Assembly (NCBI GenBank): GCA_017625535.1
Contig: JAGAKR010000017.1
Coordinates: 1 to 64,000 of the forward strand
DNA from: Bacteroidales bacterium
Lineage (GTDB): Bacteria; Bacteroidota; Bacteroidia; Bacteroidales; UBA932
Length of the DNA: 64,000 bases
Direction: 5' to 3'
Shown: piece by piece, positions 1 through 64,000 of the stretch
How the letters are laid out: the number at the start of each line of letters is the position of its first letter
How positions within the stretch are numbered: position 1 is the first letter of the stretch
Notes under the pieces: generated by a model
Seen by the model: only the letters and a program-made list of their open reading frames with translations
Told to the model about the DNA's origin: nothing
The model's database searches: none
Translations under genes and position numbers: made by a program

Positions 1-1
1 C

Positions 2-541
2 AACCACAGCGCATACGAAATGGAGGGGGCTGCCCCACAGATAAATGCGGAGGAGGGTGAGGTGAAATACGGCACATTGGACAGCCTGCAGAGCCTTTAT
101 ACAAGAGAATTCTCTTTCAGGCGCACCTCAGCGGTAATGGTGGATGACAAGCTTTTCATAAGTCCGTTTGCGGAGAAATACTTCAGAGCAGAGGATTTTG
201 CCGGTCCGCGCAAATATCCGGTTGAGTTCCGCAACCCCAAAACCATAGAGTACACCGCTACCATCCATATTCCCGACGGCTATGAGGTTTATGATCTTCC
301 AAGGAAGAGCACCTGGCAGCAGCACCGCTGTGGGGCAAGTGCCACCATTCTGGCCAAAGCCCAGGGGGATATAGTGCAGTTCGGCCTTACGATAGAGTTG
401 GACAACGCCACAATCCCGCTGGAAGATTATCCGCAATTCCAGGAGTGGTGGCAGCAGATGTGCTCTCTGTTTGATGAGATGATAATCCTCCACAGGAAAG
501 GGGGCAAGTCGTTCACAGATACAGAGAAGATGACGGCGTAG
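2..541 (+). CDS. C-terminal part of a transglutaminase-like (DUF3857/DUF3858-type) protein, 5' end outside window
   Basis: The reading frame is open from the first bases of the window, so the gene starts upstream. The visible 180 residues resemble the C-terminal beta-rich domain (DUF3858 type) that follows DUF3857 and a transglutaminase-like core in Bacteroidota proteins: a short propeptide-like stretch, then a segment around IPDGYEVYDLPRKS and alternating strands. Such proteins are usually exported and their substrates are unknown. The catalytic core is not in the window, so activity cannot be judged. The gene is followed directly by a strong terminator. An internal ATG at 20 is in frame but probably not a start. 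The family assignment rests on the C-terminal pattern only. Confidence 0.6.
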   Translation, partial: NHSAYEMEGAAPQINAEEGEVKYGTLDSLQSLYTREFSFRRTSAVMVDDKLFISPFAEKYFRAEDFAGPRKYPVEFRNPKTIEYTATIHIPDGYEVYDLPRKSTWQQHRCGASATILAKAQGDIVQFGLTIELDNATIPLEDYPQFQEWWQQMCSLFDEMIILHRKGGKSFTDTEKMTA

Positions 542-559
542 CTGTATGGGGCAGGAGAG

Positions 560-600
560 ATCGGGATTATCTTTTGAGGGATAATTCCGATTTTTTTTTG
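560..600 (+). terminator. Rho-independent terminator
   Basis: A 12-bp stem (560-571 with 580-591, one G-U pair) and an 8-nt loop are followed by nine T residues. It closes the transglutaminase-like gene and separates it from the suf operon. Confidence 0.85.
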
Positions 601-630
601 TTATATAAAGTGATAAGTTTGTTATTTTTG
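597..630 (+). promoter_or_regulatory. Bacteroidota-type promoter of sufS
   Basis: TATTTTTG at 623-630 matches the TAnnTTTG -7 box. A TTTG at 597-600 lies 22 nt upstream as a possible -33 element, slightly wide for the usual 19-21. Start of transcription would fall around 637. No palindrome like the one at the sufB promoter is seen. Confidence 0.5.
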
Positions 631-658
631 CGTGTTTTAGAGGTTTGATGTGTACAGT

Positions 659-1921
659 ATGAATACAATAGAGGAGATAAGGAGTCAGTTTCCGGCGCTG
701 CAGCAGCTGGTGTACGGCAAGCAGCTGGTGTATCTGGATAATGGGGCCACATCGCAGAAGCCGCAGTGTGTGATTGATCTTGTTGAGAGGATGCACACCG
801 GGGCGAATGCAAATGTGCACCGTGCAATGCACAAGCTCAGCGATGATGCCACTGCCCTGTATGAGGGGGCCCGCGAGAGGGTGAGGCAGTTCATAAATGC
901 TCCGGCCAGGGAGAACATCATTTTTACTTCGGGTACTACAGCTTCCATAAATCTGGTTGCAAGCAGTTTCTGCCGCAAGTTTGTGGGGGAGGGAGATGTT
1001 GTGCTGGTATCCGGGGATTCACATCATTCCAATATTGTTCCGTGGCAGTTGGCCTGCCAGGCTTGTGGGGCTGAGGTGAAGGCTATTCCTGTGTTGGAGG
1101 ACGGCAGGCTGGATATGGAGGCTTATAGGAGAATGCTGTCGGGAAGAGTGAAGATTGTGGCAGTTGAGCATATTTCCAATGTGCTGGGAATTGTGAATCC
1201 GGTTGGGGAGATTATTGCTCTGGCGCACGCACAGGGGATTCCGGTGCTGGTTGACGGTGCGCAGGGGATTGTGCACGCCAAGGTGGATGTGCAGGAGATG
1301 GATTGTGATTTTTATGCTTTTTCGGGGCATAAGATTTATGCTGCAACAGGTTCGGGTGTGCTGTATGGCAGGCAGGAGTTGTTGGAGGCTATGCCACCTT
1401 ATATGGGTGGCGGCGATATGGTGGATACCGTTACTTTTGAGCGTACTACATACGCTCCGCTTCCGCTAAAGTTTGAGGCGGGAACCCCTAATTTCATTGC
1501 TCAGGCTTCGCTGGCTCCGGCTCTGGAGTTTGCTGCCAGGTTGCGTGAGGGGGAGATTGCCGGTGTGGTTGAGGAGCAGGAGCGTGCTATAATTGAGTAT
1601 TTGAAGGGGGCTTTGACCGGGATTGAGGGGTGCAGGATTTATGGTTTGCCTGAGGAGGCTTCCGGAGTGGCGTTGGGTGAGCCGGGGAGCAAGATTCCTC
1701 TTTTCTCGTTCAATATAGAGAGGTGTTTCCCTTCAGATCTGGCGCAGCTGCTGGACAAGATGGGTGTGGCTGTGCGCACAGGGCTTATGTGCTGTGAGCC
1801 GCTGATGACCCGCTTTGGAGTTACCAGTATGGTGAGGGCTTCGTTCTTGCCGTACAATACCCTGCAGGAGGCGGAGTATTTTGTGGCAAGCCTGCAGAGG
1901 GCAGTGAGGATGCTCCGATAG
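659..1921 (+). CDS. sufS: Cysteine desulfurase SufS
   Basis: PLP-dependent group II cysteine desulfurase that releases sulfur from L-cysteine and passes it to SufE for Fe-S cluster assembly. The N-terminal motif YLDNGATSQKP is typical. The PLP-binding lysine is Lys225 in SGHKIYAATGSG. The active-site loop reads RTGLMCCEPLM, whereas family members usually have RxGxHCAxP, so the histidine is replaced by Met and the following Ala by a second Cys (Cys378 and Cys379). Length is about 420 residues, normal for SufS. The ATG at 659 is preferred to an in-frame GTG at 650, which would add three residues but has an AGAGG seven bases upstream. It is the first gene of sufS-sufE-sufT-folK-glyS. Confidence 0.93.
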   Translation: MNTIEEIRSQFPALQQLVYGKQLVYLDNGATSQKPQCVIDLVERMHTGANANVHRAMHKLSDDATALYEGARERVRQFINAPARENIIFTSGTTASINLVASSFCRKFVGEGDVVLVSGDSHHSNIVPWQLACQACGAEVKAIPVLEDGRLDMEAYRRMLSGRVKIVAVEHISNVLGIVNPVGEIIALAHAQGIPVLVDGAQGIVHAKVDVQEMDCDFYAFSGHKIYAATGSGVLYGRQELLEAMPPYMGGGDMVDTVTFERTTYAPLPLKFEAGTPNFIAQASLAPALEFAARLREGEIAGVVEEQERAIIEYLKGALTGIEGCRIYGLPEEASGVALGEPGSKIPLFSFNIERCFPSDLAQLLDKMGVAVRTGLMCCEPLMTRFGVTSMVRASFLPYNTLQEAEYFVASLQRAVRMLR

Positions 1922-1954
1922 GGGTTGGTGCAGAAAAAGAAAATTTTGAGGATT

Positions 1955-2368
1955 ATGACTATAAAGGAGATTGAAAACGAAATTGTAGAGGAGTTTGCAG
2001 TTTTTACAGACTGGATGGACAAGTATGAGTACATCATTGAGCTGGGCAAGGGTGTGCCGGTGATTGATGAGGGGCAGAAGACAGAGAATAACCTCATTAA
2101 GGGGTGTCAGAGCAGGGTGTGGCTCAGCTGCAGGGTTGAGGATGGCAAGCTGTATTTTGCGGCAGACAGTGATGCAATAATTACAAAGGGAATCATCTCT
2201 TTGCTCATTAGGGTGTACAATGGGCAGACCCCAGCGGATATCCTTGCAAATGACCTGGAGTTCATTGGCAAGATAGGGCTGCAGGAGAACCTGTCGCCTA
2301 CAAGGGCAAACGGTTTGGTTTCTATGATAAAGCAGATTAAGATTTACGCAATGGCGTACAACAATTAG
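1955..2368 (+). CDS. sufE: Sulfur acceptor SufE
   Basis: SufE takes the persulfide from SufS on a conserved cysteine, enhances desulfurase activity and delivers sulfur to the SufBCD scaffold. The motif IKGCQSRVWL places this cysteine at residue 51, the same number as in E. coli SufE. The 137-residue length is typical. The ATG at 1955 is chosen over an in-frame TTG at 1925, because the protein then begins MTIKEIENEIVEEF like its homologues. It lies 33 nt after sufS and 3 nt before sufT, so one mRNA is likely. SufBCD is encoded about 50 kb away, so partner proteins come from separate operons. Confidence 0.93.
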   Translation: MTIKEIENEIVEEFAVFTDWMDKYEYIIELGKGVPVIDEGQKTENNLIKGCQSRVWLSCRVEDGKLYFAADSDAIITKGIISLLIRVYNGQTPADILANDLEFIGKIGLQENLSPTRANGLVSMIKQIKIYAMAYNN

Positions 2369-2371
2369 AGT

Positions 2372-2686
2372 ATGAAGAGCAAGGATAGTGTTTTAAGGGA
2401 TGTTGTAAGGGCTCTGAGGATGGTTTATGATCCTGAGATTCCGGTGAACATCTATGATTTGGGGCTCATTTATGACCTTAAGATTGATGATGACCACAAG
2501 GTGTTTATCCAGATGACACTCACCGCTCCCAACTGCCCTATGGCAGATCAGTTGGTGGAGGATGTGAATGATGCGGTAAAGGATACCCCTGGGGTTACGG
2601 ATGTGGCCCTTGAGCTGGTTTTTGAGCCTGCGTGGGACAAGAGCCGTATGAGCGAGGAGGCAATGCTGGAGCTTGGACTTTTATAA
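2372..2686 (+). CDS. sufT: SufT-like Fe-S maturation protein (MIP18/DUF59 family)
   Basis: A 104-residue single-domain member of the MIP18/PaaD (DUF59) family, involved in maturation of Fe-S proteins and common in bacterial suf loci. Visible signatures are VYDPEIPVNIYDLGLIYDL near the N terminus and LTAPNCPMADQL around Cys55, the family's conserved reactive cysteine. It starts 3 nt after the sufE stop and lies in the same operon, which supports an Fe-S role. The exact client proteins cannot be inferred. The symbol is given by family and context; some annotations would say only metal-sulfur cluster biosynthetic enzyme. Confidence 0.85.
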   Translation: MKSKDSVLRDVVRALRMVYDPEIPVNIYDLGLIYDLKIDDDHKVFIQMTLTAPNCPMADQLVEDVNDAVKDTPGVTDVALELVFEPAWDKSRMSEEAMLELGLL

Positions 2687-2697
2687 TTTGCAAGTAT

Positions 2698-3228
2698 ATG
2701 TACAGAGTTTATCTTCTTCTGGGGAGCAATATGGGGGACAGGCAGGCAATGCTTGATGCAGCCAACCTGGAACTTATTGATGCCCTTCTTCCCGATTATC
2801 TTGAGGTGGCTGCGCTTGGGGATGCAGTGAATACATCCGCAGTGATGGAAACAGAGCCTTGGGGGTTTGACACTCCAGTGGAGCCTTTCCTGAACCAGAG
2901 TTTCTGCTGCCTTACGGAGATGGAACCCAATCAGGTGCTGGAGCAGTGCCAGAGAATTGAGACAGAACTGGGAAGGGAGCGTACAGGGGCACAGTTTGAT
3001 GCCCAGGGGAAGAGGATTTACCGGAGCAGGGTTATTGATATAGACATTCTGGCGGTTGAAAGAGAGACTGCTGGGGGGTGGGAGTCTGTGGAAGTTGCTA
3101 CAGCGGACCTTACGGTTCCTCATCCGCAGTTGCAGAGCAGGGATTTTGCCCGCAAGCTTTATGAGGAGCTGAAAGGGGTGAAGAAGGCTGCAGAGAAATC
3201 TGTCGGGAAGAAAAAATTTAAAAAATGA
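2698..3228 (+). CDS. folK: 2-amino-4-hydroxy-6-hydroxymethyldihydropteridine pyrophosphokinase
   Basis: HPPK transfers pyrophosphate from ATP to 6-hydroxymethyl-7,8-dihydropterin in folate synthesis. Recognisable parts are the N-terminal LLLGSNMGDR, FLNQSFCCLTEM, the catalytic segment RSRVIDIDIL with its paired metal-binding aspartates, and VPHPQLQSRDF near the C terminus. The protein has 176 residues, a little longer than E. coli FolK, with a basic lysine-rich tail. The ATG at 2698 is preferred to an upstream in-frame start because the protein then opens with the first beta strand. It lies 11 nt after sufT and 7 nt before glyS. Confidence 0.93.
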   Translation: MYRVYLLLGSNMGDRQAMLDAANLELIDALLPDYLEVAALGDAVNTSAVMETEPWGFDTPVEPFLNQSFCCLTEMEPNQVLEQCQRIETELGRERTGAQFDAQGKRIYRSRVIDIDILAVERETAGGWESVEVATADLTVPHPQLQSRDFARKLYEELKGVKKAAEKSVGKKKFKK

Positions 3229-3235
3229 TATAATT

Positions 3236-4777
3236 ATGACACAGGAAGACCTATTTAAAAATCTGATTGCCCATACAAAGGAGTACGGGTACATTTTCCC
3301 TTCGAGTGAGATTTATGACGGCTTGGGGGCGGTTTATGATTATGGCCAGTTGGGAAGTGAGTTGAAGAGCAATATAAAGAAATATTGGTGGGATTCTATG
3401 GTAAGGCTCAATGAGAATATTGTGGGAATTGATTCTGCCATCTTTATGCATCCAAGAATCTGGGAGGCTTCTGGCCACGTTGGGGCTTTCAATGACCCTC
3501 TTATAGACAACAAGGATTCAAAGAAGAGATACAGGGCTGATGTTCTGCTTGAGGATTATATTGCAAAACTTGAGGAGAAGATAAACAAGGATGTTGAGAA
3601 GGGACGCAAGAAGTTTGGTGACGCTTTTGATGAGGAGCAGTTCCGTGCCACCAATCCTAATGTGCTGCGCAATGCCAAGAAGATTGCAGAGTGCAAGGAT
3701 AGGATGGTTGCAGCCCTAAATGCAAATGACCTGGATGCGTTGAAACAGCTTATCCTGGATTGTGAAATTGTTTGCCCTATATCGGGAACAAAGAACTGGA
3801 CAGATGTTAGACAGTTCAACCTTATGTTCAGCACCCAGTTGGGAAGTGTTTCAGGGGAGAGTGGTACAATTTACCTTAGACCGGAGACTGCACAGGGTAT
3901 TTTTGTAAACTATCTGAATGTGCAGAAGACCGGCCGTATGAAACTGCCTTTTGGTATTGCACAGATTGGAAAGGCCTTCAGGAATGAGATTGTTGCAAGG
4001 CAGTTCATTTTCCGTATGAGGGAGTTTGAGCAGATGGAGATGCAGTTCTTTGTTCAGCCTGGCCAGGAACTTGAGTGGTTTGCAAAGTGGAAGGAGACCC
4101 GTCTGAAATGGCACAAGGCTCTTGGAATGGGTGAGGAGAACTACCGTTACCACGATCACGAGAAACTTGCACACTATGCAAATGCCGCTACAGATATAGA
4201 GTTCAACTTCCCGTTCGGCTTCAAGGAACTTGAGGGTATCCACTCACGTACAGACTTTGACCTTGGCCGTCACCAGGAGTTCTCCGGCAAGAAGTTGCAG
4301 TACTTTGATCCTGAGAAAGGTGAGAGTTATGTACCATATGTGATTGAGACTTCTATTGGAGTTGACAGAACCGTTCTGGCTGTTTTGAGCGGGGCATACA
4401 AAGAGGAGAAACTTGAGAACGGTGAGGAGAGGGTAGTGCTTAAGCTGCACCCTGCACTTGCCCCTGTTAAACTGGCAGTGCTTCCATTGGTTAAGAAAGA
4501 CGGCCTTCCTGAGCTTGCAAGAGAGATTATGGCAGAACTGAAACTTGATTTCAACTGCCAGTATGATGAGAAAGACTCAATTGGAAAACGTTACCGCCGC
4601 CAGGATGCAATAGGTACTCCATTGTGTATAACTGTTGACCACCAGAGCCTTGAGGACAAATGCGTTACCTTGCGCGACCGCGACACTATGGAGCAGGAGA
4701 GGATTCCAATTGCAGAGTTGTACCAGAGGGTAGACGAGAAAGTGAACATGAGGAATCTGCTGAAGCAGTTGATGTAG
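3236..4777 (+). CDS. glyS: Glycyl-tRNA synthetase, single-chain type
   Basis: Class II aminoacyl-tRNA synthetase of the dimeric archaeal/eukaryotic form, the usual type in Bacteroidota. It charges tRNA-Gly with glycine. The 513-residue protein shows the motif-2 region RPETAQGIFVNY, the segment FRNEIVARQFIFRMREFEQMEMQFF and motif 3 in ETSIGVDRTVLAVL. The C-terminal anticodon-binding domain includes IGKRYRRQDAIGTPLCITVD. Codon choice looks like that of a strongly expressed gene, with many CGT, GGT and AAC codons. It is the last gene of the sufS operon and is followed by a terminator. Confidence 0.96.
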   Translation: MTQEDLFKNLIAHTKEYGYIFPSSEIYDGLGAVYDYGQLGSELKSNIKKYWWDSMVRLNENIVGIDSAIFMHPRIWEASGHVGAFNDPLIDNKDSKKRYRADVLLEDYIAKLEEKINKDVEKGRKKFGDAFDEEQFRATNPNVLRNAKKIAECKDRMVAALNANDLDALKQLILDCEIVCPISGTKNWTDVRQFNLMFSTQLGSVSGESGTIYLRPETAQGIFVNYLNVQKTGRMKLPFGIAQIGKAFRNEIVARQFIFRMREFEQMEMQFFVQPGQELEWFAKWKETRLKWHKALGMGEENYRYHDHEKLAHYANAATDIEFNFPFGFKELEGIHSRTDFDLGRHQEFSGKKLQYFDPEKGESYVPYVIETSIGVDRTVLAVLSGAYKEEKLENGEERVVLKLHPALAPVKLAVLPLVKKDGLPELAREIMAELKLDFNCQYDEKDSIGKRYRRQDAIGTPLCITVDHQSLEDKCVTLRDRDTMEQERIPIAELYQRVDEKVNMRNLLKQLM

Positions 4778-4802
4778 GGATTCCCTCCCAGCAGATAATT
4801 TG

Positions 4803-4834
4803 AAAAGCCACCTTTAAAGGGCGGCTTTTCTGCT
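4803..4834 (+). terminator. Terminator of the suf-folK-glyS operon
   Basis: A 10-bp stem with one mismatch (4803-4812 with 4820-4829) ends in TTTT. It probably also works on the minus strand for the convergent gene. A nearly identical hairpin in inverted orientation lies at 6609-6635. Confidence 0.8.
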
Positions 4835-4866
4835 TTATACTTATACGAAATATTGTTGGGAAAGTC

Positions 4867-5859
4867 CTATTTCTTCTCCTTTGAATACTGTTCTGCTGTT
4901 TTAAGGAACTGTACCCTCTCAAATGATGCCGGGTCTGCAATGTTGCCGTAGTTGAGCATGCCGCAGAAATCAGATACTTTGTTGAAACCTTTGGATTTCA
5001 TGAACTCTTTAAGTTCATTGTTGAAATCTGCAACCACAAAAGGACCCTGTTTGTACAAGACACTGCAAAGCTGCACCGTCTTCGCTCCGGCAAGGAGGAG
5101 TTTTATTCCCGACGAAGGGTCATATACACCTGTAGATGCACTCAGGTCGAACTGACGCAGCTGAGATGAAAGGATTGCAGTCCAACGGAGTTCCTTCAGG
5201 TACTCTGTCTTGCTCGAGAATGGGTTTGCCGGGGTAATTTTCATGCTTTTGAGTGATATGTCGGGAGTAAAGAAACGGTTGAACAATACTGCACCTTTTG
5301 CTCCGTGTCCCTGCAGGCCATTTACAAAGTTCCCTATGTTGGTGAAGTTGTCACTTATCTTTACAGCAACGGGAATCTTCAATTCTTTGGTTACCTGGTT
5401 CACTATATTCCAGTATCCGCTCTCTATCTCTGTGCTGTTGCTTTCCCTGTTCATAGGCAGTGAGTAGATGTTGAGTTCCAGTGCATCTGCTCCGGCTTTT
5501 TCTATCTCCTTTGCAAAATCTGTCCAGCTGCTGAGGGAGAAGCAGTTTATGCTGGCAATTACCGGTATGCCGCTCTCCTTTTTTGCATCCTTTATGAGTT
5601 TTACATAATTGCCTACAGAGTAATCTGTAACATATCTTTTAAGGAAATCCAGACTCTCAGGGGAATCTGCTCCAACGCTCTCCAGAAAACCTATTTCGTT
5701 GCTTATCTGCTCTTCAAAAAGAGATTTAAGTACAATTGCACCGGCACCACTGCGGGCCAATGCCACTATTTTCTCAAGGTCTGCCGTGTAACCGCTGCTG
5801 GCAGCAATGAATGGGGACTTAAGCTCCAATCCCAAGTAATTTACAGAAGTGTCAATCAT
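4867..5859 (-). CDS. Dihydroorotate dehydrogenase-like flavoprotein
   Basis: A 330-residue TIM-barrel protein related to class 1 dihydroorotate dehydrogenases. The N terminus (NYLGLELKSPFIAASSGYTADLE) and the segment VAVKISDNFTNIGNFVNGLQGHGAKGAVLFNRF match the FMN-binding barrel. The orotate-binding stretch, which in true PyrD reads LNxSCPN or similar, is LNIYSLPMN here. The enzyme is therefore probably not a genuine pyrimidine-pathway dehydrogenase, and such proteins are common extra copies in Bacteroidales. The gene stands alone, converging on the glyS operon and divergent from the beta-barrel gene. The substrate is unknown. Confidence 0.75.
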   Translation of the reverse strand: MIDTSVNYLGLELKSPFIAASSGYTADLEKIVALARSGAGAIVLKSLFEEQISNEIGFLESVGADSPESLDFLKRYVTDYSVGNYVKLIKDAKKESGIPVIASINCFSLSSWTDFAKEIEKAGADALELNIYSLPMNRESNSTEIESGYWNIVNQVTKELKIPVAVKISDNFTNIGNFVNGLQGHGAKGAVLFNRFFTPDISLKSMKITPANPFSSKTEYLKELRWTAILSSQLRQFDLSASTGVYDPSSGIKLLLAGAKTVQLCSVLYKQGPFVVADFNNELKEFMKSKGFNKVSDFCGMLNYGNIADPASFERVQFLKTAEQYSKEKK

Positions 5860-6078
5860 ATTATCTATTGTTTAGTCAGTTTATCTTGGCTTTATACATA
5901 ACATCCCAAGCAGCTGTTATGTTGTTATATTTATTCGTTGTTAATAACTATTACAAATTAAATTCAAATTTTTCATCTTCCCAATACCATATTTTAGGTA
6001 TTCTGTATTTTAAAAAATTGAACAATTGGCACATCCGGTATGTTTCATACACAAGTTCGAATTTTAAAATTTAACGCT

Positions 6079-6585
6079 ATGAAAAGATTACTTACAATTG
6101 TTTCAGTTGCCTTTATTGCCGCTTTATGCTGCAACACCAGTGCAAAAGCACAGGAAAGGGGTGAAATGGGAGCCGGTATGAACTTCGTACTTGCAACAGG
6201 TGAAGATTATACAAACTACGGTTTGAGCGCCAAATACCAGTGGACATTTATAGACAAAATGCGTGTGGAGCCATCATTTACATACTTCTTCAAGAAAGAC
6301 AACATCTCATCTTGGGATCTTACCGCAAACATCCAGTATCTGTTCAATTTCGGGCCTATGATGAGCATATATCCATTGGCAGGTTTCGGTATGACTGGAA
6401 TAAACAGGGATTATGCACCTCTGGGATTGGATAAAGAGAATGATACCAAATTTGCTTTCAACTTTGGAGCAGGAATGGAATTCATGTTCAGCCCAAGGAT
6501 GGGTATGAACCTTGAATATAAATATCGCATTGTAGACAGCTGGAACAGGTCTCACTTCAGTTTTGGAGTGATCTACAAGTTCTAG
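6079..6585 (+). CDS. Small outer-membrane beta-barrel protein
   Basis: A 168-residue protein with a clear signal peptide (about residues 1-24, ending SAKAQ). The mature chain has alternating aromatic and glycine-rich strands and ends in a C-terminal phenylalanine (FGVIYKF), as outer-membrane barrels do. It resembles eight-stranded OmpX/PorT-like barrels but no specific family is certain. The ATG at 6079 is chosen because the longer frame from 6040 adds residues before the signal peptide. A possible -7 box (TATGTTTC, about 6039-6046) lies 33 nt upstream. The gene stands alone and ends at a strong bidirectional hairpin. Function unknown. Confidence 0.75.
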   Translation: MKRLLTIVSVAFIAALCCNTSAKAQERGEMGAGMNFVLATGEDYTNYGLSAKYQWTFIDKMRVEPSFTYFFKKDNISSWDLTANIQYLFNFGPMMSIYPLAGFGMTGINRDYAPLGLDKENDTKFAFNFGAGMEFMFSPRMGMNLEYKYRIVDSWNRSHFSFGVIYKF

Positions 6586-6606
6586 TGATGTTGAATTATA
6601 TATACA

Positions 6607-6637
6607 AAAAAAGCCGCCCTTTAAAGGCGGCTTTTTC
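6607..6637. terminator. Bidirectional terminator between barrel gene and tRNA-Pro
   Basis: A perfect GC-rich stem (AAAAAGCCGCC with GGCGGCTTTTT) is flanked by A-runs and T-runs, so it can stop transcription from both the barrel gene (+) and tRNA-Pro (-). Confidence 0.85.
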
Positions 6638-6645
6638 CTAATTCG

Positions 6646-6719
6646 TCGGGATACTGCGACTCGAACGCAGGACCCCCTGCTCCCAAAGCAGGTGCGCTAA
6701 CCAACTGCGCCACATCCCG
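6646..6719 (-). tRNA. tRNA-Pro (anticodon TGG)
   Basis: Reading the minus strand gives a full cloverleaf. The acceptor stem CGGGATG pairs with TATCCCG (one G-U), followed by discriminator A. The anticodon arm is CCTGC-TTTGGGA-GCAGG with anticodon TGG, and the T arm contains GTTCGAGTC. The CCA end is not encoded. The downstream bidirectional hairpin would terminate it. Confidence 0.96.
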
Positions 6720-6808
6720 ATTCATTATTTCAAAGTGCTTTGGGTACCAAAGCGGATGCAAAGGTACGGATATTTTTTAATTATCCAAATTTTTTTAAAG
6801 ATATTTTG

Positions 6809-6850
6809 GAAGTCGGTTACCGGGTTCCTGGAAAGCCGGGACCCGACTTC
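6809..6850. repeat. Inverted repeat (possible hairpin)
   Basis: GAAGTCGG (6809-6816) and CCGACTTC (6843-6850) form perfect 8-bp arms around a 26-nt GC-rich centre. It lies between the tRNA-Pro gene and the end of the Tricorn-type gene and may be a second transcription barrier or a remnant element. There is no T-run directly after it. Confidence 0.45.
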
Positions 6851-6883
6851 TTTGGTGAACTGGTTGATTTTCTGTAAAATAAA

Positions 6884-6913
6884 AGAGAGGAACCTAATGG
6901 GTTCCTCTCTCTA
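6884..6913 (-). terminator. Terminator of the Tricorn-type protease gene
   Basis: On the minus strand AGAGAGGAACC pairs with GGTTCCTCTCT around a short loop, followed by TTTTATTTTA. It lies just downstream of the protease stop codon. Confidence 0.8.
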
Positions 6914-6927
6914 TTGTGAATAAAATT

Positions 6928-9900
6928 TTATAGTCCCAAATCTTTCAAGGTTCTTGGGGCAGGAGTTTTAGGGAGTGGTTTTCTCTCTTTCAACTGCTCC
7001 ATAATTACCTCAATGGCTTTGTTCAACTGCTCGTCAATGCCCTGCTGCTCTTTTATAGGGTCATTGTCTATGAGGATGTCAGGGTCTACGCCGTGGTTCT
7101 CAACAATCCACTGGCCGGTTTTGGCGTCATAGTTGGTGAAGAACGGTACGCGTACGTCTGTGCCGTCAATGTAAGGGAGTGAACCGCTGATACCTACAAT
7201 ACCTCCCCAGGTGCGGGTTCCTATAACTGTGCCAAGGTTGTTGGCCTTGAAGCTCCAAGGGAACAGGTCTCCGTCAGAGGCAGAGTATTTGTTTATCAAC
7301 AATACCTTAGGGCCGTGGTGGGTTGCATCAGGAATGGTACCGGTACGGCTTGAGTTGCGGTACATTGTCATACGGTAAGTCTTGCGCAGCAGACGCTCAA
7401 TGATCATAGGCGAAACATTTCCACCGCCATTCTCACGGTCATCTATGATAAGGGCCTCTTTGTCAAGCTGAGGGTAGAAGTAGCGTGCAAACTCATTCAG
7501 TCCGTCAACATTCATATCTGGAATGTAGATGTATCCTACACGGCCGCCGGTAGCCTGCTCAACTTTCTTGATGTTGTTCTGTACCCAGTTGTAGTGCTCA
7601 AGCGGATACTCGTTGTCTATAGGTTTTACAACTATCTGGCGAGCACCGTCCTCGGAAGGTTTGTCGTTTACAGAAAGTTCTGTAAGTACGTTTGCCTTGC
7701 CAATGAGCAGTTTGTAGATGTTGTCTACGGTATTGGTAGGGATGCCGTCAATTGCAACAATGTAATTCCCCTCAACAACATTAAGGCCAGGCTCAGTAAG
7801 AGGAGACCTCAGTTTTGCACTATAAGGTGCTCCAGGCATAATCTTGCCAATCTTGTAGTAGCCGCTCTTGTCTTTCTTAAGTTCTGCGCCAAGCAGACCC
7901 ATAGGGATGCGCTCTGCCTTAGGCATCTCACCAGGATTCACATATGCGTGTCCGCAGGCAACCTCAGAAATCATCTCTCCAATTACATAGTTGAGATCCA
8001 GACGGGTCTTCACATAAGGGAGAAGCACTGCATATTTCTCTTTAATGGCTTTCCAGTCTATGCCGTGCATGTTCTCAAGATAGAAACCGTCCCTGAATGC
8101 ACGCCAAACCTCATCATAAATCTGTGCCCACTCAGCAGTATAATCTACAGGAGCCACAAGGTTCTTGAATGAAACTTTATCTCTGAAGGCAACTTTAGGT
8201 GCAGGGAAATCACAAACAAACAGATCACGTCCTTTTGCAAACAAAGCCTTCTTTGCACCAGGGTTGTAACTTACCATAGAGGCACCCTCAGCAGCTTTTT
8301 CATCCTTTCCGGTTGCAAAATCAAACACTTTGGTGTCTCTTCCCGACGAATACCAGAGTTTTTTGCCGTCACATACAATATTGCCGAAATAGCCTGTACC
8401 CACAGGGATCCTTACAATTCTGCCGAAAATGCCGTCTGCATCAATTACAGTTGCAGAAGGGGCTGCAGCGGCATCTTTCTTCTCAGGGGCACCCTTTGGA
8501 GCAGGGGCTTTGCCGTCTTCAGGAAGAAGAGGGGAAGCTGTACCTTTTGCAAGCATAGCCATATACAGGCCGTTCATATTGTTGTATGTGTGGTTCCATT
8601 CCAACTGGCCGTATGTAGGGTTGAAATCGCGGGCAGAGGTAAAGATGATATATTTGCCGTCTGTGCTGAATACAGGAGAAGATGAACTGTACCATTTCTC
8701 TGTTACGGCAATCTCCTTGCCGGTCTTCAGATTGTACACATAAACAACGCTCATCTCATTCTCTGCAGATTTTGTGTAGGCAATCCAGTTGCCGCAAGGC
8801 GAGAAGTTCACGCTTCTGAACTCACCTGCAGGATTCTCCATTACAGTACGTTTTGCCTTGGTTGCAACATCAACCTCAACAAGACGGTTCTTGCGGTCAG
8901 AATAATATATTTTCTTGCTGTCAGGGCTCCACTGTACCCTGCGGATATAAGAGTCGTTGTTCTTTGTCAACTGTACAGGTTTCCCACCCTCTGCAGGCTG
9001 AAGGTAAACCTCGGTCTCACCTGTTGCATCACCAATATAGGCAATGTATTTGCCGTCCGGGCTCCATACTGCACTGCGGTCGTTTGAACCTGGGGTGCGG
9101 GTGATGTTCCTTACAACTCCCTCACCTACAGGAACGGTGAATACCTCACCACGTGCGGTAACAGCAACCCTGCTGCCGTCTGAAGGGATGCTTGCAGATC
9201 TTGCGCTTGCCTTGCCGCTCACATCCTTCATCTCCTGACGTCCGTAGATGTTGTCTGATGTAAGTTCAATTGAAATCTTCTGGCTCTGGCGGCTCTTAGG
9301 GTCAAATTTGTAAAGGTAACCGCCTTTCTCAAATACTATAATCTCTCCGTTTGTAGAAGGGAACTTTATATCATAATCTGTAAAGTTGGTAACCTTCTCT
9401 GTCTGTTTTGTACGGGTGTTGTATACAAACAGGTTCATTGTCATATCCCTGTCGGAGATGAAGAAGATCTCTTCTCCAATCCACATTGGGAAAATGTCCT
9501 GTGCCACGTTGTTGGTTACATTCTCAACCTTTTTGGCTGCAGGATCATAAACCCAGATGTCGTCTGCCATACCTCCACGGTAGTACTTCCAGGTACGGAA
9601 CTCACGCATAACGCGGTTGTAGGCAAGTTTTTTGCCGTCGGGAGAATAACTGCAGAAACCGCCCTCTGGGAGAGGAATCTGCTCAGGCATACCGCCATCA
9701 GGTGAAATTGTCCAAAGTTTGCCTGGGAATCCGTCACCGGTACGGTTACGGTAAACTATCTTTTTGCCGTCTTTGCTCCACGCCATTACAATGTTGTTGG
9801 GGCCCATACGGTCTCCCAAATCATCGCGGCTGTTGGTTGATGAATATGTAAGCCTTACTGGCTCGCCTCCCTGTGCAGGGATAAGGTAAACCTCACGGTT

Positions 9901-10149
9901 GCCGTCATACTCTCCGGTAAAGGCAATGGTTTTGCTGTCGGGAGAAAAACGGGCAAACATCTCATATCCAATGTGGGATGTGAGGCGGGTTGCCTGGCCG
10001 CCGGCCAAAGGTGCCTTATAAAGGTCTCCTCCATAAGAGAACACAATCTGATTGCCGTCTGTAGACGGGAATCTGAGGAGTCTTGCCTCATCCGCCTGTG
10101 CTGTAAAAGCGGCTGCTGCAAGAGCTAAGGTAAACAGTAATCTTTTCAT
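6928..10149 (-). CDS. Exported Tricorn-type S41 protease
   Basis: A 1073-residue Tricorn-homologue protease. It has a signal peptide (about residues 1-19, ending TAQA). Two beta-propeller regions follow, built of PD40/WD40-like repeats such as SPDSKTIAFTGEYDGNREVYL and SPDGKYIAYIGDATGETEVYL. After a low-complexity Ala/Pro/Lys linker (about 545-570) come a Tricorn C1-like domain, a PDZ-like segment (IMPGAPYSAKLRSPLTEPGLNVVEGNYIVAIDG) and a C-terminal S41 peptidase domain. The nucleophile is Ser958 in KYSASDGDLFPWSF. Tricorn proteins degrade oligopeptides; the signal peptide places this one in the periplasm. It is a single-gene unit ending at its own terminator. The natural substrate is unknown. 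Confidence 0.9.
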   Translation of the reverse strand: MKRLLFTLALAAAAFTAQADEARLLRFPSTDGNQIVFSYGGDLYKAPLAGGQATRLTSHIGYEMFARFSPDSKTIAFTGEYDGNREVYLIPAQGGEPVRLTYSSTNSRDDLGDRMGPNNIVMAWSKDGKKIVYRNRTGDGFPGKLWTISPDGGMPEQIPLPEGGFCSYSPDGKKLAYNRVMREFRTWKYYRGGMADDIWVYDPAAKKVENVTNNVAQDIFPMWIGEEIFFISDRDMTMNLFVYNTRTKQTEKVTNFTDYDIKFPSTNGEIIVFEKGGYLYKFDPKSRQSQKISIELTSDNIYGRQEMKDVSGKASARSASIPSDGSRVAVTARGEVFTVPVGEGVVRNITRTPGSNDRSAVWSPDGKYIAYIGDATGETEVYLQPAEGGKPVQLTKNNDSYIRRVQWSPDSKKIYYSDRKNRLVEVDVATKAKRTVMENPAGEFRSVNFSPCGNWIAYTKSAENEMSVVYVYNLKTGKEIAVTEKWYSSSSPVFSTDGKYIIFTSARDFNPTYGQLEWNHTYNNMNGLYMAMLAKGTASPLLPEDGKAPAPKGAPEKKDAAAAPSATVIDADGIFGRIVRIPVGTGYFGNIVCDGKKLWYSSGRDTKVFDFATGKDEKAAEGASMVSYNPGAKKALFAKGRDLFVCDFPAPKVAFRDKVSFKNLVAPVDYTAEWAQIYDEVWRAFRDGFYLENMHGIDWKAIKEKYAVLLPYVKTRLDLNYVIGEMISEVACGHAYVNPGEMPKAERIPMGLLGAELKKDKSGYYKIGKIMPGAPYSAKLRSPLTEPGLNVVEGNYIVAIDGIPTNTVDNIYKLLIGKANVLTELSVNDKPSEDGARQIVVKPIDNEYPLEHYNWVQNNIKKVEQATGGRVGYIYIPDMNVDGLNEFARYFYPQLDKEALIIDDRENGGGNVSPMIIERLLRKTYRMTMYRNSSRTGTIPDATHHGPKVLLINKYSASDGDLFPWSFKANNLGTVIGTRTWGGIVGISGSLPYIDGTDVRVPFFTNYDAKTGQWIVENHGVDPDILIDNDPIKEQQGIDEQLNKAIEVIMEQLKERKPLPKTPAPRTLKDLGL

Positions 10150-10168
10150 AATAAGAATTTTAAAATGT

Positions 10169-10231
10169 CACTCGGTCATCGGGTACAGCTACACTCGGGG
10201 ACCGGGTACAGCCGCACTCGAGGACCAAGTT
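10169..10231. repeat. Short tandem repeat, about 2.6 copies of 23 bp
   Basis: Units begin CACTCGG at 10169, CACTCGG at 10192 and CACTCGA at 10215. The first two share the core CGGGTACAGC; the third decays after about 12 bp. It lies between the divergent Tricorn-type and ogt genes, so it is within both upstream regions. Confidence 0.65.
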
Positions 10232-10258
10232 ACAAAAAAATGTTAACTTTACCTTTAT

Positions 10259-10780
10259 ATGATATGGTATAAAATTATAAATACCCCTCTTGGGAATGTG
10301 GTTCTGGGGGGCAGAGGCGGCAGGATATGCTTCTGCCATTTTGCACTCCCTTCACTGGAGGCTGTTTTGCGGCGGGTGGCGGAGGATTTCCCAGGGGAGG
10401 CAATTGGGGAGGAAACAGTGGGCAAGGAATATTCCCTGCAGGGGCTTTTGTGCGGCAGGGGAGGCATTTTCAGATGGGAGGATTTCCTGCTTAATGGGAC
10501 ACCGTTGCAGGTGGCGGTGTGGAGAGAGATTTACAATCTGCAGCCGGGGGAGGTGGTATCTTATTCGGCCCTTGCCTTAAGGTGCGGATACCCAAGGGCG
10601 GTGAGGGCGGTGGCCACTGCGGTGGGGAAGAACCCAATTTCCCTCATTATCCCGTGCCACAGGGTGCTCAGGCAGGAGGCTTTCCGTAAGGATGGTGGTA
10701 TAAATGCAGATATGTTGGGAAATTATGGATGGGGGAGAGAACTTAAAAGAAAGATATTGGAATGGGAAGGGATAATTTAG
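10259..10780 (+). CDS. ogt: Methylated-DNA--[protein]-cysteine S-methyltransferase
   Basis: A suicide DNA-repair protein that moves the methyl group from O6-methylguanine to its own cysteine. The active site IPCHRVL (Cys133) is intact, preceded by the helix-turn-helix segment VVSYSALALRCGYPRAVRAVATAVGKNP that binds DNA. At 173 residues it is a normal Ogt-type protein without an AdaA regulatory domain. The start ATG at 10259 gives MIWYKIINTPLGNVVLGG, the expected N-terminal strand. It overlaps the next gene, an alkylation-repair HEAT protein, by 19 nt, so the two repair functions are translationally linked. Confidence 0.93.
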   Translation: MIWYKIINTPLGNVVLGGRGGRICFCHFALPSLEAVLRRVAEDFPGEAIGEETVGKEYSLQGLLCGRGGIFRWEDFLLNGTPLQVAVWREIYNLQPGEVVSYSALALRCGYPRAVRAVATAVGKNPISLIIPCHRVLRQEAFRKDGGINADMLGNYGWGRELKRKILEWEGII

Positions 10781-11505
10781 TGGAAAGGCTGGCCGTTGAG
10801 GCCCAGGAGCAGTACAGGATTTTCAACCAGAAGTTTGTGGTAACCAACCGCAACCCTATGCTGGGGGTAAAGGTCCCAAATATGAGGGCAATTGCCCGGG
10901 AAATCTCTTCAGGTGACTGGAGGGCTTTCCTGCAGGAGTATGGGTTTTATGGGGAGGACAGGGAGCAGTTGTGCAGCAAGGCTTGGTTTGAGGAGATAAT
11001 GATAATTGGGATGGTGATAAATCTTGCCAATATGCTTCCCGACGAAAGGTTGCACTTGGTTTCACAGTTTGTCCCCCTTATAGACAACTGGGCGGTGTGT
11101 GATGTGTTCTGTGGCGGGGCAAAATGGGTTGAGGAACCGGGCCGTGGCCCCAAGGCAAGCCTGAGGGTGCCCCGGGAGGTGGTGTGGAATTTCCTGCAGG
11201 GGTATATGCTGGGGGATGAGGAGAGGGGATTGTCGGGAAGAAAAGAGTTTGAGATAAGGTTCGGTGTGGTTATGATGATGTCATATTTCCTCTGTGAGGA
11301 GTATCTGGAGAGGGTGTTTGATGTTCTGGCAAAGGTGCATTTTGGAGATTATTATGTGGATATGGGTGTGGCGTGGTGTCTGGCAACTGCACGGGCAAAA
11401 TTTGATGCGCAGACACAGGCTTTTGTGGCAGGGGCAGGGCTGCCGGCAGGAGTGGTAAAGAAATATGAACAAAAAGTGAGGGATTCCCTCAGGATAAGGA
11501 AATGA
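10762..11505 (+). CDS. AlkD-like DNA alkylation repair protein
   Basis: A 247-residue all-helical protein of the HEAT-like AlkD/AlkC (DNA alkylation repair) family. Visible family segments are GVKVPNMRAIAREI, the WFEEIMIIGMVINLANML helix and the PLIDNWAVCDVFCGG motif, which carries the conserved Asp-Asn-Trp stretch near the catalytic region. Such proteins excise 3- and 7-alkylpurines. It starts inside the 3' end of ogt and ends with an ATGA overlap into the Nudix gene. The operon context, methyltransferase plus glycosylase-like protein, supports a role in alkylation repair. Whether it is catalytic or a paralogue was not testable. Confidence 0.85.
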   Translation: MGRDNLVERLAVEAQEQYRIFNQKFVVTNRNPMLGVKVPNMRAIAREISSGDWRAFLQEYGFYGEDREQLCSKAWFEEIMIIGMVINLANMLPDERLHLVSQFVPLIDNWAVCDVFCGGAKWVEEPGRGPKASLRVPREVVWNFLQGYMLGDEERGLSGRKEFEIRFGVVMMMSYFLCEEYLERVFDVLAKVHFGDYYVDMGVAWCLATARAKFDAQTQAFVAGAGLPAGVVKKYEQKVRDSLRIRK

Positions 11506-12059
11506 AAAATACAATCAACGAGGAAGGGAAATGGGAGATTCTAAAGAGTGAATATCTCTTCCGCAGGCCTTGGCTTACAGTGCGCAAGGATTGCGTAAAA
11601 TTGCCTGCAGGGCAGGTGAATGATGAGTTTTATGTGCTGGAGTATCCCGATTGGGTGAATGTGATAGCCATTACCCAGGATGGGGATTTTGTTATGGAGC
11701 GCCAGTACAGGCACGGACTGGGGGTTACCTGTTATGAGATTTGTGCCGGGGTAATTGAGCCGGGCGAACCCCCTTTGGCAGCGGCGCAGCGTGAACTTCT
11801 GGAGGAGACCGGTTATGCCGGAGGCCAGTGGGAGGAGATAATGACCCTCTGCGGCAACTCTTCCACCACAAACAATTATACCCACTGCTTTGTGGCCCGC
11901 GGGGTGGAGAAAGTTGCCGGACAGAACTTGGACCGCACTGAGGATATTAAGGTGGAACTTCTTTCCCGCGAACAGGTGCGTGACCTCCTTATAGGGAATG
12001 AAATCACCCAGGCCCTGATGGCCGCCCCTCTGTGGAGGCTTTTTGCAGGAGAGATATAA
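11502..12059 (+). CDS. Nudix hydrolase (ADP-ribose pyrophosphatase-like)
   Basis: A 185-residue Nudix protein. The full Nudix box GX5EX7REUXEEXGU is present at residues 83-105 (GVIEPGEPPLAAAQRELLEETGY). The upstream strand FVMERQYRHGLGVTCYEICAG resembles the substrate-binding part of ADP-ribose pyrophosphatases. It hydrolyses a nucleoside diphosphate linked to another moiety; ADP-ribose or a damaged nucleotide are the best guesses. It overlaps the AlkD-like gene by 4 nt (ATGA), making a three-gene overlapping operon with ogt. This fits a house-cleaning job next to base repair, but that is inference. Confidence 0.85.
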   Translation: MKNTINEEGKWEILKSEYLFRRPWLTVRKDCVKLPAGQVNDEFYVLEYPDWVNVIAITQDGDFVMERQYRHGLGVTCYEICAGVIEPGEPPLAAAQRELLEETGYAGGQWEEIMTLCGNSSTTNNYTHCFVARGVEKVAGQNLDRTEDIKVELLSREQVRDLLIGNEITQALMAAPLWRLFAGEI

Positions 12060-12063
12060 AAAT

Positions 12064-12137
12064 TTTAGTTGCGTAGCTTAAGGAAGTATCATTTATGCGG
12101 AGGAGATTGCTTGTGAGGAAGAAGAATTGCAACTAAA
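12064..12137. repeat. Inverted repeat upstream of the orphan ATPase gene
   Basis: TTTAGTTGC (12064-12072) and GCAACTAAA (12129-12137) form perfect 9-bp arms around 56 nt of purine-rich DNA, between the Nudix stop codon and the ATPase promoter. It could be a long hairpin or the ends of a short inserted segment. Confidence 0.4.
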
Positions 12138-12175
12138 TACTTTATTAGTTAATAGGTGTTTAGTTAAAAATGTTT

Positions 12176-12183
12176 TACTTTTG
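12176..12183 (+). promoter_or_regulatory. -7 box of the ATPase gene
   Basis: TACTTTTG is a full match to TAnnTTTG, 22 nt before the start codon. No clear -33 element is seen. Confidence 0.5.
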
Positions 12184-12205
12184 TAAGTGATTAATCTATT
12201 GAAGT

Positions 12206-13324
12206 ATGATAGGACAAACTTTTATTTTTGGAAAACCTGTTGAGGGTGAATACTTTACTGATAGAGAAAATGAGTCAAAACGATTGGCTGCCAATTTCAG
12301 GGGCGGAGTTTCCACATTCTTACTCTCTCCGCGCAGGTGGGGCAAGACATCTCTTGTAAAAAAGGTTATGGGGGAGGTGGAGTCGGATACACTAAAGGTT
12401 GTGTTTGTAGATGTTTTCAAGTGCAAATCTCCAATTGAGTTTGCGGAGGCTCTGGCATCTGCCGTATTGTCCCAGACGGCTTCCAGAGTTGAGGAGTTTA
12501 TGGAGAATGCAAAAGCATTTCTGGGCAGGATTAATTTGGGAATCAATCTGTCACCGGATCTTGCTTCATCTTTTGATATAAAGTTGGGGCTCTCTGATGA
12601 TAAGACTGATATTTCCAATGCCCTTAATATTCCCGAAACTATAGCCAAAAAGAAAAATATAAGGTTGGTGGTTTGTATAGATGAATTCCAGCAGATAGGA
12701 GAGTTTACAGACAGTGTTTATTTCCAAAAGCAGCTGAGAACGGTGTGGCAGCATCAACAGAATGTCACTTATTGTATGTTTGGCAGCAAGAAGCATATGA
12801 TGGAAGAGTTGTTTGATACGCCTGAGAAGGCATTCTTCAAGTTTGGAGATATAATTTATTTGAAGACCATTCCGTTAAGTTATTGGACAGAGTATATCTC
12901 CAGAAAATTTGAGGGGGCAGGCAAGAAGATTTCCAATGGACAGATAGAGCGGATATGTGAAACTGTCAATTATCATTCTTCGTATGTTCAGCAATTGTGT
13001 TGGTATGTTTTTCTGAGTTCTACGGATATTGTATCTTCTGAAGATATTGATAATGCTGTTTTAGAACTTATCTTACAGAATACAGCGCTATATGAAAGTT
13101 GGACCGAGAATTTGTCTGCATATCAGATGAGGTTCCTTACTGCTGTGGCAGATGGTATAAACGAAGGCTTGTCTTCTGCGGAGGTTATTGGCCGGTATAG
13201 GTTGGGGACATCGGCAAATGTAGTTGCCGTTAAAAAGTCATTGTTGGACAAGAATCTGGTATATACGGAGAACAAAAAGGTGTATCTTTCAGATCCGGTA
13301 CTTGGCATGTGGCTGAGGCGATGA
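12206..13324 (+). CDS. Orphan P-loop ATPase (archaeal ATPase/STAND-like)
   Basis: A 372-residue ATPase. Walker A is SPRRWGKTS (residues 41-49), the variant with arginines before GKT that is typical of the archaeal-type ATPase family. Walker B is LVVCIDEFQQI with Asp159 and Glu160. Sensor-like GSKKHMM and a C-terminal winged-helix region (SAEVIGRYRLGTSANVVAVKKSLLDKNLVY) follow, ending in DPVLGMWLRR, a family hallmark. Members are common orphan genes in Bacteroidales with unknown cellular role. It has its own -7 box, no co-directional partner nearby, and stands between an operon and a sigma-factor cassette. It may be mobile or defence-related, but nothing shows this directly. Confidence 0.8.
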   Translation: MIGQTFIFGKPVEGEYFTDRENESKRLAANFRGGVSTFLLSPRRWGKTSLVKKVMGEVESDTLKVVFVDVFKCKSPIEFAEALASAVLSQTASRVEEFMENAKAFLGRINLGINLSPDLASSFDIKLGLSDDKTDISNALNIPETIAKKKNIRLVVCIDEFQQIGEFTDSVYFQKQLRTVWQHQQNVTYCMFGSKKHMMEELFDTPEKAFFKFGDIIYLKTIPLSYWTEYISRKFEGAGKKISNGQIERICETVNYHSSYVQQLCWYVFLSSTDIVSSEDIDNAVLELILQNTALYESWTENLSAYQMRFLTAVADGINEGLSSAEVIGRYRLGTSANVVAVKKSLLDKNLVYTENKKVYLSDPVLGMWLRR

Positions 13325-13381
13325 TTATATCAGTCTCACAGGTTTCCTAAATAATTTCTAAAAAATATGTTACAAAACTGA

Positions 13382-13389
13382 CACCTTTG
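13382..13389 (+). promoter_or_regulatory. Possible -7 box of the ECF sigma cassette
   Basis: CACCTTTG resembles TAnnTTTG with one mismatch, about 44 nt before the sigma-factor start. It could also be an autoregulated ECF promoter element. Confidence 0.3.
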
Positions 13390-13432
13390 CGTATTATTAG
13401 TGAGAACGGATGCAAGAGGTGTTTTTTATTTG

Positions 13433-14005
13433 ATGACTGCACAGGAACTGAATACGGAGTTTGTTGAGGTTAAGGATGCCGCATACAGATATGCGGCCAG
13501 CCTGCTCCATAGCCGGAGCGAGGCGGAGGATATTGTGCAGGACCTGTATGAGAAGCTGTGGCGGAGGAGGTTGCTGGTGAGGAAGAAGGGTTTTGTACAG
13601 CTGGTGATGGTGAGTACAAGGAATATGTGTATGGATGTTTTCAGGCGCAGAAATACTGATGGGAGCAGTGCAGAATTGATTGAGGGAATGGAGGCCGGGA
13701 CAGGGGGTGCTGGAATCTGGAGTGCATCTGACGGAGAGAGGGGTTGTAGAGAGGAGATGTTCTGGTGGGAGGAAGAGAAGGAGCAGCAGGATATGGCGGC
13801 CATTGCGGGGAGGTTGATTTCCCGGTTGCCGCAGAGGGAGAGGGAGGCGGTGCATCTGCGGCTGGTGGAGGAGATGGATTACCAGTTGATTGCACAGATA
13901 ATGGGGATTAATGAGAGTGCTGCCCGGATGGCCTGTTCAAGGGGCAGAAGTAAGGTTAAGGATGAACTTGTTAAAATAATGGGTTATGGAACACAGAAGA
14001 AATGA
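13433..14005 (+). CDS. ECF-type RNA polymerase sigma factor
   Basis: A 190-residue sigma-70 family protein of the extracytoplasmic-function group. Region 2 covers EVKDAAYRYAASLLHSRSEAEDIVQDLYEKLWRRR with the DIVQD core motif. Region 4 is LPQREREAVHLRLVEEMDYQLIAQIMGINESAARMACSRGRSKVKDEL, a helix-turn-helix that reads the -35 element. Between them is an unusually long acidic, Gly/Ser-rich linker. The ATG at 13433 is preferred to an earlier in-frame start at 13400. The next gene, encoding a one-pass membrane protein, overlaps its end by 20 nt and is a probable anti-sigma factor. Confidence 0.88.
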   Translation: MTAQELNTEFVEVKDAAYRYAASLLHSRSEAEDIVQDLYEKLWRRRLLVRKKGFVQLVMVSTRNMCMDVFRRRNTDGSSAELIEGMEAGTGGAGIWSASDGERGCREEMFWWEEEKEQQDMAAIAGRLISRLPQREREAVHLRLVEEMDYQLIAQIMGINESAARMACSRGRSKVKDELVKIMGYGTQKK

Positions 14006-14327
14006 TGCGGATGCGGTTTTGCGGCAGTATGCTGCAAGAGCCAGGGAAGATAGGGTTGCAGTGAGGCTGAAGGGAGAGGGTACCGGCAGCAGGAGAGGAT
14101 ACAGGCTGATGATAAGGTATTCAGCGGTTGCGGCTGCTTGTCTGGTATTGGGGTTGTTTGTTCTGTTGAAGCGCCCGCCGAAGGTATATGCTTATGTGAA
14201 TGATGTTCCGCTCACCTCCAAGGAGGAGGCAAGGGAGCATGCCAGACAGATGTTTGATGACCTGGCAGTGGGAATGGCCCCTGCGGAGGAGGTTCTGGGG
14301 AATCTGTTCAGTTTGCAGGAGATGTAA
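13986..14327 (+). CDS. Small membrane protein, probable anti-sigma factor
   Basis: A 113-residue protein not matched to a named family. It has a basic cytoplasmic N terminus, one membrane helix at about residues 45-62 (AVAAACLVLGLFVLL) and a short extracytoplasmic tail with VYAYVNDVPLTSKEEAREHARQMFDDL. Its start codon lies inside the end of the ECF sigma gene (20-nt overlap), the usual arrangement of a sigma factor and its membrane anti-sigma partner. No zinc-binding HxxxCxxC motif is visible. The role is inferred from position and topology only. Confidence 0.6.
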   Translation: MEHRRNDADAVLRQYAARAREDRVAVRLKGEGTGSRRGYRLMIRYSAVAAACLVLGLFVLLKRPPKVYAYVNDVPLTSKEEAREHARQMFDDLAVGMAPAEEVLGNLFSLQEM

Positions 14328-14409
14328 TGCCACGCACCACTTGGACAAATGGCAGGATGACTGCCGGAAGTGTTTGAAGAAAAATATTGAAACAGTTAAT
14401 ATTAATGAT

Positions 14410-15183
14410 ATGAAGAGGATTTTGGTTTTCTGCCTTATGGCGGCAGGTGTATTGAGTTTTACAAGTGCGGATGCACAGACTTTGAAATTGGGGGTTGAAG
14501 GTCTCACATTCAAGGATACTACATACCACGATGCCCTGTATGCCCATTCTTTGATTTCGGTAAAGAAGAATATGAACGGGAACAAGAATACCGGCATTGT
14601 AATAGGCGGTTCACGCAGGTCTTCAATAAGGCCGTTTGAACTTGGATGGAATATGGCTGATCTTGCCATCCCGGGTGATTTCTTTGATATAAACAGCTGG
14701 AAATCTACCCAGGTTACAATAAATCCTTTCAATTTGAGTGCAACAAACAGGAAAGGGACGTTCGGACTCTCAATGGCTTTGGGAATAAGGGCCAACAATT
14801 ACAGTTTCAATGATGCCGTAACTATGGAGAAGGTTGGAGGGAGTGTAAATCCCATAAATCTGGAGGGGAATGTAAAAAAGAGCAAGTTTACCACTGCTGC
14901 AATACATATTCCAATGGAGATAACTGTGGGGAGACCTTATAAACTGGCTTTTTCGGTAGGGGGCTTTGCAGACCTCAACTTCAATTCACACACCAAGGTG
15001 AAATATAAAGGGGGCAAAAAGGAGAAGTTGCACAGGTTCCCTGTAAATTTCATCCAGGCAGGGTTTACTGCCAGAGTTTCGTGCAGGTACCTCTCATTGT
15101 ACTGCAACTGGTATCCGGGCGGTGTGTTCAAGGATGGCAGGGGCCCCAAGATGCAGGTATGGAGTGTGGGGATAGGATTGTAA
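14410..15183 (+). CDS. Predicted outer-membrane protein of the ECF cassette
   Basis: A 257-residue protein with a signal peptide (residues 1-21, ending SADAQ). The mature part has alternating polar and hydrophobic strands with many Gly, Asn and aromatic residues (for example YKLAFSVGGFADLNFN and ARVSCRYLSLYCNWYPGG), consistent with a small beta-barrel. It ends VWSVGIGL. No named family is recognised. The ATG at 14410 starts the signal peptide; an open stretch upstream overlaps the previous gene in another frame and is ignored. It lies between the probable anti-sigma factor and a DUF4252 gene and is probably under the same control. Confidence 0.6.
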   Translation: MKRILVFCLMAAGVLSFTSADAQTLKLGVEGLTFKDTTYHDALYAHSLISVKKNMNGNKNTGIVIGGSRRSSIRPFELGWNMADLAIPGDFFDINSWKSTQVTINPFNLSATNRKGTFGLSMALGIRANNYSFNDAVTMEKVGGSVNPINLEGNVKKSKFTTAAIHIPMEITVGRPYKLAFSVGGFADLNFNSHTKVKYKGGKKEKLHRFPVNFIQAGFTARVSCRYLSLYCNWYPGGVFKDGRGPKMQVWSVGIGL

Positions 15184-15218
15184 TGTAAAGGTGTTGGACT
15201 TGTTAAAAATTTGTCGGG

Positions 15219-15698
15219 ATGAAAAGGATTATAATTGTTTTTGGATTGCTTCTGTTTTGGTGCACCGCTGCAATGGGGCAGAGCAAAGAGTTTATGGAGT
15301 TGTACGGGAAGGCCGGGGAGGCCCTTGAAAAGGGGGAGGAGGGGATTACAACTGTAGAGATTTCCGGAAAGATGTTGCAGGAACTTGTCCCTTCAAAGGC
15401 AAAGGAGAGGTTCAGCATTGTGAACAGGATAGAGATTATAAGGCAGATAAAGTTTGCAGAGTGGGCCCCAAAAGGGATTTTTGAGGAGATGGAGAGACTG
15501 GCGGCGGACAAGAGGGTTTATGAACAGATGTCACTTATGAATGTGGAGGGGCAGAGGGTTGCGGTTTACAAGGCTCCGTACGGGAAACTGAAGAGTGAGT
15601 ATCTTATCCTCATTTCTAAAGGTGGGGCGTGTTTGGTGTGTGATATTCTGGGGAATGTGAGCATGAAGGATATTCTGGATCTGCTGTACGGAAAATAG
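15219..15698 (+). CDS. DUF4252 exported protein
   Basis: A 159-residue protein with signal peptide MKRIIIVFGLLLFWCTAAMG. The pattern fits DUF4252, small exported Bacteroidota proteins often found beside ECF sigma/anti-sigma genes: KMLQELVPSKAKERFSIVNRIEIIRQI, a central charged helix, and ILISKGGACLVCDILGNVSMKDILDLL at the C terminus. Function of the family is unknown. It closes the four-gene cassette sigma factor, membrane protein, barrel, DUF4252, and is followed by a strong terminator. The heptamer GTCGGGA overlaps its start codon. Confidence 0.75.
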   Translation: MKRIIIVFGLLLFWCTAAMGQSKEFMELYGKAGEALEKGEEGITTVEISGKMLQELVPSKAKERFSIVNRIEIIRQIKFAEWAPKGIFEEMERLAADKRVYEQMSLMNVEGQRVAVYKAPYGKLKSEYLILISKGGACLVCDILGNVSMKDILDLLYGK

Positions 15699-15718
15699 AT
15701 ATACAGTTTATTTGTTGG

Positions 15719-15757
15719 AAAATGCAGTTTGCCTGGGGGTGGCAAGCTGCATTTTTT
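15719..15757 (+). terminator. Terminator of the ECF cassette
   Basis: AAAATGCAG-TTTGCC pairs with GGCAA-CTGCATTTT (one mismatch) around a G-rich loop, followed by TTTTT. Confidence 0.85.
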
Positions 15758-15758
15758 G

Positions 15759-15766
15759 TAATTTTG
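15759..15766 (+). promoter_or_regulatory. -7 box of the peroxiredoxin gene
   Basis: TAATTTTG matches TAnnTTTG 19 nt before the start codon, directly after the upstream terminator. No convincing -33 is seen. Confidence 0.5.
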
Positions 15767-15785
15767 TAGGAAACGGAATTTTTAA

Positions 15786-16469
15786 ATGAAAATGATTATG
15801 GAAGATAACAACACTTGCTGGTCTATGCCGCGCATAGGTGACCAGGCCCCTGAGTTCAGGGCAATGACAACACACGGAAAACTCAATTTCCCGGGAGATT
15901 ATAAAGGTTCGTGGAAGATACTTTTCAGCCATCCGGCAGATTTTACCCCTGTATGTACCACAGAGTTCATTGCATTTGCAAATATGCAGAAGGAGTTTGA
16001 GGCCCTCAACACCAAAATTGTGGGACTCTCTGTAGACAGCCTCAGCAGCCATATTGCCTGGGTGAGGAACATTAAGGAGAAAATCCACTGGGAGGGGCAG
16101 AAGGACATTGAGATAGGCTTCCCGATAATTGTGGACCTGAGCAAGAATGTCTCAAAACTTTACGGTATGATAATGCCGGGAGAGGCAAACAATGCCTGTG
16201 TGAGGGCAGTCTTCTTCATTGACCCTTCAGACAAGATAAGGGCAATTATCTATTATCCGCTTGTGCTGGGACGCAACTTTGATGAGATAAAACGTGTGAT
16301 TATAGGATTGCAGACAGCAGATGCACACGATGTTGCGATGCCTGCCAATTGGGTTCCAGGCAAGGAGGTTATCCTGCATACCCCAATCACTACAGATGAG
16401 GCTGTGGAGAGATGCGCCCAGGAGGGTGTAACCTGCCACGACTGGTATCTTTGCACAAAGAAACTGTAA
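15786..16469 (+). CDS. Peroxiredoxin, Prx6/archaeal thioredoxin-peroxidase type
   Basis: A 227-residue cytoplasmic peroxiredoxin that reduces hydrogen peroxide and organic peroxides. The peroxidatic cysteine is Cys57 in SHPADFTPVCTTEF. The extended C-terminal dimerisation domain (MPANWVPGKEVILHTP) is that of the Prx6 class. Unlike 1-Cys Prx6, the C terminus has three cysteines (Cys210, Cys217, Cys223), as in archaeal enzymes such as the Aeropyrum thioredoxin peroxidase, where C-terminal cysteines resolve the sulfenic acid. A second in-frame ATG at 15798 would also serve as start. The gene stands alone with its own promoter. Confidence 0.88.
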   Translation: MKMIMEDNNTCWSMPRIGDQAPEFRAMTTHGKLNFPGDYKGSWKILFSHPADFTPVCTTEFIAFANMQKEFEALNTKIVGLSVDSLSSHIAWVRNIKEKIHWEGQKDIEIGFPIIVDLSKNVSKLYGMIMPGEANNACVRAVFFIDPSDKIRAIIYYPLVLGRNFDEIKRVIIGLQTADAHDVAMPANWVPGKEVILHTPITTDEAVERCAQEGVTCHDWYLCTKKL

Positions 16470-16539
16470 TTTTTGAGCAGTTTTTGGGATTATGCCCGGG
16501 AGAGTCGTCTACTACACGTAACTGAGAGAAAACGGATTT

Positions 16540-17712
16540 ATGAGATCATTTGCAAGTATACTTCTTGTTTGCGTGGCTGTAATTGCCATTTCCTGCAATT
16601 CATCAAAGCAGGAGGTGCCTCAGATGCCTGAGCAGCCTGTTGCACCGGCTCCGGAACCAGATGCAGGTGTGGAGTTGGAATCAATAATGAAAAGGTACAA
16701 TGCTGTAGGTCTGGCAGTGGCTGTTGTAGACGGAGGGAAGATTGTATATACAGATACATTCGGATACAAAGATCTTGAGGCCAAAAAACCTTGGGAAGGC
16801 AAGGATGTCCTGCGCATTGCTTCAATTTCCAAATCATTTGTTGCAACAGGTATACTTCAACTTGTGGAGCAGGGCAAATTGAGTCTGGATGATGATGTCT
16901 CTGAACTTATGGGGTTGAGGGTGAGGAATCCAAAATATCCCGAGCATGCAATTACCGTAAGGATGCTGCTTTCCCATACATCAAGCCTGAGTGATTCAAA
17001 CGGCTATTTTACACTTGAATCACTTAATGACAGGGCCTGGAACAGTTATGAACCCGGTTCAAAGTACCAGTACTGCAACTTGGGCTACAACACTCTTGGC
17101 GCAATAATAGAGAAGGTGAGCGGTGTAAGGTTTGACCAATACATATATAATAATATACTCAAGCCTCTGGGATTGTATGCCAACCACAATGTACATGAAC
17201 TGGATCCCGAGAGATTTGTGAAAATTTACAAGTACAATGCATCCAACAGTTCATATACCTGTTCAGATGCATACTCCTCAATTGAGGCACAGTTGGCAGA
17301 GTATAGAATGGGGTACTCAACTCCGCTGTTCTCCCCTACAGGAGGATTGAAAATATCGGTATCGGATCTTGCAAAAGTGATGATGATGCATATGAACGGA
17401 GGTACTCTTGATGGTGTAAAGATATTGGGCAGCGCCAGCTGTACCCTTATGCAGTCTGAGATAGTGCCTACCAATTATGAGGGGGAGAAATATGGAATGG
17501 CAATGCTCCGTACCAATGACCTGCTCAAAGGACACAGGCTGGTGGGACACGACGGACTTGCCCTTGGGGCACATACTGCAATGTTCTGGCATCCGGAACG
17601 CAAATTCGGTTTTGTGATTATGACAAACGGATGCAATGCAGTTACAGATAAAGTGTTTGCAAATATATTGTGTGAGTCTGCAGAGTGTTTGTACAGGAAT
17701 TTTATAGATTAG
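16540..17712 (+). CDS. Serine hydrolase lipoprotein (class C beta-lactamase family)
   Basis: A 390-residue serine hydrolase of the beta-lactamase/DD-peptidase (PF00144) family. The N terminus is a lipoprotein signal with lipobox AIS-Cys19, so it should be membrane-anchored. The catalytic SxxK is Ser95-Ile-Ser-Lys98, and the second motif YxN is Tyr178-Cys-Asn180. The third motif appears as HDG (VGHDGLALGAHT) in place of KTG, as in many esterase or peptidase relatives. A proline-rich linker (about 26-42) separates anchor and domain. Likely substrates are peptidoglycan peptides or D-amino-acid esters; resistance to beta-lactams cannot be inferred. It is a single-gene unit. Confidence 0.85.
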   Translation: MRSFASILLVCVAVIAISCNSSKQEVPQMPEQPVAPAPEPDAGVELESIMKRYNAVGLAVAVVDGGKIVYTDTFGYKDLEAKKPWEGKDVLRIASISKSFVATGILQLVEQGKLSLDDDVSELMGLRVRNPKYPEHAITVRMLLSHTSSLSDSNGYFTLESLNDRAWNSYEPGSKYQYCNLGYNTLGAIIEKVSGVRFDQYIYNNILKPLGLYANHNVHELDPERFVKIYKYNASNSSYTCSDAYSSIEAQLAEYRMGYSTPLFSPTGGLKISVSDLAKVMMMHMNGGTLDGVKILGSASCTLMQSEIVPTNYEGEKYGMAMLRTNDLLKGHRLVGHDGLALGAHTAMFWHPERKFGFVIMTNGCNAVTDKVFANILCESAECLYRNFID

Positions 17713-17738
17713 TAATAATAGTGTTTTTAATTGTCGTG

Positions 17739-17773
17739 AAAAAGGAACCAATCTGATTGGCTCCTTTTTTTTT
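17739..17773 (+). terminator. Terminator after the serine hydrolase gene
   Basis: AAAAAGGAACCAAT pairs with ATTGGCTCCTTTTT (one mismatch) around a three-base loop, followed by a long T-run. Confidence 0.85.
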
Positions 17774-17853
17774 GTCCTGTTTTGGGGATTTGGGAAAGAT
17801 GGTCGTCTTATACTATCAGAGAACTTTTTAATAACTAACCTAAAATAATTTTT

Positions 17854-20800
17854 ATGTTCATTCACAAAAATCTAAAATGCACATTACGTTATGTAATGAT
17901 GGCACTTGTGGCTGTAGCGTTTTCAGTAAGCGCTTGGGCACAGAACATATCTGTGACAGGTACTGTTACAGATGTGAATGGAGAGCCGGTAATAGGCGCA
18001 TATGTATTGGTACAGGGTACTTCCAACGGTACTTCTACCGATGCTGACGGTAAATACCAGATAAGCGTGGCATCTGACGGCACTCTTGAATTTTCATTGG
18101 TGGGTATGAAAAATGTTGTTGTTCCAGTTAACGGCAAGGCTGTGATCAACATAACAATGGAGGAGGATGCAATGCTTCTTGATGACGTTGTGGTAACTGC
18201 AATGGGTATCAAGAAAGAGAGGAAGGCATTGGGCTACTCAGTAACTGAGATGAAATCTGAGGAGCTGCTCAAGAACAAACAGACCAACGTTGTGAACTCT
18301 TTGGCAGGTAAAATTGCCGGTGTTAATGTAACCCAGGGTTCAGGTGCAGCGGGTGCAGGTTCTGCAATCATCATCCGTGGAGGTAACTCTGCAGACGAGA
18401 GCCGCGACAACCAGCCTTTGTTTGTAGTTGACGGTATCATCTATGACAACTCGTCACCTAACGGCGGTAACTCAGGTACAGATGGTGTAACTTCTGCAGC
18501 AACAACTTTCTCTAACCGTGTAATGGATATCAACCCTGAGGATATTGAGAGCATGTCTGTATTGAAAGGTGCGGCAGCGGCTGCCCTCTACGGTTCACGT
18601 GCGGCTGACGGTGTTGTATTGATTACAACCAAGAAAGGTACCCAGGACGGTACTGTAAAAGTAAACTTCTCATCTAAATATTCATATTCTCACGTAGCTG
18701 CAACTCCTGAGATTCAGAGCAAGTACGGCAGAGGTAAATATAATATGAACGGCCTGTTGCTCCTTGAGGGTGAGACTGAGTCTTGGGGTGAAGTCAACAA
18801 CGGCAAAGTATATGACAACGTTGCAGATTTCTTCCAGGGCAGTTCAGTTTGGGACAACAGTTTCAGCATGGCTGGCGGCCACAAGAACGGTAACTTCTAT
18901 TTGTCTGCATCTCGTTACGACCAGGAAGGTCTTATCCCTGGTACAGGTTATGACAAGACAACTTTCCGTTTCAATGGTGAGCAGAAATATGGCAAACTCA
19001 CTATGGGTGCCAACGTTTCTTACTCTGTAGCAAATACAGACAAGACCCTTACTTCTGCAGGTTTGTATGACGGTGGCGGTAACGGTACAATGAACGCAAT
19101 GTACGGATGGTCACGCAGCGAGGATATGTCGCACTGGTTGAATGAGGACGGAACAAAATACTATATGTTCCCTACACTTCTTCCTGAGGCACAGGTTGAG
19201 AACCCTTACTGGATCATCAACAAGAACAAGATGACCGACAAGAACGAGCGTCTTACAGGTGCATTTACTGCAAGTTACAAATTTACTGAGTGGTTGGATC
19301 TCTCTTACAGGATGGGTCTTGATACATATGTAAATGATGCATTCACTTACACTGCTCCAGGCGGTAACGTAAGCAAAGTTTACCAGAATGGACGTTTGAG
19401 CAAATCAAGGATCAAATACAACTATTTGAATACCAACTTGATGTTGAACTTCCACAAGACTTGGGGAGATTTTGATGTAGCTGCATTGGTAGGTACTGCT
19501 ACAGAGGATACAAAATCAACTTCACACGCACAGTGGGGCCACAACTTCAATGTTCCTGGTACAATCTCATTTGACAATATCCTTAAAGAGAACAAGGAGG
19601 CAAGTGACAGGATAAGCCAGAAACGTCTTGTAGGTGTATATGGTGAGGTAAGGGCATCTTGGAAGAGTATGTTTTATTTGACAGTTACCGGCCGTAACGA
19701 CTGGACATCTACACTTCCTAAAGACAACTGCTCATATTTCTACCCTTCAGTTTCAGGATCATTCGTATTCACTGAGGTGCTTCCAGAAAACAATGTGTTG
19801 ACATTCGGTAAAGTACGTGCTTCTTGGGCTGAGGTAGGTAAAGACACCGATCCATATACAACCAATACCTCAATGTGGGCTACCCAGATTGTGAACGGTA
19901 ACTTCATTGGTATAGGTAACTCTTGGGAGGCAGGACACAGATTCTTGAAACCTGAGAAACAGAGGGCATGGGAGGTTGGTACCGAGTTGAAATTCTTCAA
20001 CGGAAGATTCGGTATTGATTATACTTACTATGAGTCTGAGACACACAACCAGATTGCTTCTCCACGTCTTGCACAGTCTACTGGTTATATCTTGTTTGCA
20101 ATGAACTCAGGTTCAGTCAAGAACAAAGGTATGGAGTTGATGGTTACAGGAACTCCTGTTGAGAACAAGAACTTTGGTTGGGACATCACATTGAATATGG
20201 CAGGCAACCGTGGTACTCTTGGTGATTTTGTAGACGGTATCAACTTTATGAAAGTTACTGATGCACAGTTGGGTGGTGTAATGGCCGCTTCAATTGCAAA
20301 CGGTGGCGCATTCCTTGGACTTATTGGTGAGAAATGGGTTAAGGCTAAAGATGAGAACGGTGTTGAGACAGATACTTATATGGTAGACCCTGCAACCGGT
20401 CTTTACAAACTTTCAGGTCAGGACAACGTTGTTGCAAACCGTGAAACCAAATTCACAGGTGGTCTTACAAATACATTGAGATGGAAAGACCTTTCATTCT
20501 CATTCCTTTTGGATTTCCGTGTAGGCGGTGACATTTACAATGGTACACAGTATTATCTTACTTCAAGAGGCCAGTCTATGAGGACACTTCAGAGGGATGC
20601 TGTTACTGTAGAGGGTATAAACGCTTCAACCGGCGAGCCTTTCAGCCAGACCTACAGAAAAGGCGAGTCTTATATGATTGGCGGTTTGAGCCGTTCAGGT
20701 GAGTATATGATACAGGAGTACTGGAACAACTATTGCCAGAACTCATACAACTTCATCCAGGATGTAAATTGGTTGAAATTGCGTTCTGTAAACCTTTCAT

Positions 20801-21018
20801 ACAATTTCAAAAATTTGATCAAAGGCCAGAATTTCCTTAAAGGTCTTACAGCAACATTTACAGCAAACAACTTGTTCACTTGGACAAACTACGAGGGCGG
20901 TATGGACCCTGAGGTTGCTGCAGTAGGTGCTGCCGGTGGTTCAGGTTCTGTTGGTATTGACTACTGCGGTGTACCTGTACAGAGATCATACTCATTTGGT
21001 CTAAACCTTACTTTCTAA
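17854..21018 (+). CDS. SusC/RagA-type TonB-dependent transporter (pair 1)
   Basis: A 1054-residue outer-membrane TonB-dependent transporter that imports nutrients together with its SusD partner. After the signal peptide (about 1-30, ending AWAQ) come a carboxypeptidase-regulatory-like domain (VTGTVTDVNGEPVIGAYVLVQG), the plug with the SusC signature (MDINPEDIESMSVLKGAAAAALYGSRAADGVVLITTKKG) and a 22-stranded barrel ending in NLTF. There is no STN domain, in contrast to the paralogue at 24.8 kb. Codons are those of a highly expressed gene (CGT, GGT, AAC favoured). It is followed 21 nt later by its SusD. The ligand cannot be told: no glycosidase or peptidase gene is linked. Confidence 0.95.
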   Translation: MFIHKNLKCTLRYVMMALVAVAFSVSAWAQNISVTGTVTDVNGEPVIGAYVLVQGTSNGTSTDADGKYQISVASDGTLEFSLVGMKNVVVPVNGKAVINITMEEDAMLLDDVVVTAMGIKKERKALGYSVTEMKSEELLKNKQTNVVNSLAGKIAGVNVTQGSGAAGAGSAIIIRGGNSADESRDNQPLFVVDGIIYDNSSPNGGNSGTDGVTSAATTFSNRVMDINPEDIESMSVLKGAAAAALYGSRAADGVVLITTKKGTQDGTVKVNFSSKYSYSHVAATPEIQSKYGRGKYNMNGLLLLEGETESWGEVNNGKVYDNVADFFQGSSVWDNSFSMAGGHKNGNFYLSASRYDQEGLIPGTGYDKTTFRFNGEQKYGKLTMGANVSYSVANTDKTLTSAGLYDGGGNGTMNAMYGWSRSEDMSHWLNEDGTKYYMFPTLLPEAQVENPYWIINKNKMTDKNERLTGAFTASYKFTEWLDLSYRMGLDTYVNDAFTYTAPGGNVSKVYQNGRLSKSRIKYNYLNTNLMLNFHKTWGDFDVAALVGTATEDTKSTSHAQWGHNFNVPGTISFDNILKENKEASDRISQKRLVGVYGEVRASWKSMFYLTVTGRNDWTSTLPKDNCSYFYPSVSGSFVFTEVLPENNVLTFGKVRASWAEVGKDTDPYTTNTSMWATQIVNGNFIGIGNSWEAGHRFLKPEKQRAWEVGTELKFFNGRFGIDYTYYESETHNQIASPRLAQSTGYILFAMNSGSVKNKGMELMVTGTPVENKNFGWDITLNMAGNRGTLGDFVDGINFMKVTDAQLGGVMAASIANGGAFLGLIGEKWVKAKDENGVETDTYMVDPATGLYKLSGQDNVVANRETKFTGGLTNTLRWKDLSFSFLLDFRVGGDIYNGTQYYLTSRGQSMRTLQRDAVTVEGINASTGEPFSQTYRKGESYMIGGLSRSGEYMIQEYWNNYCQNSYNFIQDVNWLKLRSVNLSYNFKNLIKGQNFLKGLTATFTANNLFTWTNYEGGMDPEVAAVGAAGGSGSVGIDYCGVPVQRSYSFGLNLTF

Positions 21019-21039
21019 AAAATTTAAATGATTACAGTG

Positions 21040-23109
21040 ATGAAAAAAATATTATCAATAGCATTATCGCTAATATTGATTCTTGGAGCATCGTCTTGTA
21101 AGGACTGGTTGGATGTGAATACCAACCCCAACAGCCCTAACAGTGAGAGTGCCACCATTGAATTGAGGTTGCCTTGGGTACAGTACTATTATGCGTATTC
21201 TTGGGCAGTAGCAAGTGTAAGGTCAAATGCAACTACACAGATAATTACAACTACAAACAACAACCTCGGCCAGTTTGACGGAAACAACCACATTTCAAAA
21301 CTTGCAAACTGGGACCCTCATCAGGATGTGAACCTTACCCCATACCAGCATTGGTTTGTAGGTGCAGCGAGCAATATTCCCGACCTTATAACCAAATCGC
21401 AGGAAAACGGATCAACACATTATGAGGCAGCAGCCTTGGTAATCAAATCAATGGGCTTCATCATGATGGTTGACCTTATGGGTGATATCCCTTACACACA
21501 GGCTCTTACAGCGGATGTTTCTCCTACTCCAGACAAAGGTGAGGATGTTTATGCAGGCTGTCTTGCAGATCTTGACAGGGCAATTGAGCTGTTCTCACAG
21601 CCACAGGAGCAGGGTTCAACCCTTCTTTCTGCCGGTGATATCTGGTGCGGCGGTGATGCAAGCAAATGGTTGAAACTGTGCTACGGTCTTAAAGCACGTT
21701 GGTTGGGCAACCTCTCAAAAACTGAGCAGTACAACCCACAGGCTATTCTGGATGCAATCAGCAAGTCTTTGCAGTCTAACAGCGACAACGTTAAAATGAC
21801 ACACGCAAACGTTGACGTGGGATCAGATAAAGGTGTTCTTCTTGGCCAGACTTACGGAAACAGTGTAATCTGGAGGAATGCTGCATACAACGCAAACGAG
21901 CGTCTTAACAGATGGTATGTGAACCTCCTTACCAACTTTAAAGGTTCAGGTGTTGAGGACCCACGTGCAGACAAACTTTTGCCTCATATGATGACCAACG
22001 TAAAACTTACAGATGACGAGTGGTACATTGCAGACTATGAGTGGAGAAGAGACGAGGGTGTAAACATCCAGGGCATTGACGAGGGATGGAAAGTTAGCAG
22101 ATACGAAGGAGCTGCAATCAGAGACCTCCTTACATACGCTTCTGCTGATACAAAACTAAGCTACAGCATTGCCGACATTGACAAATACTATGTTTCTACA
22201 GATGCTTTTGTTGCTGCTGTTGAGAAATACTACAAAGGTGCCATTATCAATGTTACAGCCGATGCAGTTGAGGTAACCTACCGTACAGGTATGATGTATT
22301 GTGAGGTTGCAGACCCTCAGTATGTAGAGGACATCAAATATGTGAACTATGCTGCAGACAACGTTGCTGATGCATTCGGTCTTTCTGCTACAGATATGAG
22401 CTGCTACTACTCAAAATCTGATGCGTGGACCAGAGATATGGGTTATGTAATGGGTACAAGTACATTCTACGCAAGACCTGATTCAGATACTGATATCCTT
22501 ACTTATTCAGAGTTGTGTTTCCTTAAAGCTGAGGTACTCTTCAGACAGGGCGATAAAGCAGGTGCATACGATGCATATATTGCAGGTATCAAGTCGCATT
22601 TCGACCGTATGAACGAGAAACTCAGATATTGGGAAGGCCTTGGATGCTGCACTACAGCAAAAGGATTTGACGTATCAGTTTCATATGCACCTATGGCTCA
22701 GGCAGACATTGATGCATATATGAAGAGTGCTGCTGTAAAACAGTCATCTGCAACTCTTACAATGTCTGACATCATGATGCAGAAACTGATTGCAATGGGC
22801 TTTGACTACCAGAACTGGAATGATATGCGCAGATTCAACTACTATGCAGGCAACATCGCAGATTTTGGTGTTGTTTACACAGAGATGAGCGAGCCTGTAT
22901 TCAGGACTTGTACAAATGCAACTTTCTCTGCCGATGACCAGGATGATATGTTCTATGTAAGACGTTGGCAGCAGTGCTACTATGAGACAGACTTCAATAC
23001 AACTGAGACAGAGCAGTTTATTCTTGACAATTATGGCCAGTACGGTATTGAGGGACAGTATGACTATAAGATTTATTCAATCCCTGTATGGTGGGACTGG
23101 ACCAAATAA
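21040..23109 (+). CDS. SusD/RagB-type nutrient-binding lipoprotein (pair 1)
   Basis: A 689-residue surface lipoprotein with signal MKKILSIALSLILILGASS and acylated Cys20. It has the SusD-like type 2 pattern (PF12771 group): KDWLDVNTNPNSPNSES after the lipobox, TPR-like helices (AALVIKSMGFIMMVDLMGDIPYTQA) and a C-terminal region with the motif MQKLIAMGFDYQNWNDMRRFNYY. It forms the lid over the SusC barrel and captures the ligand. An in-frame ATG at 21028 would add four residues; 21040 gives the cleaner signal peptide. Both genes of the pair end at a shared terminator. Confidence 0.93.
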   Translation: MKKILSIALSLILILGASSCKDWLDVNTNPNSPNSESATIELRLPWVQYYYAYSWAVASVRSNATTQIITTTNNNLGQFDGNNHISKLANWDPHQDVNLTPYQHWFVGAASNIPDLITKSQENGSTHYEAAALVIKSMGFIMMVDLMGDIPYTQALTADVSPTPDKGEDVYAGCLADLDRAIELFSQPQEQGSTLLSAGDIWCGGDASKWLKLCYGLKARWLGNLSKTEQYNPQAILDAISKSLQSNSDNVKMTHANVDVGSDKGVLLGQTYGNSVIWRNAAYNANERLNRWYVNLLTNFKGSGVEDPRADKLLPHMMTNVKLTDDEWYIADYEWRRDEGVNIQGIDEGWKVSRYEGAAIRDLLTYASADTKLSYSIADIDKYYVSTDAFVAAVEKYYKGAIINVTADAVEVTYRTGMMYCEVADPQYVEDIKYVNYAADNVADAFGLSATDMSCYYSKSDAWTRDMGYVMGTSTFYARPDSDTDILTYSELCFLKAEVLFRQGDKAGAYDAYIAGIKSHFDRMNEKLRYWEGLGCCTTAKGFDVSVSYAPMAQADIDAYMKSAAVKQSSATLTMSDIMMQKLIAMGFDYQNWNDMRRFNYYAGNIADFGVVYTEMSEPVFRTCTNATFSADDQDDMFYVRRWQQCYYETDFNTTETEQFILDNYGQYGIEGQYDYKIYSIPVWWDWTK

Positions 23110-23143
23110 ATAATTTAGGTTAGCCTGGTTGTTATAAACCGTG

Positions 23144-23183
23144 GAGAGTGGCCAAATCATATCCGGCCACTCTCTTTCTTTTT
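23144..23183 (+). terminator. Terminator of SusC/SusD pair 1
   Basis: GAGAGTGGCC (23144-23153) pairs with GGCCACTCTC (23165-23174), followed by TTTCTTTTTG. It separates pair 1 from the sigma factor of pair 2. Confidence 0.85.
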
Positions 23184-23267
23184 GATAGTTTGGTTTTCTG
23201 GGGGGAAATGCATATATTTAAAGTGGATTTCATACATTTCTACAAACTTTGAATATAAGCAGCACTG

Positions 23268-23822
23268 ATGGATGATATTGGAAGATTAAGAAAAGAATGG
23301 GGAGAAAGATTATGCATGTTCGCATACTCTTATGTGCATTCAATGGCTGTTGCCGAGGATTTGGTGCAGGATGTCTTCCTTAAAATTCTTGAACAGAAAA
23401 TGGATTTGCGGGAATACAACAATGTAGGTTCCTTGTTGTTCACCATACTCAAAAACAAATGTCTGGATTATATAAAACACAAGATGGTTGAGGAGAACCA
23501 TATGCAGGATGTGGCCCAGGCGAATTACCTTATTGCAGACAAGTATGCGCTGGAAGATGATTCAATGACAATCATAACGGAAAACGAAACCCGTAAAATG
23601 TTGAAGGATGCAATCAATTCTCTTCCGGACAATATAAAAGAGGTATTCATACAGAGCAAATTCAAGGACAAGACATATAAGGAAATAGCAGACAAATGCG
23701 GCATTACTACACGTCAGGTTGAGTATCAGCTGTACAAGGCCATGCAGATATTGAAGGAGAAAATGGACAGATGCTATTTTGTTTTGGGGATTTTGTATTA
23801 TTATATCGTCTATTGTTTATGA
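23268..23822 (+). CDS. ECF sigma factor controlling SusC/SusD pair 2
   Basis: A 184-residue ECF sigma factor of the Bacteroides type. Region 2 contains MAVAEDLVQDVFLKILEQK, and region 4 contains LPDNIKEVFIQSKFKDKTYKEIADKCGITTRQVEYQLYKAMQILKEKM. The C terminus is unusually hydrophobic (YFVLGILYYYIVYCL) because the coding sequence runs on to overlap fecR in an ATGA. It is followed by fecR, an STN-containing SusC and a SusD, the standard trans-envelope signalling order. The SusC STN domain presumably contacts FecR, which releases this sigma factor when ligand is bound. Confidence 0.9.
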   Translation: MDDIGRLRKEWGERLCMFAYSYVHSMAVAEDLVQDVFLKILEQKMDLREYNNVGSLLFTILKNKCLDYIKHKMVEENHMQDVAQANYLIADKYALEDDSMTIITENETRKMLKDAINSLPDNIKEVFIQSKFKDKTYKEIADKCGITTRQVEYQLYKAMQILKEKMDRCYFVLGILYYYIVYCL

Positions 23823-24769
23823 TTTCAAAAGAGACAATATTTAGATTTATTGAAAGGAAAGCTACCATCCAGGAGCAGAAAGAAGTTCTGGAGTGGTTGG
23901 AGTCCAGTGCGGAGAACCGCAAGGAGTATGCAAGGCTTAAAAATCTGAGCGTTGCAGTAGATATGCTTGCTTTGGAGCATAAACGCAAGCCAGTTGCCTG
24001 GAGGCGGTATATGGCAATTACAATGAGGGTGGCTGCAATTCTTGTAGTGGCAGTGTCCCTGTTCTTTATTGGAGGTGCCGTACAGGATTACAGATTGACC
24101 AAGTCCGCATCAGGCCAGTTTACAGAGATAGTTGCACAAAACGGGGAAGTCCTTCACTTCAATCTTCCCGACGGCTCAAAAGTTGTCCTCAATGGAGGAT
24201 CAACCCTCAGGTTCTCAAAACTGTTCAATGAGCGTGGAAGGGATGTATATCTGCAGGGAGAAGGTTATTTTGAGGTTGAGAAGGGGAATGGACACTTCAA
24301 TGTAATTTACCCTACGGAGCATCCTCTTTTCAAACTGAGTGTTCTGGGGACAAAATTCAACATTTCATCATACCCCGACAAAGAGGAGATAATTACAACA
24401 CTATATGAGGGTGCCATAGAAATAGAGGATCTCAATACAAAAGGGAATTATACGTTGGCTCCAAATACAAGGCACATATATGCAGTGAATACTGGAGTTT
24501 CCGCCCTGGAACCTTTTGCGGAGACATACAAATGGACAGACAAATATGTTGTTGCAAAGGATGAAGACATTGCCGTTTTCACAAAGAGACTGGAGGCAAT
24601 ATTCAATGTGAAAATAATTGTTGATGAAAAGCTGGTTGGGCACTGCAGTTATACCGGTGCTCTATATGGGGGCTCGCTCCAGCAGATTCTGGATAACATG
24701 ACATTTGTCTCCAATATAAAATATACAATAAAGGATAGTGGTAAAACTGTAATTATTGAAAGTAAATAA
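23819..24769 (+). CDS. FecR-family anti-sigma regulator
   Basis: A 316-residue membrane anti-sigma factor. The cytoplasmic N-terminal part (residues 1-65, with EVLEWLESSAENRKEYARLKNL) binds the sigma factor. One membrane helix lies at about 71-88 (VAAILVVAVSLFFIGGAV). The periplasmic FecR domain follows with GEVLHFNLPDGSKVVLNGGSTLRF and RDVYLQGEGYFEVEK, and ends in the DUF4974-type domain (FTKRLEAIFNVKIIVDE...TFVSNIKYTIKDSGKTVII). The start ATG at 23819 overlaps the sigma stop by 4 nt; a longer frame upstream lies within the sigma gene. The SusC start codon follows its stop directly. Confidence 0.93.
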   Translation: MISKETIFRFIERKATIQEQKEVLEWLESSAENRKEYARLKNLSVAVDMLALEHKRKPVAWRRYMAITMRVAAILVVAVSLFFIGGAVQDYRLTKSASGQFTEIVAQNGEVLHFNLPDGSKVVLNGGSTLRFSKLFNERGRDVYLQGEGYFEVEKGNGHFNVIYPTEHPLFKLSVLGTKFNISSYPDKEEIITTLYEGAIEIEDLNTKGNYTLAPNTRHIYAVNTGVSALEPFAETYKWTDKYVVAKDEDIAVFTKRLEAIFNVKIIVDEKLVGHCSYTGALYGGSLQQILDNMTFVSNIKYTIKDSGKTVIIESK

Positions 24770-27700
24770 ATGGCCTGTTCATTTAGATCTGTTACAATTA
24801 CAGTTCTGGCATTTCTGATGTCGTTCCTGTGTACAAGTTCTTTTGCACAGGATATAGACAAATTAAGCATAACAATAAATGCACAGAATCTCAGCATAAG
24901 GCAAATCCTCTCCAATGTGGAGAAAGGGTATGGCGTGAGGTTTTTCTACAATGCAAAGGACCTTAAAGTAGATGAGCACAGAACTCTTGAACTTTCAGGT
25001 GTATCTTTTGATGAATTCATAAAGGCTCTTTTCCAGGACAGGGCAGAGTATTCAGTATCTATGGGAGGAGTCATATCGCTCAGAAGCAAGCCGCGTGCAG
25101 TTATAAAAGAATATGTAAAAGGTACTGTAAAGGATGAGAACGGTGATCCTGTGGCGGGGGCATATGTCTTTGTGCGGGGCAGTGTGAACGGTACCTTTAC
25201 AGATACTGAGGGCAGATACCGGCTTGATGCACCTTCAAACTCCACCATAGAATTCTCTTTGCTGGGAATGAAGGATGTGACGGTTCCGGTAAACGGCAGG
25301 TCTGTTATAAATGTTGTGATGGAGGAGAATCTGGAAAGGCTGGATGACCTTGTGGTTACCGCTCTGGGGGTAAAGAAGGAGAGGAAGGCATTGGGATTCT
25401 CCGTTACAGAACTCAAATCAAATGATCTTCTTTTAAACAAGAATGCCAATATAGTGAATTCACTCTCAGGGAAAGTGGCCGGTGTAAATGTTACACAGAC
25501 AGGTGGTGCTGCCGGAGCAGGTTCGGCCATCATTATCCGTGGAGGAAATTCTGCTTCTGAAGGGAGGGACAACCAGCCGCTGTTTGTGGTTGACGGCATA
25601 ATATACGACAATTCAATTGCCAATGCCGGAGGCTCCAGTACAGATGGAGTGACAGCTTCTTCAACCACTTTTTCCAACAGGGTAATGGACATCAATCCGG
25701 AAGACATAGAGAGCATGTCTGTACTCAAAGGTGCTGCAGCCGCTGCATTATACGGCTCACGTGCTGCTGACGGAGTTATTCTTATTACAACAAAGCAGGG
25801 TTCTGCAGATGGCAATGTAAAAGTTGATTTTACATCAAGGTTCTCATATTCCCAGGCCAGTTCCGTTCCAACAATACAATCCAGATATGGCAGAGGCAGG
25901 TATAATGAGACAGGATTGCTCCTTACAGACAATGTTACCGAGTCTTGGGGTGATGCAGGCAATGGTGCGGTATATGATAATGTTGACGGTTTCTTTAAGG
26001 CAAGTACTGTATGGGACAACAGTTTCGGCATATCGGGAGGATATAAAAACGGGAATTTCTATTTTTCTGCATCGAGGTATGATCAGGATGGAATAATACC
26101 CGGAACAGGATATGAGAAGACAACAGCCCGTTTCAATGGGAAGCAGAGATATGGAAATTTTACATTGGGGGTGAACGCAGCATATTCCATTGCCGGCACA
26201 GACAAGACCCTTACCTCGGCCGGCCTGTATGGTGGTGGAGGAAATGGTACTATGACAGCCTTGTATGGATGGTCAAGAAGTGAAGATATGTCACATTGGC
26301 TGAATGGTGACGGGTCAAAGTACCTTATGTTCCCGCATCTTCCTTTGGAAAGCCAGGTTGAGAATCCATATTGGATAATAAACAAGAACAAGATGACAGA
26401 TGAGAACAAGCGCATCACCGGGTCTGCAACTGCAGAGTATAAATTTACAGAATGGCTTGATTTCTCGTTCAGGTTGGGTGTGGATTCATATATAAATGAA
26501 GCGGAGACATATATTGCTCCAGGGGCATCTGCAAAACTTATATATCAGAACGGAAGGCTGAGCATATCAGACATAAGATACAATTATGTGAATACCAACC
26601 TTATGTTGAATTTCAACAAATCCTGGGGGGATTTTGACATAAGTGCCCTGGCCGGTACATCTACGGAGGATACCAAATACAAGACCCAGATACATTGGGG
26701 ATACAATTTCCAGGTGCCCGGGACAATTTCTTTTGACAATATCATGCAGGATGACAAGTTTTTCAGCCGTTCAATAAGCCACAAGCGTCTTGTGGGAGTC
26801 TATGGGGAACTGAGGGGTTCCTGGAGAAATATGCTTTATCTTACAGTAACAGGCAGAAATGACTGGACATCCACCCTGCCGGTTGAAAACAGGTCTTATT
26901 TTTATCCCTCTATATCCGGTTCATTCATCTTTACAGAACTTCTTCCGGCCAACGGTATCCTTACATTTGGAAAGATAAGGGGCTCTTGGGCGCAAGTTGG
27001 CAAGGATTCATCTCCATATGCAACAAATACCTATATGTGGGAAAGTGAAAAGGTGAACGGAAATTATGTAGGTATAGGCAATATGTGGGAAGCCGGACAC
27101 AGGTACCTTAAGCCGGAGCGGCAGAGTGCCTGGGAAATTGGTACGGAATTGAAATTCCTCAACGGCAGATTTGGTGTTGACTACACATACTACAGATCTG
27201 AAACAAGGAACCAGATTGCTTCCCCAAGATTGTCACAGGCAACAGGATACATTATGTTTGCCATGAATTCCGGTTCTGTGAAGAATGAGGGGATGGAACT
27301 GATGCTTACCGGAATGCCTGTGGATACAGAAGACTTTTCGTGGGATGTATCATTGAATCTGGCGGGAAACAGAGGAACACTGGGAGATTTTGTTGAGGGC
27401 ATAGATTATTTCTACGTTACAGATGTGCAGATAGGGGCAATCAAGGCGGCATCCATACCTAATGGCGGTTATTTTTTGGGAATGACAGGAGACAGATGGT
27501 TGCGTGAGAGAGATTCCAATGGAAAAGAGATGCCGGATGGCAGATATCTTGTAGATCCGAATACCGGACTGTACAAACTGAGCGGTTCGGAAAACAATGT
27601 TGTAGGAAACAGGGAATCTGATTTTACAGGGGGGCTTGCAAATACATTCCGCTACAAGAACTTTGTCCTTTCTACCCTCTTGGATTTCAGGGTTGGAGGG

Positions 27701-28189
27701 GACATATACAATGGTACTCAATACTATCTTACAATAAACGGACAGTCTGAACTTACACTCGACAGGGAAGAGGTCTCTGTGAATGGGGTGAATGCGGCAA
27801 CTGGTGAGCCGTTCAGCCAGACATACAGAAGGGGGGAGAGCTATATGATTGGCGGTGTGCTTAAATCTGGTGAATATATGATTCAGGAGTACTGGAACAA
27901 CTACAGTATGAATTCACTCAGCTTCATACAGGATGTAAATTGGCTTAAATTGCGCAACATTACACTTTCGTACGATTTTAAGGAGCTGTTGGAAGGGTGC
28001 AGTTTCATTAAGGGTATTAAGGCAAGTATAAGTGCAGACAACCTGTTTACCATTACAAATTACAAGGGTGGAATGGATCCGGAGGTGGCGGCAGTTGGTT
28101 CTGCAGGAGGCTCAGGATCAACAGGCATTGATTATTGCGGAGTACCTACACTCCGCACATTTTCCTTTGGCATTAATCTTACATTCTAA
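24770..28189 (+). CDS. SusC-type TonB-dependent transducer with STN domain (pair 2)
   Basis: An 1139-residue SusC protein. After the signal peptide (about 1-26, ending SSFAQ) comes an STN domain at about 32-105 (LSITINAQNLSIRQILSNVEK...), the part that signals to FecR. The carboxypeptidase-like domain, plug (MDINPEDIESMSVLKGAAAAALYGSRAADGVILITTKQG) and barrel follow. It is clearly paralogous to the SusC at 17.9 kb along the whole plug and barrel, sharing for example GEPFSQTYR and GESYMIGG. Codon choice differs: AGG, GGA and AAT are more frequent, as in weakly or conditionally expressed genes. The start codon directly follows the fecR stop. Confidence 0.95.
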   Translation: MACSFRSVTITVLAFLMSFLCTSSFAQDIDKLSITINAQNLSIRQILSNVEKGYGVRFFYNAKDLKVDEHRTLELSGVSFDEFIKALFQDRAEYSVSMGGVISLRSKPRAVIKEYVKGTVKDENGDPVAGAYVFVRGSVNGTFTDTEGRYRLDAPSNSTIEFSLLGMKDVTVPVNGRSVINVVMEENLERLDDLVVTALGVKKERKALGFSVTELKSNDLLLNKNANIVNSLSGKVAGVNVTQTGGAAGAGSAIIIRGGNSASEGRDNQPLFVVDGIIYDNSIANAGGSSTDGVTASSTTFSNRVMDINPEDIESMSVLKGAAAAALYGSRAADGVILITTKQGSADGNVKVDFTSRFSYSQASSVPTIQSRYGRGRYNETGLLLTDNVTESWGDAGNGAVYDNVDGFFKASTVWDNSFGISGGYKNGNFYFSASRYDQDGIIPGTGYEKTTARFNGKQRYGNFTLGVNAAYSIAGTDKTLTSAGLYGGGGNGTMTALYGWSRSEDMSHWLNGDGSKYLMFPHLPLESQVENPYWIINKNKMTDENKRITGSATAEYKFTEWLDFSFRLGVDSYINEAETYIAPGASAKLIYQNGRLSISDIRYNYVNTNLMLNFNKSWGDFDISALAGTSTEDTKYKTQIHWGYNFQVPGTISFDNIMQDDKFFSRSISHKRLVGVYGELRGSWRNMLYLTVTGRNDWTSTLPVENRSYFYPSISGSFIFTELLPANGILTFGKIRGSWAQVGKDSSPYATNTYMWESEKVNGNYVGIGNMWEAGHRYLKPERQSAWEIGTELKFLNGRFGVDYTYYRSETRNQIASPRLSQATGYIMFAMNSGSVKNEGMELMLTGMPVDTEDFSWDVSLNLAGNRGTLGDFVEGIDYFYVTDVQIGAIKAASIPNGGYFLGMTGDRWLRERDSNGKEMPDGRYLVDPNTGLYKLSGSENNVVGNRESDFTGGLANTFRYKNFVLSTLLDFRVGGDIYNGTQYYLTINGQSELTLDREEVSVNGVNAATGEPFSQTYRRGESYMIGGVLKSGEYMIQEYWNNYSMNSLSFIQDVNWLKLRNITLSYDFKELLEGCSFIKGIKASISADNLFTITNYKGGMDPEVAAVGSAGGSGSTGIDYCGVPTLRTFSFGINLTF

Positions 28190-28203
28190 ATAAAGGGGGC
28201 AAA

Positions 28204-30264
28204 ATGAAAAGATTGATATCAAATATACTTGTACTTGTTATAACACTGACTGCAGTGTCGTGCAATGACTGGCTAAGCATAAATACAGACCCCAACAGGC
28301 CCAGCAATGAAAGTGCACCGGTGGAGATAAGGCTCCCGTGGATACAGTACTACTACACTTATTCGTGGGCAGTGGCAGGGGTAAGGACAAATGCAATTAC
28401 GCAGCTCATTACCGCAAATGCATCGTATGATGTATGGGGAGACTTTATAGGAAGATATGCAAATTGGAATCCTAACCAGGATGCAAACATTACCCCTTTC
28501 CAGCACTGGTATGTAGGGGCTGCAAACAATATTCCCGACATAATTTCCAAAGCACAGGAGACGGGGGCAAACCACTATGAAGCGGCAGCCCTTGCAATAA
28601 AATCGATGGGATTCATAATGATGTGTGATCTCTTTGGAGAGGTGCAATATACACAGAGCATTTCTGAAGATTTTTCCCCGGGTTTTGATACCGGGGATGT
28701 TGTATATGCAGGATGCCTCAAAGATCTTGAAAAAGCAATAGAACTGTTCTCCCAGCCTCAACCTGATGGCGTTACACCGCTTTCGGAAGGTGATCCCTGG
28801 TGTGGAGGTGACATTTCCAAATGGATAAAATTGTGTTACGGCCTTAAGGCCCGCTGGATGGGGACGTTGTCAAAAACCGGGCAATATGATCCTGAAGGCA
28901 TTCTTGATGCTTTGGAAAAGGCTCTGCAGTCCAATGCGGATAATGTGGTTATGAGCCATTACAATGCGGAAACCGGCGGGAGCAGCGTTTTGTCATCTGC
29001 CCTTTATGGACCGAGTCTGGTATGGAGGAATGCCGCATATGCGGAAACCAACAGATTGAACAGGTGGTATATAAACCTTCTTACAAATTTCAAGGGGTCA
29101 GGGGTCAGGGACCCCAGGGCCTCAAAACTGATTCCTTCTGCAATGTGCAATGTGAAACTGAGCGGAGACGGTTCAAAAATAATAAGTTACAGCTGGATGG
29201 AGGATAAGGGGGTTAATGTGCAGGGGATAGAAGATGGCTGGAAGATTAACAGATATGCCGGAGGTGCAATACAGGCCATGTTCTCTTTGGCAAAAAGTGA
29301 TGTTGTGATAGAATATAAAGACGATGACATCCTGAAATACTACAATTCAAAGGAAGAGTTCATAAGGAATGCAGGGGAGTACTATACTCCGGAAAGTGCA
29401 ACAATGGAGAATTTGGATAAGAGTGTAAGGATTACATATCATTCAGGTGCAATGTATGCCAACAGCTCAAACCCTGCATACGTTGAAGATATAAAATATG
29501 TGCAATTGAGGAATGACGGGCTTAAAGAATCAAACGGACTTGCCCAGAATGACATGAATTGCTATTATTCTCTGAGTACAGCCACCAGGGAGCTGGGATT
29601 TGTGCAGGGGACAGGTACATTCTATACAAGGCCGGATTCGGATACCGACATCATAACCTGGTCTGAGATGTGTTTCATAAAGGCGGAGGTGCTCTTCAGA
29701 AAGGGTGACAGACAGGGGGCCCTGGATGCATATAAAGAGGGGATACGCTCCCATTTTGAACGGATGAACCAGAAATTGCGCAATTGGGAGGCCCAGGGGT
29801 GCTGCACCACCGCAATGGGAATTGATGTATCCTTTGCTTATGCGCCAATGAGGCAGGAAGATATAGATGCTTATATGCTTGGTCCTGCTGTATGCCAGAG
29901 CGCAGGGGAACTTACAATGTCCGACATTATGATGCAGAAGTTCATAGCAATGGGATACAATTACCAGAACTGGAACGATATGCGCAGGTTCAATTATTAC
30001 GCCGGCAACATAGCTGATTATGGCGTAGTGTACACCGAAATGAATTGTCCGGTATACAGGACACAGGACAGGGCCACATTCAAGGCAGATGATTCGGATG
30101 ATATGTTTTATGTAAGACGTATGGCCCAGTGCTACACAGAAACTGATTACAACTCCTCCGAAACTAACAAGACCGTAGTGGAACTTTACGGCAAGTATGG
30201 CATAGAAGGGGCTTTGGATTACAAGATTTATTCAATCCCTGTATGGTGGGACTGGACCAAATAG
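28204..30264 (+). CDS. SusD/RagB-type lipoprotein (pair 2)
   Basis: A 686-residue SusD-like lipoprotein with signal MKRLISNILVLVITLTAVS and Cys20. The sequence follows its pair 1 paralogue closely (NDWLSINTDPNRPSNESAP, AALAIKSMGFIMMCDLFGE, MQKFIAMGYNYQNWNDMRRFNYYAGNIADYG, and the shared C terminus YKIYSIPVWWDWTK). It lies 14 nt after the STN-type SusC and ends the sigma-fecR-susC-susD operon. The close similarity of both partners indicates that a whole SusC/SusD pair was duplicated. Its ligand is probably chemically related to that of pair 1. Confidence 0.93.
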   Translation: MKRLISNILVLVITLTAVSCNDWLSINTDPNRPSNESAPVEIRLPWIQYYYTYSWAVAGVRTNAITQLITANASYDVWGDFIGRYANWNPNQDANITPFQHWYVGAANNIPDIISKAQETGANHYEAAALAIKSMGFIMMCDLFGEVQYTQSISEDFSPGFDTGDVVYAGCLKDLEKAIELFSQPQPDGVTPLSEGDPWCGGDISKWIKLCYGLKARWMGTLSKTGQYDPEGILDALEKALQSNADNVVMSHYNAETGGSSVLSSALYGPSLVWRNAAYAETNRLNRWYINLLTNFKGSGVRDPRASKLIPSAMCNVKLSGDGSKIISYSWMEDKGVNVQGIEDGWKINRYAGGAIQAMFSLAKSDVVIEYKDDDILKYYNSKEEFIRNAGEYYTPESATMENLDKSVRITYHSGAMYANSSNPAYVEDIKYVQLRNDGLKESNGLAQNDMNCYYSLSTATRELGFVQGTGTFYTRPDSDTDIITWSEMCFIKAEVLFRKGDRQGALDAYKEGIRSHFERMNQKLRNWEAQGCCTTAMGIDVSFAYAPMRQEDIDAYMLGPAVCQSAGELTMSDIMMQKFIAMGYNYQNWNDMRRFNYYAGNIADYGVVYTEMNCPVYRTQDRATFKADDSDDMFYVRRMAQCYTETDYNSSETNKTVVELYGKYGIEGALDYKIYSIPVWWDWTK

Positions 30265-30280
30265 GCCATAATTGTAAAAC

Positions 30281-30297
30281 TGTAAAGAAATCTTACA
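30281..30297. promoter_or_regulatory. Degenerate copy of palindromic site TGTAAAG-N3-CTTTACA
   Basis: TGTAAAGAAATCTTACA shares 15 of 17 bases with the perfect palindrome at 30395-30411. It overlaps the left arm of the terminator after SusD pair 2. Confidence 0.35.
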
Positions 30298-30330
30298 CTC
30301 CTGCAGTAATGCGGGAGTGTTTATTTTATT
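30295..30330 (+). terminator. Terminator of the sigma-fecR-SusC/SusD operon
   Basis: ACACTCCTGCA (30295-30305) pairs with TGCGGGAGTGT (30310-30320, one mismatch), followed by TTATTTTATT. Confidence 0.85.
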
Positions 30331-30394
30331 GGTATTCTGATGTTTGTCTGTTTTGGCACGGTTTTTCCGCATATATTGGTCATTTGATACAATC

Positions 30395-30411
30395 TGTAAA
30401 GAAACTTTACA
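30395..30411. promoter_or_regulatory. Perfect palindrome, candidate operator of the FtsX permease gene
   Basis: TGTAAAG-AAA-CTTTACA has perfect 7-bp arms and ends 6 nt before the permease start codon. A TTTG lies just upstream at 30383-30386. Position and symmetry fit a dimeric repressor site. Confidence 0.5.
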
Positions 30412-30417
30412 CAGGAA

Positions 30418-32751
30418 ATGAGGAATTTTATAGCAATATTCAGGAAGTATACAATGGCAATGGTGATGAATTTCGCCGGCCTTGCCCTTGCCTTTACAGC
30501 ATTTATGGCTCTTATGCTGCAGGTGGGTTACCAGAGGAGTTTTGACAGGATACACCCTACATCGGGAAGAATATACAGGGTAGACAAAGTGGGTGCTGCC
30601 AAGGATGATACTTTCCGCAATATTCTGCCAAGGGGGTATGCAGATGATATTATAGGCTCTTCCCCTCATATTGAGGCGGCCTCCATAAGTTGCCCTTTTA
30701 TTGGGGAGACTGTCTTTTATGCCTATATGGGTGAGGGGGTGGAACCTCTTCCTTTCAAGATGAAGCAAGATATAGTATATCCTGCCCTGTTTGATGTGTT
30801 TGGGGTGGAGATGGTTGAGGGGAGTGCACAGGCTCTGGAGGAGCTTTCTGCGGTGGCAATCCCGGAGTCTCTGGCCAGGAAGCTGTATGGGGATGAATCT
30901 GCTTTGGGCAAGGTGCTGCTCAATGACAGGATCTTTGGGCTCAATGATGAGACTAAAAATACACAAATGACAGTTGGGGCGGTGTACAGGGATTTTCCAG
31001 CAAATTCCCAGATGTCCAACTGTGTGTACAGAAATGTGGGAACCGCCCAGCAGGGGCAGTACGGGGGTGCCAACTTTTCTTGCTGGCTCCTTCTGGATTC
31101 GCCGCAGAGCAAGTCTGTGGTTGAGGATAATTTCAACGCAAATTTCAATTACCAGGAGGATAGCGAGTGGCTTACGGATATTGAACTTACCCCAATAGAG
31201 GAGATTTATTTCCAGGATGAGGGGAGTGCCATCTACAAGAACGGAAGCCGCAGGCAGATGTGGCTGCTGGTGTGCATTTCTGTATTGGTAATGCTTGTAG
31301 GGGGGATAAATTATTCCAATTTCTTTACGGCACTTGCTCCAATGAGGGTGAAGACAATCAATACCCAGAAGGTGCTTGGGAGTTCTCTGTACAGTCTCCG
31401 CAGGGGGCTGGTTATGGAGGCTGTGGTTTTCTGCCTCTGTGCATTTGCGGTGTCTCTTGGCTGTATAGGTTATGTTTCGCAGTGGCTTTGTTCGCAGGGT
31501 CTGCTTGAGACGCAGTTTGTCTTTGGGCAGCAGCTCTCTCTGGTACTCTTTTCTGCTGCCATTGCTGTTGTGGTGGGGTTGGCTGCCGGCATTTATCCAA
31601 GTTTCTATGTTACATCGCTCCCTGCCGCTTTTGCATTGAAGGGGAATTTTGCCTTTTCACTGTCGGGAAGAAGATTCCGTACCGTTATGATGGTGCTGCA
31701 GTATGTGGTCTCTTTTGCCCTGCTGGTGTTTGTCCTCTCCGTTTACAGGCAGAATGAGTATATGATGAAGTATGACCACGGTTTTGACAAGGAACAGGTT
31801 CTTGTTGTTTCACTTTCCCAGAAACATGCGGTGCAGAAAGGTGAATGGCTGCGGGAGAGGCTTGGGGCATTGCCTGAAGTTGAGGATGTGGCTTACTCTA
31901 TGGATTGTGTTGGAGGGCAGGATGTATACGGGATAAATACCATGACTCTTGGAGGGGAGGATGTGAGGATGTTCACCATTTTCTGCTCGTATAACTTCCT
32001 CTCTGTAATGGGGATTCCGGTTGACGAGGGACGTAATTTTATGGAGGGGGACAAGTATGAGGGGAAGGCCATAATGAACCACAGGCTGAAGGAGCTTGGA
32101 GCAAAAATTGAGGACCCTGTGGTGGGTATAAGTGCCCCGGTAAGGATAAATTCAATGAGGAATGAGGCGGCCCCAATAATGTATATTGTGCTTCCCGACG
32201 GGGATGTGGCAATGAACTATGCCTATATAAGGCTCCGCAGCCAGTTTGACAAGGATGCGGCACTTGAAAAGATATATGCGGTGCTGGATGAGATGGCTCC
32301 CGGGTATCTTTTTGAGGTGAAGGGGTATGATGAGATCTTGGGACAGCTGTATAAAGTTGAGGTGAAGCAGGGGAAAATCATATCCATCTTCTCATTGTTG
32401 GCGGCTATCCTCTCTTTGGTTGGGGTGTTCGGGCAGGTTCTGCTTGATGTGCAGTACCGCCGGCGCGACATTGCTGTGCGCAAGGTTTACGGAGCGGAGA
32501 CAGGCGGTCTGGTCCTTGGCGGCTTGAAGAGGTATTTTGTGCTGGTTGCAGTGGCTTTTGCAATTTCTTGCCCTATGGCATGGTATGCCGTTGCTGCCTG
32601 GCAGGAGAATTTTGTGGAGAGGGTAGGGCTTCCGTTGTGGATATTTGCCGCCTCATTTGGTGTTGTACTGCTGCTTACCCTCCTTATTGTGGCCTTCCAG
32701 TACTGGAGGGCGGCAACAGTTGACCCTGCGGATACATTGCAGAAGGAGTAG
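30418..32751 (+). CDS. MacB/FtsX-family ABC transporter permease
   Basis: A 777-residue permease of the MacB/FtsX superfamily. It has an N-terminal membrane helix (NFAGLALAFTAFMALML), a large periplasmic MacB_PCD domain, three helices from about residue 280, a second periplasmic domain, and the last FtsX domain near the C terminus with QYRRRDIAVRKVYGAETGGLV. Such proteins in Bacteroidales act with a separate ATPase in export or cell-envelope stress, often for antimicrobial peptides. No cognate ATPase is adjacent on this strand. Codon use with many GGG and AGG codons suggests low expression. A palindrome lies directly upstream. Confidence 0.88.
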   Translation: MRNFIAIFRKYTMAMVMNFAGLALAFTAFMALMLQVGYQRSFDRIHPTSGRIYRVDKVGAAKDDTFRNILPRGYADDIIGSSPHIEAASISCPFIGETVFYAYMGEGVEPLPFKMKQDIVYPALFDVFGVEMVEGSAQALEELSAVAIPESLARKLYGDESALGKVLLNDRIFGLNDETKNTQMTVGAVYRDFPANSQMSNCVYRNVGTAQQGQYGGANFSCWLLLDSPQSKSVVEDNFNANFNYQEDSEWLTDIELTPIEEIYFQDEGSAIYKNGSRRQMWLLVCISVLVMLVGGINYSNFFTALAPMRVKTINTQKVLGSSLYSLRRGLVMEAVVFCLCAFAVSLGCIGYVSQWLCSQGLLETQFVFGQQLSLVLFSAAIAVVVGLAAGIYPSFYVTSLPAAFALKGNFAFSLSGRRFRTVMMVLQYVVSFALLVFVLSVYRQNEYMMKYDHGFDKEQVLVVSLSQKHAVQKGEWLRERLGALPEVEDVAYSMDCVGGQDVYGINTMTLGGEDVRMFTIFCSYNFLSVMGIPVDEGRNFMEGDKYEGKAIMNHRLKELGAKIEDPVVGISAPVRINSMRNEAAPIMYIVLPDGDVAMNYAYIRLRSQFDKDAALEKIYAVLDEMAPGYLFEVKGYDEILGQLYKVEVKQGKIISIFSLLAAILSLVGVFGQVLLDVQYRRRDIAVRKVYGAETGGLVLGGLKRYFVLVAVAFAISCPMAWYAVAAWQENFVERVGLPLWIFAASFGVVLLLTLLIVAFQYWRAATVDPADTLQKE

Positions 32752-32760
32752 GGGGTGGAA

Positions 32761-33429
32761 TTACCCCCTGCAATACCCGTATCTTACAAGATCCGAGCGC
32801 TCTTTGGCTATATGCATATAGCCGTCTGAAAGGAGGAGTACCTCATCTGCAATTTCCAGAAGAGGTTCATAATTATGGTCTGAAATAATGATGCCTTTAT
32901 TGGATTTTTCCCTTTGGATGAGTTTCTGCACAACCTCAATTGCAACAGGGGCAAGGTAAGAGAACGGTTCGTCCAGGATGCAGAAAGGGGATTTGCTGCA
33001 CAGACACAGCCATATCTCCGCAATTCTCACTTCTCCTCCCGACAACTCATTTATCCTGGTTTCCCTGTATTGCCCGAATTGCGGGAAATCCCGGATGAAT
33101 GCATCAAAATCTGCCTCAAAGAAATCAAATACCTCATTGAGTTTCATCTTTGGAGGGAGAAACGGCTTTTGCGAAAGATATTTTATGTAATGCCCCATCT
33201 CCATTGAACCGGTAACAATTCTGTCATTTATCCTCACAAACATATCCTGTGGCCTCAGTTCCCCCATAATACTGCGGAACATGCAGGATTTTCCGCATCC
33301 GTTCCTCCCCAGCACGCCGGTAACCTTTCCGGTCTGGGAACGGAGCCACGCCCCGTTGAGTACATCCTGTGAGCCGAAAGAGAGACGTATGCTGTCTGCA
33401 AGAAGGGTATTTTCAGAATTTGAAGACAT
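32761..33429 (-). CDS. ABC transporter ATP-binding protein
   Basis: A 222-residue ABC ATPase. It shows Walker A LGRNGCGKSCM, the Q-loop near YLSQKPFLPP, the signature NELSGGEVRIAE (LSGGE rather than LSGGQ), Walker B PFCILDEPFS and the H-loop in IISDHNYEP. The ATG at 33429 is chosen; an upstream in-frame extension overlaps the membrane-protein gene. It overlaps the preceding small membrane-protein gene by 17 nt, so the two form a transporter or a regulated ATPase unit. It converges on the FtsX permease gene with 9 nt between stop codons, but lies on the opposite strand, so it need not power that permease. Confidence 0.9.
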   Translation of the reverse strand: MSSNSENTLLADSIRLSFGSQDVLNGAWLRSQTGKVTGVLGRNGCGKSCMFRSIMGELRPQDMFVRINDRIVTGSMEMGHYIKYLSQKPFLPPKMKLNEVFDFFEADFDAFIRDFPQFGQYRETRINELSGGEVRIAEIWLCLCSKSPFCILDEPFSYLAPVAIEVVQKLIQREKSNKGIIISDHNYEPLLEIADEVLLLSDGYMHIAKERSDLVRYGYCRG

Positions 33430-33754
33430 AGCGGAGAACGAATATGAAAAGACAAACAGTGAAATAAATGAAGGCATCAAAACAGAGTGCCATCTTAAGC
33501 AGTTTCCTTGGGTGCTGTCCAATATTTATGTAGAAATAATACTCCCTTTCCCGTGCCATCAGCTTTAAAAGCACAACTGATACAGCAACCACCAGAACCT
33601 TGAGCAGTGTTACAATATAGAGTGCAGACAGAAATGTCTTGCTCCCAACCATAAGCAAGGTGCCGGCTCCGGCCAGAGTAGACAACCCGGAAATGAATAC
33701 AATGGGACGGCAGTAAAGCATCACCAGCCGGTAAATCTGTTTTTCAGAAAGCAT
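33413..33754 (-). CDS. Small membrane protein paired with the ABC ATPase
   Basis: A 113-residue protein with three hydrophobic segments: about residues 16-37 (IVFISGLSTLAGAGTLLMV), 41-67 (ALYIVTLLKVLVVAVSVVLL) and 88-110 (CFDAFIYFTVCLFIFVLRYVF). No family is recognised. The start ATG at 33754 gives MLSEKQIYRLVMLYCRP; an earlier in-frame ATG at 33796 is less likely. The overlap with the ABC ATPase gene suggests a small export permease or a membrane anchor for that ATPase. Confidence 0.65.
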   Translation of the reverse strand: MLSEKQIYRLVMLYCRPIVFISGLSTLAGAGTLLMVGSKTFLSALYIVTLLKVLVVAVSVVLLKLMAREREYYFYINIGQHPRKLLKMALCFDAFIYFTVCLFIFVLRYVFKF

Positions 33755-33779
33755 AGGCAGAAGGTTTATTTGATTATTG

Positions 33780-33787
33780 CAAAAATA
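33780..33787 (-). promoter_or_regulatory. -7 box of the small ABC operon
   Basis: On the minus strand TATTTTTG matches TAnnTTTG, 25 nt before the start codon at 33754. No clear -33. Confidence 0.45.
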
Positions 33788-33862
33788 AGGCCTCAAATTG
33801 AACCTTTATATAGAGTTGTTGTTATTATAAGTGAAATAGTTTTTAAGTTAGGTTAAGTCGGG

Positions 33863-33904
33863 CAGGCCCTGCAGCTTCGGGATGAGGTTGCGGGGCCTGT
33901 TTTT
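33863..33904 (+). terminator. Hairpin with T-run before the transposase region
   Basis: CAGGCCCTGCA (33863-33873) pairs with TGCGGGGCCTG (33889-33899) with one mismatch, followed by TTTTT. No co-directional gene precedes it closely, so it may be a stray terminator or part of the mobile locus. From here to 34272 there is no credible gene apart from the repeat element at 33979. Confidence 0.6.
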
Positions 33905-33978
33905 GCGTTGGTCTGATGGATGGAACTGTCGGGAGGAAGGCGGTTCATGTGCGCCAGATGGATGTGAAAATTTTCTTG

Positions 33979-34136
33979 CCAAACCAGTGGCGCACTGAAT
34001 GTCCTCCAGAGCGTTTTGTGGAGTGGGTAGGTTGCGCCACTTGTGGGGATTCTTTACGGGTGGCGCAAGTGATGTGGCTCAGAGGCGGGTGTGGAGGGGG
34101 TTGTATGCGCCACTGGCTTGGAAAGAGGAGGGGTGT
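33979..34136. repeat. REP-like hairpin element, left copy (158 bp)
   Basis: This element is about 95% identical to the right copy at 35204-35361, with 8 substitutions and no gap. It contains four copies of the core GTGGCGCA or its complement, arranged as two tandem hairpins. The outer arms are CCAAACCAGTGGCGCA and TGCGCCACTGGCTTGG (one mismatch). It lies 136 bp upstream of the transposase start. The structure is that of a bacterial interspersed mosaic element. Confidence 0.85.
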
Positions 34137-34271
34137 GACTCTGTGAAGGTAGTGGAAATGTTTGCTTTAGAGCAAATTATTTGCAAACTTTGTGGAGACT
34201 TCATGTATCCGCCAATATGGCCTGGGCGGGATTGGAGGGAAGGATTTGGGTAGGCCAGACATTTCTTTTTT

Positions 34272-35162
34272 GTGGTGGAAAGGTTTTCTTTTGAGGATGG
34301 GCAGTCAGGTTTTTATCATGTTTGTACTGATGGTGAGTCTTTGGACTGGTTGTTCAGGGATGATTCTGATTTTATATCGGGAGTAAACAGATCCGGTATT
34401 TGTGCGGTGGTTTCCGGAGTAAGTATTGTGTCATTTGTGCTTATGGACAATCATGTGCATTTTATCCTTTATGGCCAGATGCCTTCCTGTAAGGATTTTA
34501 TTTTAAGGTATAAGAATCTTACCGGTAAGTACATTTATTCCAAATATGGCATTAAGGGACACACCCATACCCTTCCGGCGGAGATAATAAGGATTGATAC
34601 TCCCGACAGGTTGTTGTCAACGCTTGCCTATATAGACAGGAACCCGATTGTTGCCGGTTGGCGGAAAATGCCTGATGAGTACCGGTGGGGCGTTTCCAGG
34701 TTTATGTTCAGGGATGGGATGGGTTGTGATAATTTCCGTAGGCTGGGTACTTTTTCTTTGAGGGAGCAGAGTGTTTTGTTGGGGACGCATGTGAGGCTTC
34801 CTCAGGATTGGAGAGTGGATGAGAGTGGAATGTTGGATGTCTGTTGTTTTGTGGATGTTGCTTTTCTGGAGAGGTTGTTCAGGTCTCCTGGAAGATATCT
34901 TTATTTTTTGTCAAAGAAACTGGAGGGTGATATTGATCAGTTCTTTACGATGGGGACAAGGACTTTTGTACAGGATAAGGATTTGAGACTGATTGTGGAG
35001 AAGCTGGCCAAGGAGTTTTATGGAGAGGGTGACATCAGGCTTTTGAGTGTGAATACCAGACTTCTTCTTGCCCGTAAGTTGAGGTATGAGTATGCTTCTA
35101 CTGTGAAACAGATTTCTCGTATGCTCCATCTGGATGCCGAGTTGCTTAAGGGGTTTGTTTAG
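34272..35162 (+). CDS. REP-associated tyrosine transposase (RAYT, Y1_Tnp/IS200-like)
   Basis: A 296-residue single-strand DNA transposase of the HUH family. The metal-binding HUH motif is His61-Val-His63 in LMDNHVHFIL. The likely nucleophile is Tyr120 in TLAYIDRNPIVAGW, the conserved YxxxNP(x)xAG segment of RAYTs, and NLTGKYIYSKYGIKGHTH lies between. The C-terminal third ends in a probable DNA-binding helix-turn-helix (ARKLRYEYASTVKQISRMLHLDAELLKGF). The start is GTG at 34272 (or 34275), giving VERFSFEDGQSGFYHVCTDG, which is how relatives begin. Two 158-bp hairpin repeats flank it directly. Such proteins move or process REP sequences and are usually domesticated single copies. Confidence 0.9.
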   Translation: MVERFSFEDGQSGFYHVCTDGESLDWLFRDDSDFISGVNRSGICAVVSGVSIVSFVLMDNHVHFILYGQMPSCKDFILRYKNLTGKYIYSKYGIKGHTHTLPAEIIRIDTPDRLLSTLAYIDRNPIVAGWRKMPDEYRWGVSRFMFRDGMGCDNFRRLGTFSLREQSVLLGTHVRLPQDWRVDESGMLDVCCFVDVAFLERLFRSPGRYLYFLSKKLEGDIDQFFTMGTRTFVQDKDLRLIVEKLAKEFYGEGDIRLLSVNTRLLLARKLRYEYASTVKQISRMLHLDAELLKGFV

Positions 35163-35203
35163 AGGCGATGAAGGGTGTGTGTTACACCCAAGAAGTGTTA
35201 TAC

Positions 35204-35361
35204 CCAAGCCAGTGGCGCACTGAATGTCCTCCGGAGCGTTTTGTGGAGGGGGTGGGTTGCGCCACTCGTGGGGATTCTTTACGGGTGGCGCAAGTGGTGT
35301 GGCCCAGAGGCGGGTGTGGCGGGGGTTGTATGCGCCACTGGCTTGGAAAGAGGAGGGGTGT
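35204..35361. repeat. REP-like hairpin element, right copy (158 bp)
   Basis: Right-hand direct copy of the element at 33979-34136. Outer arms CCAAGCCAGTGGCGCA (35204-35219) and TGCGCCACTGGCTTGG (35331-35346) are a perfect 16-bp inverted repeat. Inner arms are TTGCGCCAC (35257-35265) and GTGGCGCAA (35285-35293). It begins 41 bp after the transposase stop. Short open frames inside encode near-identical peptides in both copies and are artefacts of the repeat. Confidence 0.87.
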
Positions 35362-35456
35362 AGGCTTGCAGAGGCATTCAAGTGGGGACCAGGTTCTGAT
35401 GATACATTGCAATCAGACTAAAGTTTGGAAAGAGCCTAATATAGATTAAAATAAAA

Positions 35457-35487
35457 TTTGCATTTAAAAAGATTTAACATATCTTTG
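35457..35487 (+). promoter_or_regulatory. Complete Bacteroidota promoter of tRNA-Ser
   Basis: TTTG (35457-35460), exactly 19 nt, then TATCTTTG (35480-35487): a textbook -33/-7 pair. Transcription would start near 35494, about 40 nt before the tRNA. Confidence 0.85.
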
Positions 35488-35532
35488 CAGTCCCAAAACG
35501 TTTGTGCAAACAGCGTACCCATTGGGCGGAAA

Positions 35533-35619
35533 GGTGAGATGGGTGAGTGGCTGAAACCACCAGTTTGCTAAACTGACGTACGGGTAACCGTACCGGGGGT
35601 TCGAATCCCCCTCTCACCG
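35533..35619 (+). tRNA. tRNA-Ser (anticodon GCT)
   Basis: An 87-nt class II tRNA. Acceptor GGTGAGA pairs with TCTCACC, discriminator G. The anticodon loop TTGCTAA gives GCT. A long variable arm (GTACGGGTAACCGTAC) is typical of serine tRNA, and the T arm is GGGGGTTCGAATCCCCC. CCA is not encoded. Confidence 0.96.
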
Positions 35620-35626
35620 CTGGAAT

Positions 35627-35662
35627 AAAAAATCCCCGGAGCATTGCTTCGGGGATTTTTTG
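35627..35662. terminator. Terminator between tRNA-Ser and floA
   Basis: AAAAAATCCCCG (35627-35638) pairs perfectly with CGGGGATTTTTT (35650-35661). It can act in both directions for the convergent tRNA-Ser and floA operon. Confidence 0.87.
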
Positions 35663-35677
35663 TATACTGTCTGCAGA

Positions 35678-36637
35678 TTATTGTTTTACAATCTCTTCGC
35701 GCATCTGGGTGTCGGCCTGGATGTTCTTCATTTTGTAGTAGTCCATAACCCCCAGGTTGCCGTTGCGGAATGCCTCTGCCATTGCAAGAGGGATCTCTGT
35801 TTCGGCCTCAATAACTTTGGCGCGGGCCTCCTGTGCCTTGGCCTTCATCTCCTGCTCAAGGGCAACTGCCATTGCACGGCGCTCCTCTGCACGTGCCTGG
35901 GCAATGTTCTTGTCGGCATTGGCCTGGTCTATCTGAAGTACAGCACCAATGTTCTTTCCAATGTCTATATCTGCAATATCAATTGAGAGAATCTCAAATG
36001 CAGTACCTGCGTCAAGACCTTTTGAAAGTACCAGTTTGGAGATTGAATCCGGATTCTCCAGTACCGATTTGTGGCTCTCTGCAGAACCAATTGATGATAC
36101 AATACCTTCACCAACACGGGCAAGCACTGTCTCTTCTCCTGCACCTCCCACAAGCTGTTTGATGTTGGCCCTTACGGTTACCCTTGCCTTTGCAATGAGC
36201 TGGATACCGTCTTTGGCAACAGCGGTTACCGGAGGGGTATTTATCACTTTAGGGTTAACGCTCATCTGCACGGCCTGGAACACATCGCGGCCTGCAAGGT
36301 CAATGGCTGCCGCCATATTGAAATTCAAATCAATATTGGCCTTGTCTGCAGAGATTAGGGCATTCACCACATTAGGGACATTTCCTTTTGCAAGGTAGTG
36401 GGCCTCAAGTTCATTTGCCTCAAGTTTCAATCCGGCCTTTGTACCTGTAATCATTGCCATTACAATTGTCCCCGGAGGTACTTTCCTCCAGCGCATGAGC
36501 ACAAGTTGTACAAGGGAGATCTTTACTCCCGATATCAATGCCTGGAACCATAGGGTTACAGGGAAAAACCACAGGAATATCATCAGTGCCACCAATGAGA
36601 TTCCTATCCAGATAAGCATAGCAACAGTTTCTTCCAT
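35678..36637 (-). CDS. floA: Flotillin-like protein FloA
   Basis: A 319-residue SPFH-domain protein of the UPF0365/FloA family that organises functional membrane microdomains. An N-terminal hydrophobic hairpin ([31 protein letters not shown]) anchors it. The SPFH core includes [36 protein letters not shown] long Ala/Glu-rich coiled coil follows ([34 protein letters not shown]). The ATG at 36637 is preferred to a TTG three codons earlier. It lies 12 nt after a NfeD gene, the normal genetic partner of flotillins. Confidence 0.93.
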
Positions 36638-36649
36638 ATAGAGCAATAT

Positions 36650-37114
36650 TTAAATTTCCTTTACAAAAATCTTGTTGCCATCTATCTCGGCAACTTCAAC
36701 CTCCCTGCCCGGCTCCACAAGTGAATCCCTTGTGAAAGCCTCCAGCACGGAATCTCCAATCTGCACCTTCCCTGCCGGAGCAAGCCTTGTAACTGCAACA
36801 CCCCTGTTGCCCACAACAATCCCCTTCTCCTGTGGGGCAGAATCCACCTTGGAATCTATATTTGTCTTCAGGCTCAGTTTCTTCCAGGTTTTGGAGCGGA
36901 GCATAAGTATTGTTGATGCAACAACAAGTACCATATTTACAAGTATAACAACAATGCCTGCTGTGGTGCCTATCTGTGCAAATGCAATCCAGCAAGATGC
37001 CACAATGGAGGCAACGCCCAGTATCCCGGCAACTCCGAATCCCGGAATTATTATCAGTTCCGCCCCAAGCAGGAGCAGACCTGCAATGATTAAAGTAACA
37101 ACAAGTGCTGTCAT
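36650..37114 (-). CDS. NfeD-family membrane protein
   Basis: A 154-residue membrane protein of the NfeD family. Three membrane helices (MTALVVTLIIAGLLLLGAELIIIPGFGVAGILGVASIVASCWIAF region, then GIVVILVNMVLVVASTILML) precede a C-terminal OB-fold (GNRGVAVTRLAPAGKVQIGDSVLEAF...GREVEVAEIDGNKIFVKEI). It lacks the N-terminal ClpP-like protease of long NfeD forms. NfeD proteins accompany flotillins and are thought to interact with them through the OB domain. The ATG at 37114 is chosen because an earlier in-frame ATG at 37144 overlaps the upstream gene. Confidence 0.9.
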   Translation of the reverse strand: MTALVVTLIIAGLLLLGAELIIIPGFGVAGILGVASIVASCWIAFAQIGTTAGIVVILVNMVLVVASTILMLRSKTWKKLSLKTNIDSKVDSAPQEKGIVVGNRGVAVTRLAPAGKVQIGDSVLEAFTRDSLVEPGREVEVAEIDGNKIFVKEI

Positions 37115-37121
37115 ATATTTA

Positions 37122-38999
37122 TCAGTTGTTTCCCACTTTTTCAACCTCCACAGAGGTAACCTGCCTTGCGGTTAGTGCAGATGCAAGTTCTTCTGCCTGA
37201 GCCTTGCTGTCGAAAGGCCCTATCACAAACTTCATTACACCGTTTATTGCAGCCTTGGCAATGTCCCTGGTGGTTGTCTCCCTTATTACAGCCAAAGCCT
37301 CAGCAGGAAGTGTATCATAACCGGCAATGGTTACCCTGTATATGTTGGCATTCTTGGCCTCAAGTTCCCTGGCGCTCTTTGTAGATATGGATTTTCCGTT
37401 GTTGTATGCAGTGATGAGTGCAGTTGGGAACCCTTTCTTCCTTACTGTATTCAAGTTCTTCAGAGCCTCGGCATAAGAGTAGAACAATCCTGCAGAATAA
37501 GTGTATCTTCCTCCCGACAAAGCCCTCTCAAAGACAGGACTCATCCCTTTAAGTGCCTTGGTGGTGGCTTTGCGGCTTGTTGTCATAAGTTGTATATGGT
37601 ATACCAGACCGTCGGGAATACTTGAAAGGTCTGCAATTACAGCCTCAGGGAGAATCTTGAAGTTGAGGTCAACCTTAGGTTCAAGTTTCTCAAAAATGAA
37701 TGAAGGAGTTTCGCCCATACTGTTCTGGGCAAATGCAAATGGAGGGATATCCTCTGCCTTGGCATCTTGTACATTATCCTGTTCAAAAGGGATTTCATTT
37801 GTAATAATGATTCCTTTTGAGAGGAAATCGAGTTCTATCTGCTGCAGTTTTGATACTGCAGATGTTGTGCTCTGGCTAAGTGTAAGAAGGTCTGTCTCAA
37901 GGGATAGCATCTGCTGCTCCATCTTTACCCTCTGGAGGGAGTCCCTGGTGTTGGCATACTCTTCCCTGCGTTTGTCCAGTTGTGCAATTGAAACCTTGAG
38001 CTGGTTCTGCAGGGCCCTCACCTCTTTTACAGCCTCTGCGTATGCCGCATACTCGGTATCCTGCTTGATTGCTGTCTCCTCACGTGTAGGTTGGCTTTGC
38101 CCGCTTTCCTCCTTTGTCATCTCCATTCTGGCCATTGCGGGTGCCTCTTCTTCCGAAATCTCCTTCTTCAGGGGAAGTGCCTCGTACCGGAGTGCATATA
38201 GGGTCATTTCGTTGCGTGAGGTTTCACGGTCCGATGCAATTACAGTGAAAATGCCGTCGGGAGTATTATAATATATATAGTCATTCCCTGTAGAGGAGTA
38301 TGGGAATCCAAGGTTCTGGGCAACGTCCCAGTCTCCCAGTTCTTCGTTCCACTGGCTCATATACAGGTCATAGCCGCCCATGCCGTAGTGGCCGTTGGAT
38401 GAGAAATAGAGCGTTTTGCCGTCGGGAGACAGGTGCGGAAGTATCTCATTGCCTGCAGTGGTAACATTCTCATTGAGCATCTGGGGGGCAGACCATAATG
38501 TATCGTTCAATTTTGTGGAGAGCATTATGTTCCACGAGCCGCTTTCATCAGGGGCGCTGAATACCAATGTATTGTTCTCCTTGCTGTAGTTCATTGCATT
38601 GAATGGGTTCCCTTTTGCATCGGCTGTTGAATCTGCCGGAGGGAGCATCCAGGTCTGTTTCCCGAACCCGGGGATGTTGAGGAAGAAGTTCTCTGCAGGG
38701 AACACCTGTTTTGCCACAGACTCCGGTGATGAGGCAAAGCAGAGCATATTGCTTCCGTTCTCACTTGTTATGAGCCTGCTGGCAATATCCATATTATATA
38801 AGGTGTCGGCCTCTGTCTTTAGAGTGGAGTCTGGCCTCTGCTCCAGAATGCCCCTGTAAATCTCTATTGCCTTTGAAAAACTGTATTTGTTGTGGAGTGC
38901 CGCAGCTTCCTTAAGTTGTGCAGGATTCTCCTGGGAATATGCGGCCGTGATGCTGGAAATTGCTATCAGTATGATTGATAAACACCTATGTCTTTTCAT
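37122..38999 (-). CDS. Exported PD40-repeat and SPOR-like domain protein
   Basis: A 625-residue envelope protein. Signal peptide is about residues 1-22 (ITAAYSQ). A TPR-like helical start (AALHNKYSFSKAIEIYRGILEQRP) is followed by PD40 propeller strands (LPHLSPDGKTLYFSSNGHYGMGGYDLYMSQ). A charged coiled coil at about 310-385 comes next, then two SPOR-like regions (YHIQLMTTSRK...YTYSAGLFYSYAEALKNLNTVRKKGFPTALITAYNNG and the last 65 residues). SPOR domains bind denuded peptidoglycan, and PD40 proteins with OmpA domains are common in Bacteroidota gliding or secretion clusters, but no OmpA domain is seen. It lies 7 nt before nfeD, so it leads this three-gene operon. Confidence 0.75.
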   Translation of the reverse strand: MKRHRCLSIILIAISSITAAYSQENPAQLKEAAALHNKYSFSKAIEIYRGILEQRPDSTLKTEADTLYNMDIASRLITSENGSNMLCFASSPESVAKQVFPAENFFLNIPGFGKQTWMLPPADSTADAKGNPFNAMNYSKENNTLVFSAPDESGSWNIMLSTKLNDTLWSAPQMLNENVTTAGNEILPHLSPDGKTLYFSSNGHYGMGGYDLYMSQWNEELGDWDVAQNLGFPYSSTGNDYIYYNTPDGIFTVIASDRETSRNEMTLYALRYEALPLKKEISEEEAPAMARMEMTKEESGQSQPTREETAIKQDTEYAAYAEAVKEVRALQNQLKVSIAQLDKRREEYANTRDSLQRVKMEQQMLSLETDLLTLSQSTTSAVSKLQQIELDFLSKGIIITNEIPFEQDNVQDAKAEDIPPFAFAQNSMGETPSFIFEKLEPKVDLNFKILPEAVIADLSSIPDGLVYHIQLMTTSRKATTKALKGMSPVFERALSGGRYTYSAGLFYSYAEALKNLNTVRKKGFPTALITAYNNGKSISTKSARELEAKNANIYRVTIAGYDTLPAEALAVIRETTTRDIAKAAINGVMKFVIGPFDSKAQAEELASALTARQVTSVEVEKVGNN

Positions 39000-39022
39000 C
39001 TAATTTCTTCAAAAAGTAACAA

Positions 39023-39030
39023 CAAAGGTA
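39023..39030 (-). promoter_or_regulatory. -7 box of the PD40-nfeD-floA operon
   Basis: Minus-strand TACCTTTG is a full TAnnTTTG match, 23 nt before the start codon at 38999. Confidence 0.55.
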
Positions 39031-39060
39031 GGAAATACTTTATATATTAGGAAAAAATAC

Positions 39061-39068
39061 TACATTTG
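39061..39068 (+). promoter_or_regulatory. -7 box of secDF
   Basis: TACATTTG matches TAnnTTTG, 64 nt before the secDF start, leaving an A/T-rich 5' leader. It is divergent from the -7 box at 39023-39030. Confidence 0.55.
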
Positions 39069-39132
39069 CACGTTAATTTTGGAAGTAGTCCCTATTTCAA
39101 CAAGATTCTAATAATTTAAAACTATATAAACT

Positions 39133-42100
39133 ATGCAAAGTAAAGGAGCCATAAAATTTGTGGCAATTCTAATTGCGGTAGCCTGTTTGTATTCATTATC
39201 ATTTACTTGGGTTACCAGCCATCAGGAGAAAAAAGCGGAGCAGTATGCTGCTGCGGCTGTTGAGGCCGTTAAGTTGAGCCCTGCTTTTGCTGATGTGAAA
39301 GAGGTGGACAAAGCGTATTACCTTGATTCAATTTCCAAAGAGAAGAACAGGTTCTACATTGATTCAATCTCTTCAGAGAAAGTATTTTTGGGATTCACCT
39401 ATAAAGAGGTAAAAGAGAAGGAGATCAACCTTGGTCTCGACCTCAAGGGTGGTATGAACGTTATGATGCAGGTTCAGTTGAGGGACCTTATCGTGGCACT
39501 TGCAGACGGCAACCAGTCACCTGAGTTCACAGAGGCTTTGGCATTGGCACAGAAAAAGGAACTTGAGAGCAGGGCAGATTTCATTACCCTTTTTGAGGAG
39601 AGCTGGAACGAGGTTGCACCAGGCAAGAGACTTTCAGGCGTATTCGGTACATTTGAGATGCGTGAGAAAATCAAACCTGAGACTTCAAACGAGGAGGTGA
39701 TCAAAGTTATCCGCGAGGAGGCTGAGAGTGCAATTGCAAACTCTTTCAACGTACTCAGAAACCGTATAGACCGTTTTGGTGTAACACAGCCAAATATCCA
39801 GAAACTTGGAAACAGCGGCAGGATCCTTGTTGAGCTTCCAGGTGTAAAAGAGCCAGAGCGTGTAAGGAAACTGCTTCAGGGAACCGCTTCTTTGGAGTTC
39901 TGGCCTACATTCGAGAATTCAGAGGTATATCCTTATCTTGCAGAGGCAAATGCACTTTTGGCAGCAATGGTTGCTGAGGAGGATGCTGTTGCAGCTGATT
40001 CTACAAATGCAGACAACGCTGTTGAGTCTTTGATTGCTGCAGATTCACTTTCTGCAGATGCACAGGCTTTTGCAAAACAGAATCCATTGTTCTACCTTTT
40101 GAGCCCAAGCACATACAACGGACAGTTGATGCCTGGTGCAACTATCGGTAGGGCACACTACAGGGATACTGCAAAGATCAATTCATATTTGAATATGCCT
40201 CAGGTGAAGGCTCTCCTTCCTGCTGAGCTTATTCCGCTTTGGACAGTAAAGGCTGACCAGAATGATCCGTCGGGAGTAATATTTGACCTTGTTGCAATCA
40301 AATCAACTTCAAGGGACGGCAAAGCCCCTCTTGATGGTGGTGTTGTTACTGATGCTTCAGTTTCGTACGGCAATACAGGCGGAGCTCCTGGTGTAAGTAT
40401 GACAATGAATGCAGAGGGTGCAAGAACTTGGGCAAGACTTACTGCAGACAACATAGGCAGATCAGTTGCAATTGTATTGGACGGTATGGTTTACTCTTAT
40501 CCTACAGTGCAGAGTGAGATTTCAGGCGGACAGTCTTCAATTACCGGTAACTTTACAATTACTGAGGCTGAGGACTTGGCAAACGTACTTAAGTCAGGTA
40601 AACTTCCGGCACCTGCAACAATCGTTCAGGAGCAGGTTGTAGGTCCTACATTGGGTAGCGCTTCAATTCAGGCAGGTATGATTTCATTCGTAATTGCATT
40701 CGTACTTGTTCTTATATATATGATGGTATTCTATGCAGGTGCAGGTGTTGCGGCTTGTGTGGCACTTATCTGCAACGTATTGTTCCTGTTCGGTGCTTTG
40801 GTATCGTTCGGTGCAGTTCTTACATTGCCTGGTATTGCAGGTCTTGTACTTACACTTGGTATGGCAGTGGATGCAAACGTTATCATATATGAGCGTGTAA
40901 GAGAGGAGTTGAGGGCTGGAAAAGCATTGAGAGCCGCTATCAAGGACGGTTACAGCAACGCTTACTCTGCAATCATTGACGGTAACCTTACCACAATCAT
41001 CACAGGTGTTGTATTGTTCGTGTTCGGTTCAGGTCCTGTTCAGGGTTTTGCAACCACATTGGTAATTGGTATCATCACTTCGTTCCTTACTTCAGTATTC
41101 ATCTCAAGACTTGTGTTTGAGGCACGCCTTGCAAAGAACAAGAACATTTCATTTGAGAGCAATGTTTCAAGGAACTTCATGCAGAATACCCACATCAACT
41201 TCCTTAAAGCAAGCAAGACTACCCTTACAGTTTCAGCTGTTGTATGTGTAATCTGTGTTGCATTCATGTTCACCAAAGGCTTTACCTACGGTGTAGACTT
41301 CACAGGTGGTAGAACATATGTATTGCGTTTCGACAAAGAGGTTGTTGCTGAGGATATCCGTGAGGCTGCAAACAATGAGTTCGGTGAGACAGTTGAGGTT
41401 AAACAGTTCGGTGGTGCAAGCCAGATGAAGGTTACTACCAAATACAAGATCAATGACAACTCTACAGAGGTTGATGCAGAGGTTGAGACAAAACTTTACA
41501 ATGCATTGAAAGGCTTCTTTGCTGTAGATATGACACAGGAAGAGTTCACTTCAACCCAGGACAACCCTAACGGTATCATCTCTTCAGACAAAGTTGGTCC
41601 TACTATTGCAAATGACATCAAGGCTTCTGCAGTAATTGCAGTTATCCTTTCATTGTTGGCAATCTTCCTTTACATTGCTGCACGTTTCCGTTATTGGGCT
41701 TGGGGTGCAGGTTCTGTAATTGGTCTTGCACACAATACAATCATTGTAATTGGTTTCTTCTCTATCTTCTCAGGCATACTTCCATTCAGCCTGGATGTAG
41801 ACCAGACCTTCATTGCTGCAGTACTTACCATTATCGGTTACTCTATCAATGATACAGTGGTTATCTTCGACCGTATCCGTGAGAACAGAAATCTGTATCC
41901 AAAACGTCCGTTGGAGGAGAATATCAACTCTTCATTGAACAGTACTTTGGTGAGAACAATCAACACTTCAGTAACAACTTTGGTTGTAATGTTGGCAATT
42001 GCATTGTTCGGCGGTGAGGTTATCAGAGGATTTGCAGTGGCAATCATCGTTGGTATCTGCGTAGGTACCTACTCATCAATGTTTGTTGCAACTCCATTGA

Positions 42101-42147
42101 TGTACAGATTCAGCCAGAAGGCAGAGGCTAAGAAAGAGAACAAATAA
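39133..42147 (+). CDS. secDF: Fused protein translocase subunit SecDF
   Basis: A 1004-residue fusion of SecD and SecF, the proton-driven partners of SecYEG that pull proteins across the inner membrane. The SecD half has an N-terminal helix, the conserved LGLDLKGGMNVMMQV, a large P1 periplasmic domain and five further helices (from about 515) with GMAVDANVIIYERVREELRAGK. The SecF half starts around 680 (MQNTHINFLKASKT), has FTGGRTYVLRF and ends with GYSINDTVVIFDRIRENR. Codon choice is strongly biased to CGT, GGT and AAC, as in abundant proteins. It is a single-gene unit between a divergent promoter and a terminator. Confidence 0.96.
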   Translation: MQSKGAIKFVAILIAVACLYSLSFTWVTSHQEKKAEQYAAAAVEAVKLSPAFADVKEVDKAYYLDSISKEKNRFYIDSISSEKVFLGFTYKEVKEKEINLGLDLKGGMNVMMQVQLRDLIVALADGNQSPEFTEALALAQKKELESRADFITLFEESWNEVAPGKRLSGVFGTFEMREKIKPETSNEEVIKVIREEAESAIANSFNVLRNRIDRFGVTQPNIQKLGNSGRILVELPGVKEPERVRKLLQGTASLEFWPTFENSEVYPYLAEANALLAAMVAEEDAVAADSTNADNAVESLIAADSLSADAQAFAKQNPLFYLLSPSTYNGQLMPGATIGRAHYRDTAKINSYLNMPQVKALLPAELIPLWTVKADQNDPSGVIFDLVAIKSTSRDGKAPLDGGVVTDASVSYGNTGGAPGVSMTMNAEGARTWARLTADNIGRSVAIVLDGMVYSYPTVQSEISGGQSSITGNFTITEAEDLANVLKSGKLPAPATIVQEQVVGPTLGSASIQAGMISFVIAFVLVLIYMMVFYAGAGVAACVALICNVLFLFGALVSFGAVLTLPGIAGLVLTLGMAVDANVIIYERVREELRAGKALRAAIKDGYSNAYSAIIDGNLTTIITGVVLFVFGSGPVQGFATTLVIGIITSFLTSVFISRLVFEARLAKNKNISFESNVSRNFMQNTHINFLKASKTTLTVSAVVCVICVAFMFTKGFTYGVDFTGGRTYVLRFDKEVVAEDIREAANNEFGETVEVKQFGGASQMKVTTKYKINDNSTEVDAEVETKLYNALKGFFAVDMTQEEFTSTQDNPNGIISSDKVGPTIANDIKASAVIAVILSLLAIFLYIAARFRYWAWGAGSVIGLAHNTIIVIGFFSIFSGILPFSLDVDQTFIAAVLTIIGYSINDTVVIFDRIRENRNLYPKRPLEENINSSLNSTLVRTINTSVTTLVVMLAIALFGGEVIRGFAVAIIVGICVGTYSSMFVATPLMYRFSQKAEAKKENK

Positions 42148-42164
42148 GGTTCATATATGACAAC

Positions 42165-42200
42165 AAAAGAGGCGTTCCAATGGGATGCCTCTTTTTTTTG
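42165..42200 (+). terminator. Terminator of secDF
   Basis: AAAAGAGGCGTTCC pairs with GGGATGCCTCTTTT including one G-U, around a short loop, and is followed by TTTT. Confidence 0.85.
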
Positions 42201-42286
42201 TACTGATGTTTTTATTTTTTAGTAAAAATCACTATTTTGTAACGATTTTTATAAAAATGTTGTGATACCGTTAAAATAATGAAGTT

Positions 42287-43660
42287 ATGGAGCTACCTTT
42301 TGCAGAATCATGGAAAATTAAGATGGTTGAACCTATAAGGAAAAGTACCCGCGAGGAGCGTGAACAGTGGATAAAGGAGGCGGATTATAATTTGTTCCAA
42401 CTTAAATCGGAACAAGTATATATAGATTGTCTCACAGATTCCGGGACCGGAGCCATGAGTGACCGCCAGTGGGCAGCAATGATGATGGGTGATGAAAGCT
42501 ATGCCGGTTCTTCTTCATTCTTCCAGCTTAAAGAGACTATAACACGCCTTACGGGATTTGAATATGTTATTCCAACGCATCAGGGCAGGGCTGCTGAAAA
42601 TGTACTTTTCAGTCATCTTGTGAAGGCTGGAGATGTTGTTCCAGGCAACTCTCATTTCGATACCACAAAAGGGCATATAGAGAGCCGTAGGGCAACAGCG
42701 TTGGACTGTACTGTAGATGAAGCTAAAGATACGCAGCTGGAAATCCCTTTTAAAGGCAATGTTTCACCCGAAAAACTTGAAAAGGCATTGCAGGAGCATT
42801 CAGCCAAGGTCCCATTTATAATTGTTACCATTACGAACAATACGGCTGGGGGACAGCCCGTATCAATGGAGAATCTTCGCAAGGTGCGGGAAATTGCGGA
42901 CAAATATGGGAAACGGATAATTTTTGATTCTGCCCGCTTTGTGGAGAATGCATACTTTATAAGAACCCGTGAGGCAGGATATGCAGATAAGACAATCAAG
43001 GAAATTGTCCGTGAAATGTTTTCATATGCAGACGGTATGACAATGTCTTCAAAGAAAGACGGGCTGGTGAATATGGGTGGATTTATAGCAACATGCCATG
43101 AAGATTGGTATGAGGGGGCAAAACGTTTCTGCATTCCATTTGAAGGTTATCTTACATATGGAGGAATGAACGGCCGTGATATGGCGGCACTTGCTGTAGG
43201 ATTGGATGAAAATACGCAGCTGGACAATATTGAAACCAGAATACGTCAGGTACAGTATTTGGCTGCCAGATTGGATGAGTTTGGTATCCCTTACCAGAGA
43301 CCGGTTGGAGGACATGCAATTTTTGTAGATGCAGATAAAGTCCTTTCAAATATTCCAAAAGAAGAGTTCCCGGCGCAAACTTTGGCCATTGAACTCTATC
43401 TTGAGGCTGGTATCCGAGGTTGTGAAATAGGGTATATTCTTGCCGACAGGGATCCAGTAACCAGAGAAAACAGATTTGGGGGGCTGGATCTTCTCCGTTT
43501 GTGTATTGCCCGCAGGGTTTATACCAATAACCATATGGATGTAATAGCGGTTGCATTAAAGAATGTTTATGACCGGCGCAATGAGATAAAACGTGGAGTA
43601 AAGATTGTTTGGGAAACAGAACTTATGCGCCATTTTACGGTAAAATTGGAGAGGCTGTAA
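42287..43660 (+). CDS. tnaA: Tryptophanase (tryptophan indole-lyase)
   Basis: A 457-residue PLP enzyme splitting L-tryptophan into indole, pyruvate and ammonia. The PLP lysine is Lys257 in MTMSSKKDGLVNMGG; LTDSGTGAMSDRQWAAMMMGDESYAGS and IPTHQGRAAEN are family hallmarks. Three positions separate it from the close relative tyrosine phenol-lyase. Asp125 in HFDTTKGH replaces the Thr of TPL, the TPL Arg381 position is Ile (GCEIGYIL), and His449 in MRHFTVKL replaces Phe. All three follow tryptophanase. There is no tnaC-like leader visible. The gene stands alone between terminators. Confidence 0.85.
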   Translation: MELPFAESWKIKMVEPIRKSTREEREQWIKEADYNLFQLKSEQVYIDCLTDSGTGAMSDRQWAAMMMGDESYAGSSSFFQLKETITRLTGFEYVIPTHQGRAAENVLFSHLVKAGDVVPGNSHFDTTKGHIESRRATALDCTVDEAKDTQLEIPFKGNVSPEKLEKALQEHSAKVPFIIVTITNNTAGGQPVSMENLRKVREIADKYGKRIIFDSARFVENAYFIRTREAGYADKTIKEIVREMFSYADGMTMSSKKDGLVNMGGFIATCHEDWYEGAKRFCIPFEGYLTYGGMNGRDMAALAVGLDENTQLDNIETRIRQVQYLAARLDEFGIPYQRPVGGHAIFVDADKVLSNIPKEEFPAQTLAIELYLEAGIRGCEIGYILADRDPVTRENRFGGLDLLRLCIARRVYTNNHMDVIAVALKNVYDRRNEIKRGVKIVWETELMRHFTVKLERL

Positions 43661-43688
43661 TCTCCTTCCCTACAATCCGGAAACAAAA

Positions 43689-43731
43689 CTGCCACCTGCA
43701 GGGTACAGACCCCAAAGGTGGCAGTTGTATT
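43689..43731 (+). terminator. Terminator after tnaA
   Basis: ACTGCCACCT (43689-43698) pairs perfectly with AGGTGGCAGT (43716-43725), followed by TGTATTTTT. Confidence 0.75.
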
Positions 43732-43764
43732 TTTGAAGGCCTCAGTCAATGCCGGCTTTTTCAA

Positions 43765-45885
43765 TTATCCCCTTTTTCTTGCAGCCCCTTTCCTGGAAGA
43801 CTTTTTGTTCCATTCAGGATCCCACACAAGGGTGTAGTCTATGAGTTTTTGTTCCAGGTTGGTCTTGTATACCTTTATCCTCACTTTATCACCAAGGGTA
43901 AATTTCTTGCGGGTGGCCTTTCCAACCAGACAGAAGTTCTTCTCGTCATAGATGAAGAAGTCCTCTTTAATCTCGCGCAGCATAACCATTCCCTCAACTT
44001 TTGTAGGTTCAATCTCTACATACATTCCCCATTCGGTAATGCCTGAAACGGTACCTTCAAACTCCTGCCCAACCTTGTCCTGCATAAACTCGGCAAGTTT
44101 GTATTTTATACTGCTCCTTTCAGCCTCAGTAGCCAGGTGCTCCCTGTTGGAAGAGTGTTTGCACAGTTCCTCCCAACGGTTCTTGTCCTCATTTTTCCCT
44201 TTATCCAGGTAATGGGTAAGGAGACGGTGCACCATCATATCGGGGTAGCGTCTGATAGGTGATGTAAAGTGGGTATAATAGTCAAATCCAAGGCCGTAGT
44301 GCCCCACATTGTCTGTAGAGTATTTTGCACGGGCCATTGTGCGGAGCGCCATAATCTCAATGGCACCGCATTCAGGTTTCCCTTTTGCCTTGTCAAGCAG
44401 TCCGTTGAGTTCACGCGCCACATCACGCCCGGTCTCCACAGAGCCCATCTGGTATCCGAAATGCTTTACAAAATCCTTAAGGGCCTTCACTTTGTCAAAA
44501 TCAGGCTGGTCGTGGATACGGTATACAAAAGTAGGCTCCTTTAGCCTCAGCCCTTTTGTAACACAGGTGGCAACCTCCTTGTTTGCAAGGAGCATGAACT
44601 CCTCTATAAGCCAGTTGGCATCCTTGCTTATTTTCTGTACCACATCTACAGGTTTTCCTGCGGCATCCACAATAACCTTCATCTCCGGCCTCTCAAAACT
44701 TATGGATCCGGTGCGGAACCTCTCATCCCTGAGTTTCCCCGCAATGCCGTAAAGGGCCAGAATTGCATCAGCAACCTGCCTGTCTGAGAAGGTTTCCCCT
44801 TTTCTCCGTCGGGAAGAGACTTTTATGCTCTTTGTCTGAACTCCGCTTCCCATCTCCCCAAGATATTTGAGGGTATAATCCCCCTGAGTCTCTATTATTT
44901 CCTGTGCCTGCTCGTATGAATATCTGCGGTCTGAGTTTATTATTGTGCGTCCAAACCACCTGTTCACTACCTTGCCGGCAGGGGTCATCTCAAAAATTGC
45001 TGAGTATGTGAGTTTATCCTCTCCTGCACGCAAAGAACAGAGATTGTTTGAGAGCACCTCAGGCAGCATTGGAACCGTGCGGTCTACAAGGTAAACGGAT
45101 GTTCCGCGTTCACAGGCCTCTTTGTCTATAATGTCATTGGGCCTTACATAATGGGTGACATCAGCAATGTGGATACCCACCTGGCAGTTGCCCCCCGGAA
45201 GTTCTTCATATGATACCGCATCATCAAAATCCTTTGCATCTGCAGGGTCTATTGTAAAGGTAAGCACCCCGCGCATATCCTTGCGCCTCTTTATCTCCTT
45301 CTCCTCAATTTTTACAGGAATTTTTGTAGCCGCCTCTTCAACCTGCGGCTCAAACCTGTACGGCAGCCCGAATTCTGCCAGAATGGCATGCATCTCGGTA
45401 TCATTCTCCCCAGGCTCCCCCAGTACATCAATTATCTTCCCGACAGGGTTCTCCGTATGCAGCGGCCAGTCCACCACCTGTACCGCAACTTTCTTCCACT
45501 GGGCATCCTCATCAACCCCATCCAGATTCACTTTTATATCATAAGGCATAACCTTGCTCTCCACAATCACCCAGCCGTGCTGCCCCATAATCTGCAGTAT
45601 ACCTATGAATGGTTTCCTGCTCCTCTCCAGAACTGCAACTATCTCCCCCTCAGCGTGGTGCTTTGCATCCTTCTTGCGGGTTACAGCCGCCCTTACAAGG
45701 TCTCCGTTAAGGGAGTGGAGCATATATTTCTGCGGAATGTAGATATCATCCTCCCTGTCGGGAACAACAACAAATCCAAACCCTTCCCTTGTCATTTGAA
45801 CTGTACCTTCAACCATTTCAATGATTTTGCGGGTGGTGCTCCTGCGCTGGTGCCTCTGTGTGAAACTTTTTCTTTTTTCTCTCAT
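43765..45885 (-). CDS. rnr: Ribonuclease R
   Basis: A 706-residue processive 3'-5' exoribonuclease of the RNB family that degrades structured RNA. Order of domains: an N-terminal helical/basic stretch, cold-shock domains (GFGFVVVPDREDDIYIP), the RNB catalytic domain with TFTIDPADAKDFDDAVS (metal-binding aspartates) and FTSPIRRYPDMMVHRLL, then an S1 domain (GQEFEGTVSGITEWGMYVEIE), and a lysine-rich tail ending RKGAARKRG. The ATG at 45885 (MREKRKSFTQRHQRRS) is preferred to an earlier in-frame ATG at 45924. It is divergent from gpmI. Confidence 0.95.
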   Translation of the reverse strand: MREKRKSFTQRHQRRSTTRKIIEMVEGTVQMTREGFGFVVVPDREDDIYIPQKYMLHSLNGDLVRAAVTRKKDAKHHAEGEIVAVLERSRKPFIGILQIMGQHGWVIVESKVMPYDIKVNLDGVDEDAQWKKVAVQVVDWPLHTENPVGKIIDVLGEPGENDTEMHAILAEFGLPYRFEPQVEEAATKIPVKIEEKEIKRRKDMRGVLTFTIDPADAKDFDDAVSYEELPGGNCQVGIHIADVTHYVRPNDIIDKEACERGTSVYLVDRTVPMLPEVLSNNLCSLRAGEDKLTYSAIFEMTPAGKVVNRWFGRTIINSDRRYSYEQAQEIIETQGDYTLKYLGEMGSGVQTKSIKVSSRRRKGETFSDRQVADAILALYGIAGKLRDERFRTGSISFERPEMKVIVDAAGKPVDVVQKISKDANWLIEEFMLLANKEVATCVTKGLRLKEPTFVYRIHDQPDFDKVKALKDFVKHFGYQMGSVETGRDVARELNGLLDKAKGKPECGAIEIMALRTMARAKYSTDNVGHYGLGFDYYTHFTSPIRRYPDMMVHRLLTHYLDKGKNEDKNRWEELCKHSSNREHLATEAERSSIKYKLAEFMQDKVGQEFEGTVSGITEWGMYVEIEPTKVEGMVMLREIKEDFFIYDEKNFCLVGKATRKKFTLGDKVRIKVYKTNLEQKLIDYTLVWDPEWNKKSSRKGAARKRG

Positions 45886-45913
45886 AATGATTAACTTTGC
45901 CGCCGTTTGGCTG

Positions 45914-45921
45914 TAATTTTG
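45914..45921 (+). promoter_or_regulatory. -7 box of gpmI
   Basis: TAATTTTG matches TAnnTTTG, 43 nt before the gpmI start. Confidence 0.5.
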
Positions 45922-45947
45922 CAATACAGACCTGTATTATTGAATAA

Positions 45948-45955
45948 CAAAACTA
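45948..45955 (-). promoter_or_regulatory. -7 box of rnr
   Basis: Minus-strand TAGTTTTG matches TAnnTTTG, 62 nt before the rnr start. Its upstream part would overlap the 5' end of gpmI, so the two promoters face each other across 79 bp. Confidence 0.4.
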
Positions 45956-45964
45956 CGAAATAAA

Positions 45965-47467
45965 ATGGATAAAAAAGTACTTTTAATGATTCTGGACGGC
46001 TGGGGAATTGGAAAGAATGATTCTACCAATGCAATCTACACTGCCGGCCAGCCGAACATTGATGCCCTTATGGCAAAATATACGCACTCGCAGCTCTCTG
46101 CAAGCGGTGAGGATGTGGGACTTCCTGCAGGACAGATGGGAAACTCTGAGGTAGGACACCTTAACATTGGTGCCGGCAGGGTTGTTTACCAGGACCTTGT
46201 AAAAATAAACAAGGCTTGCCAGAACAAGACTTTGTTGGAGAACAAAGAGGTTAAGGCTGTATACGATTATGCAAAAGAGAGCGGCAAGGCACTTCATTTC
46301 ATGGGCTTGCTTTCAAATGGAGGTGTACACAGTTCAATTGACCAACTGTTCGCCTTCCTGGATGTGGCTGCAGAGTATGGTTTGGACAAAGTATATGTAC
46401 ATTGCTTTATGGACGGCCGTGATACAGACCCTAAGAGCGGCAAGGGCTTCATTGAGCAGTTGGAGGCACATATGGCAAAATCTACCGGCAAAATTGCATC
46501 TGTAATTGGCCGTTTCTATGCTATGGACCGCGACAAGAGATGGGACCGTGTAAAAGTTGCATATGACCTGCTTGTAAACGGCGAGGGAGAGAAGACTTCT
46601 GCTCCTGCCGCTGCAGTTGAGGCATCATACGCCGCAGGCGTTACTGATGAGTTCATCAAACCTATAAAGGTTGAGGGTACCGCTACAATTTCAGCAGATG
46701 ATGCAGTTGTGTTCTTCAACTTCCGTAATGACCGTGCCCGCGAGATTACCAGCGTACTTACCCAGGCTGATATGCCTGATATGGGTATGAAGACAATGCC
46801 GTTGTATTACTGCTGTCTTACTCCATATGATGACAAGTTCACAGGCCTTCATATCCTCTTTGATAAAGAGAATGTACAGGACACCCTTGGTGAGGTTGTG
46901 GCAAAAGCAGGCAAAAACCAGTTGAGAATTGCTGAGACAGAGAAATATGCACACGTTACATTCTTCTTCTCAGGCGGACGCGAGGCTGCATTTGAGAACG
47001 AGGACCGCGTGCTTGTAAACTCACCAAAAGTTGCAACATACGACCTCAAACCTGAGATGAGCGCCCCTGAGGTTGCATCAGAGTTGATAAAGGTTCTTGA
47101 TACCAAGAAAGAGGATCTTGTAATCCTCAACTTTGCAAACGGAGATATGGTTGGCCATACTGGTGTTTACGAGGCAATTACCAAAGCTGTTACAACAATT
47201 GACGGCCTTGTTAAAGAGGTTGTTGACTCTGCCGTTGCAAACGGTTATACCGTACTCATTACAGCAGACCACGGTAACGCAGACAACGCTGTAAATGCTG
47301 ACGGTTCACCAAATACCGCACACTCACTTAACCCTGTTCCTTTCATTGTAGTGGATGGTGACGTTAAAGAGGTTAAAGATGGTATTCTTGCAGACATTGC
47401 CCCTACAATCCTTAAATTGATGGGCATTGCACAGCCTGAGTGCATGACCGGTACACCGCTTGTATAA
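45965..47467 (+). CDS. gpmI: 2,3-bisphosphoglycerate-independent phosphoglycerate mutase
   Basis: A 500-residue alkaline-phosphatase-superfamily enzyme interconverting 3- and 2-phosphoglycerate in glycolysis. The N-terminal metal site is MILDGWGIG. The phosphorylated serine is Ser61 in [17 protein letters not shown]. The transferase part contains [22 protein letters not shown] and [15 protein letters not shown]. The second metal cluster is [16 protein letters not shown] and [11 protein letters not shown]. It needs Mn2+ rather than the cofactor 2,3-bisphosphoglycerate. Strong codon bias indicates high expression. It is a single-gene unit. Confidence 0.97.
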
Positions 47468-47490
47468 TACGAGGATCCGGAATATGATAC

Positions 47491-47523
47491 AACGCCCCTG
47501 CAGAGAATGCGGGGGCGTTTTTG
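47491..47523 (+). terminator. Terminator of gpmI
   Basis: AACGCCCCTGCA pairs with TGCGGGGGCGTT (one mismatch), then TTTG. Confidence 0.85.
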
Positions 47524-47612
47524 TTTATAATATAAATAAGGGAAGTTGCCAAAAGGAACACAGCGGTACGGCTGCGTAAAAAGATAGGGTATAAATAACC
47601 ACAAACTTTCAT

Positions 47613-47620
47613 TATCTTTG
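47613..47620 (+). promoter_or_regulatory. -7 box of dnaE
   Basis: TATCTTTG, a full TAnnTTTG match, 40 nt before the dnaE start. The -33 region is A/T-rich without a clear TTTG. Confidence 0.55.
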
Positions 47621-47660
47621 TAGTTCCCGCAACCGGGAAGTAACCCAAACACTATACACT

Positions 47661-50600
47661 ATGGCATTTGCTCATTTACACGTACATACATACTATTCAA
47701 TTCTGGATGGACAGGCCAGCATAAAGTCCCATTTCAAGAAAGCAGCGGAGGACAACCAGCCGGCACTGGCCATTACAGACCACGGCAATATGTTTGGTGT
47801 GAAGGAGTTCCTTAAGGTGGCAAAGGATTTTCCGGATGTGAAGCCCATAATAGGGTGTGAGGTTTATGTTAACCGCGATGGACGTTTCAACAAGAGAGGT
47901 AAGGAAGACCAAGGTGCATACCACCTCATTCTGCTGGCCAAGAACCTGGCGGGATATTACAATCTGGTGAAGATAGTTTCCACAGGATGGACAGAGGGTT
48001 TCTATTACAAGCCTAAAGTGGACCGTGAGATTCTGGAGAAGTACCACGAGAACCTCATCTGCTGTTCAGCCTGTCTTGGTGGTGAGATTCCAAAATTCAT
48101 AAATACCGGCAACCTTAAGGAGGCGGAAGAGACAGCCCTCTGGTACAAGAACCTTTTTGGGGAGGATTATTACCTTGAGGTACAACTGCACCGCACAGAG
48201 ATACCGGGGATGACTACAGAGGTGGCAGACCTGCAGGAGATAGCCAATGCAGAGATTTTCCGGATGGGAGAGCGCCTGGGCATTAAGGTGGTTGCCACAA
48301 ACGATGCCCATTTTGCCCGCAAGGAGGATGGCCCTGCGCACGACCGCCTGATATGCCTTACCACCAATGCCAATTATGATGACCCCAACCGTATGAGATA
48401 CACCCAGCAGGAGTATCTCAAAACCGAGGAGGAGATGAGGGCCCTGTTTCCGGAGCATCCTGAGGTTATAGAGAATACCCTTGAAATTGTGGAGAAGGTG
48501 GAGCGCTACAAGATAGACAGAGACCACGTTCTGCCCGTTTTCCCAATTCCGGAGGAGTTTCCCGACAGCAATGAATACCTCCGCCACCTGGTATACAAAG
48601 GTGCGGAACGCAAATACAAGACCATTACCGATGAGTGCCGCGAGCGAATAGACTTTGAGTTGGCCACCATAAAGAAGATGGGATTCCCAGATTACTTCCT
48701 TATTGTGCAGGACTTCATTGCGGCAGCCCGCAGCATAGGTGTATGGGTTGGTCCGGGACGTGGCTCGGCAGCCGGGTCTGTGGTTGCATACTGTTTGGGA
48801 ATCACCAATCTGGACCCTATAAAATATGACCTTCTGTTTGAGCGTTTCCTTAATCCGGACCGTATCTCAATGCCCGATATTGACGTGGACTTTGATGATG
48901 ACGGACGTGGCAAGGTGCTGCAGTATGTGGAGGAGAAATATGGAAAAGACCACGTATCCCACGTGGTAACCTTTGGTACAATGGCCACCAAGAGTGCCAT
49001 AAAGGATGTGGCCAGAATCCAGCAGGTACCCCTTCCGGAGAGTGACCGCCTTGCCAAACTTGTTCCCGACAGTTTCCCTGAGCAGGTTGAGAAATATACA
49101 GATGAGAACGGAGAGGTGAAGGAGAAGACCAAGAAGGTGAAGGTAACTGTGGAGAACTGTGTGAAACTGGTTCCGGAGATGAAGGAGGCATACGAAAACT
49201 CAGACATTCCGGGTGTTAAGGATACCCTTGAATATGCCCAGAAACTTGAGGGAACAGTCAGGAACACCGGTGTACATGCCTGTGCCATAATAATTGGACG
49301 AGACAACCTTACAGAGCATATCCCTATCTGTATTGCAAAAGACAAGGAGACCGGGGAGGATATGTGGGTATCGCAGTATGAGGGCTCATTCATAGAGGAT
49401 GTGGGAATGCTCAAGATGGACTTCCTGGGGTTGCGTACCCTCTCCATCCTTAAAGAGGCGGTTTCCAATGTGAAGAAATCCAAAGGGATAGATATAGACA
49501 TAGAGGCAATACCAATAGACGACAAGAAGACTTTTGAACTCTTCGGCCGTGGAGATACAGTGGCAGTGTTCCAGTTTGAGTCTCCGGGAATGCAGAAATG
49601 GCTCAGAGAGTTGCAGCCAAGCCGTTTTGAGGACCTCATTGCAATGAATGCCCTCTACAGGCCGGGCCCTATGGATTATATCCCTGATTTTGTAGCCCGC
49701 AAGAAGGGTGAGCAGGCAATAGAATATGACCTCCCTGAAATGGAGAGTATCCTGCAGGATACATACGGGGTAACAGTATATCAGGAGCAGGTGATGCTTC
49801 TTTCACAGAAACTGGCAAACTTTACAAAAGGCCAGGCTGACGGACTCCGTAAAGCTATGGGTAAGAAACTCATAGACAAAATGATGGAGTTGAAGGTGAA
49901 GTTTATGGAGGGAGGTGCCGCAAACGGACATCCGCAGGATACACTGGAGAAGATCTGGAAAGACTGGACCGCCTTTGCCCAATATGCCTTCAACAAATCC
50001 CACGCAACCTGTTATGCCTGGGTGGCATACCAGACAGGATATATGAAGGCCCACTATCCGGCAGAATTTATGGCTGCCAACTTGAGCAAGAACCTCAACA
50101 ACATAGAGGAGATTACCAAACTGATGGATGAGTGCAAGAGGATTGGCAGCAATGTCCTTGGACCTGATATAAACGAGAGTGAGCGTACTTTCTCAGTAAA
50201 CAAGGCTGGTGACATCCGTTTTGGAATGGGAGGTGTAAAAGGTGTTGGAGGTGCCATAGTGGATTCAATAATTGCCTGCAGGGGTGACAAGCCTTTCACC
50301 GGTGTGTTCGATTTCATAGAGAGGTCTTCGGCCAGCTGCAATATAAACAGGAAAACCATAGAGTCATTGGCATATGCCGGAGCATTTGATTCATTCCCGG
50401 AGATACGCAGGGAGCAGTTCTTTGCAGAGAACACCAAGGGGGATGTCTTCATTGAGGCGTTGTGCAGATATGGGCAGAAACTGCAGAGTGATTCCCTGAG
50501 TGGAGGAAACTCCTTGTTCGGCGATGATGATGCGGCATTCAAGCCAACCCCTCCTGAGATTCCTGCTCCAAGGGACTACAACAAACTGGAATTCCTGAAA

Positions 50601-51311
50601 AAGGAGAAGGAACTGGTGGGAATGTACCTCTCTGCCCATCCGCTTGATATGTACAGGTTTGAGATGGACCACTTTGCCCAGGTGCAGCTGGTGGATGCCA
50701 TGGAGATGGTGAAGGGTGCCTCAACAGATGCATCTTTGCAGAAAAAGGAACTTTATCTGGCGGGTCTCATTACCTCTGTAAGCAAAATGGTATCCAAAAA
50801 GACGGGTCGCCCTTGGGTGAAATTCTCTGTGGAAGATTATGGGGGAAGTGTGGAGTTTGCCCTGTTCGGGAAAGATTTTGAGACATTCATGCCGTTCCTT
50901 GAAGAGGGGCAGGCACTCCTTTTCAAATGTGCCATAATGCCCAAGTTCGGCGGGTTTGCAAAGCCTGATGAGGAGCACAAAGGGGCAGACGGCAAGCCGG
51001 CACCGGTGGAATGTGAACTGAAACTGCGCAAGATGACCCTTCTGGCCAACACAAAGGAGGAGTTCATAAAGGAACTGGAGATAAATGTTCCGGTAAAGAG
51101 GATAACACCTGCATTCCGCAAGGAACTCATAAAGGAACTTAAGGAGAACAAGGGGAAGAAGATGCTCTCCCTTAATGTGCTGGATTATGAGAACAAACTC
51201 TCTGTGGAGTTCTTCTCGCGCAAATACAAGATAGATGTGAATCCGGGATTCCTGGATTTCCTCACCCGCCACAACCTGGATTACAAAGTGCAGGCGGATG
51301 TGCATCTGTAA
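47661..51311 (+). CDS. dnaE: DNA polymerase III alpha subunit
   Basis: The 1216-residue replicative polymerase. An N-terminal PHP domain with intact metal ligands (AHLHVHTYYSILDG, AITDHGNMFG) suggests a working proofreading-type site. The C-family polymerase core follows, with catalytic aspartates in PDIDVDFDDDGR (Asp406, Asp408, Asp410), GPGRGSAAGSVVAYCLGIT and MNALYRPGPMDYIPDFVARKKG. Then come the fingers with the VYQEQVM segment, a helix-hairpin-helix and a C-terminal OB fold (LYLAGLITSVSKMVSKKTGRPWVKFSVEDYGGSVEFALF). The thiL-like gene starts 46 nt later on the same strand. Confidence 0.97.
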   Translation: MAFAHLHVHTYYSILDGQASIKSHFKKAAEDNQPALAITDHGNMFGVKEFLKVAKDFPDVKPIIGCEVYVNRDGRFNKRGKEDQGAYHLILLAKNLAGYYNLVKIVSTGWTEGFYYKPKVDREILEKYHENLICCSACLGGEIPKFINTGNLKEAEETALWYKNLFGEDYYLEVQLHRTEIPGMTTEVADLQEIANAEIFRMGERLGIKVVATNDAHFARKEDGPAHDRLICLTTNANYDDPNRMRYTQQEYLKTEEEMRALFPEHPEVIENTLEIVEKVERYKIDRDHVLPVFPIPEEFPDSNEYLRHLVYKGAERKYKTITDECRERIDFELATIKKMGFPDYFLIVQDFIAAARSIGVWVGPGRGSAAGSVVAYCLGITNLDPIKYDLLFERFLNPDRISMPDIDVDFDDDGRGKVLQYVEEKYGKDHVSHVVTFGTMATKSAIKDVARIQQVPLPESDRLAKLVPDSFPEQVEKYTDENGEVKEKTKKVKVTVENCVKLVPEMKEAYENSDIPGVKDTLEYAQKLEGTVRNTGVHACAIIIGRDNLTEHIPICIAKDKETGEDMWVSQYEGSFIEDVGMLKMDFLGLRTLSILKEAVSNVKKSKGIDIDIEAIPIDDKKTFELFGRGDTVAVFQFESPGMQKWLRELQPSRFEDLIAMNALYRPGPMDYIPDFVARKKGEQAIEYDLPEMESILQDTYGVTVYQEQVMLLSQKLANFTKGQADGLRKAMGKKLIDKMMELKVKFMEGGAANGHPQDTLEKIWKDWTAFAQYAFNKSHATCYAWVAYQTGYMKAHYPAEFMAANLSKNLNNIEEITKLMDECKRIGSNVLGPDINESERTFSVNKAGDIRFGMGGVKGVGGAIVDSIIACRGDKPFTGVFDFIERSSASCNINRKTIESLAYAGAFDSFPEIRREQFFAENTKGDVFIEALCRYGQKLQSDSLSGGNSLFGDDDAAFKPTPPEIPAPRDYNKLEFLKKEKELVGMYLSAHPLDMYRFEMDHFAQVQLVDAMEMVKGASTDASLQKKELYLAGLITSVSKMVSKKTGRPWVKFSVEDYGGSVEFALFGKDFETFMPFLEEGQALLFKCAIMPKFGGFAKPDEEHKGADGKPAPVECELKLRKMTLLANTKEEFIKELEINVPVKRITPAFRKELIKELKENKGKKMLSLNVLDYENKLSVEFFSRKYKIDVNPGFLDFLTRHNLDYKVQADVHL

Positions 51312-51357
51312 TTGTCATTAATGCTCTTTTGTTATTTTTGCAGAAACAATTTTAAAT

Positions 51358-52413
51358 ATGGACAACAAGGAACCTAAAAGGACACAGATAAGTGAAATGG
51401 GGAGGGTTGCCCTCCTTAAGAGGCTTTTTGAGGGTACGCAGTACAACAATTCTGCAGCACAGGTGGTGCAGGGACGTATTCCCGACAAAGCGGGCCGTAC
51501 AAAGGATGTGAACAACTTCCTTACAGTGCAGAAGACAATGCTGGAGGGGATAGATTTTGACCTTACCTATACACCGCTCAAGCATCTGGGCTACAAGGCG
51601 GTACTGCTGGCTCTGGGCGGTATTTATGCAAAATGCTTCAACCCTTGTTCCCTGATGTTCTCATTGGGCCTTTCTGCAAGATTCTGTGTGGAGGATATTG
51701 AGGAGTTCTGGAAAGGGGTACTTGCAGCCTGCGATGAGCATAAGATAGAGCAACTTTCACTGGATTTGGGGGCTTCAATGACAGGATTCAACATTGCAAT
51801 AACAGCCTGCGGAGTGCAGAGCGCAAAAACTGCGGCAACTGTACCTGCGGTAGACAATACCTGCCTGTTGTGCCTTACCGGAAATGTGGGGGCAGCCTAT
51901 ATGGGGCTGCATGTATTGGAGAGGGAGAAGATTGCGTTCAACAAAATTCCGGCAGACCGCGTGGCAGAGTATGTACAGCCCGATTTGAGCAAGTACAAAT
52001 ACATTCTCAGCCAATATCTGAGCCCCGAGATAAATCCCAAGACAGTGGAGCAGTTCAAGGAGGCAAAACTTTTCCCTGCTTGTGGCTATTTCATAACCAA
52101 CGGCCTTGCGGCTGCAGTAAAACAATTGTGCGATGAGCATAATGTGGGGGCAAAGATTTATTTGGGCAAGATTCCTATTGCATCCCAAACTTTTTCTATG
52201 GCAGAAGAGTTGAATATGGATGCAATAACTGCGGCCCTGAACGGAGGGGATGACTACAAGTTCCTTTTTGCAGTTCCGGTGCAGGAGCACGAGCGCTTCC
52301 ACAAAGAGTTCCCTAACGTTGACATTATAGGGCATCTGTGCAGACCGGAGGCAGGGGCAGTGCTTGTTACCCCGGAAGGGGCGGAGATAACCTTGCGGGC
52401 CCAGGGATATTAA
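51358..52413 (+). CDS. ThiL/AIR-synthase-family protein with degenerate active site
   Basis: A 351-residue protein aligning along its length with thiamine-monophosphate kinase (ThiL), for example in DFDLTYTPLKHLGYKAVL, GNVGAAYMGLHVLEREK and ALNGGDDYKFLFAVPV. The parts of ThiL that bind Mg-ATP are changed. The N-terminal GxGDDAAV is absent (QVVQGRIPDKAG stands there), the SDI(A/Y)AM segment reads GGIYAK, and DISDGL reads FITNGL. Only the Asp of the GGDTT segment is kept (SLDLGAS). The protein is probably not a normal kinase; it could bind a ligand or have another reaction. It sits 46 nt after dnaE and before sufB. Confidence 0.75.
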   Translation: MDNKEPKRTQISEMGRVALLKRLFEGTQYNNSAAQVVQGRIPDKAGRTKDVNNFLTVQKTMLEGIDFDLTYTPLKHLGYKAVLLALGGIYAKCFNPCSLMFSLGLSARFCVEDIEEFWKGVLAACDEHKIEQLSLDLGASMTGFNIAITACGVQSAKTAATVPAVDNTCLLCLTGNVGAAYMGLHVLEREKIAFNKIPADRVAEYVQPDLSKYKYILSQYLSPEINPKTVEQFKEAKLFPACGYFITNGLAAAVKQLCDEHNVGAKIYLGKIPIASQTFSMAEELNMDAITAALNGGDDYKFLFAVPVQEHERFHKEFPNVDIIGHLCRPEAGAVLVTPEGAEITLRAQGY

Positions 52414-52419
52414 CTGATA

Positions 52420-52442
52420 TTAGGTATAGCGTAAATACCTAA
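52420..52442. promoter_or_regulatory. Inverted repeat at the sufB promoter, candidate operator
   Basis: TTAGGTAT (52420-52427) and ATACCTAA (52435-52442) are perfect 8-bp arms with a 7-bp spacer. They lie where the -33 element of the sufB promoter should be, 7 nt before its -7 box, so a bound dimer would block or help RNA polymerase. Confidence 0.6.
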
Positions 52443-52449
52443 AATGGTT

Positions 52450-52457
52450 TAACTTTG
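52450..52457 (+). promoter_or_regulatory. -7 box of the sufBCD operon
   Basis: TAACTTTG matches TAnnTTTG, only 7 nt before the sufB start codon, so the mRNA would be nearly leaderless or start within the first codons unless the true start is elsewhere. Confidence 0.5.
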
Positions 52458-52464
52458 CGATGCA

Positions 52465-53901
52465 ATGAGTAAGAATAAAGAAATAATAGACAATATAGCC
52501 AATGCTGAGTACCAGCACGGCTTTGAATCCAATATAGAGCAGGAGTTCATTCCAAAAGGATTGAATGAGGATATAATAAGGCTCATATCTTCCAAGAAGC
52601 AGGAGCCTGAGTGGCTGTTGGAGTTCCGCCTTAAGGCGTTCAGGAGGTGGCAGCAGATGGAGATGCCAAAGTGGGCGCACCTGGATATTCCTGAAATTGA
52701 TTACCAGGATATCATATACTATGCAGCCCCCCAGCCAAAGAAACAGGCTACGGAGATAGATCCGGAACTGGCGGAGACTTTTGAGAAATTGGGCATTCCG
52801 TTGCACGAGCGCAATGTGCTTGCCGGTGTGGCGGTTGATGCGGTGTTTGATTCGGTTTCTGTAAAGACCACTTTCCGTGAAACACTTGCAGAGAAAGGTG
52901 TAATCTTCTGTTCATTCTCTGAGGCGGTAAGGGATTACCCGGATCTTGTAAAGAAATATCTGGCATCGGTGGTTCCAATTGGGGACAACTATTTCTCTGC
53001 ACTCAATTCCGCTGTTTTCAGTGACGGTTCTTTCTGTTACATTCCAAAGAATACCCGCTGCCCTATGGAGTTGAGCAGTTATTTCAGGATAAATGCAAAG
53101 GGTACAGGACAGTTTGAGCGTACCCTCATAGTGGCGGATGAAGGCTCATACGTAAGTTATCTTGAGGGTTGTACAGCCCCACAGAGGGATGAGAACCAGT
53201 TGCACGCGGCTGTTGTGGAGATTGTTGTGATGCAGGATGCGGAGGTGAAGTACTCAACAGTACAGAACTGGTATCCGGGAGACAAGGAGGGCAAGGGAGG
53301 TATCTATAACTTTGTTACCAAGAGGGGTATCTGCAAAGGGGCAAACAGCAAATTGTTCTGGGCGCAGGTAGAGACCGGCTCTGCAATTACCTGGAAATAT
53401 CCGAGCACCATCCTTAAGGGTGACAACTCAATGAGCGAGTTCTATTCGGTTGCGGTTACCAACAACCACCAGCAGGCGGATACCGGTACCAAGATGATAC
53501 ATATAGGGAAGAATACCACCAGCCGTATTGTGAGCAAGGGTATCTCTGCAGGTGTGAGCCAGAACAGTTACAGGGGTCTGGTAAAGATTCTGCCGGGTGC
53601 AGAGAATGCCCGCAACCACTCGCAGTGCGACAGCCTCCTTCTTGGAGACAAGTGCGGTGCCCACACTTTCCCATATATTGAGAGCGAGAACCCTACTGCG
53701 GTTGTGGAGCATGAGGCAACCACATCAAAGATTGGTGAGGACCAGTTGTTCTATTGCCAGCAGAGGGGAATTAAGGCAGAGGATGCTGTTGGACTTATTG
53801 TAAACGGCTATGCCAAGGAGGTGCTCAACCAGCTCCCTATGGAGTTTGCGGTAGAGGCGCAGAAACTGCTGCAGGTCTCTTTGGAGGGTAGTGTAGGTTA
53901 A
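52465..53901 (+). CDS. sufB: Fe-S cluster scaffold protein SufB
   Basis: A 478-residue core scaffold subunit of the SufBC2D complex on which Fe-S clusters are built. Family segments: [83 protein letters not shown], and [57 protein letters not shown] with conserved Cys, Glu and His used for assembly. The start ATG at 52465 gives [20 protein letters not shown]. It is first in sufB-pnuC-sufC-sufD; the sulfur donors sufS/sufE are at the other end of the window. Confidence 0.96.
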
Positions 53902-53922
53902 TGGATTATCGGGAGGAAGAAT

Positions 53923-54570
53923 ATGTTCAGCATAGATAATATTTTGTTTACTTTGGGGGGCCAGGGGGTGAGTCTTCTGGAACTTCTCTCAGTAATGGCA
54001 GGACTCAGTTGTGTGTTCCTGGCTACAAGGGGTAAGGTGCTCAACTTCTGGGTGGGTTACCTGTACAACATACTCCTTTTCTTTATGTTCCTGCAGAAAC
54101 ATCTTTATTCAAGTATGCTGGTGCAGCCGATTTCGTTTGTAATAAACTTTTTTGGACATTACCGCTGGACCCATCCTGCACAGGATGAGAAGGACCGCAA
54201 GGAGCAGTTGAAGATAACTGTACTTACAAATAAGGAGAGGATTGGCCTGCTTGCTATTGTGGCGGCCTTTACGGTTTGTTGGGGATTTCTCCTCAGCAAT
54301 TTGAATGTATGGTGGCCGGAGGTTTTCCCTATGGCTCGTGCGCCGTTCCTGGATGCTTTTGTAACTGCATTCATCCTGCTGGCGCAGTATCTTTCTGCGC
54401 AGAAGAAGATTGACTGCTGGGGTGCCTGGCTGGTAGTGAACTGCACAAATATTACGTTGTATATTAAGGCGGGTCTTGTATTTATGCCGCTTGTAAGTGC
54501 CGGATACCTCATACTTGCATTCTTTGGGTTTGCAATGTGGAGGAAACAGATGAAGGCACAGGAGATTTAA
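53923..54570 (+). CDS. pnuC: PnuC-type nicotinamide riboside transporter
   Basis: A 215-residue inner-membrane protein of the PnuC family with about seven helices. It transports nicotinamide riboside, an NAD precursor, by facilitated diffusion. Recognisable parts are LLELLSVMAGLSCVFLATRGKVLNFWVGYLYNILLFFMF, the aromatic INFFGHYRWTHP and AQYLSAQKKIDCWGAWLVVNCTNITLYI near the C terminus. Relatives for thiamine or riboflavin precursors (PnuT, PnuX) exist, so the exact vitamin is not certain. It lies between sufB and sufC with gaps of 21 and 12 nt, an unusual place for it; no nadR or riboswitch is seen. Confidence 0.85.
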   Translation: MFSIDNILFTLGGQGVSLLELLSVMAGLSCVFLATRGKVLNFWVGYLYNILLFFMFLQKHLYSSMLVQPISFVINFFGHYRWTHPAQDEKDRKEQLKITVLTNKERIGLLAIVAAFTVCWGFLLSNLNVWWPEVFPMARAPFLDAFVTAFILLAQYLSAQKKIDCWGAWLVVNCTNITLYIKAGLVFMPLVSAGYLILAFFGFAMWRKQMKAQEI

Positions 54571-54582
54571 TTGGTTTGGATT

Positions 54583-55338
54583 ATGGAAAATTTGATTGAA
54601 ATAAAAAATCTGCATGCCAGCATAAATGGCAAGGAGATTCTCAAAGGTATAGACCTTGTTGTAAAACCTGGAGAGGTTCACGCAATTATGGGCCCTAACG
54701 GCTCCGGTAAAAGTACACTTTCTGCAGTGCTTGCAGGAAAGGAGAACTATGAGGTTACAGAGGGAACCGTAACGTTCCTTGGAGAGAACCTGTTGGAGAT
54801 GTCTCCGGAGGAGCGCTCTTGGGCAGGACTTTTCCTTGGTTTCCAGTATCCTATAGAGATTCCTGGAGTTACAAATGTGAACTTTATGAAAACCGCTGTA
54901 AATGAGCACCGCAAGCAGAAGGGACTTGCTCCTCTTACGGCAGCGGAGTACCTGAAACTGATGCGTGAGAAACTGGCCATAGTGGAGATGGACCCTGCGT
55001 TCTCTTCAAGGGGTGTGAATGTGGGTTTCTCAGGCGGAGAGAAGAAGAGGAACGAGATTTTCCAGATGGCAATGCTTGATCCTAAGTTGGCCATCCTGGA
55101 TGAGACAGACAGCGGATTGGATGTGGATGCCCTCCGCATTGTTGCCACCGGCGTGAACAAGCTCAAGAGACCGGATAATGCAACCATTGTAATTACCCAC
55201 TACCAGAGGCTGTTGGATTATATTGTGCCTGACATTGTGCACGTCCTTTACAAAGGAAAGATAATAAAGACTTCGGGCAAGGAACTTGCCCTTGAGGTGG
55301 AGACCAGGGGTTATGACTGGCTCATTAAAGGGGAATAA
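54583..55338 (+). CDS. sufC: Fe-S assembly ATPase SufC
   Basis: A 251-residue ABC-type ATPase that drives the conformational change of SufBD. Walker A GPNGSGKST (residues 37-45), the signature FSGGEKKRNEI (SufC-type SGGE), Walker B AILDETDSGLD and ITHYQRLL (H-loop) are complete. The ATG at 54583 is chosen over a TTG four codons upstream because the protein then begins MENLIEIKNLHASING. It follows pnuC by 12 nt and precedes sufD by 24 nt. Confidence 0.96.
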   Translation: MENLIEIKNLHASINGKEILKGIDLVVKPGEVHAIMGPNGSGKSTLSAVLAGKENYEVTEGTVTFLGENLLEMSPEERSWAGLFLGFQYPIEIPGVTNVNFMKTAVNEHRKQKGLAPLTAAEYLKLMREKLAIVEMDPAFSSRGVNVGFSGGEKKRNEIFQMAMLDPKLAILDETDSGLDVDALRIVATGVNKLKRPDNATIVITHYQRLLDYIVPDIVHVLYKGKIIKTSGKELALEVETRGYDWLIKGE

Positions 55339-55362
55339 TTTATCGGGAAAAAGAATATTGAT

Positions 55363-56364
55363 ATGGAGAACAATTACATTTATATTCCCGACAAATCCCT
55401 GCAGGATGAGGTGGAGTTCAGATGCCGTGTGCCCCTTGAGAACACAGACCAGGTGTTTGTGGTTGATGGAGAGGGTGCGCATAGGGGGCTTCATCTGGGC
55501 AAAGGGGAGGTTATGCCCCGTATGCTTCAGATAATACAGGTGAGGAGCAGACAGGTTGAGGAGGATCTTTCTTACTCTACCGATTATGTGTTGGAGGAGG
55601 GGGCCCAGGCCAAGGTGCTTTTGTGCTCGCATACCCTTTCAATGCTGGATTTTGTAACACACGAAGATGTTAACATAAAGTTGGGGGAGAGGGCAGTGCT
55701 GGATATGGTTGTTATGCAGAACGAACACAACAAATCAAGGCACAGCAGTGCATTCAAAGTTGAGATGGCAGAGGGTGCAGTGCTGAACCTCAATATCATA
55801 ACACTTCATGGCGGTGGAATTTCCAATACAGTTGAGGTTGCCCTTAACGGAAAGGGGGGCGAATGCAGCCTAAATGGCCTCTATCTGGCAGACGGCACTC
55901 AGAGGGTTTCCACAAATGTGAACATTTTCCACAATGTGCCGGAGTGCCACAGTTCGCAGTTGTTCAAGGGTATCCTTGACGGGGAGTCAAAAACCACCTT
56001 CAGCGGACGCATTTATGTGGCCAAGGATGCGCAGAAGACAGAGGCATACCAGGCAAACAACAATCTGCTGGCATCCAGAACGGCAAAGGCTTATACACAG
56101 CCGCATCTTGAGATTTATGCGGATGATGTGAAATGTTCGCACGGGGCAACTGTAGGAAGCCTCAATGAGGATGAACTCTTCTATATGCGTTCGCGCGGAA
56201 TAGAGAAGGGCGAGGCAAAACTCCTGCAGCAGCAGGCATTTGCATATGCAGTACTTGAGAAGGTATCAAATGAGGCATTGAGGGAGAGACTTCACTCTAT
56301 GGTGGAGAGCAGGCTCAGGGGTGAGTTTTCTGAGTGTGCAAACTGCAGCAAACATTGTTGCTGA
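55363..56364 (+). CDS. sufD: Fe-S assembly protein SufD
   Basis: A 333-residue SufD, shorter than the roughly 420 of E. coli, which is normal in Bacteroidota. The core beta-helix is clear in HNVPECHSSQLFKGILDGESKTTFSGRIYVAKDAQKTEAYQANNNLLAS and in PHLEIYADDVKCSHGATVGSLNEDELFYMRSRGI, which has the conserved Cys and His. It forms the heteromer with SufB and SufC. The extreme C terminus ECANCSKHCC has four cysteines in ten residues, which could hold a metal or cluster; E. coli SufD ends differently. It is the last gene of the operon. Confidence 0.93.
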   Translation: MENNYIYIPDKSLQDEVEFRCRVPLENTDQVFVVDGEGAHRGLHLGKGEVMPRMLQIIQVRSRQVEEDLSYSTDYVLEEGAQAKVLLCSHTLSMLDFVTHEDVNIKLGERAVLDMVVMQNEHNKSRHSSAFKVEMAEGAVLNLNIITLHGGGISNTVEVALNGKGGECSLNGLYLADGTQRVSTNVNIFHNVPECHSSQLFKGILDGESKTTFSGRIYVAKDAQKTEAYQANNNLLASRTAKAYTQPHLEIYADDVKCSHGATVGSLNEDELFYMRSRGIEKGEAKLLQQQAFAYAVLEKVSNEALRERLHSMVESRLRGEFSECANCSKHCC

Positions 56365-56445
56365 GGACTTTGGGAGGGGTTGTTGATTACTTGTTAATAA
56401 TTAATAATTACACCCATCCTTTATGGTGGCAAAATGAAGTATCTT

Positions 56446-56482
56446 GCAGTCAATTATCTTGGATAATTGGCTGCTTTTTTTG
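56446..56482 (+). terminator. Terminator of the sufB-pnuC-sufC-sufD operon
   Basis: GCAGTCAATTATC (56446-56458) pairs with GATAATTGGCTGC (56462-56474) with one G-U pair, followed by TTTTTTT. Between sufD and here is an A/T-rich stretch with no gene. Confidence 0.88.
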
Positions 56483-56526
56483 TGCAGACCTTCTGGAAAA
56501 CAATAAATTATAAAATATATAACCCT

Positions 56527-59058
56527 ATGAGTATCAAGACCTACACTTATGAAGAGGCCTTACAGGCGAGTATCAACTTCTTTAAAGGGGATGAGTTGGC
56601 GGCGTCTGTATGGATCAACAAGTATGCAATGAAGGATTCATACGGAAACCTGTATGAGAAATCACCTGATGACATGCACCGCAGACTTGCACGCGAGTTT
56701 GCCAGAATAGAGAACAAATATCCTAACCCTATGAGTGAGGATGAGATTTTTGAGTTGTTGAGGGATTTCAAATACATCATACCTCAGGGCGGGCCTATGA
56801 CCGGTATAGGCAACAGTTACCAGATTGCATCGCTTTCAAACTGCTTTGTGGTAGGCCACGACAAGCCGGCTGATTCATATGGCGGAATAATGAAGATAGA
56901 TGAGGAGCAGGTACAGCTTATGAAGCGCCGTGGCGGTGTAGGACACGACCTTTCACACATCCGTCCTCAGGGCAGCGCAGTGCTCAACAGCGCCCTTACC
57001 TCTACAGGTGTGGTTCCATTTATGGAGAGATACTCAAATTCAACCAGAGAGGTGGCACAGGACGGCCGCAGGGGAGCCCTTATGCTTTCAATCTCAATCA
57101 AGCATCCCGACAGCGAAAAGTTCATTGATGCCAAGATGGAGCAGGGCAAGGTTACAGGAGCAAACGTATCTGTAAAGATAGATGACGAGTTTATGAGGGC
57201 AGCCCTTTCGGGAGAGCAGTATGAGCAGAAATACCCTGTAGATGCTGCAGAGCCAAAGGTTTCCAAGATGGTGAATGCACAGAATATCTGGAAGAAGATT
57301 GTGCACAATGCCTGGAAATCTGCAGAGCCTGGTGTATTGTTCTGGGATACAGTGTTGAGGGAGTCTGTTGCAGACTGCTATGCAGACCTTGGATACAGGA
57401 CAGTAAGTACAAACCCTTGCGGAGAAATTCCTTTGTGCCCATACGACTCTTGCCGTCTTATTGCCCTTAACCTCTACTCATACGTAAAGAATCCTTTCAC
57501 CGCAGAGGCTGAGTTTGATATGGCATTGTTCAAAGAGCACTCTGGAAAGGCTATGAGGCTTATGGACGACCTCATTGACCTTGAAATGGAGAAGATTGAG
57601 GCTATCCTTGGCAAAATCAAATCAGATCCGGAGACTGAAGATGTGAAGAGGACAGAACTTGATTTGTGGGAGAAGATTAAGAAAAAATCACTCGGCGGCC
57701 GCAGAACAGGACTTGGAATTACAGCAGAGGGTGATATGCTTGCTGCACTTGGAATGAGATATGGCTCCGAGAAGGCAATTGACTTTGCCGTTGAGGTTCA
57801 GCAGAACCTTGCTGTTGAGGCATACAGGTCATCTGTGAATATGGCAGCAGAGAGGGGTGCGTTCCCTATTTACGATACAAAGAGGGAGGAGCACAACCCT
57901 ATGATTGACAGAATCCGCACCGTAGATCCTGAACTATATGCCCTTATGGCAAAAGTGGGAAGAAGGAACATCTCGCTCCTTACAATTGCCCCTACAGGTA
58001 CAACTTCCCTTATGACCCAGACCACATCGGGAATAGAGCCTGTATTCCTTCCATTCTACATAAGGAGAAGGAAAGTTAACCCTAACGACAAGAATGCGGT
58101 AATTACCTTCAAGGATGATGTTGGGGATTGCTGGGAGGAGTATTATGTATTCCACCACAAATTCCTTACCTGGTGTGAGGTTAACGGAATCCCAGCAGAG
58201 GATGTGAAGAAGATGAGTGTTAAGGATGTGGAGACTCTTGTAGAGAAATCACCTTACCACAGGGCAACTTCTGCAGACATTGACTGGGTTGCAAAAGTGA
58301 AGATGCAGGGAAGCATCCAGAAATGGGTAGACCACTCAATAAGCGTTACCGTAAACCTTCCTAACTCGGTTACAGAGGAGTTGGTTGCAAATGTGTACAA
58401 AACTGCTTGGGAGGTTGGCTGTAAAGGTGTTACCGTTTACAGGGACGGTTCAAGGGCAGGTGTGCTGGTATCTGCAAAAGAGGACAAGAAGGAGACAGTT
58501 TCACTTAAACCTAAAGAGAGACCAAAATCACTTGAGGCAGACGTTATCCGCTTCATGAACGGCAAGGAGAAATGGATTGCACTTGTAGGCAAATTGAACG
58601 GTGCCCCATATGAGATTTTTACCGGTCTTGTTGATGAGGACAGCCGAAACATCCCTAAATCTGTAGAGAACGGATTCATTGTGAAGGAGAAGGATGTGAA
58701 GACCGGCCTTACCCGCTACGATTTCCATTTTGTAGACAAATACGGATATACAAACATTGTGGGCGGTATCTCGCATATGTTCAACAAAGAGTACTGGAAC
58801 TATGCAAAACTCATCTCAGGTGTGTTGCGCCACGGAATGCCTATTGTAGATGTCCTTAACCTCATCAACGGCCTTTCATTGGACAGCGAGGCAATCAACA
58901 CCTGGAAAAACGGTGTGGAGCGCAGTTTGAAACGTTATATCCCAGATGGTACCAAGGACGATACCGGAAAGAAATGCTCTAAGTGCAACTCAAACAATCT
59001 GGTATACCAGGAGGGGTGTCTGGTTTGTATGAACTGCGGTTATTCTAAATGCGGTTGA
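56527..59058 (+). CDS. nrdJ: Adenosylcobalamin-dependent ribonucleotide reductase (class II)
   Basis: An 843-residue B12-dependent reductase making deoxyribonucleotides without oxygen or iron-tyrosyl radical. The active-site cysteines are in IASLSNCFVVG and the finger loop NPCGEIPLCPYDSCRLIALNLYSYV; the phosphate-binding loop is LTIAPTGTTSLMTQTTSGIEP. The C-terminal TSCPD-like domain starts around 660. The tail is a zinc ribbon (KKCSKCNSNNLVYQEGCLVCMNCGYSKCG), usual in long NrdJ proteins. The ATG at 56527 (MSIKTYTYEEALQASINFF) is preferred to an earlier frame start inside the terminator. No cobalamin riboswitch is recognisable upstream. ispE follows 4 nt later. Confidence 0.94.
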   Translation: MSIKTYTYEEALQASINFFKGDELAASVWINKYAMKDSYGNLYEKSPDDMHRRLAREFARIENKYPNPMSEDEIFELLRDFKYIIPQGGPMTGIGNSYQIASLSNCFVVGHDKPADSYGGIMKIDEEQVQLMKRRGGVGHDLSHIRPQGSAVLNSALTSTGVVPFMERYSNSTREVAQDGRRGALMLSISIKHPDSEKFIDAKMEQGKVTGANVSVKIDDEFMRAALSGEQYEQKYPVDAAEPKVSKMVNAQNIWKKIVHNAWKSAEPGVLFWDTVLRESVADCYADLGYRTVSTNPCGEIPLCPYDSCRLIALNLYSYVKNPFTAEAEFDMALFKEHSGKAMRLMDDLIDLEMEKIEAILGKIKSDPETEDVKRTELDLWEKIKKKSLGGRRTGLGITAEGDMLAALGMRYGSEKAIDFAVEVQQNLAVEAYRSSVNMAAERGAFPIYDTKREEHNPMIDRIRTVDPELYALMAKVGRRNISLLTIAPTGTTSLMTQTTSGIEPVFLPFYIRRRKVNPNDKNAVITFKDDVGDCWEEYYVFHHKFLTWCEVNGIPAEDVKKMSVKDVETLVEKSPYHRATSADIDWVAKVKMQGSIQKWVDHSISVTVNLPNSVTEELVANVYKTAWEVGCKGVTVYRDGSRAGVLVSAKEDKKETVSLKPKERPKSLEADVIRFMNGKEKWIALVGKLNGAPYEIFTGLVDEDSRNIPKSVENGFIVKEKDVKTGLTRYDFHFVDKYGYTNIVGGISHMFNKEYWNYAKLISGVLRHGMPIVDVLNLINGLSLDSEAINTWKNGVERSLKRYIPDGTKDDTGKKCSKCNSNNLVYQEGCLVCMNCGYSKCG

Positions 59059-59062
59059 TGAT

Positions 59063-59884
59063 ATGATTCTATATCCGAATGCAAAAATAAACATAGGATT
59101 GAATGTTCTGGAAAAGAGGGAGGATGGGTTTCACAACCTTGAAACCCTCTTTTACCCTGTAAAAGGGGAGGACAGGGCTGCAGACGGCTCTGCACCTGAA
59201 CATCCGCTTGATGTGCTGGAGATTGTTGAATCTTCTTCGCTTCAGATGCACCAGTATGGGATAGAGTACCCTGGAGACCCTATGGACAATCTTTGTGTAA
59301 AGGCTTACAACGCTTTGAAGGCAGATTTTGATATTCCGCCTGTAGCCATCCACCTTTATAAGAAGATTCCGGTAGGGGCCGGTTTGGGAGGTGGCTCTGC
59401 AGATGCGGCCTTTACCCTTAAGGGGCTCAACGAGATGTTCTCGCTGGGGTTGTCTGACGAGTCTATGGCCCGCTATGCAGCAACACTTGGAAGCGATTGT
59501 GCATTCTTCATATATAACAGGCCTATGATTGGTACAGGCAGGGGTGAGATTCTGGAGCCTGCGGAGATTTATCCTATGGACAAATATGAAATAAGGCTGG
59601 TATTTCCCCCTTATTTTGTCTCAACAGCAGCTGCATATGGTGGAATAGTGCCACGCAACAAAAGGGCTCTTGCCGGCGAGGTTTTTGATTCACGCCCGCT
59701 TGTGGAAATGCTCAGGGAGCCGGTTGAAACCTGGAAAGGGTGTGTGGTTAATGATTTTGAAACAACAGTCTTTGCAAAGATACCGCAGTTGGCCCCGTAC
59801 AAGGATGAACTGTATGCCCAGGGGGCGGTTTATGCCTCTATGAGCGGCAGCGGATCTGCGTTTTTCGGGATTTTTGAGAAATAG
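59063..59884 (+). CDS. ispE: 4-(cytidine 5'-diphospho)-2-C-methyl-D-erythritol kinase
   Basis: A 273-residue GHMP kinase of the MEP isoprenoid pathway, phosphorylating CDP-ME. Family motifs: YPNAKINIGLNVLEKREDGFHNLETLF at the N terminus, the ATP-binding IPVGAGLGGGSADAAFTLKGLNEMF, LGSDCAFFI with the catalytic Asp, and the C-terminal MSGSGSAFFGIFEK. It starts 4 nt after nrdJ, so both are probably in one transcript despite unrelated roles. A terminator follows. Confidence 0.95.
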   Translation: MILYPNAKINIGLNVLEKREDGFHNLETLFYPVKGEDRAADGSAPEHPLDVLEIVESSSLQMHQYGIEYPGDPMDNLCVKAYNALKADFDIPPVAIHLYKKIPVGAGLGGGSADAAFTLKGLNEMFSLGLSDESMARYAATLGSDCAFFIYNRPMIGTGRGEILEPAEIYPMDKYEIRLVFPPYFVSTAAAYGGIVPRNKRALAGEVFDSRPLVEMLREPVETWKGCVVNDFETTVFAKIPQLAPYKDELYAQGAVYASMSGSGSAFFGIFEK

Positions 59885-59894
59885 TATGCCAACT

Positions 59895-59938
59895 AAAAAG
59901 GGGCTCCCGCTACTACCTACGGGGACCCCTTTTTTGTA
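59895..59938. terminator. Terminator between ispE and the LolC/E-like gene
   Basis: AAAAAGGGG-CTCCCG pairs with CGGGGA-CCCCTTTTTT with small bulges, followed by T-runs on the plus strand and A-runs at its left side, so it can work in both directions. Confidence 0.75.
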
Positions 59939-59990
59939 CTAAAACCTAAACCTACATCTTAAAGATGCAGTAATGTTCAAAAACGTTGCA

Positions 59991-61202
59991 TCATTTTTTT
60001 AAAAAATTTCCAATCGGGAGCCAGGATATTATGAATCCTGTAATTGAGACTCCGGCAACAGTTATTATAATGTCTGCAATCTGAATTTCTACAGGGTATG
60101 CAGACACAATATAATTACCTGGAATAGAGATTATTCCTGTCTGTTGCTGTATGATGGCAAGTATAATGCCGGCAGTTGTTCCCAATATGCATCCTGCAAA
60201 GGAGATGAGAAAACCGTGCAGGTGGAAAATTTTGTTTACGAGTTCTTTTGTGGCCCCCAGACTCAGGAATGTGTGTATGTCTTCCCTTTTGTCTGTAATG
60301 AGCATACTCAGTGAACTGAATATGTTTACAGATATTATTGCAATTACAAAGAACAGTATGAGATATACGGCAAACTTCTCTGCCTTCATCATCCTGTACA
60401 GTGTGGCATTCTGCTGCTGTTTGTCCTTTACCTGGCATTGCGGGAACATCTCCTGCAGTTGCCCGGCAATTGCGCCGGAATTTCCTTTTGCGTTTTCCTC
60501 ATCAAGATATATCTCCAGAGTGGTGTATTCGTTCTCCCCACTGCCGGTAAGTTCCCTTACGGCATCCATTCCGGCATAGAGGATCCCCTCTGTGGTCTCT
60601 GCATCCATCCGCAGTACAGCGCTCGGGTAGAATGAGGCGGTGTTGAGGGATTCCATAGGGTTGGTGATTGATATGTTTCCACCCTTTTTGGGGAAGTATA
60701 TTTCAAGAGGGGTGAGGAACCTCACTCTCAATCCAAGGCTGCGGGCAAGTTGTTGGCTGGGGAGGGCATATTTTACCTCACCCATAGCGGTTTTTGCCTC
60801 ACCCTCCACAATGTTTCCGGCAATGTGGCTGTGGTTCAGGTATCCCTCCTCTATCCCCCTTATTGTGGCTATGGATTCCCTGTTGCCATATCTGACAAAT
60901 ACAGTCTCCTCCTGTACGGGGGCGGCAGATGAGATGCCCTCAATATCCAGAATATGGGAAATTTTGTCGGGAAGGGCTTCAAAAGTTTTCCCCTTTGTGG
61001 GGGTTATAACAAAATCGGCTTTGTAACCCTCATAAATCTGCTTTATGGAGTTATCAAAGCCGTTGTATACAGAAAGAATAAGGATAAGGGCCATGCTTCC
61101 TATGGCTATGCCTGCTGCACTTATTATGGAGATAATGTTTATTACATTATGGCTTTTTTTTGCAAACAGGTATCTGAGGGCTATATGAAGCGGAGTCCCC
61201 AT
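59991..61202 (-). CDS. LolC/LolE-like lipoprotein-export permease
   Basis: A 403-residue ABC permease of the LolC/E (FtsX/MacB-related) family, which extracts lipoproteins from the inner membrane. One N-terminal helix (IISIISAAGIAIGSMALILILSVYNGFDNSI), a periplasmic domain, then three C-terminal helices (AVYLILFFVIAIISVNIFSSLSMLITDKREDIHTFLSLGAT, LISFAGCILGTTAGIILAII, IADIIITVAGVSITGFIISWL). The ITDKREDIHTFLSLGA segment is the conserved coupling region. The LolD ATPase is not in the window. It lies 4 nt after rbfA, in the operon tyrS-rbfA-lolE-like. Confidence 0.88.
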   Translation of the reverse strand: MGTPLHIALRYLFAKKSHNVINIISIISAAGIAIGSMALILILSVYNGFDNSIKQIYEGYKADFVITPTKGKTFEALPDKISHILDIEGISSAAPVQEETVFVRYGNRESIATIRGIEEGYLNHSHIAGNIVEGEAKTAMGEVKYALPSQQLARSLGLRVRFLTPLEIYFPKKGGNISITNPMESLNTASFYPSAVLRMDAETTEGILYAGMDAVRELTGSGENEYTTLEIYLDEENAKGNSGAIAGQLQEMFPQCQVKDKQQQNATLYRMMKAEKFAVYLILFFVIAIISVNIFSSLSMLITDKREDIHTFLSLGATKELVNKIFHLHGFLISFAGCILGTTAGIILAIIQQQTGIISIPGNYIVSAYPVEIQIADIIITVAGVSITGFIISWLPIGNFLKK

Positions 61203-61206
61203 CTGT

Positions 61207-61551
61207 TTATTTCTTTAGCAGTTCATCTATGTGTTCTACATAATCAAGCGTTGTATCCCTGCAGAAGGCAATTTCCGGAACAATGCGGAACTGCTTGGCA
61301 ACAAGCCTGCCAAGTTCTCCCCTAATCTGTTTTACGGAGTTCTGCAGAATCTCCATTGCCTGGTCTCCCTTTGTTGATGGGAATATGCTTACAAACACTT
61401 TGGCAAAAGAGAGATCCGGACTTATCCTCACCTCACTTACGGTTACCATTGCACCGCCGAAAGCGGCCATACCCTTGCTCCTTATGATTTCTGCAAGGTC
61501 TCTCTGCAACTGTTTGCCAATCTTCTGTTGTCTTGTGCTCTCTCCTTCCAT
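61207..61551 (-). CDS. rbfA: 30S ribosome-binding factor RbfA
   Basis: A 114-residue KH-fold protein that helps mature the 5' end of 16S rRNA. The sequence RQQKIGKQLQRDLAEIIRS...VTVSEVRISPDLSFAKVFVSIFP...LGRLVAKQFRIVPEIAFCRDTTLDYVEHIDELL follows the family over its whole length. It lies 9 nt after tyrS and 4 nt before the Lol-type permease gene, so all three are co-transcribed. Confidence 0.94.
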   Translation of the reverse strand: MEGESTRQQKIGKQLQRDLAEIIRSKGMAAFGGAMVTVSEVRISPDLSFAKVFVSIFPSTKGDQAMEILQNSVKQIRGELGRLVAKQFRIVPEIAFCRDTTLDYVEHIDELLKK

Positions 61552-61560
61552 AATGATTTT

Positions 61561-62850
61561 TTAGTTAAACTTAAGAATAAAGTAATTTTTCTTACCTTTC
61601 TGGATAAGAATATACTTGCCGTTAATCAAGTTATCCTCTGATAGAACTCCGTCAACTGAGGTGAACTTCTCTTTGTTCACGCTAAGTCCGTTGCCCTGTA
61701 TCATTTTGCGGCACTCACCTTTTGAAGGGAAAATGTTGGTCTCAACAGCCAGCATATCAATAATGTTGCCGCCAAGTTTCTCTTTGGCAAGTTCGTATTG
61801 AGGCACACCGTCAAATACAGAGAGGAATGTCTGCTCGTCAAGTTTCTTAAGGGCCTCCTGTGTTGAGTTGCCAAAGAGCATATTTGAAGCCTCAACAGCC
61901 TTGTTGTACTCCTCCTCACCGTGTACCATAACTGTAATCTCCTTTGCAAGCAGTTTCTGTAGGCCTCTCAAATGTGGAGCCTCTTTGTGTGCTGCAATAG
62001 CATTCTCAATGGTCTCACGGTCCAACATTGTAAATATCTTAATGTATTTCTCGGCATCCTCATCACCTACGTTCATCCAGAACTGGTAGAAAGCGTATGG
62101 AGATGTGTATTCAGGGTTCAGCCAGATGTTGCCTTTCTCTGTCTTTCCAAATTTGCCGCCGTCTGCTTTTGTAATGAGCGGGCAAGTAAGGGCAAATGCC
62201 TCATTTCCGGTTTTTCTGCGGATAAGTTCTGTACCTGTGGTAATGTTGCCCCACTGGTCGCTTCCACCCATCTGCAGCTTGCAGTTCATATGCTCGTTGA
62301 GGTATAGGAAATCATATCCCTGTACAAGCTGGTAAGAGAACTCTGTAAAAGACATACCCTCGCGGGCCTCACCTGTAAGGCGTTTCTTTACAGAATCCTT
62401 GCTCATCATATAGTTTACGGTAATGTGCTTTCCAATGTCGCGGATGAATGAAAGGAATGAGAAATCCTTCATCCAGTCATAGTTGTTTACAAGCACTGCA
62501 GCGTTCTCTTTGTCTGAATCAAAATCAAGGAAAATTGAAAGTTGCTTCTTTATGGCTGCAATATTGTGGTTAAGGGTAGCCTCATCCAAAAGGTTTCTCT
62601 CTGCACTCTTCATAGAAGGGTCTCCAATCATACCTGTAGCGCCGCCAATAAGGGCGTAAGGTTTGTGGCCGCAATTCTGGAAATGTTTGAGCATCATAAT
62701 GCTCACCAAGTGCCCGATGTGCAATGAATCTGCAGTAGGGTCAATACCCACGTATGCTGCAGTGCACTCTTTCATCAACTGCTCCTCTGTACCTGGCATC
62801 ATTGTGTGGATCATTCCCCTCCAGGTAAGTTCTTCAACAAAATTCTTCAT
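61561..62850 (-). CDS. tyrS: Tyrosyl-tRNA synthetase
   Basis: A 429-residue class I synthetase charging tRNA-Tyr. The HIGH motif is DSLHIGHL (His44 to His47). The tyrosine-binding [11 protein letters not shown] and [18 protein letters not shown] are clear, and the KMSKS equivalent is [13 protein letters not shown]. The C-terminal S4-like RNA-binding domain includes [21 protein letters not shown]. The ATG at 62850 ([20 protein letters not shown]) is chosen over an in-frame start at 62907, which lies at the promoter. It leads the tyrS-rbfA-lolE-like operon. Confidence 0.96.
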
Positions 62851-62911
62851 TGTATTTATATAATTTACGTTTAATATTTCTTTTTGGTACACAAAAACCT
62901 GTGTCAACTGG

Positions 62912-62919
62912 CAAAGGTA
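62912..62919 (-). promoter_or_regulatory. -7 box of the tyrS operon
   Basis: Minus-strand TACCTTTG fully matches TAnnTTTG, 61 nt before the tyrS start and 7 nt after the stop of the upstream regulator gene. It supports a separate promoter for tyrS. Confidence 0.6.
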
Positions 62920-62925
62920 ACATTT

Positions 62926-63999
62926 TTACTTGAATAGGTTGTATTTCTTCCCCTTGTTATATAGAGTTTGCCTTGTAATGCCCAACTGGTCTGCGGCAAG
63001 AGTTATATTTCCCTTGTTCTTTTTAAGTGCAGCACGCATCATTTTCTTCTCCATCTGCTCAATTGTAAGGGTATTTATGCTCTGGGCAGATGCATCATCA
63101 GACAAGGTGCTTAGCAGCAGGAATCCGGGTTGTATTATCCCTTTGTGAGGAGTGAGGATAACAGCCCTCTCAATGGCAAGTGACAGTTCAGAGGTGTTTC
63201 CCACCCATTTGTATTCCAGCAGAACCTCCTTGGCAAGTTCAGAAAATCCCTCAATCTCTTTCCCGTATTTGCGGCAATATTTGTTCAGGAATACAGTTGC
63301 AAGGGGAATTATGTCCTCTTTCCTCTCGTTAAGGGAAGGGACCTTCATATAATTCTTTCTGAATAACCCAATAAGTTCATTATCAATCTTTCCAGACGAA
63401 TGAAGATTGCTGTAACTGCTGTATGAGCCTGCAATGAGTCTAATGTTAGCATTAATTGATGTAGAATACTGCAAACTGCTTAAAATCTTATTTTTCAATA
63501 TTTTTATAAGAAGTTTCTGTTCAGATACAGACAAACTCTCTATGTTCTCTATATAAACCGTCCCTCCATCAGCCATAGAAATCTTCCTTTCAAACTCACC
63601 TTCAAGCAGACTGCCCCCATCCATCTTTATGAACATAGATTTGCCTCTGCTGCTGAGATTATGTATCTGCTGGGCAAGCAACTCTTTCCCGCAACCCTTT
63701 TCTCCACTAAGGAGCACCGGCTCATCAGACTGTGAAAACTTCTGAGCAGCCTCAAAAATCCCTTTTGTTGAATCTGAGATACCCCAGTAAAATGGATTCT
63801 CACTCTTGAAAGATTCCTTAAGTGCCTCTATCTGGTTCAAAGCCGAGATATATTGTCTCATCCGGTAGGCATTCTTAAGGGTAACCAGCAGTTTTTCGTT
63901 GTTCCAGGGTTTGATGATAAAATCAAACGCCCCGGAATTTACAGTCTCCATTGCAAAAGAATTCTGCCCGAAATTTGTGAGGGTAACAATCTGTATGTT
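62926..63999 (-). CDS. NtrC-family response regulator lacking the GAFTGA loop, 5' end outside window
   Basis: Partial regulator with 357 visible residues. The first about 50 residues are the end of a receiver domain (SGAFDFIIKPWNNEKLL, with the conserved Lys-Pro). An AAA+ domain follows, with Walker A GEKGCGKELLAQQIH, DGGTVYIENIESLSVSEQKLLIKIL at Walker B, and the sensor part SLNERKEDIIPLATVFLNKY. A Fis-type helix-turn-helix (NITLAADQLGITRQTLYNKGKKYNLF) ends the protein. The GAFTGA sigma-54 contact loop is missing: LLEGEFERKISMADGG bridges where it should be. Walker B has Asn for Asp (YIENIES). Activation of sigma-54 promoters is therefore doubtful. It may regulate through DNA binding alone. 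A sensor kinase would be upstream, outside the window. Confidence 0.85.
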   Translation of the reverse strand, partial: NIQIVTLTNFGQNSFAMETVNSGAFDFIIKPWNNEKLLVTLKNAYRMRQYISALNQIEALKESFKSENPFYWGISDSTKGIFEAAQKFSQSDEPVLLSGEKGCGKELLAQQIHNLSSRGKSMFIKMDGGSLLEGEFERKISMADGGTVYIENIESLSVSEQKLLIKILKNKILSSLQYSTSINANIRLIAGSYSSYSNLHSSGKIDNELIGLFRKNYMKVPSLNERKEDIIPLATVFLNKYCRKYGKEIEGFSELAKEVLLEYKWVGNTSELSLAIERAVILTPHKGIIQPGFLLLSTLSDDASAQSINTLTIEQMEKKMMRAALKKNKGNITLAADQLGITRQTLYNKGKKYNLFK

Positions 64000-64000
64000 C

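Follow-up and report, generated by a model that had tools for sequence, protein, structure and literature searches.

TCCCGAC, a candidate uptake-signal-like word with clade-specific dialects in a genus of Bacteroidales

Introduction

To our knowledge, genome-wide DNA uptake words are known from two families, which belong to a single phylum and use type IV pili. In the Pasteurellaceae, the uptake signal sequence (USS) has two subclade-specific types, Hin (AAGTGCGGT) and Apl (ACAAGCGGT), and the enrichment figures in Redfield 2006 (PMC1626085) put the uptake 9-mers at 68- to 175-fold in seven of eight genomes, with H. ducreyi at 23-fold; the model there, built on base composition, is simpler than ours. 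The Neisseriaceae DUS dialects, as outlined in Frye 2013 (PMC3630211), are several related words with a common core and a phylogenetic distribution, with thousands of copies in Neisseria meningitidis and its relatives. Within the Bacteroidota, competence in Riemerella anatipestifer involves ComEC and DprA and no pilus homologues, and the main text of its report contains no match for "uptake sequence" (PMC8459023). A literature search made without the genus name found no competence report for the uncultured bacteria studied here; no uptake word was found for Bacteroidota, and the single paper containing TCCCGAC, as a token, dealt with an unrelated subject.

Here, we report on the heptamer TCCCGAC (reverse complement, GTCGGGA), which a first-pass annotation of a 64,000-nucleotide stretch of the genome of an uncultured gut Bacteroidales bacterium (the window, meaning the whole stretch analyzed) had likened to DNA uptake words. 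It is probably a genome-wide self-recognition word, similar to an uptake signal, with clade-specific dialects.

Results

The over-representation of TCCCGAC/GTCGGGA was confirmed. All 34 copies given in the first-pass annotation were recovered, 17 per strand (Table 1), with 33 coordinates exact and one wrong by ten (28533, not 28543). GC content was 45.9% (not about 47%). The expected number of copies was 3.5 from 100 dinucleotide shuffles (standard deviation, 2.0; largest, 8) and 1.7 under an order-2 Markov model, by which TCCCGAC was the top heptamer (z-score, 24.9). The only two other words with identical dinucleotides, TCCGACC and TCGACCC, had no copies in the window. The suggested extension YTCCCGACR fits 30 of the 34 copies, and T stands three bases 5' of the core in 27.

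Table 1. Copies of TCCCGAC in the window and their coding context
Context	Position	Strand
Pro-Asp frame	271..277	+
Ser-Gly frame	1138..1144	-
Val-Gly frame	3202..3208	-
Ser-Gly frame	5107..5113	+
Pro-Asp frame	5260..5266	-
tRNA-Pro 3' edge	6645..6651	-
Ser-Gly frame	8341..8347	+
Pro-Asp frame	9637..9643	-
Pro-Asp frame	9937..9943	-
Pro-Asp frame	11037..11043	+
Ser-Gly frame	11232..11238	-
Over ATG of ORF at 15219	15213..15219	-
Pro-Asp frame, SusD-like gene	21378..21384	+
Pro-Asp frame, FecR-like gene	24166..24172	+
Pro-Asp frame, second SusD-like gene	28533..28539	+
Ser-Gly frame	31662..31668	-
Pro-Asp frame	32193..32199	+
Ser-Gly frame	33037..33043	+
Outside called genes	33928..33934	-
Pro-Asp frame	34601..34607	+
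Ser-Gly frame	37512..37518	+
Pro-Asp frame	37611..37617	-
Pro-Asp frame	38256..38262	-
Pro-Asp frame	38421..38427	-
Ser-Gly frame, SecDF gene	40269..40275	-
Ser-Arg frame	44808..44814	-
Val-Gly frame	45438..45444	+
Pro-Asp frame	45757..45763	-
Pro-Asp frame, dnaE	48560..48566	+
Pro-Asp frame, dnaE	49064..49070	+
Pro-Asp frame	51480..51486	+
Pro-Asp frame; inverted TCCCGAT 44 bp upstream	55386..55392	+
Pro-Asp frame, ribonucleotide reductase gene	57105..57111	+
Pro-Asp frame	60966..60972	-

Genome-wide, there were 1,016 copies in 2.18 Mb (525 and 491 on the two strands). TCCCGAC was again the top heptamer in a 413-kb sample of this genome (G000), where order-2 and order-3 models predicted 12.6 and 19.2 copies and 224 were counted; the Markov analysis by which the annotation had proposed to challenge its claim thus returned a 17.7-fold excess over order 2 rather than normal counts. 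The excess is specific: among words one base away, only TCCCGAT stood above its expectation (105 versus 24), and the rest lay close to theirs or lower. As in uptake-word systems, the most over-represented word is non-palindromic and occurs on both strands in the hundreds to thousands; the copy number resembles that of the Pasteurellaceae USS (several hundred to more than 1,000 per roughly 2 Mb in the genomes described), with enrichment of the same order, although word and phylum differ (PMC1626085), and copies are fewer than in N. meningitidis and its relatives as described in PMC3630211. Separately, contig C2 has a 9.3-kb gap free of the word; rRNA was rejected as its cause, given no Rfam match in L090, which covers 7.3 of the 9.3 kb.

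Related words follow the phylogeny of the genus. Ten of 39 genomes were rich in TCCCGAC (804 to 1,550 copies each) and 10 others in TCRGCGAT (711 to 1,183 copies each), the latter forming a single clade (support, 99/96); none was high in both, and neither word reached 700 copies in 19. Both words share the pattern TC-spacer-CGAY. In the relative G034, the core is TCCCGACAG, preceded by T-rich sequence, with 133 copies in 420 kb against 0.8 (order 2) or 1.5 (order 3) expected (163- and 86-fold), whereas G010, the genome with the most TCCCGAC copies, was enriched only 5.6-fold. TCRGCGAT is more degenerate and weaker than TCCCGAC: relative to codon shuffles its excess was 3.4- to 3.7-fold, rising to 6.9- to 8.1-fold when a leading C was included. 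Few of its copies are intergenic (4 of 103 and 5 of 95), and this weakness and scarcity set this second word apart from the USS types as described in PMC1626085. Across 247 genomes of the order, the genus being represented by G000, TCNCGAYAG occurred 410 times in G000 versus 58 for a reversed control that was not composition matched (ratio, about 7) and reached a ratio of up to about 4 elsewhere with the same kind of control.

In the window, 20 copies encode Pro-Asp, 8 Ser-Gly, and 2 Val-Gly, the three pairs named in the annotation; the other copies were one Ser-Arg, one over a start codon, and two outside called genes, including the one noted earlier at the tRNA-Pro edge (6645), whose sequence the acceptor stem may dictate. 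The 28 of 34 copies in Pro-Asp or Ser-Gly frames speak for a codon-pair or amino-acid-pair bias with no role at the DNA level. However, with proteins and codon usage held fixed, the 413-kb sample had 203 coding copies versus 14.3 expected (14-fold; maximum, 25 in 40 shuffles), and where T preceded a Pro-Asp pair, the pair was written CCC-GAC in 54% of cases, compared with 5 to 9% after A, C, or G, which indicates that the word, not the codons, is selected. Masking Pro-Asp and Ser-Gly pairs, a check the annotation had suggested, left 29 coding copies against 5.1 expected. Genes held 203 of the 224 copies, and the density of the 20 intergenic copies was about the coding level or more. The annotation's view that codon pairs alone do not suffice is therefore upheld, and a pair bias is extremely improbable; the preceding-base test and synonymous shuffles refute it for TCCCGAC, while for TCRGCGAT it is partly true. 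The 9-mer of G034, shuffled likewise, had 103 coding copies versus 1.1.

Flanks in G034 had T at a frequency of 0.76 six bases upstream and A (0.83) and G (0.93) immediately downstream, a pattern also visible by eye in 34 intergenic sites, and the T-rich stretch extends about 9 bases upstream. AT-rich flanks recall the Pasteurellaceae USS; they are clear in G034 and weaker in G000, and here the T-rich tract lies mainly 5' of the core, unlike the arrangement described in PMC1626085. Copies of TCCCGAC arise by substitution, turn over, and stay above background. Orthologous sites were conserved in 31 of 46 comparisons (five nearest loci) versus 0.29 to 0.35 for all heptamers, and gains and losses in alignments of eight loci involved one to several substitutions and no gaps, an origin by substitution that matches the USS as described in PMC1626085. 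At the SecDF site (40269), five relatives (L009, L011, L079, L014, and L053) have another heptamer. Unrelated flanks and birth by substitution led us to reject a mobile repeat. Surroundings of the copy at 28533 resemble those of the copy in the first SusD-like gene. Opposite-strand pairs within 60 bp were few (7 among 329 sites in G000, TCCCGAT included; 16 among 282 in G034), and inverted pairs acting as terminators were rejected.

For cyanobacterial HIP1, upkeep by mutation or DNA modification has been proposed, and a comparable process, such as a methyltransferase with its repair, could have iterated this CpG-containing word in a CpG-poor genome (observed/expected, 0.55). The palindrome ATCGCGAT is enriched in several congeners, and some neighbors fall to about half of expectation in G000, including TCCTGAC (24 versus 52), a possible deamination product. 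Yet the other such product, TCCCAAC, was not clearly depleted (49 versus 60), the CpG-normal G010 (1.19) has the most copies, and conservation of orthologous sites above background and T-rich flanks reaching about 9 bases upstream in G034 both speak against such a process, which we consider quite improbable.

Chi words are non-palindromic, 5 to 8 bases long, frequent, and lineage specific, and a similar signal, read single stranded by AddAB during repair and switching degradation to recombination, is the main rival. A nuclease of the RecBCD or AddAB kind appears to be available, as 38 of 39 genomes contained PDDEXK_1. Most of the open frames that carry it are about 930 to 1,120 amino acids long, and by family and size this protein is probably AddB or AddA. 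In G034, however, orientation is independent of replication (TCVCGAYAG, 105 leading and 109 lagging; bare heptamer, 74:55, P = 0.11; G-rich control words, 63% leading), whereas E. coli Chi in the identical test gave 29 leading versus 10. With one model applied throughout, E. coli Chi was enriched 2.6-fold, compared with 18- to 163-fold for the words of G000 and G034. Nor would a Chi signal be expected to have a T-rich flank or to switch to another word inside a genus. The recombination signal offered as an alternative by the annotation is thus weakened by the strand and enrichment tests and is an unlikely explanation.

Binding by a nucleoid, segregation, or regulatory protein would fit a genome-wide spread with no strand bias. 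However, the segregation and terminus motifs known so far show polarity or are confined to a region, and about 1,000 mostly genic sites (203 of 224) with random-like spacing (coefficient of variation, 0.84 to 0.93) and no polarity make such a role rather improbable.

For the uptake-signal-like reading, we searched for machinery. Known uptake-word systems have a type IV pilus with a minor-pilin receptor. The type IV pilus family T2SSF had no match in a set of 41 genomes that included 25 from the genus but not G034; control rings were found in 13 of 14. Apparently, no canonical type IV pilus serves the outer-membrane step. This separates the present candidate word from the Pasteurellaceae USS as described, and neither a pilus nor a ComP-type receptor was found here, unlike in the Neisseriaceae account (PMC3630211). 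The ComEC core was present in 39 of 41 genomes and DprA in 38 of 39, although ComEC of this genome is shortened (363 amino acids, Competence domain alone). The combination of ComEC and DprA with no pilus homologues, in a member of the Bacteroidota, is shared with R. anatipestifer, but DUF5689, the surface-protein family implicated in its competence (PMC8459023), was not found in this genome. DUF5689 was also not found in G034 and was present in only 2 of 10 TCCCGAC-rich genomes, and it was rejected as the receptor; the search found no receptor for the word.

The data showed no preference of the word for shared genes: word density had no consistent trend with sampled homologues (up in G000, down in G034). 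Atypical genes, taken as a proxy for foreign DNA, gave no support, the most typical dicodon-score quartile having the lowest density in both genomes; one 8.9-kb accessory-looking stretch of G034 lacked the word.

Discussion

The likeness to DNA uptake words is supported and strengthened by copy number, by fold enrichment, and by an orientation in G034 that ignores the direction of replication, and further by the T-rich flank, substitution origin, and clade-specific dialects. Counting against it are the T2SSF result, the short ComEC, the scarcity of DUF5689, the density results for shared genes, the low enrichment in G010, the weaker TCRGCGAT, and the 19 genomes poor in both words. We propose that the extended word is approximately a T-rich tract followed by Y-TCCCGAC-R-R, and that a surface or periplasmic protein of the genus would prefer DNA that bears it. 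Such DNA would enter via ComEC and recombine under the protection of DprA. Alleles with the word would gain from every event that succeeds, so that copies would accumulate by point mutation where the protein code allows. A change of the recognizing protein in one clade would have shifted the word to about CTCRGCGAT, leaving dialects that share TC-spacer-CGAY. Uptake, its receptor, and the resulting drive are inferred from genome sequences.

There is nearly an even chance that Bacteroidales evolved sequence-specific DNA uptake separately, with no part played by type IV pili and with a receptor and clade-specific dialects of their own. Such a case, with dialects but no pilus, would demonstrate a further origin of the trait, based on a different receptor, and would imply that homologous DNA is often exchanged among uncultured gut bacteria. 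If this is true, the separate words GGCCGAT and CACCTTC in other Bacteroidales would point to self-tagging being widespread in uncultured gut Bacteroidota, and matching word dialects to protein variants would give a genomic handle on the Bacteroidota outer-membrane DNA receptor.

All 34 copies of TCCCGAC and its reverse complement GTCGGGA (17 per strand) listed in the first-pass annotation were present in the window, one of them at a corrected start (28533), versus expectations of 3.5 (dinucleotide shuffles) and 1.7 (order-2 Markov model); two other words of identical dinucleotides had 0 copies in the window. Stop-to-stop reading frames, which may overlap slightly, held 33 copies versus 2.1 expected with proteins and codon usage fixed. 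Single-base neighbours of the word were close to or under expectation in the window, except for TCCCGAT (14 versus 3.2 expected). The whole genome (G000; 2.18 Mb, 31 contigs, 88.6% complete) contained 1016 copies; the closest relatives with a name are genomes from Bacteroidales metagenomes, some of them from the ruminant gut. In G000, certain neighbours of the heptamer stood at about half of expectation (e.g., TCCTGAC, 24 versus 52 expected). Each genome was read in samples, with rough gene calls.

A basic dicodon script called 350 genes in a 413-kb G000 sample. In that sample, CCC-GAC made up 54% of Pro-Asp pairs when T preceded and 5 to 9% when other bases did, and TCG-GGA made up 37% of Ser-Gly pairs when G preceded and 2 to 15% otherwise. 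Coding copies numbered 203 in the 413 kb versus 14.3 from synonymous shuffling (40 shuffles; maximum, 25), and the observed count exceeded the mean in each strand and frame. Once Pro-Asp and Ser-Gly frames were removed, 29 coding copies were left versus 5.1 expected; codon-pair bias alone had already been suspected to be insufficient. Intergenic copies were 20 of 224 in G000 (non-coding share of that DNA, 8.1%) and 34 of 170 in G034, a single-contig genome of the same genus (11.2%). Codons do not explain the enrichment of TCCCGAC.

The word extends beyond its core. Among the 224 G000 copies, the frequency of T at −3 was 0.71 and that of Y at −1 was 0.84, with purines favoured at both the first and second bases 3′ of the core. 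The G034 core was lengthened to TCCCGACAG (133 versus 0.8 expected in 420 kb); the variants tolerated were TCGCGACAG (44 versus 0.2), TCCCGATAG (36 versus 0.6), TCACGACAG (26 versus 0.4), and TCCCGACGG (23 versus 0.5). T was preferred upstream from about −9 to −3 (maximum, 0.76 at −6), and the G034 intergenic copies, clearest by eye, ran from a T run through TCCCGACAG to, often, ATTAT or TTTAT. The palindrome CTGTCGCGACAG, two cores overlapping back to back, recurred intergenically in similar AT-rich context.

Positions of features in G000 and G034 (L numbers are individual loci)
Feature	Genome	Position	Strand
CTGTCGCGACAG palindrome	G034	L129:2465	
CTGTCGCGACAG palindrome	G034	L130:3002	
CTGTCGCGACAG palindrome	G034	L130:16131	
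CTGTCGCGACAG palindrome	G034	L131:6709	
CTGTCGCGACAG palindrome	G034	L145:12641	
Word-free stretch, 8.9 kb	G034	L144:5745-14640	
ComEC, Competence domain only, 363 aa	G000	L098:15871-16962	(-)

A Chi-like recombination signal was weighed by orientation on G034 replichores, set by GC skew with 5 of 21 stretches (past 1.75 Mb, mixed skew) left out. The extended word was found 105 times leading versus 109 lagging, and the bare heptamer, scored by its G-rich strand, 74 versus 55 (P = 0.11; a smaller leading share than the 63% of control permutations). The same script gave 29 leading versus 10 lagging for Escherichia coli Chi (P = 0.003), relative to the E. coli origin and terminus; Chi was enriched only 2.6-fold (200 kb). 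PDDEXK_1 nuclease was present in 38 of 39 genomes, and an enzyme for a Chi therefore probably exists.

The window was aligned against ten loci, two of which (a different region of a relative's genome) yielded no alignment. In the five nearest, whose 46 comparisons are non-independent because the loci share ancestry, 9/12, 3/3, 8/13, 5/5, and 6/13 copies were conserved (all-heptamer background, 0.29 to 0.35); in three more distant loci, 2/4, 1/4, and 1/4 were (0.17 to 0.19). Relatives also carried copies at sites where the window has none, through 1 to 4 base differences and no gaps. The copies at 21378 and 28533 have similar surroundings, each in a different SusD-like gene; the word may therefore be older than the duplication of these genes, or one gene may have received it from the other.

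Across 39 genomes of the genus, TCCCGAC ranged from 14 to 1550 copies per genome. Ten genomes were rich in it (804 to 1550 copies; TCRGCGAT, ≤218), ten others were rich in TCRGCGAT (711 to 1183 copies; TCCCGAC, ≤153), and 19 had <700 copies of both, including the intermediate congeners G001 (567 TCCCGAC; 854 TCNCGAYAG) and G014 (435 TCRGCGAT). In a midpoint-rooted DnaE tree built from 37 of these genomes (of the other two, one lacked a match and one had only a fragment), the ten TCRGCGAT genomes formed one clade (support, 99/96), and TCCCGAC genomes fell on either side of the root. TCCCGAC, TCVCGAYAG, and CTCRGCGAT share TC, a 1- to 2-base spacer, and CGAY. TCRGCGAT enrichment is real and goes beyond codons (3.4- to 3.7-fold over codon shuffles; CTCRGCGAT, 6.9- to 8.1-fold), yet is weaker than that of TCCCGAC; the word is more degenerate, with few intergenic copies (4/103 and 5/95; non-coding DNA, 13% and 9%, respectively). 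TCCCGAC was just 5.6-fold enriched in the congener G010 because that genome is not CpG-poor. CpG observed/expected was 1.19 in G010, which had the highest TCCCGAC count, versus 0.55 in the G000 sample.

In five other Bacteroidales genomes (L067, L068, L071, L073, and L075), GGCCGAT/ATCGGCC had 155 copies in 101 kb (139 within open reading frames versus 21.9 in synonymous shuffles). Two more words, each from a single locus, also resemble lineage words: CACCTTC in L063 (39 copies in 16 kb; 4.7 times the codon-shuffle count) and TCCCGAT in L049 (16 copies in 23 kb; 10 times). The only pointer to word depletion in foreign DNA was the word-free G034 stretch, perhaps a defence or accessory island, with genes for a Schlafen helicase, two HNH nucleases, AAA_14/DUF4143, and WYL (10 of the 25 genes called in that locus were scanned).

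Of 41 genomes examined (a set without G034), 39 had the ComEC core, among them 24 of the 25 genus members; DprA was found in 38 of 39. ComEC open frames spanned 357 to 575 aa in the 24 genus members with a match and 691 to 713 aa in 9 of 15 matching genomes of other families. The type IV pilus family T2SSF was found in 0 of the 41 genomes (set without G034). PMC8459023 describes competence in Riemerella (Bacteroidota), which lacks pilus homologues, as requiring ComEC, DprA, ComF, and RecA, together with four proteins whose function is unknown; pilus-free competence therefore occurs in Bacteroidota. The DUF5689 surface-protein family of Riemerella was not found in G000, G034, or G010; it occurred in 2 of 10 TCCCGAC-rich genomes, 10 of 10 TCRGCGAT-rich genomes, and word-poor ones too (21 of 39 in total). 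All 11 genomes with >400 TCRGCGAT copies had it, as did 10 others. No receptor protein for the word was found in this analysis.

In Redfield 2006, Pasteurellaceae 9-mers reach 68- to 175-fold in seven genomes and 23-fold in H. ducreyi, under a base-composition model only, and have flanking AT-rich segments; they arise through substitution and fall into two types, divided by subclade. Frye 2013 gives eight DUS dialects whose distribution follows phylogeny, and PMC12616744 (2025) has a minor pilin as the predicted USS receptor. No uptake-type word in Bacteroidota was found in the literature searched, which excluded most subscription papers and all bioRxiv preprints. USS/DUS and the genus words are alike in anatomy and evolution, whereas their machinery differs, and we therefore call the genus words uptake-like and do not class them as USS or DUS members. 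They are candidates for words that would work in these Bacteroidales as uptake words do.
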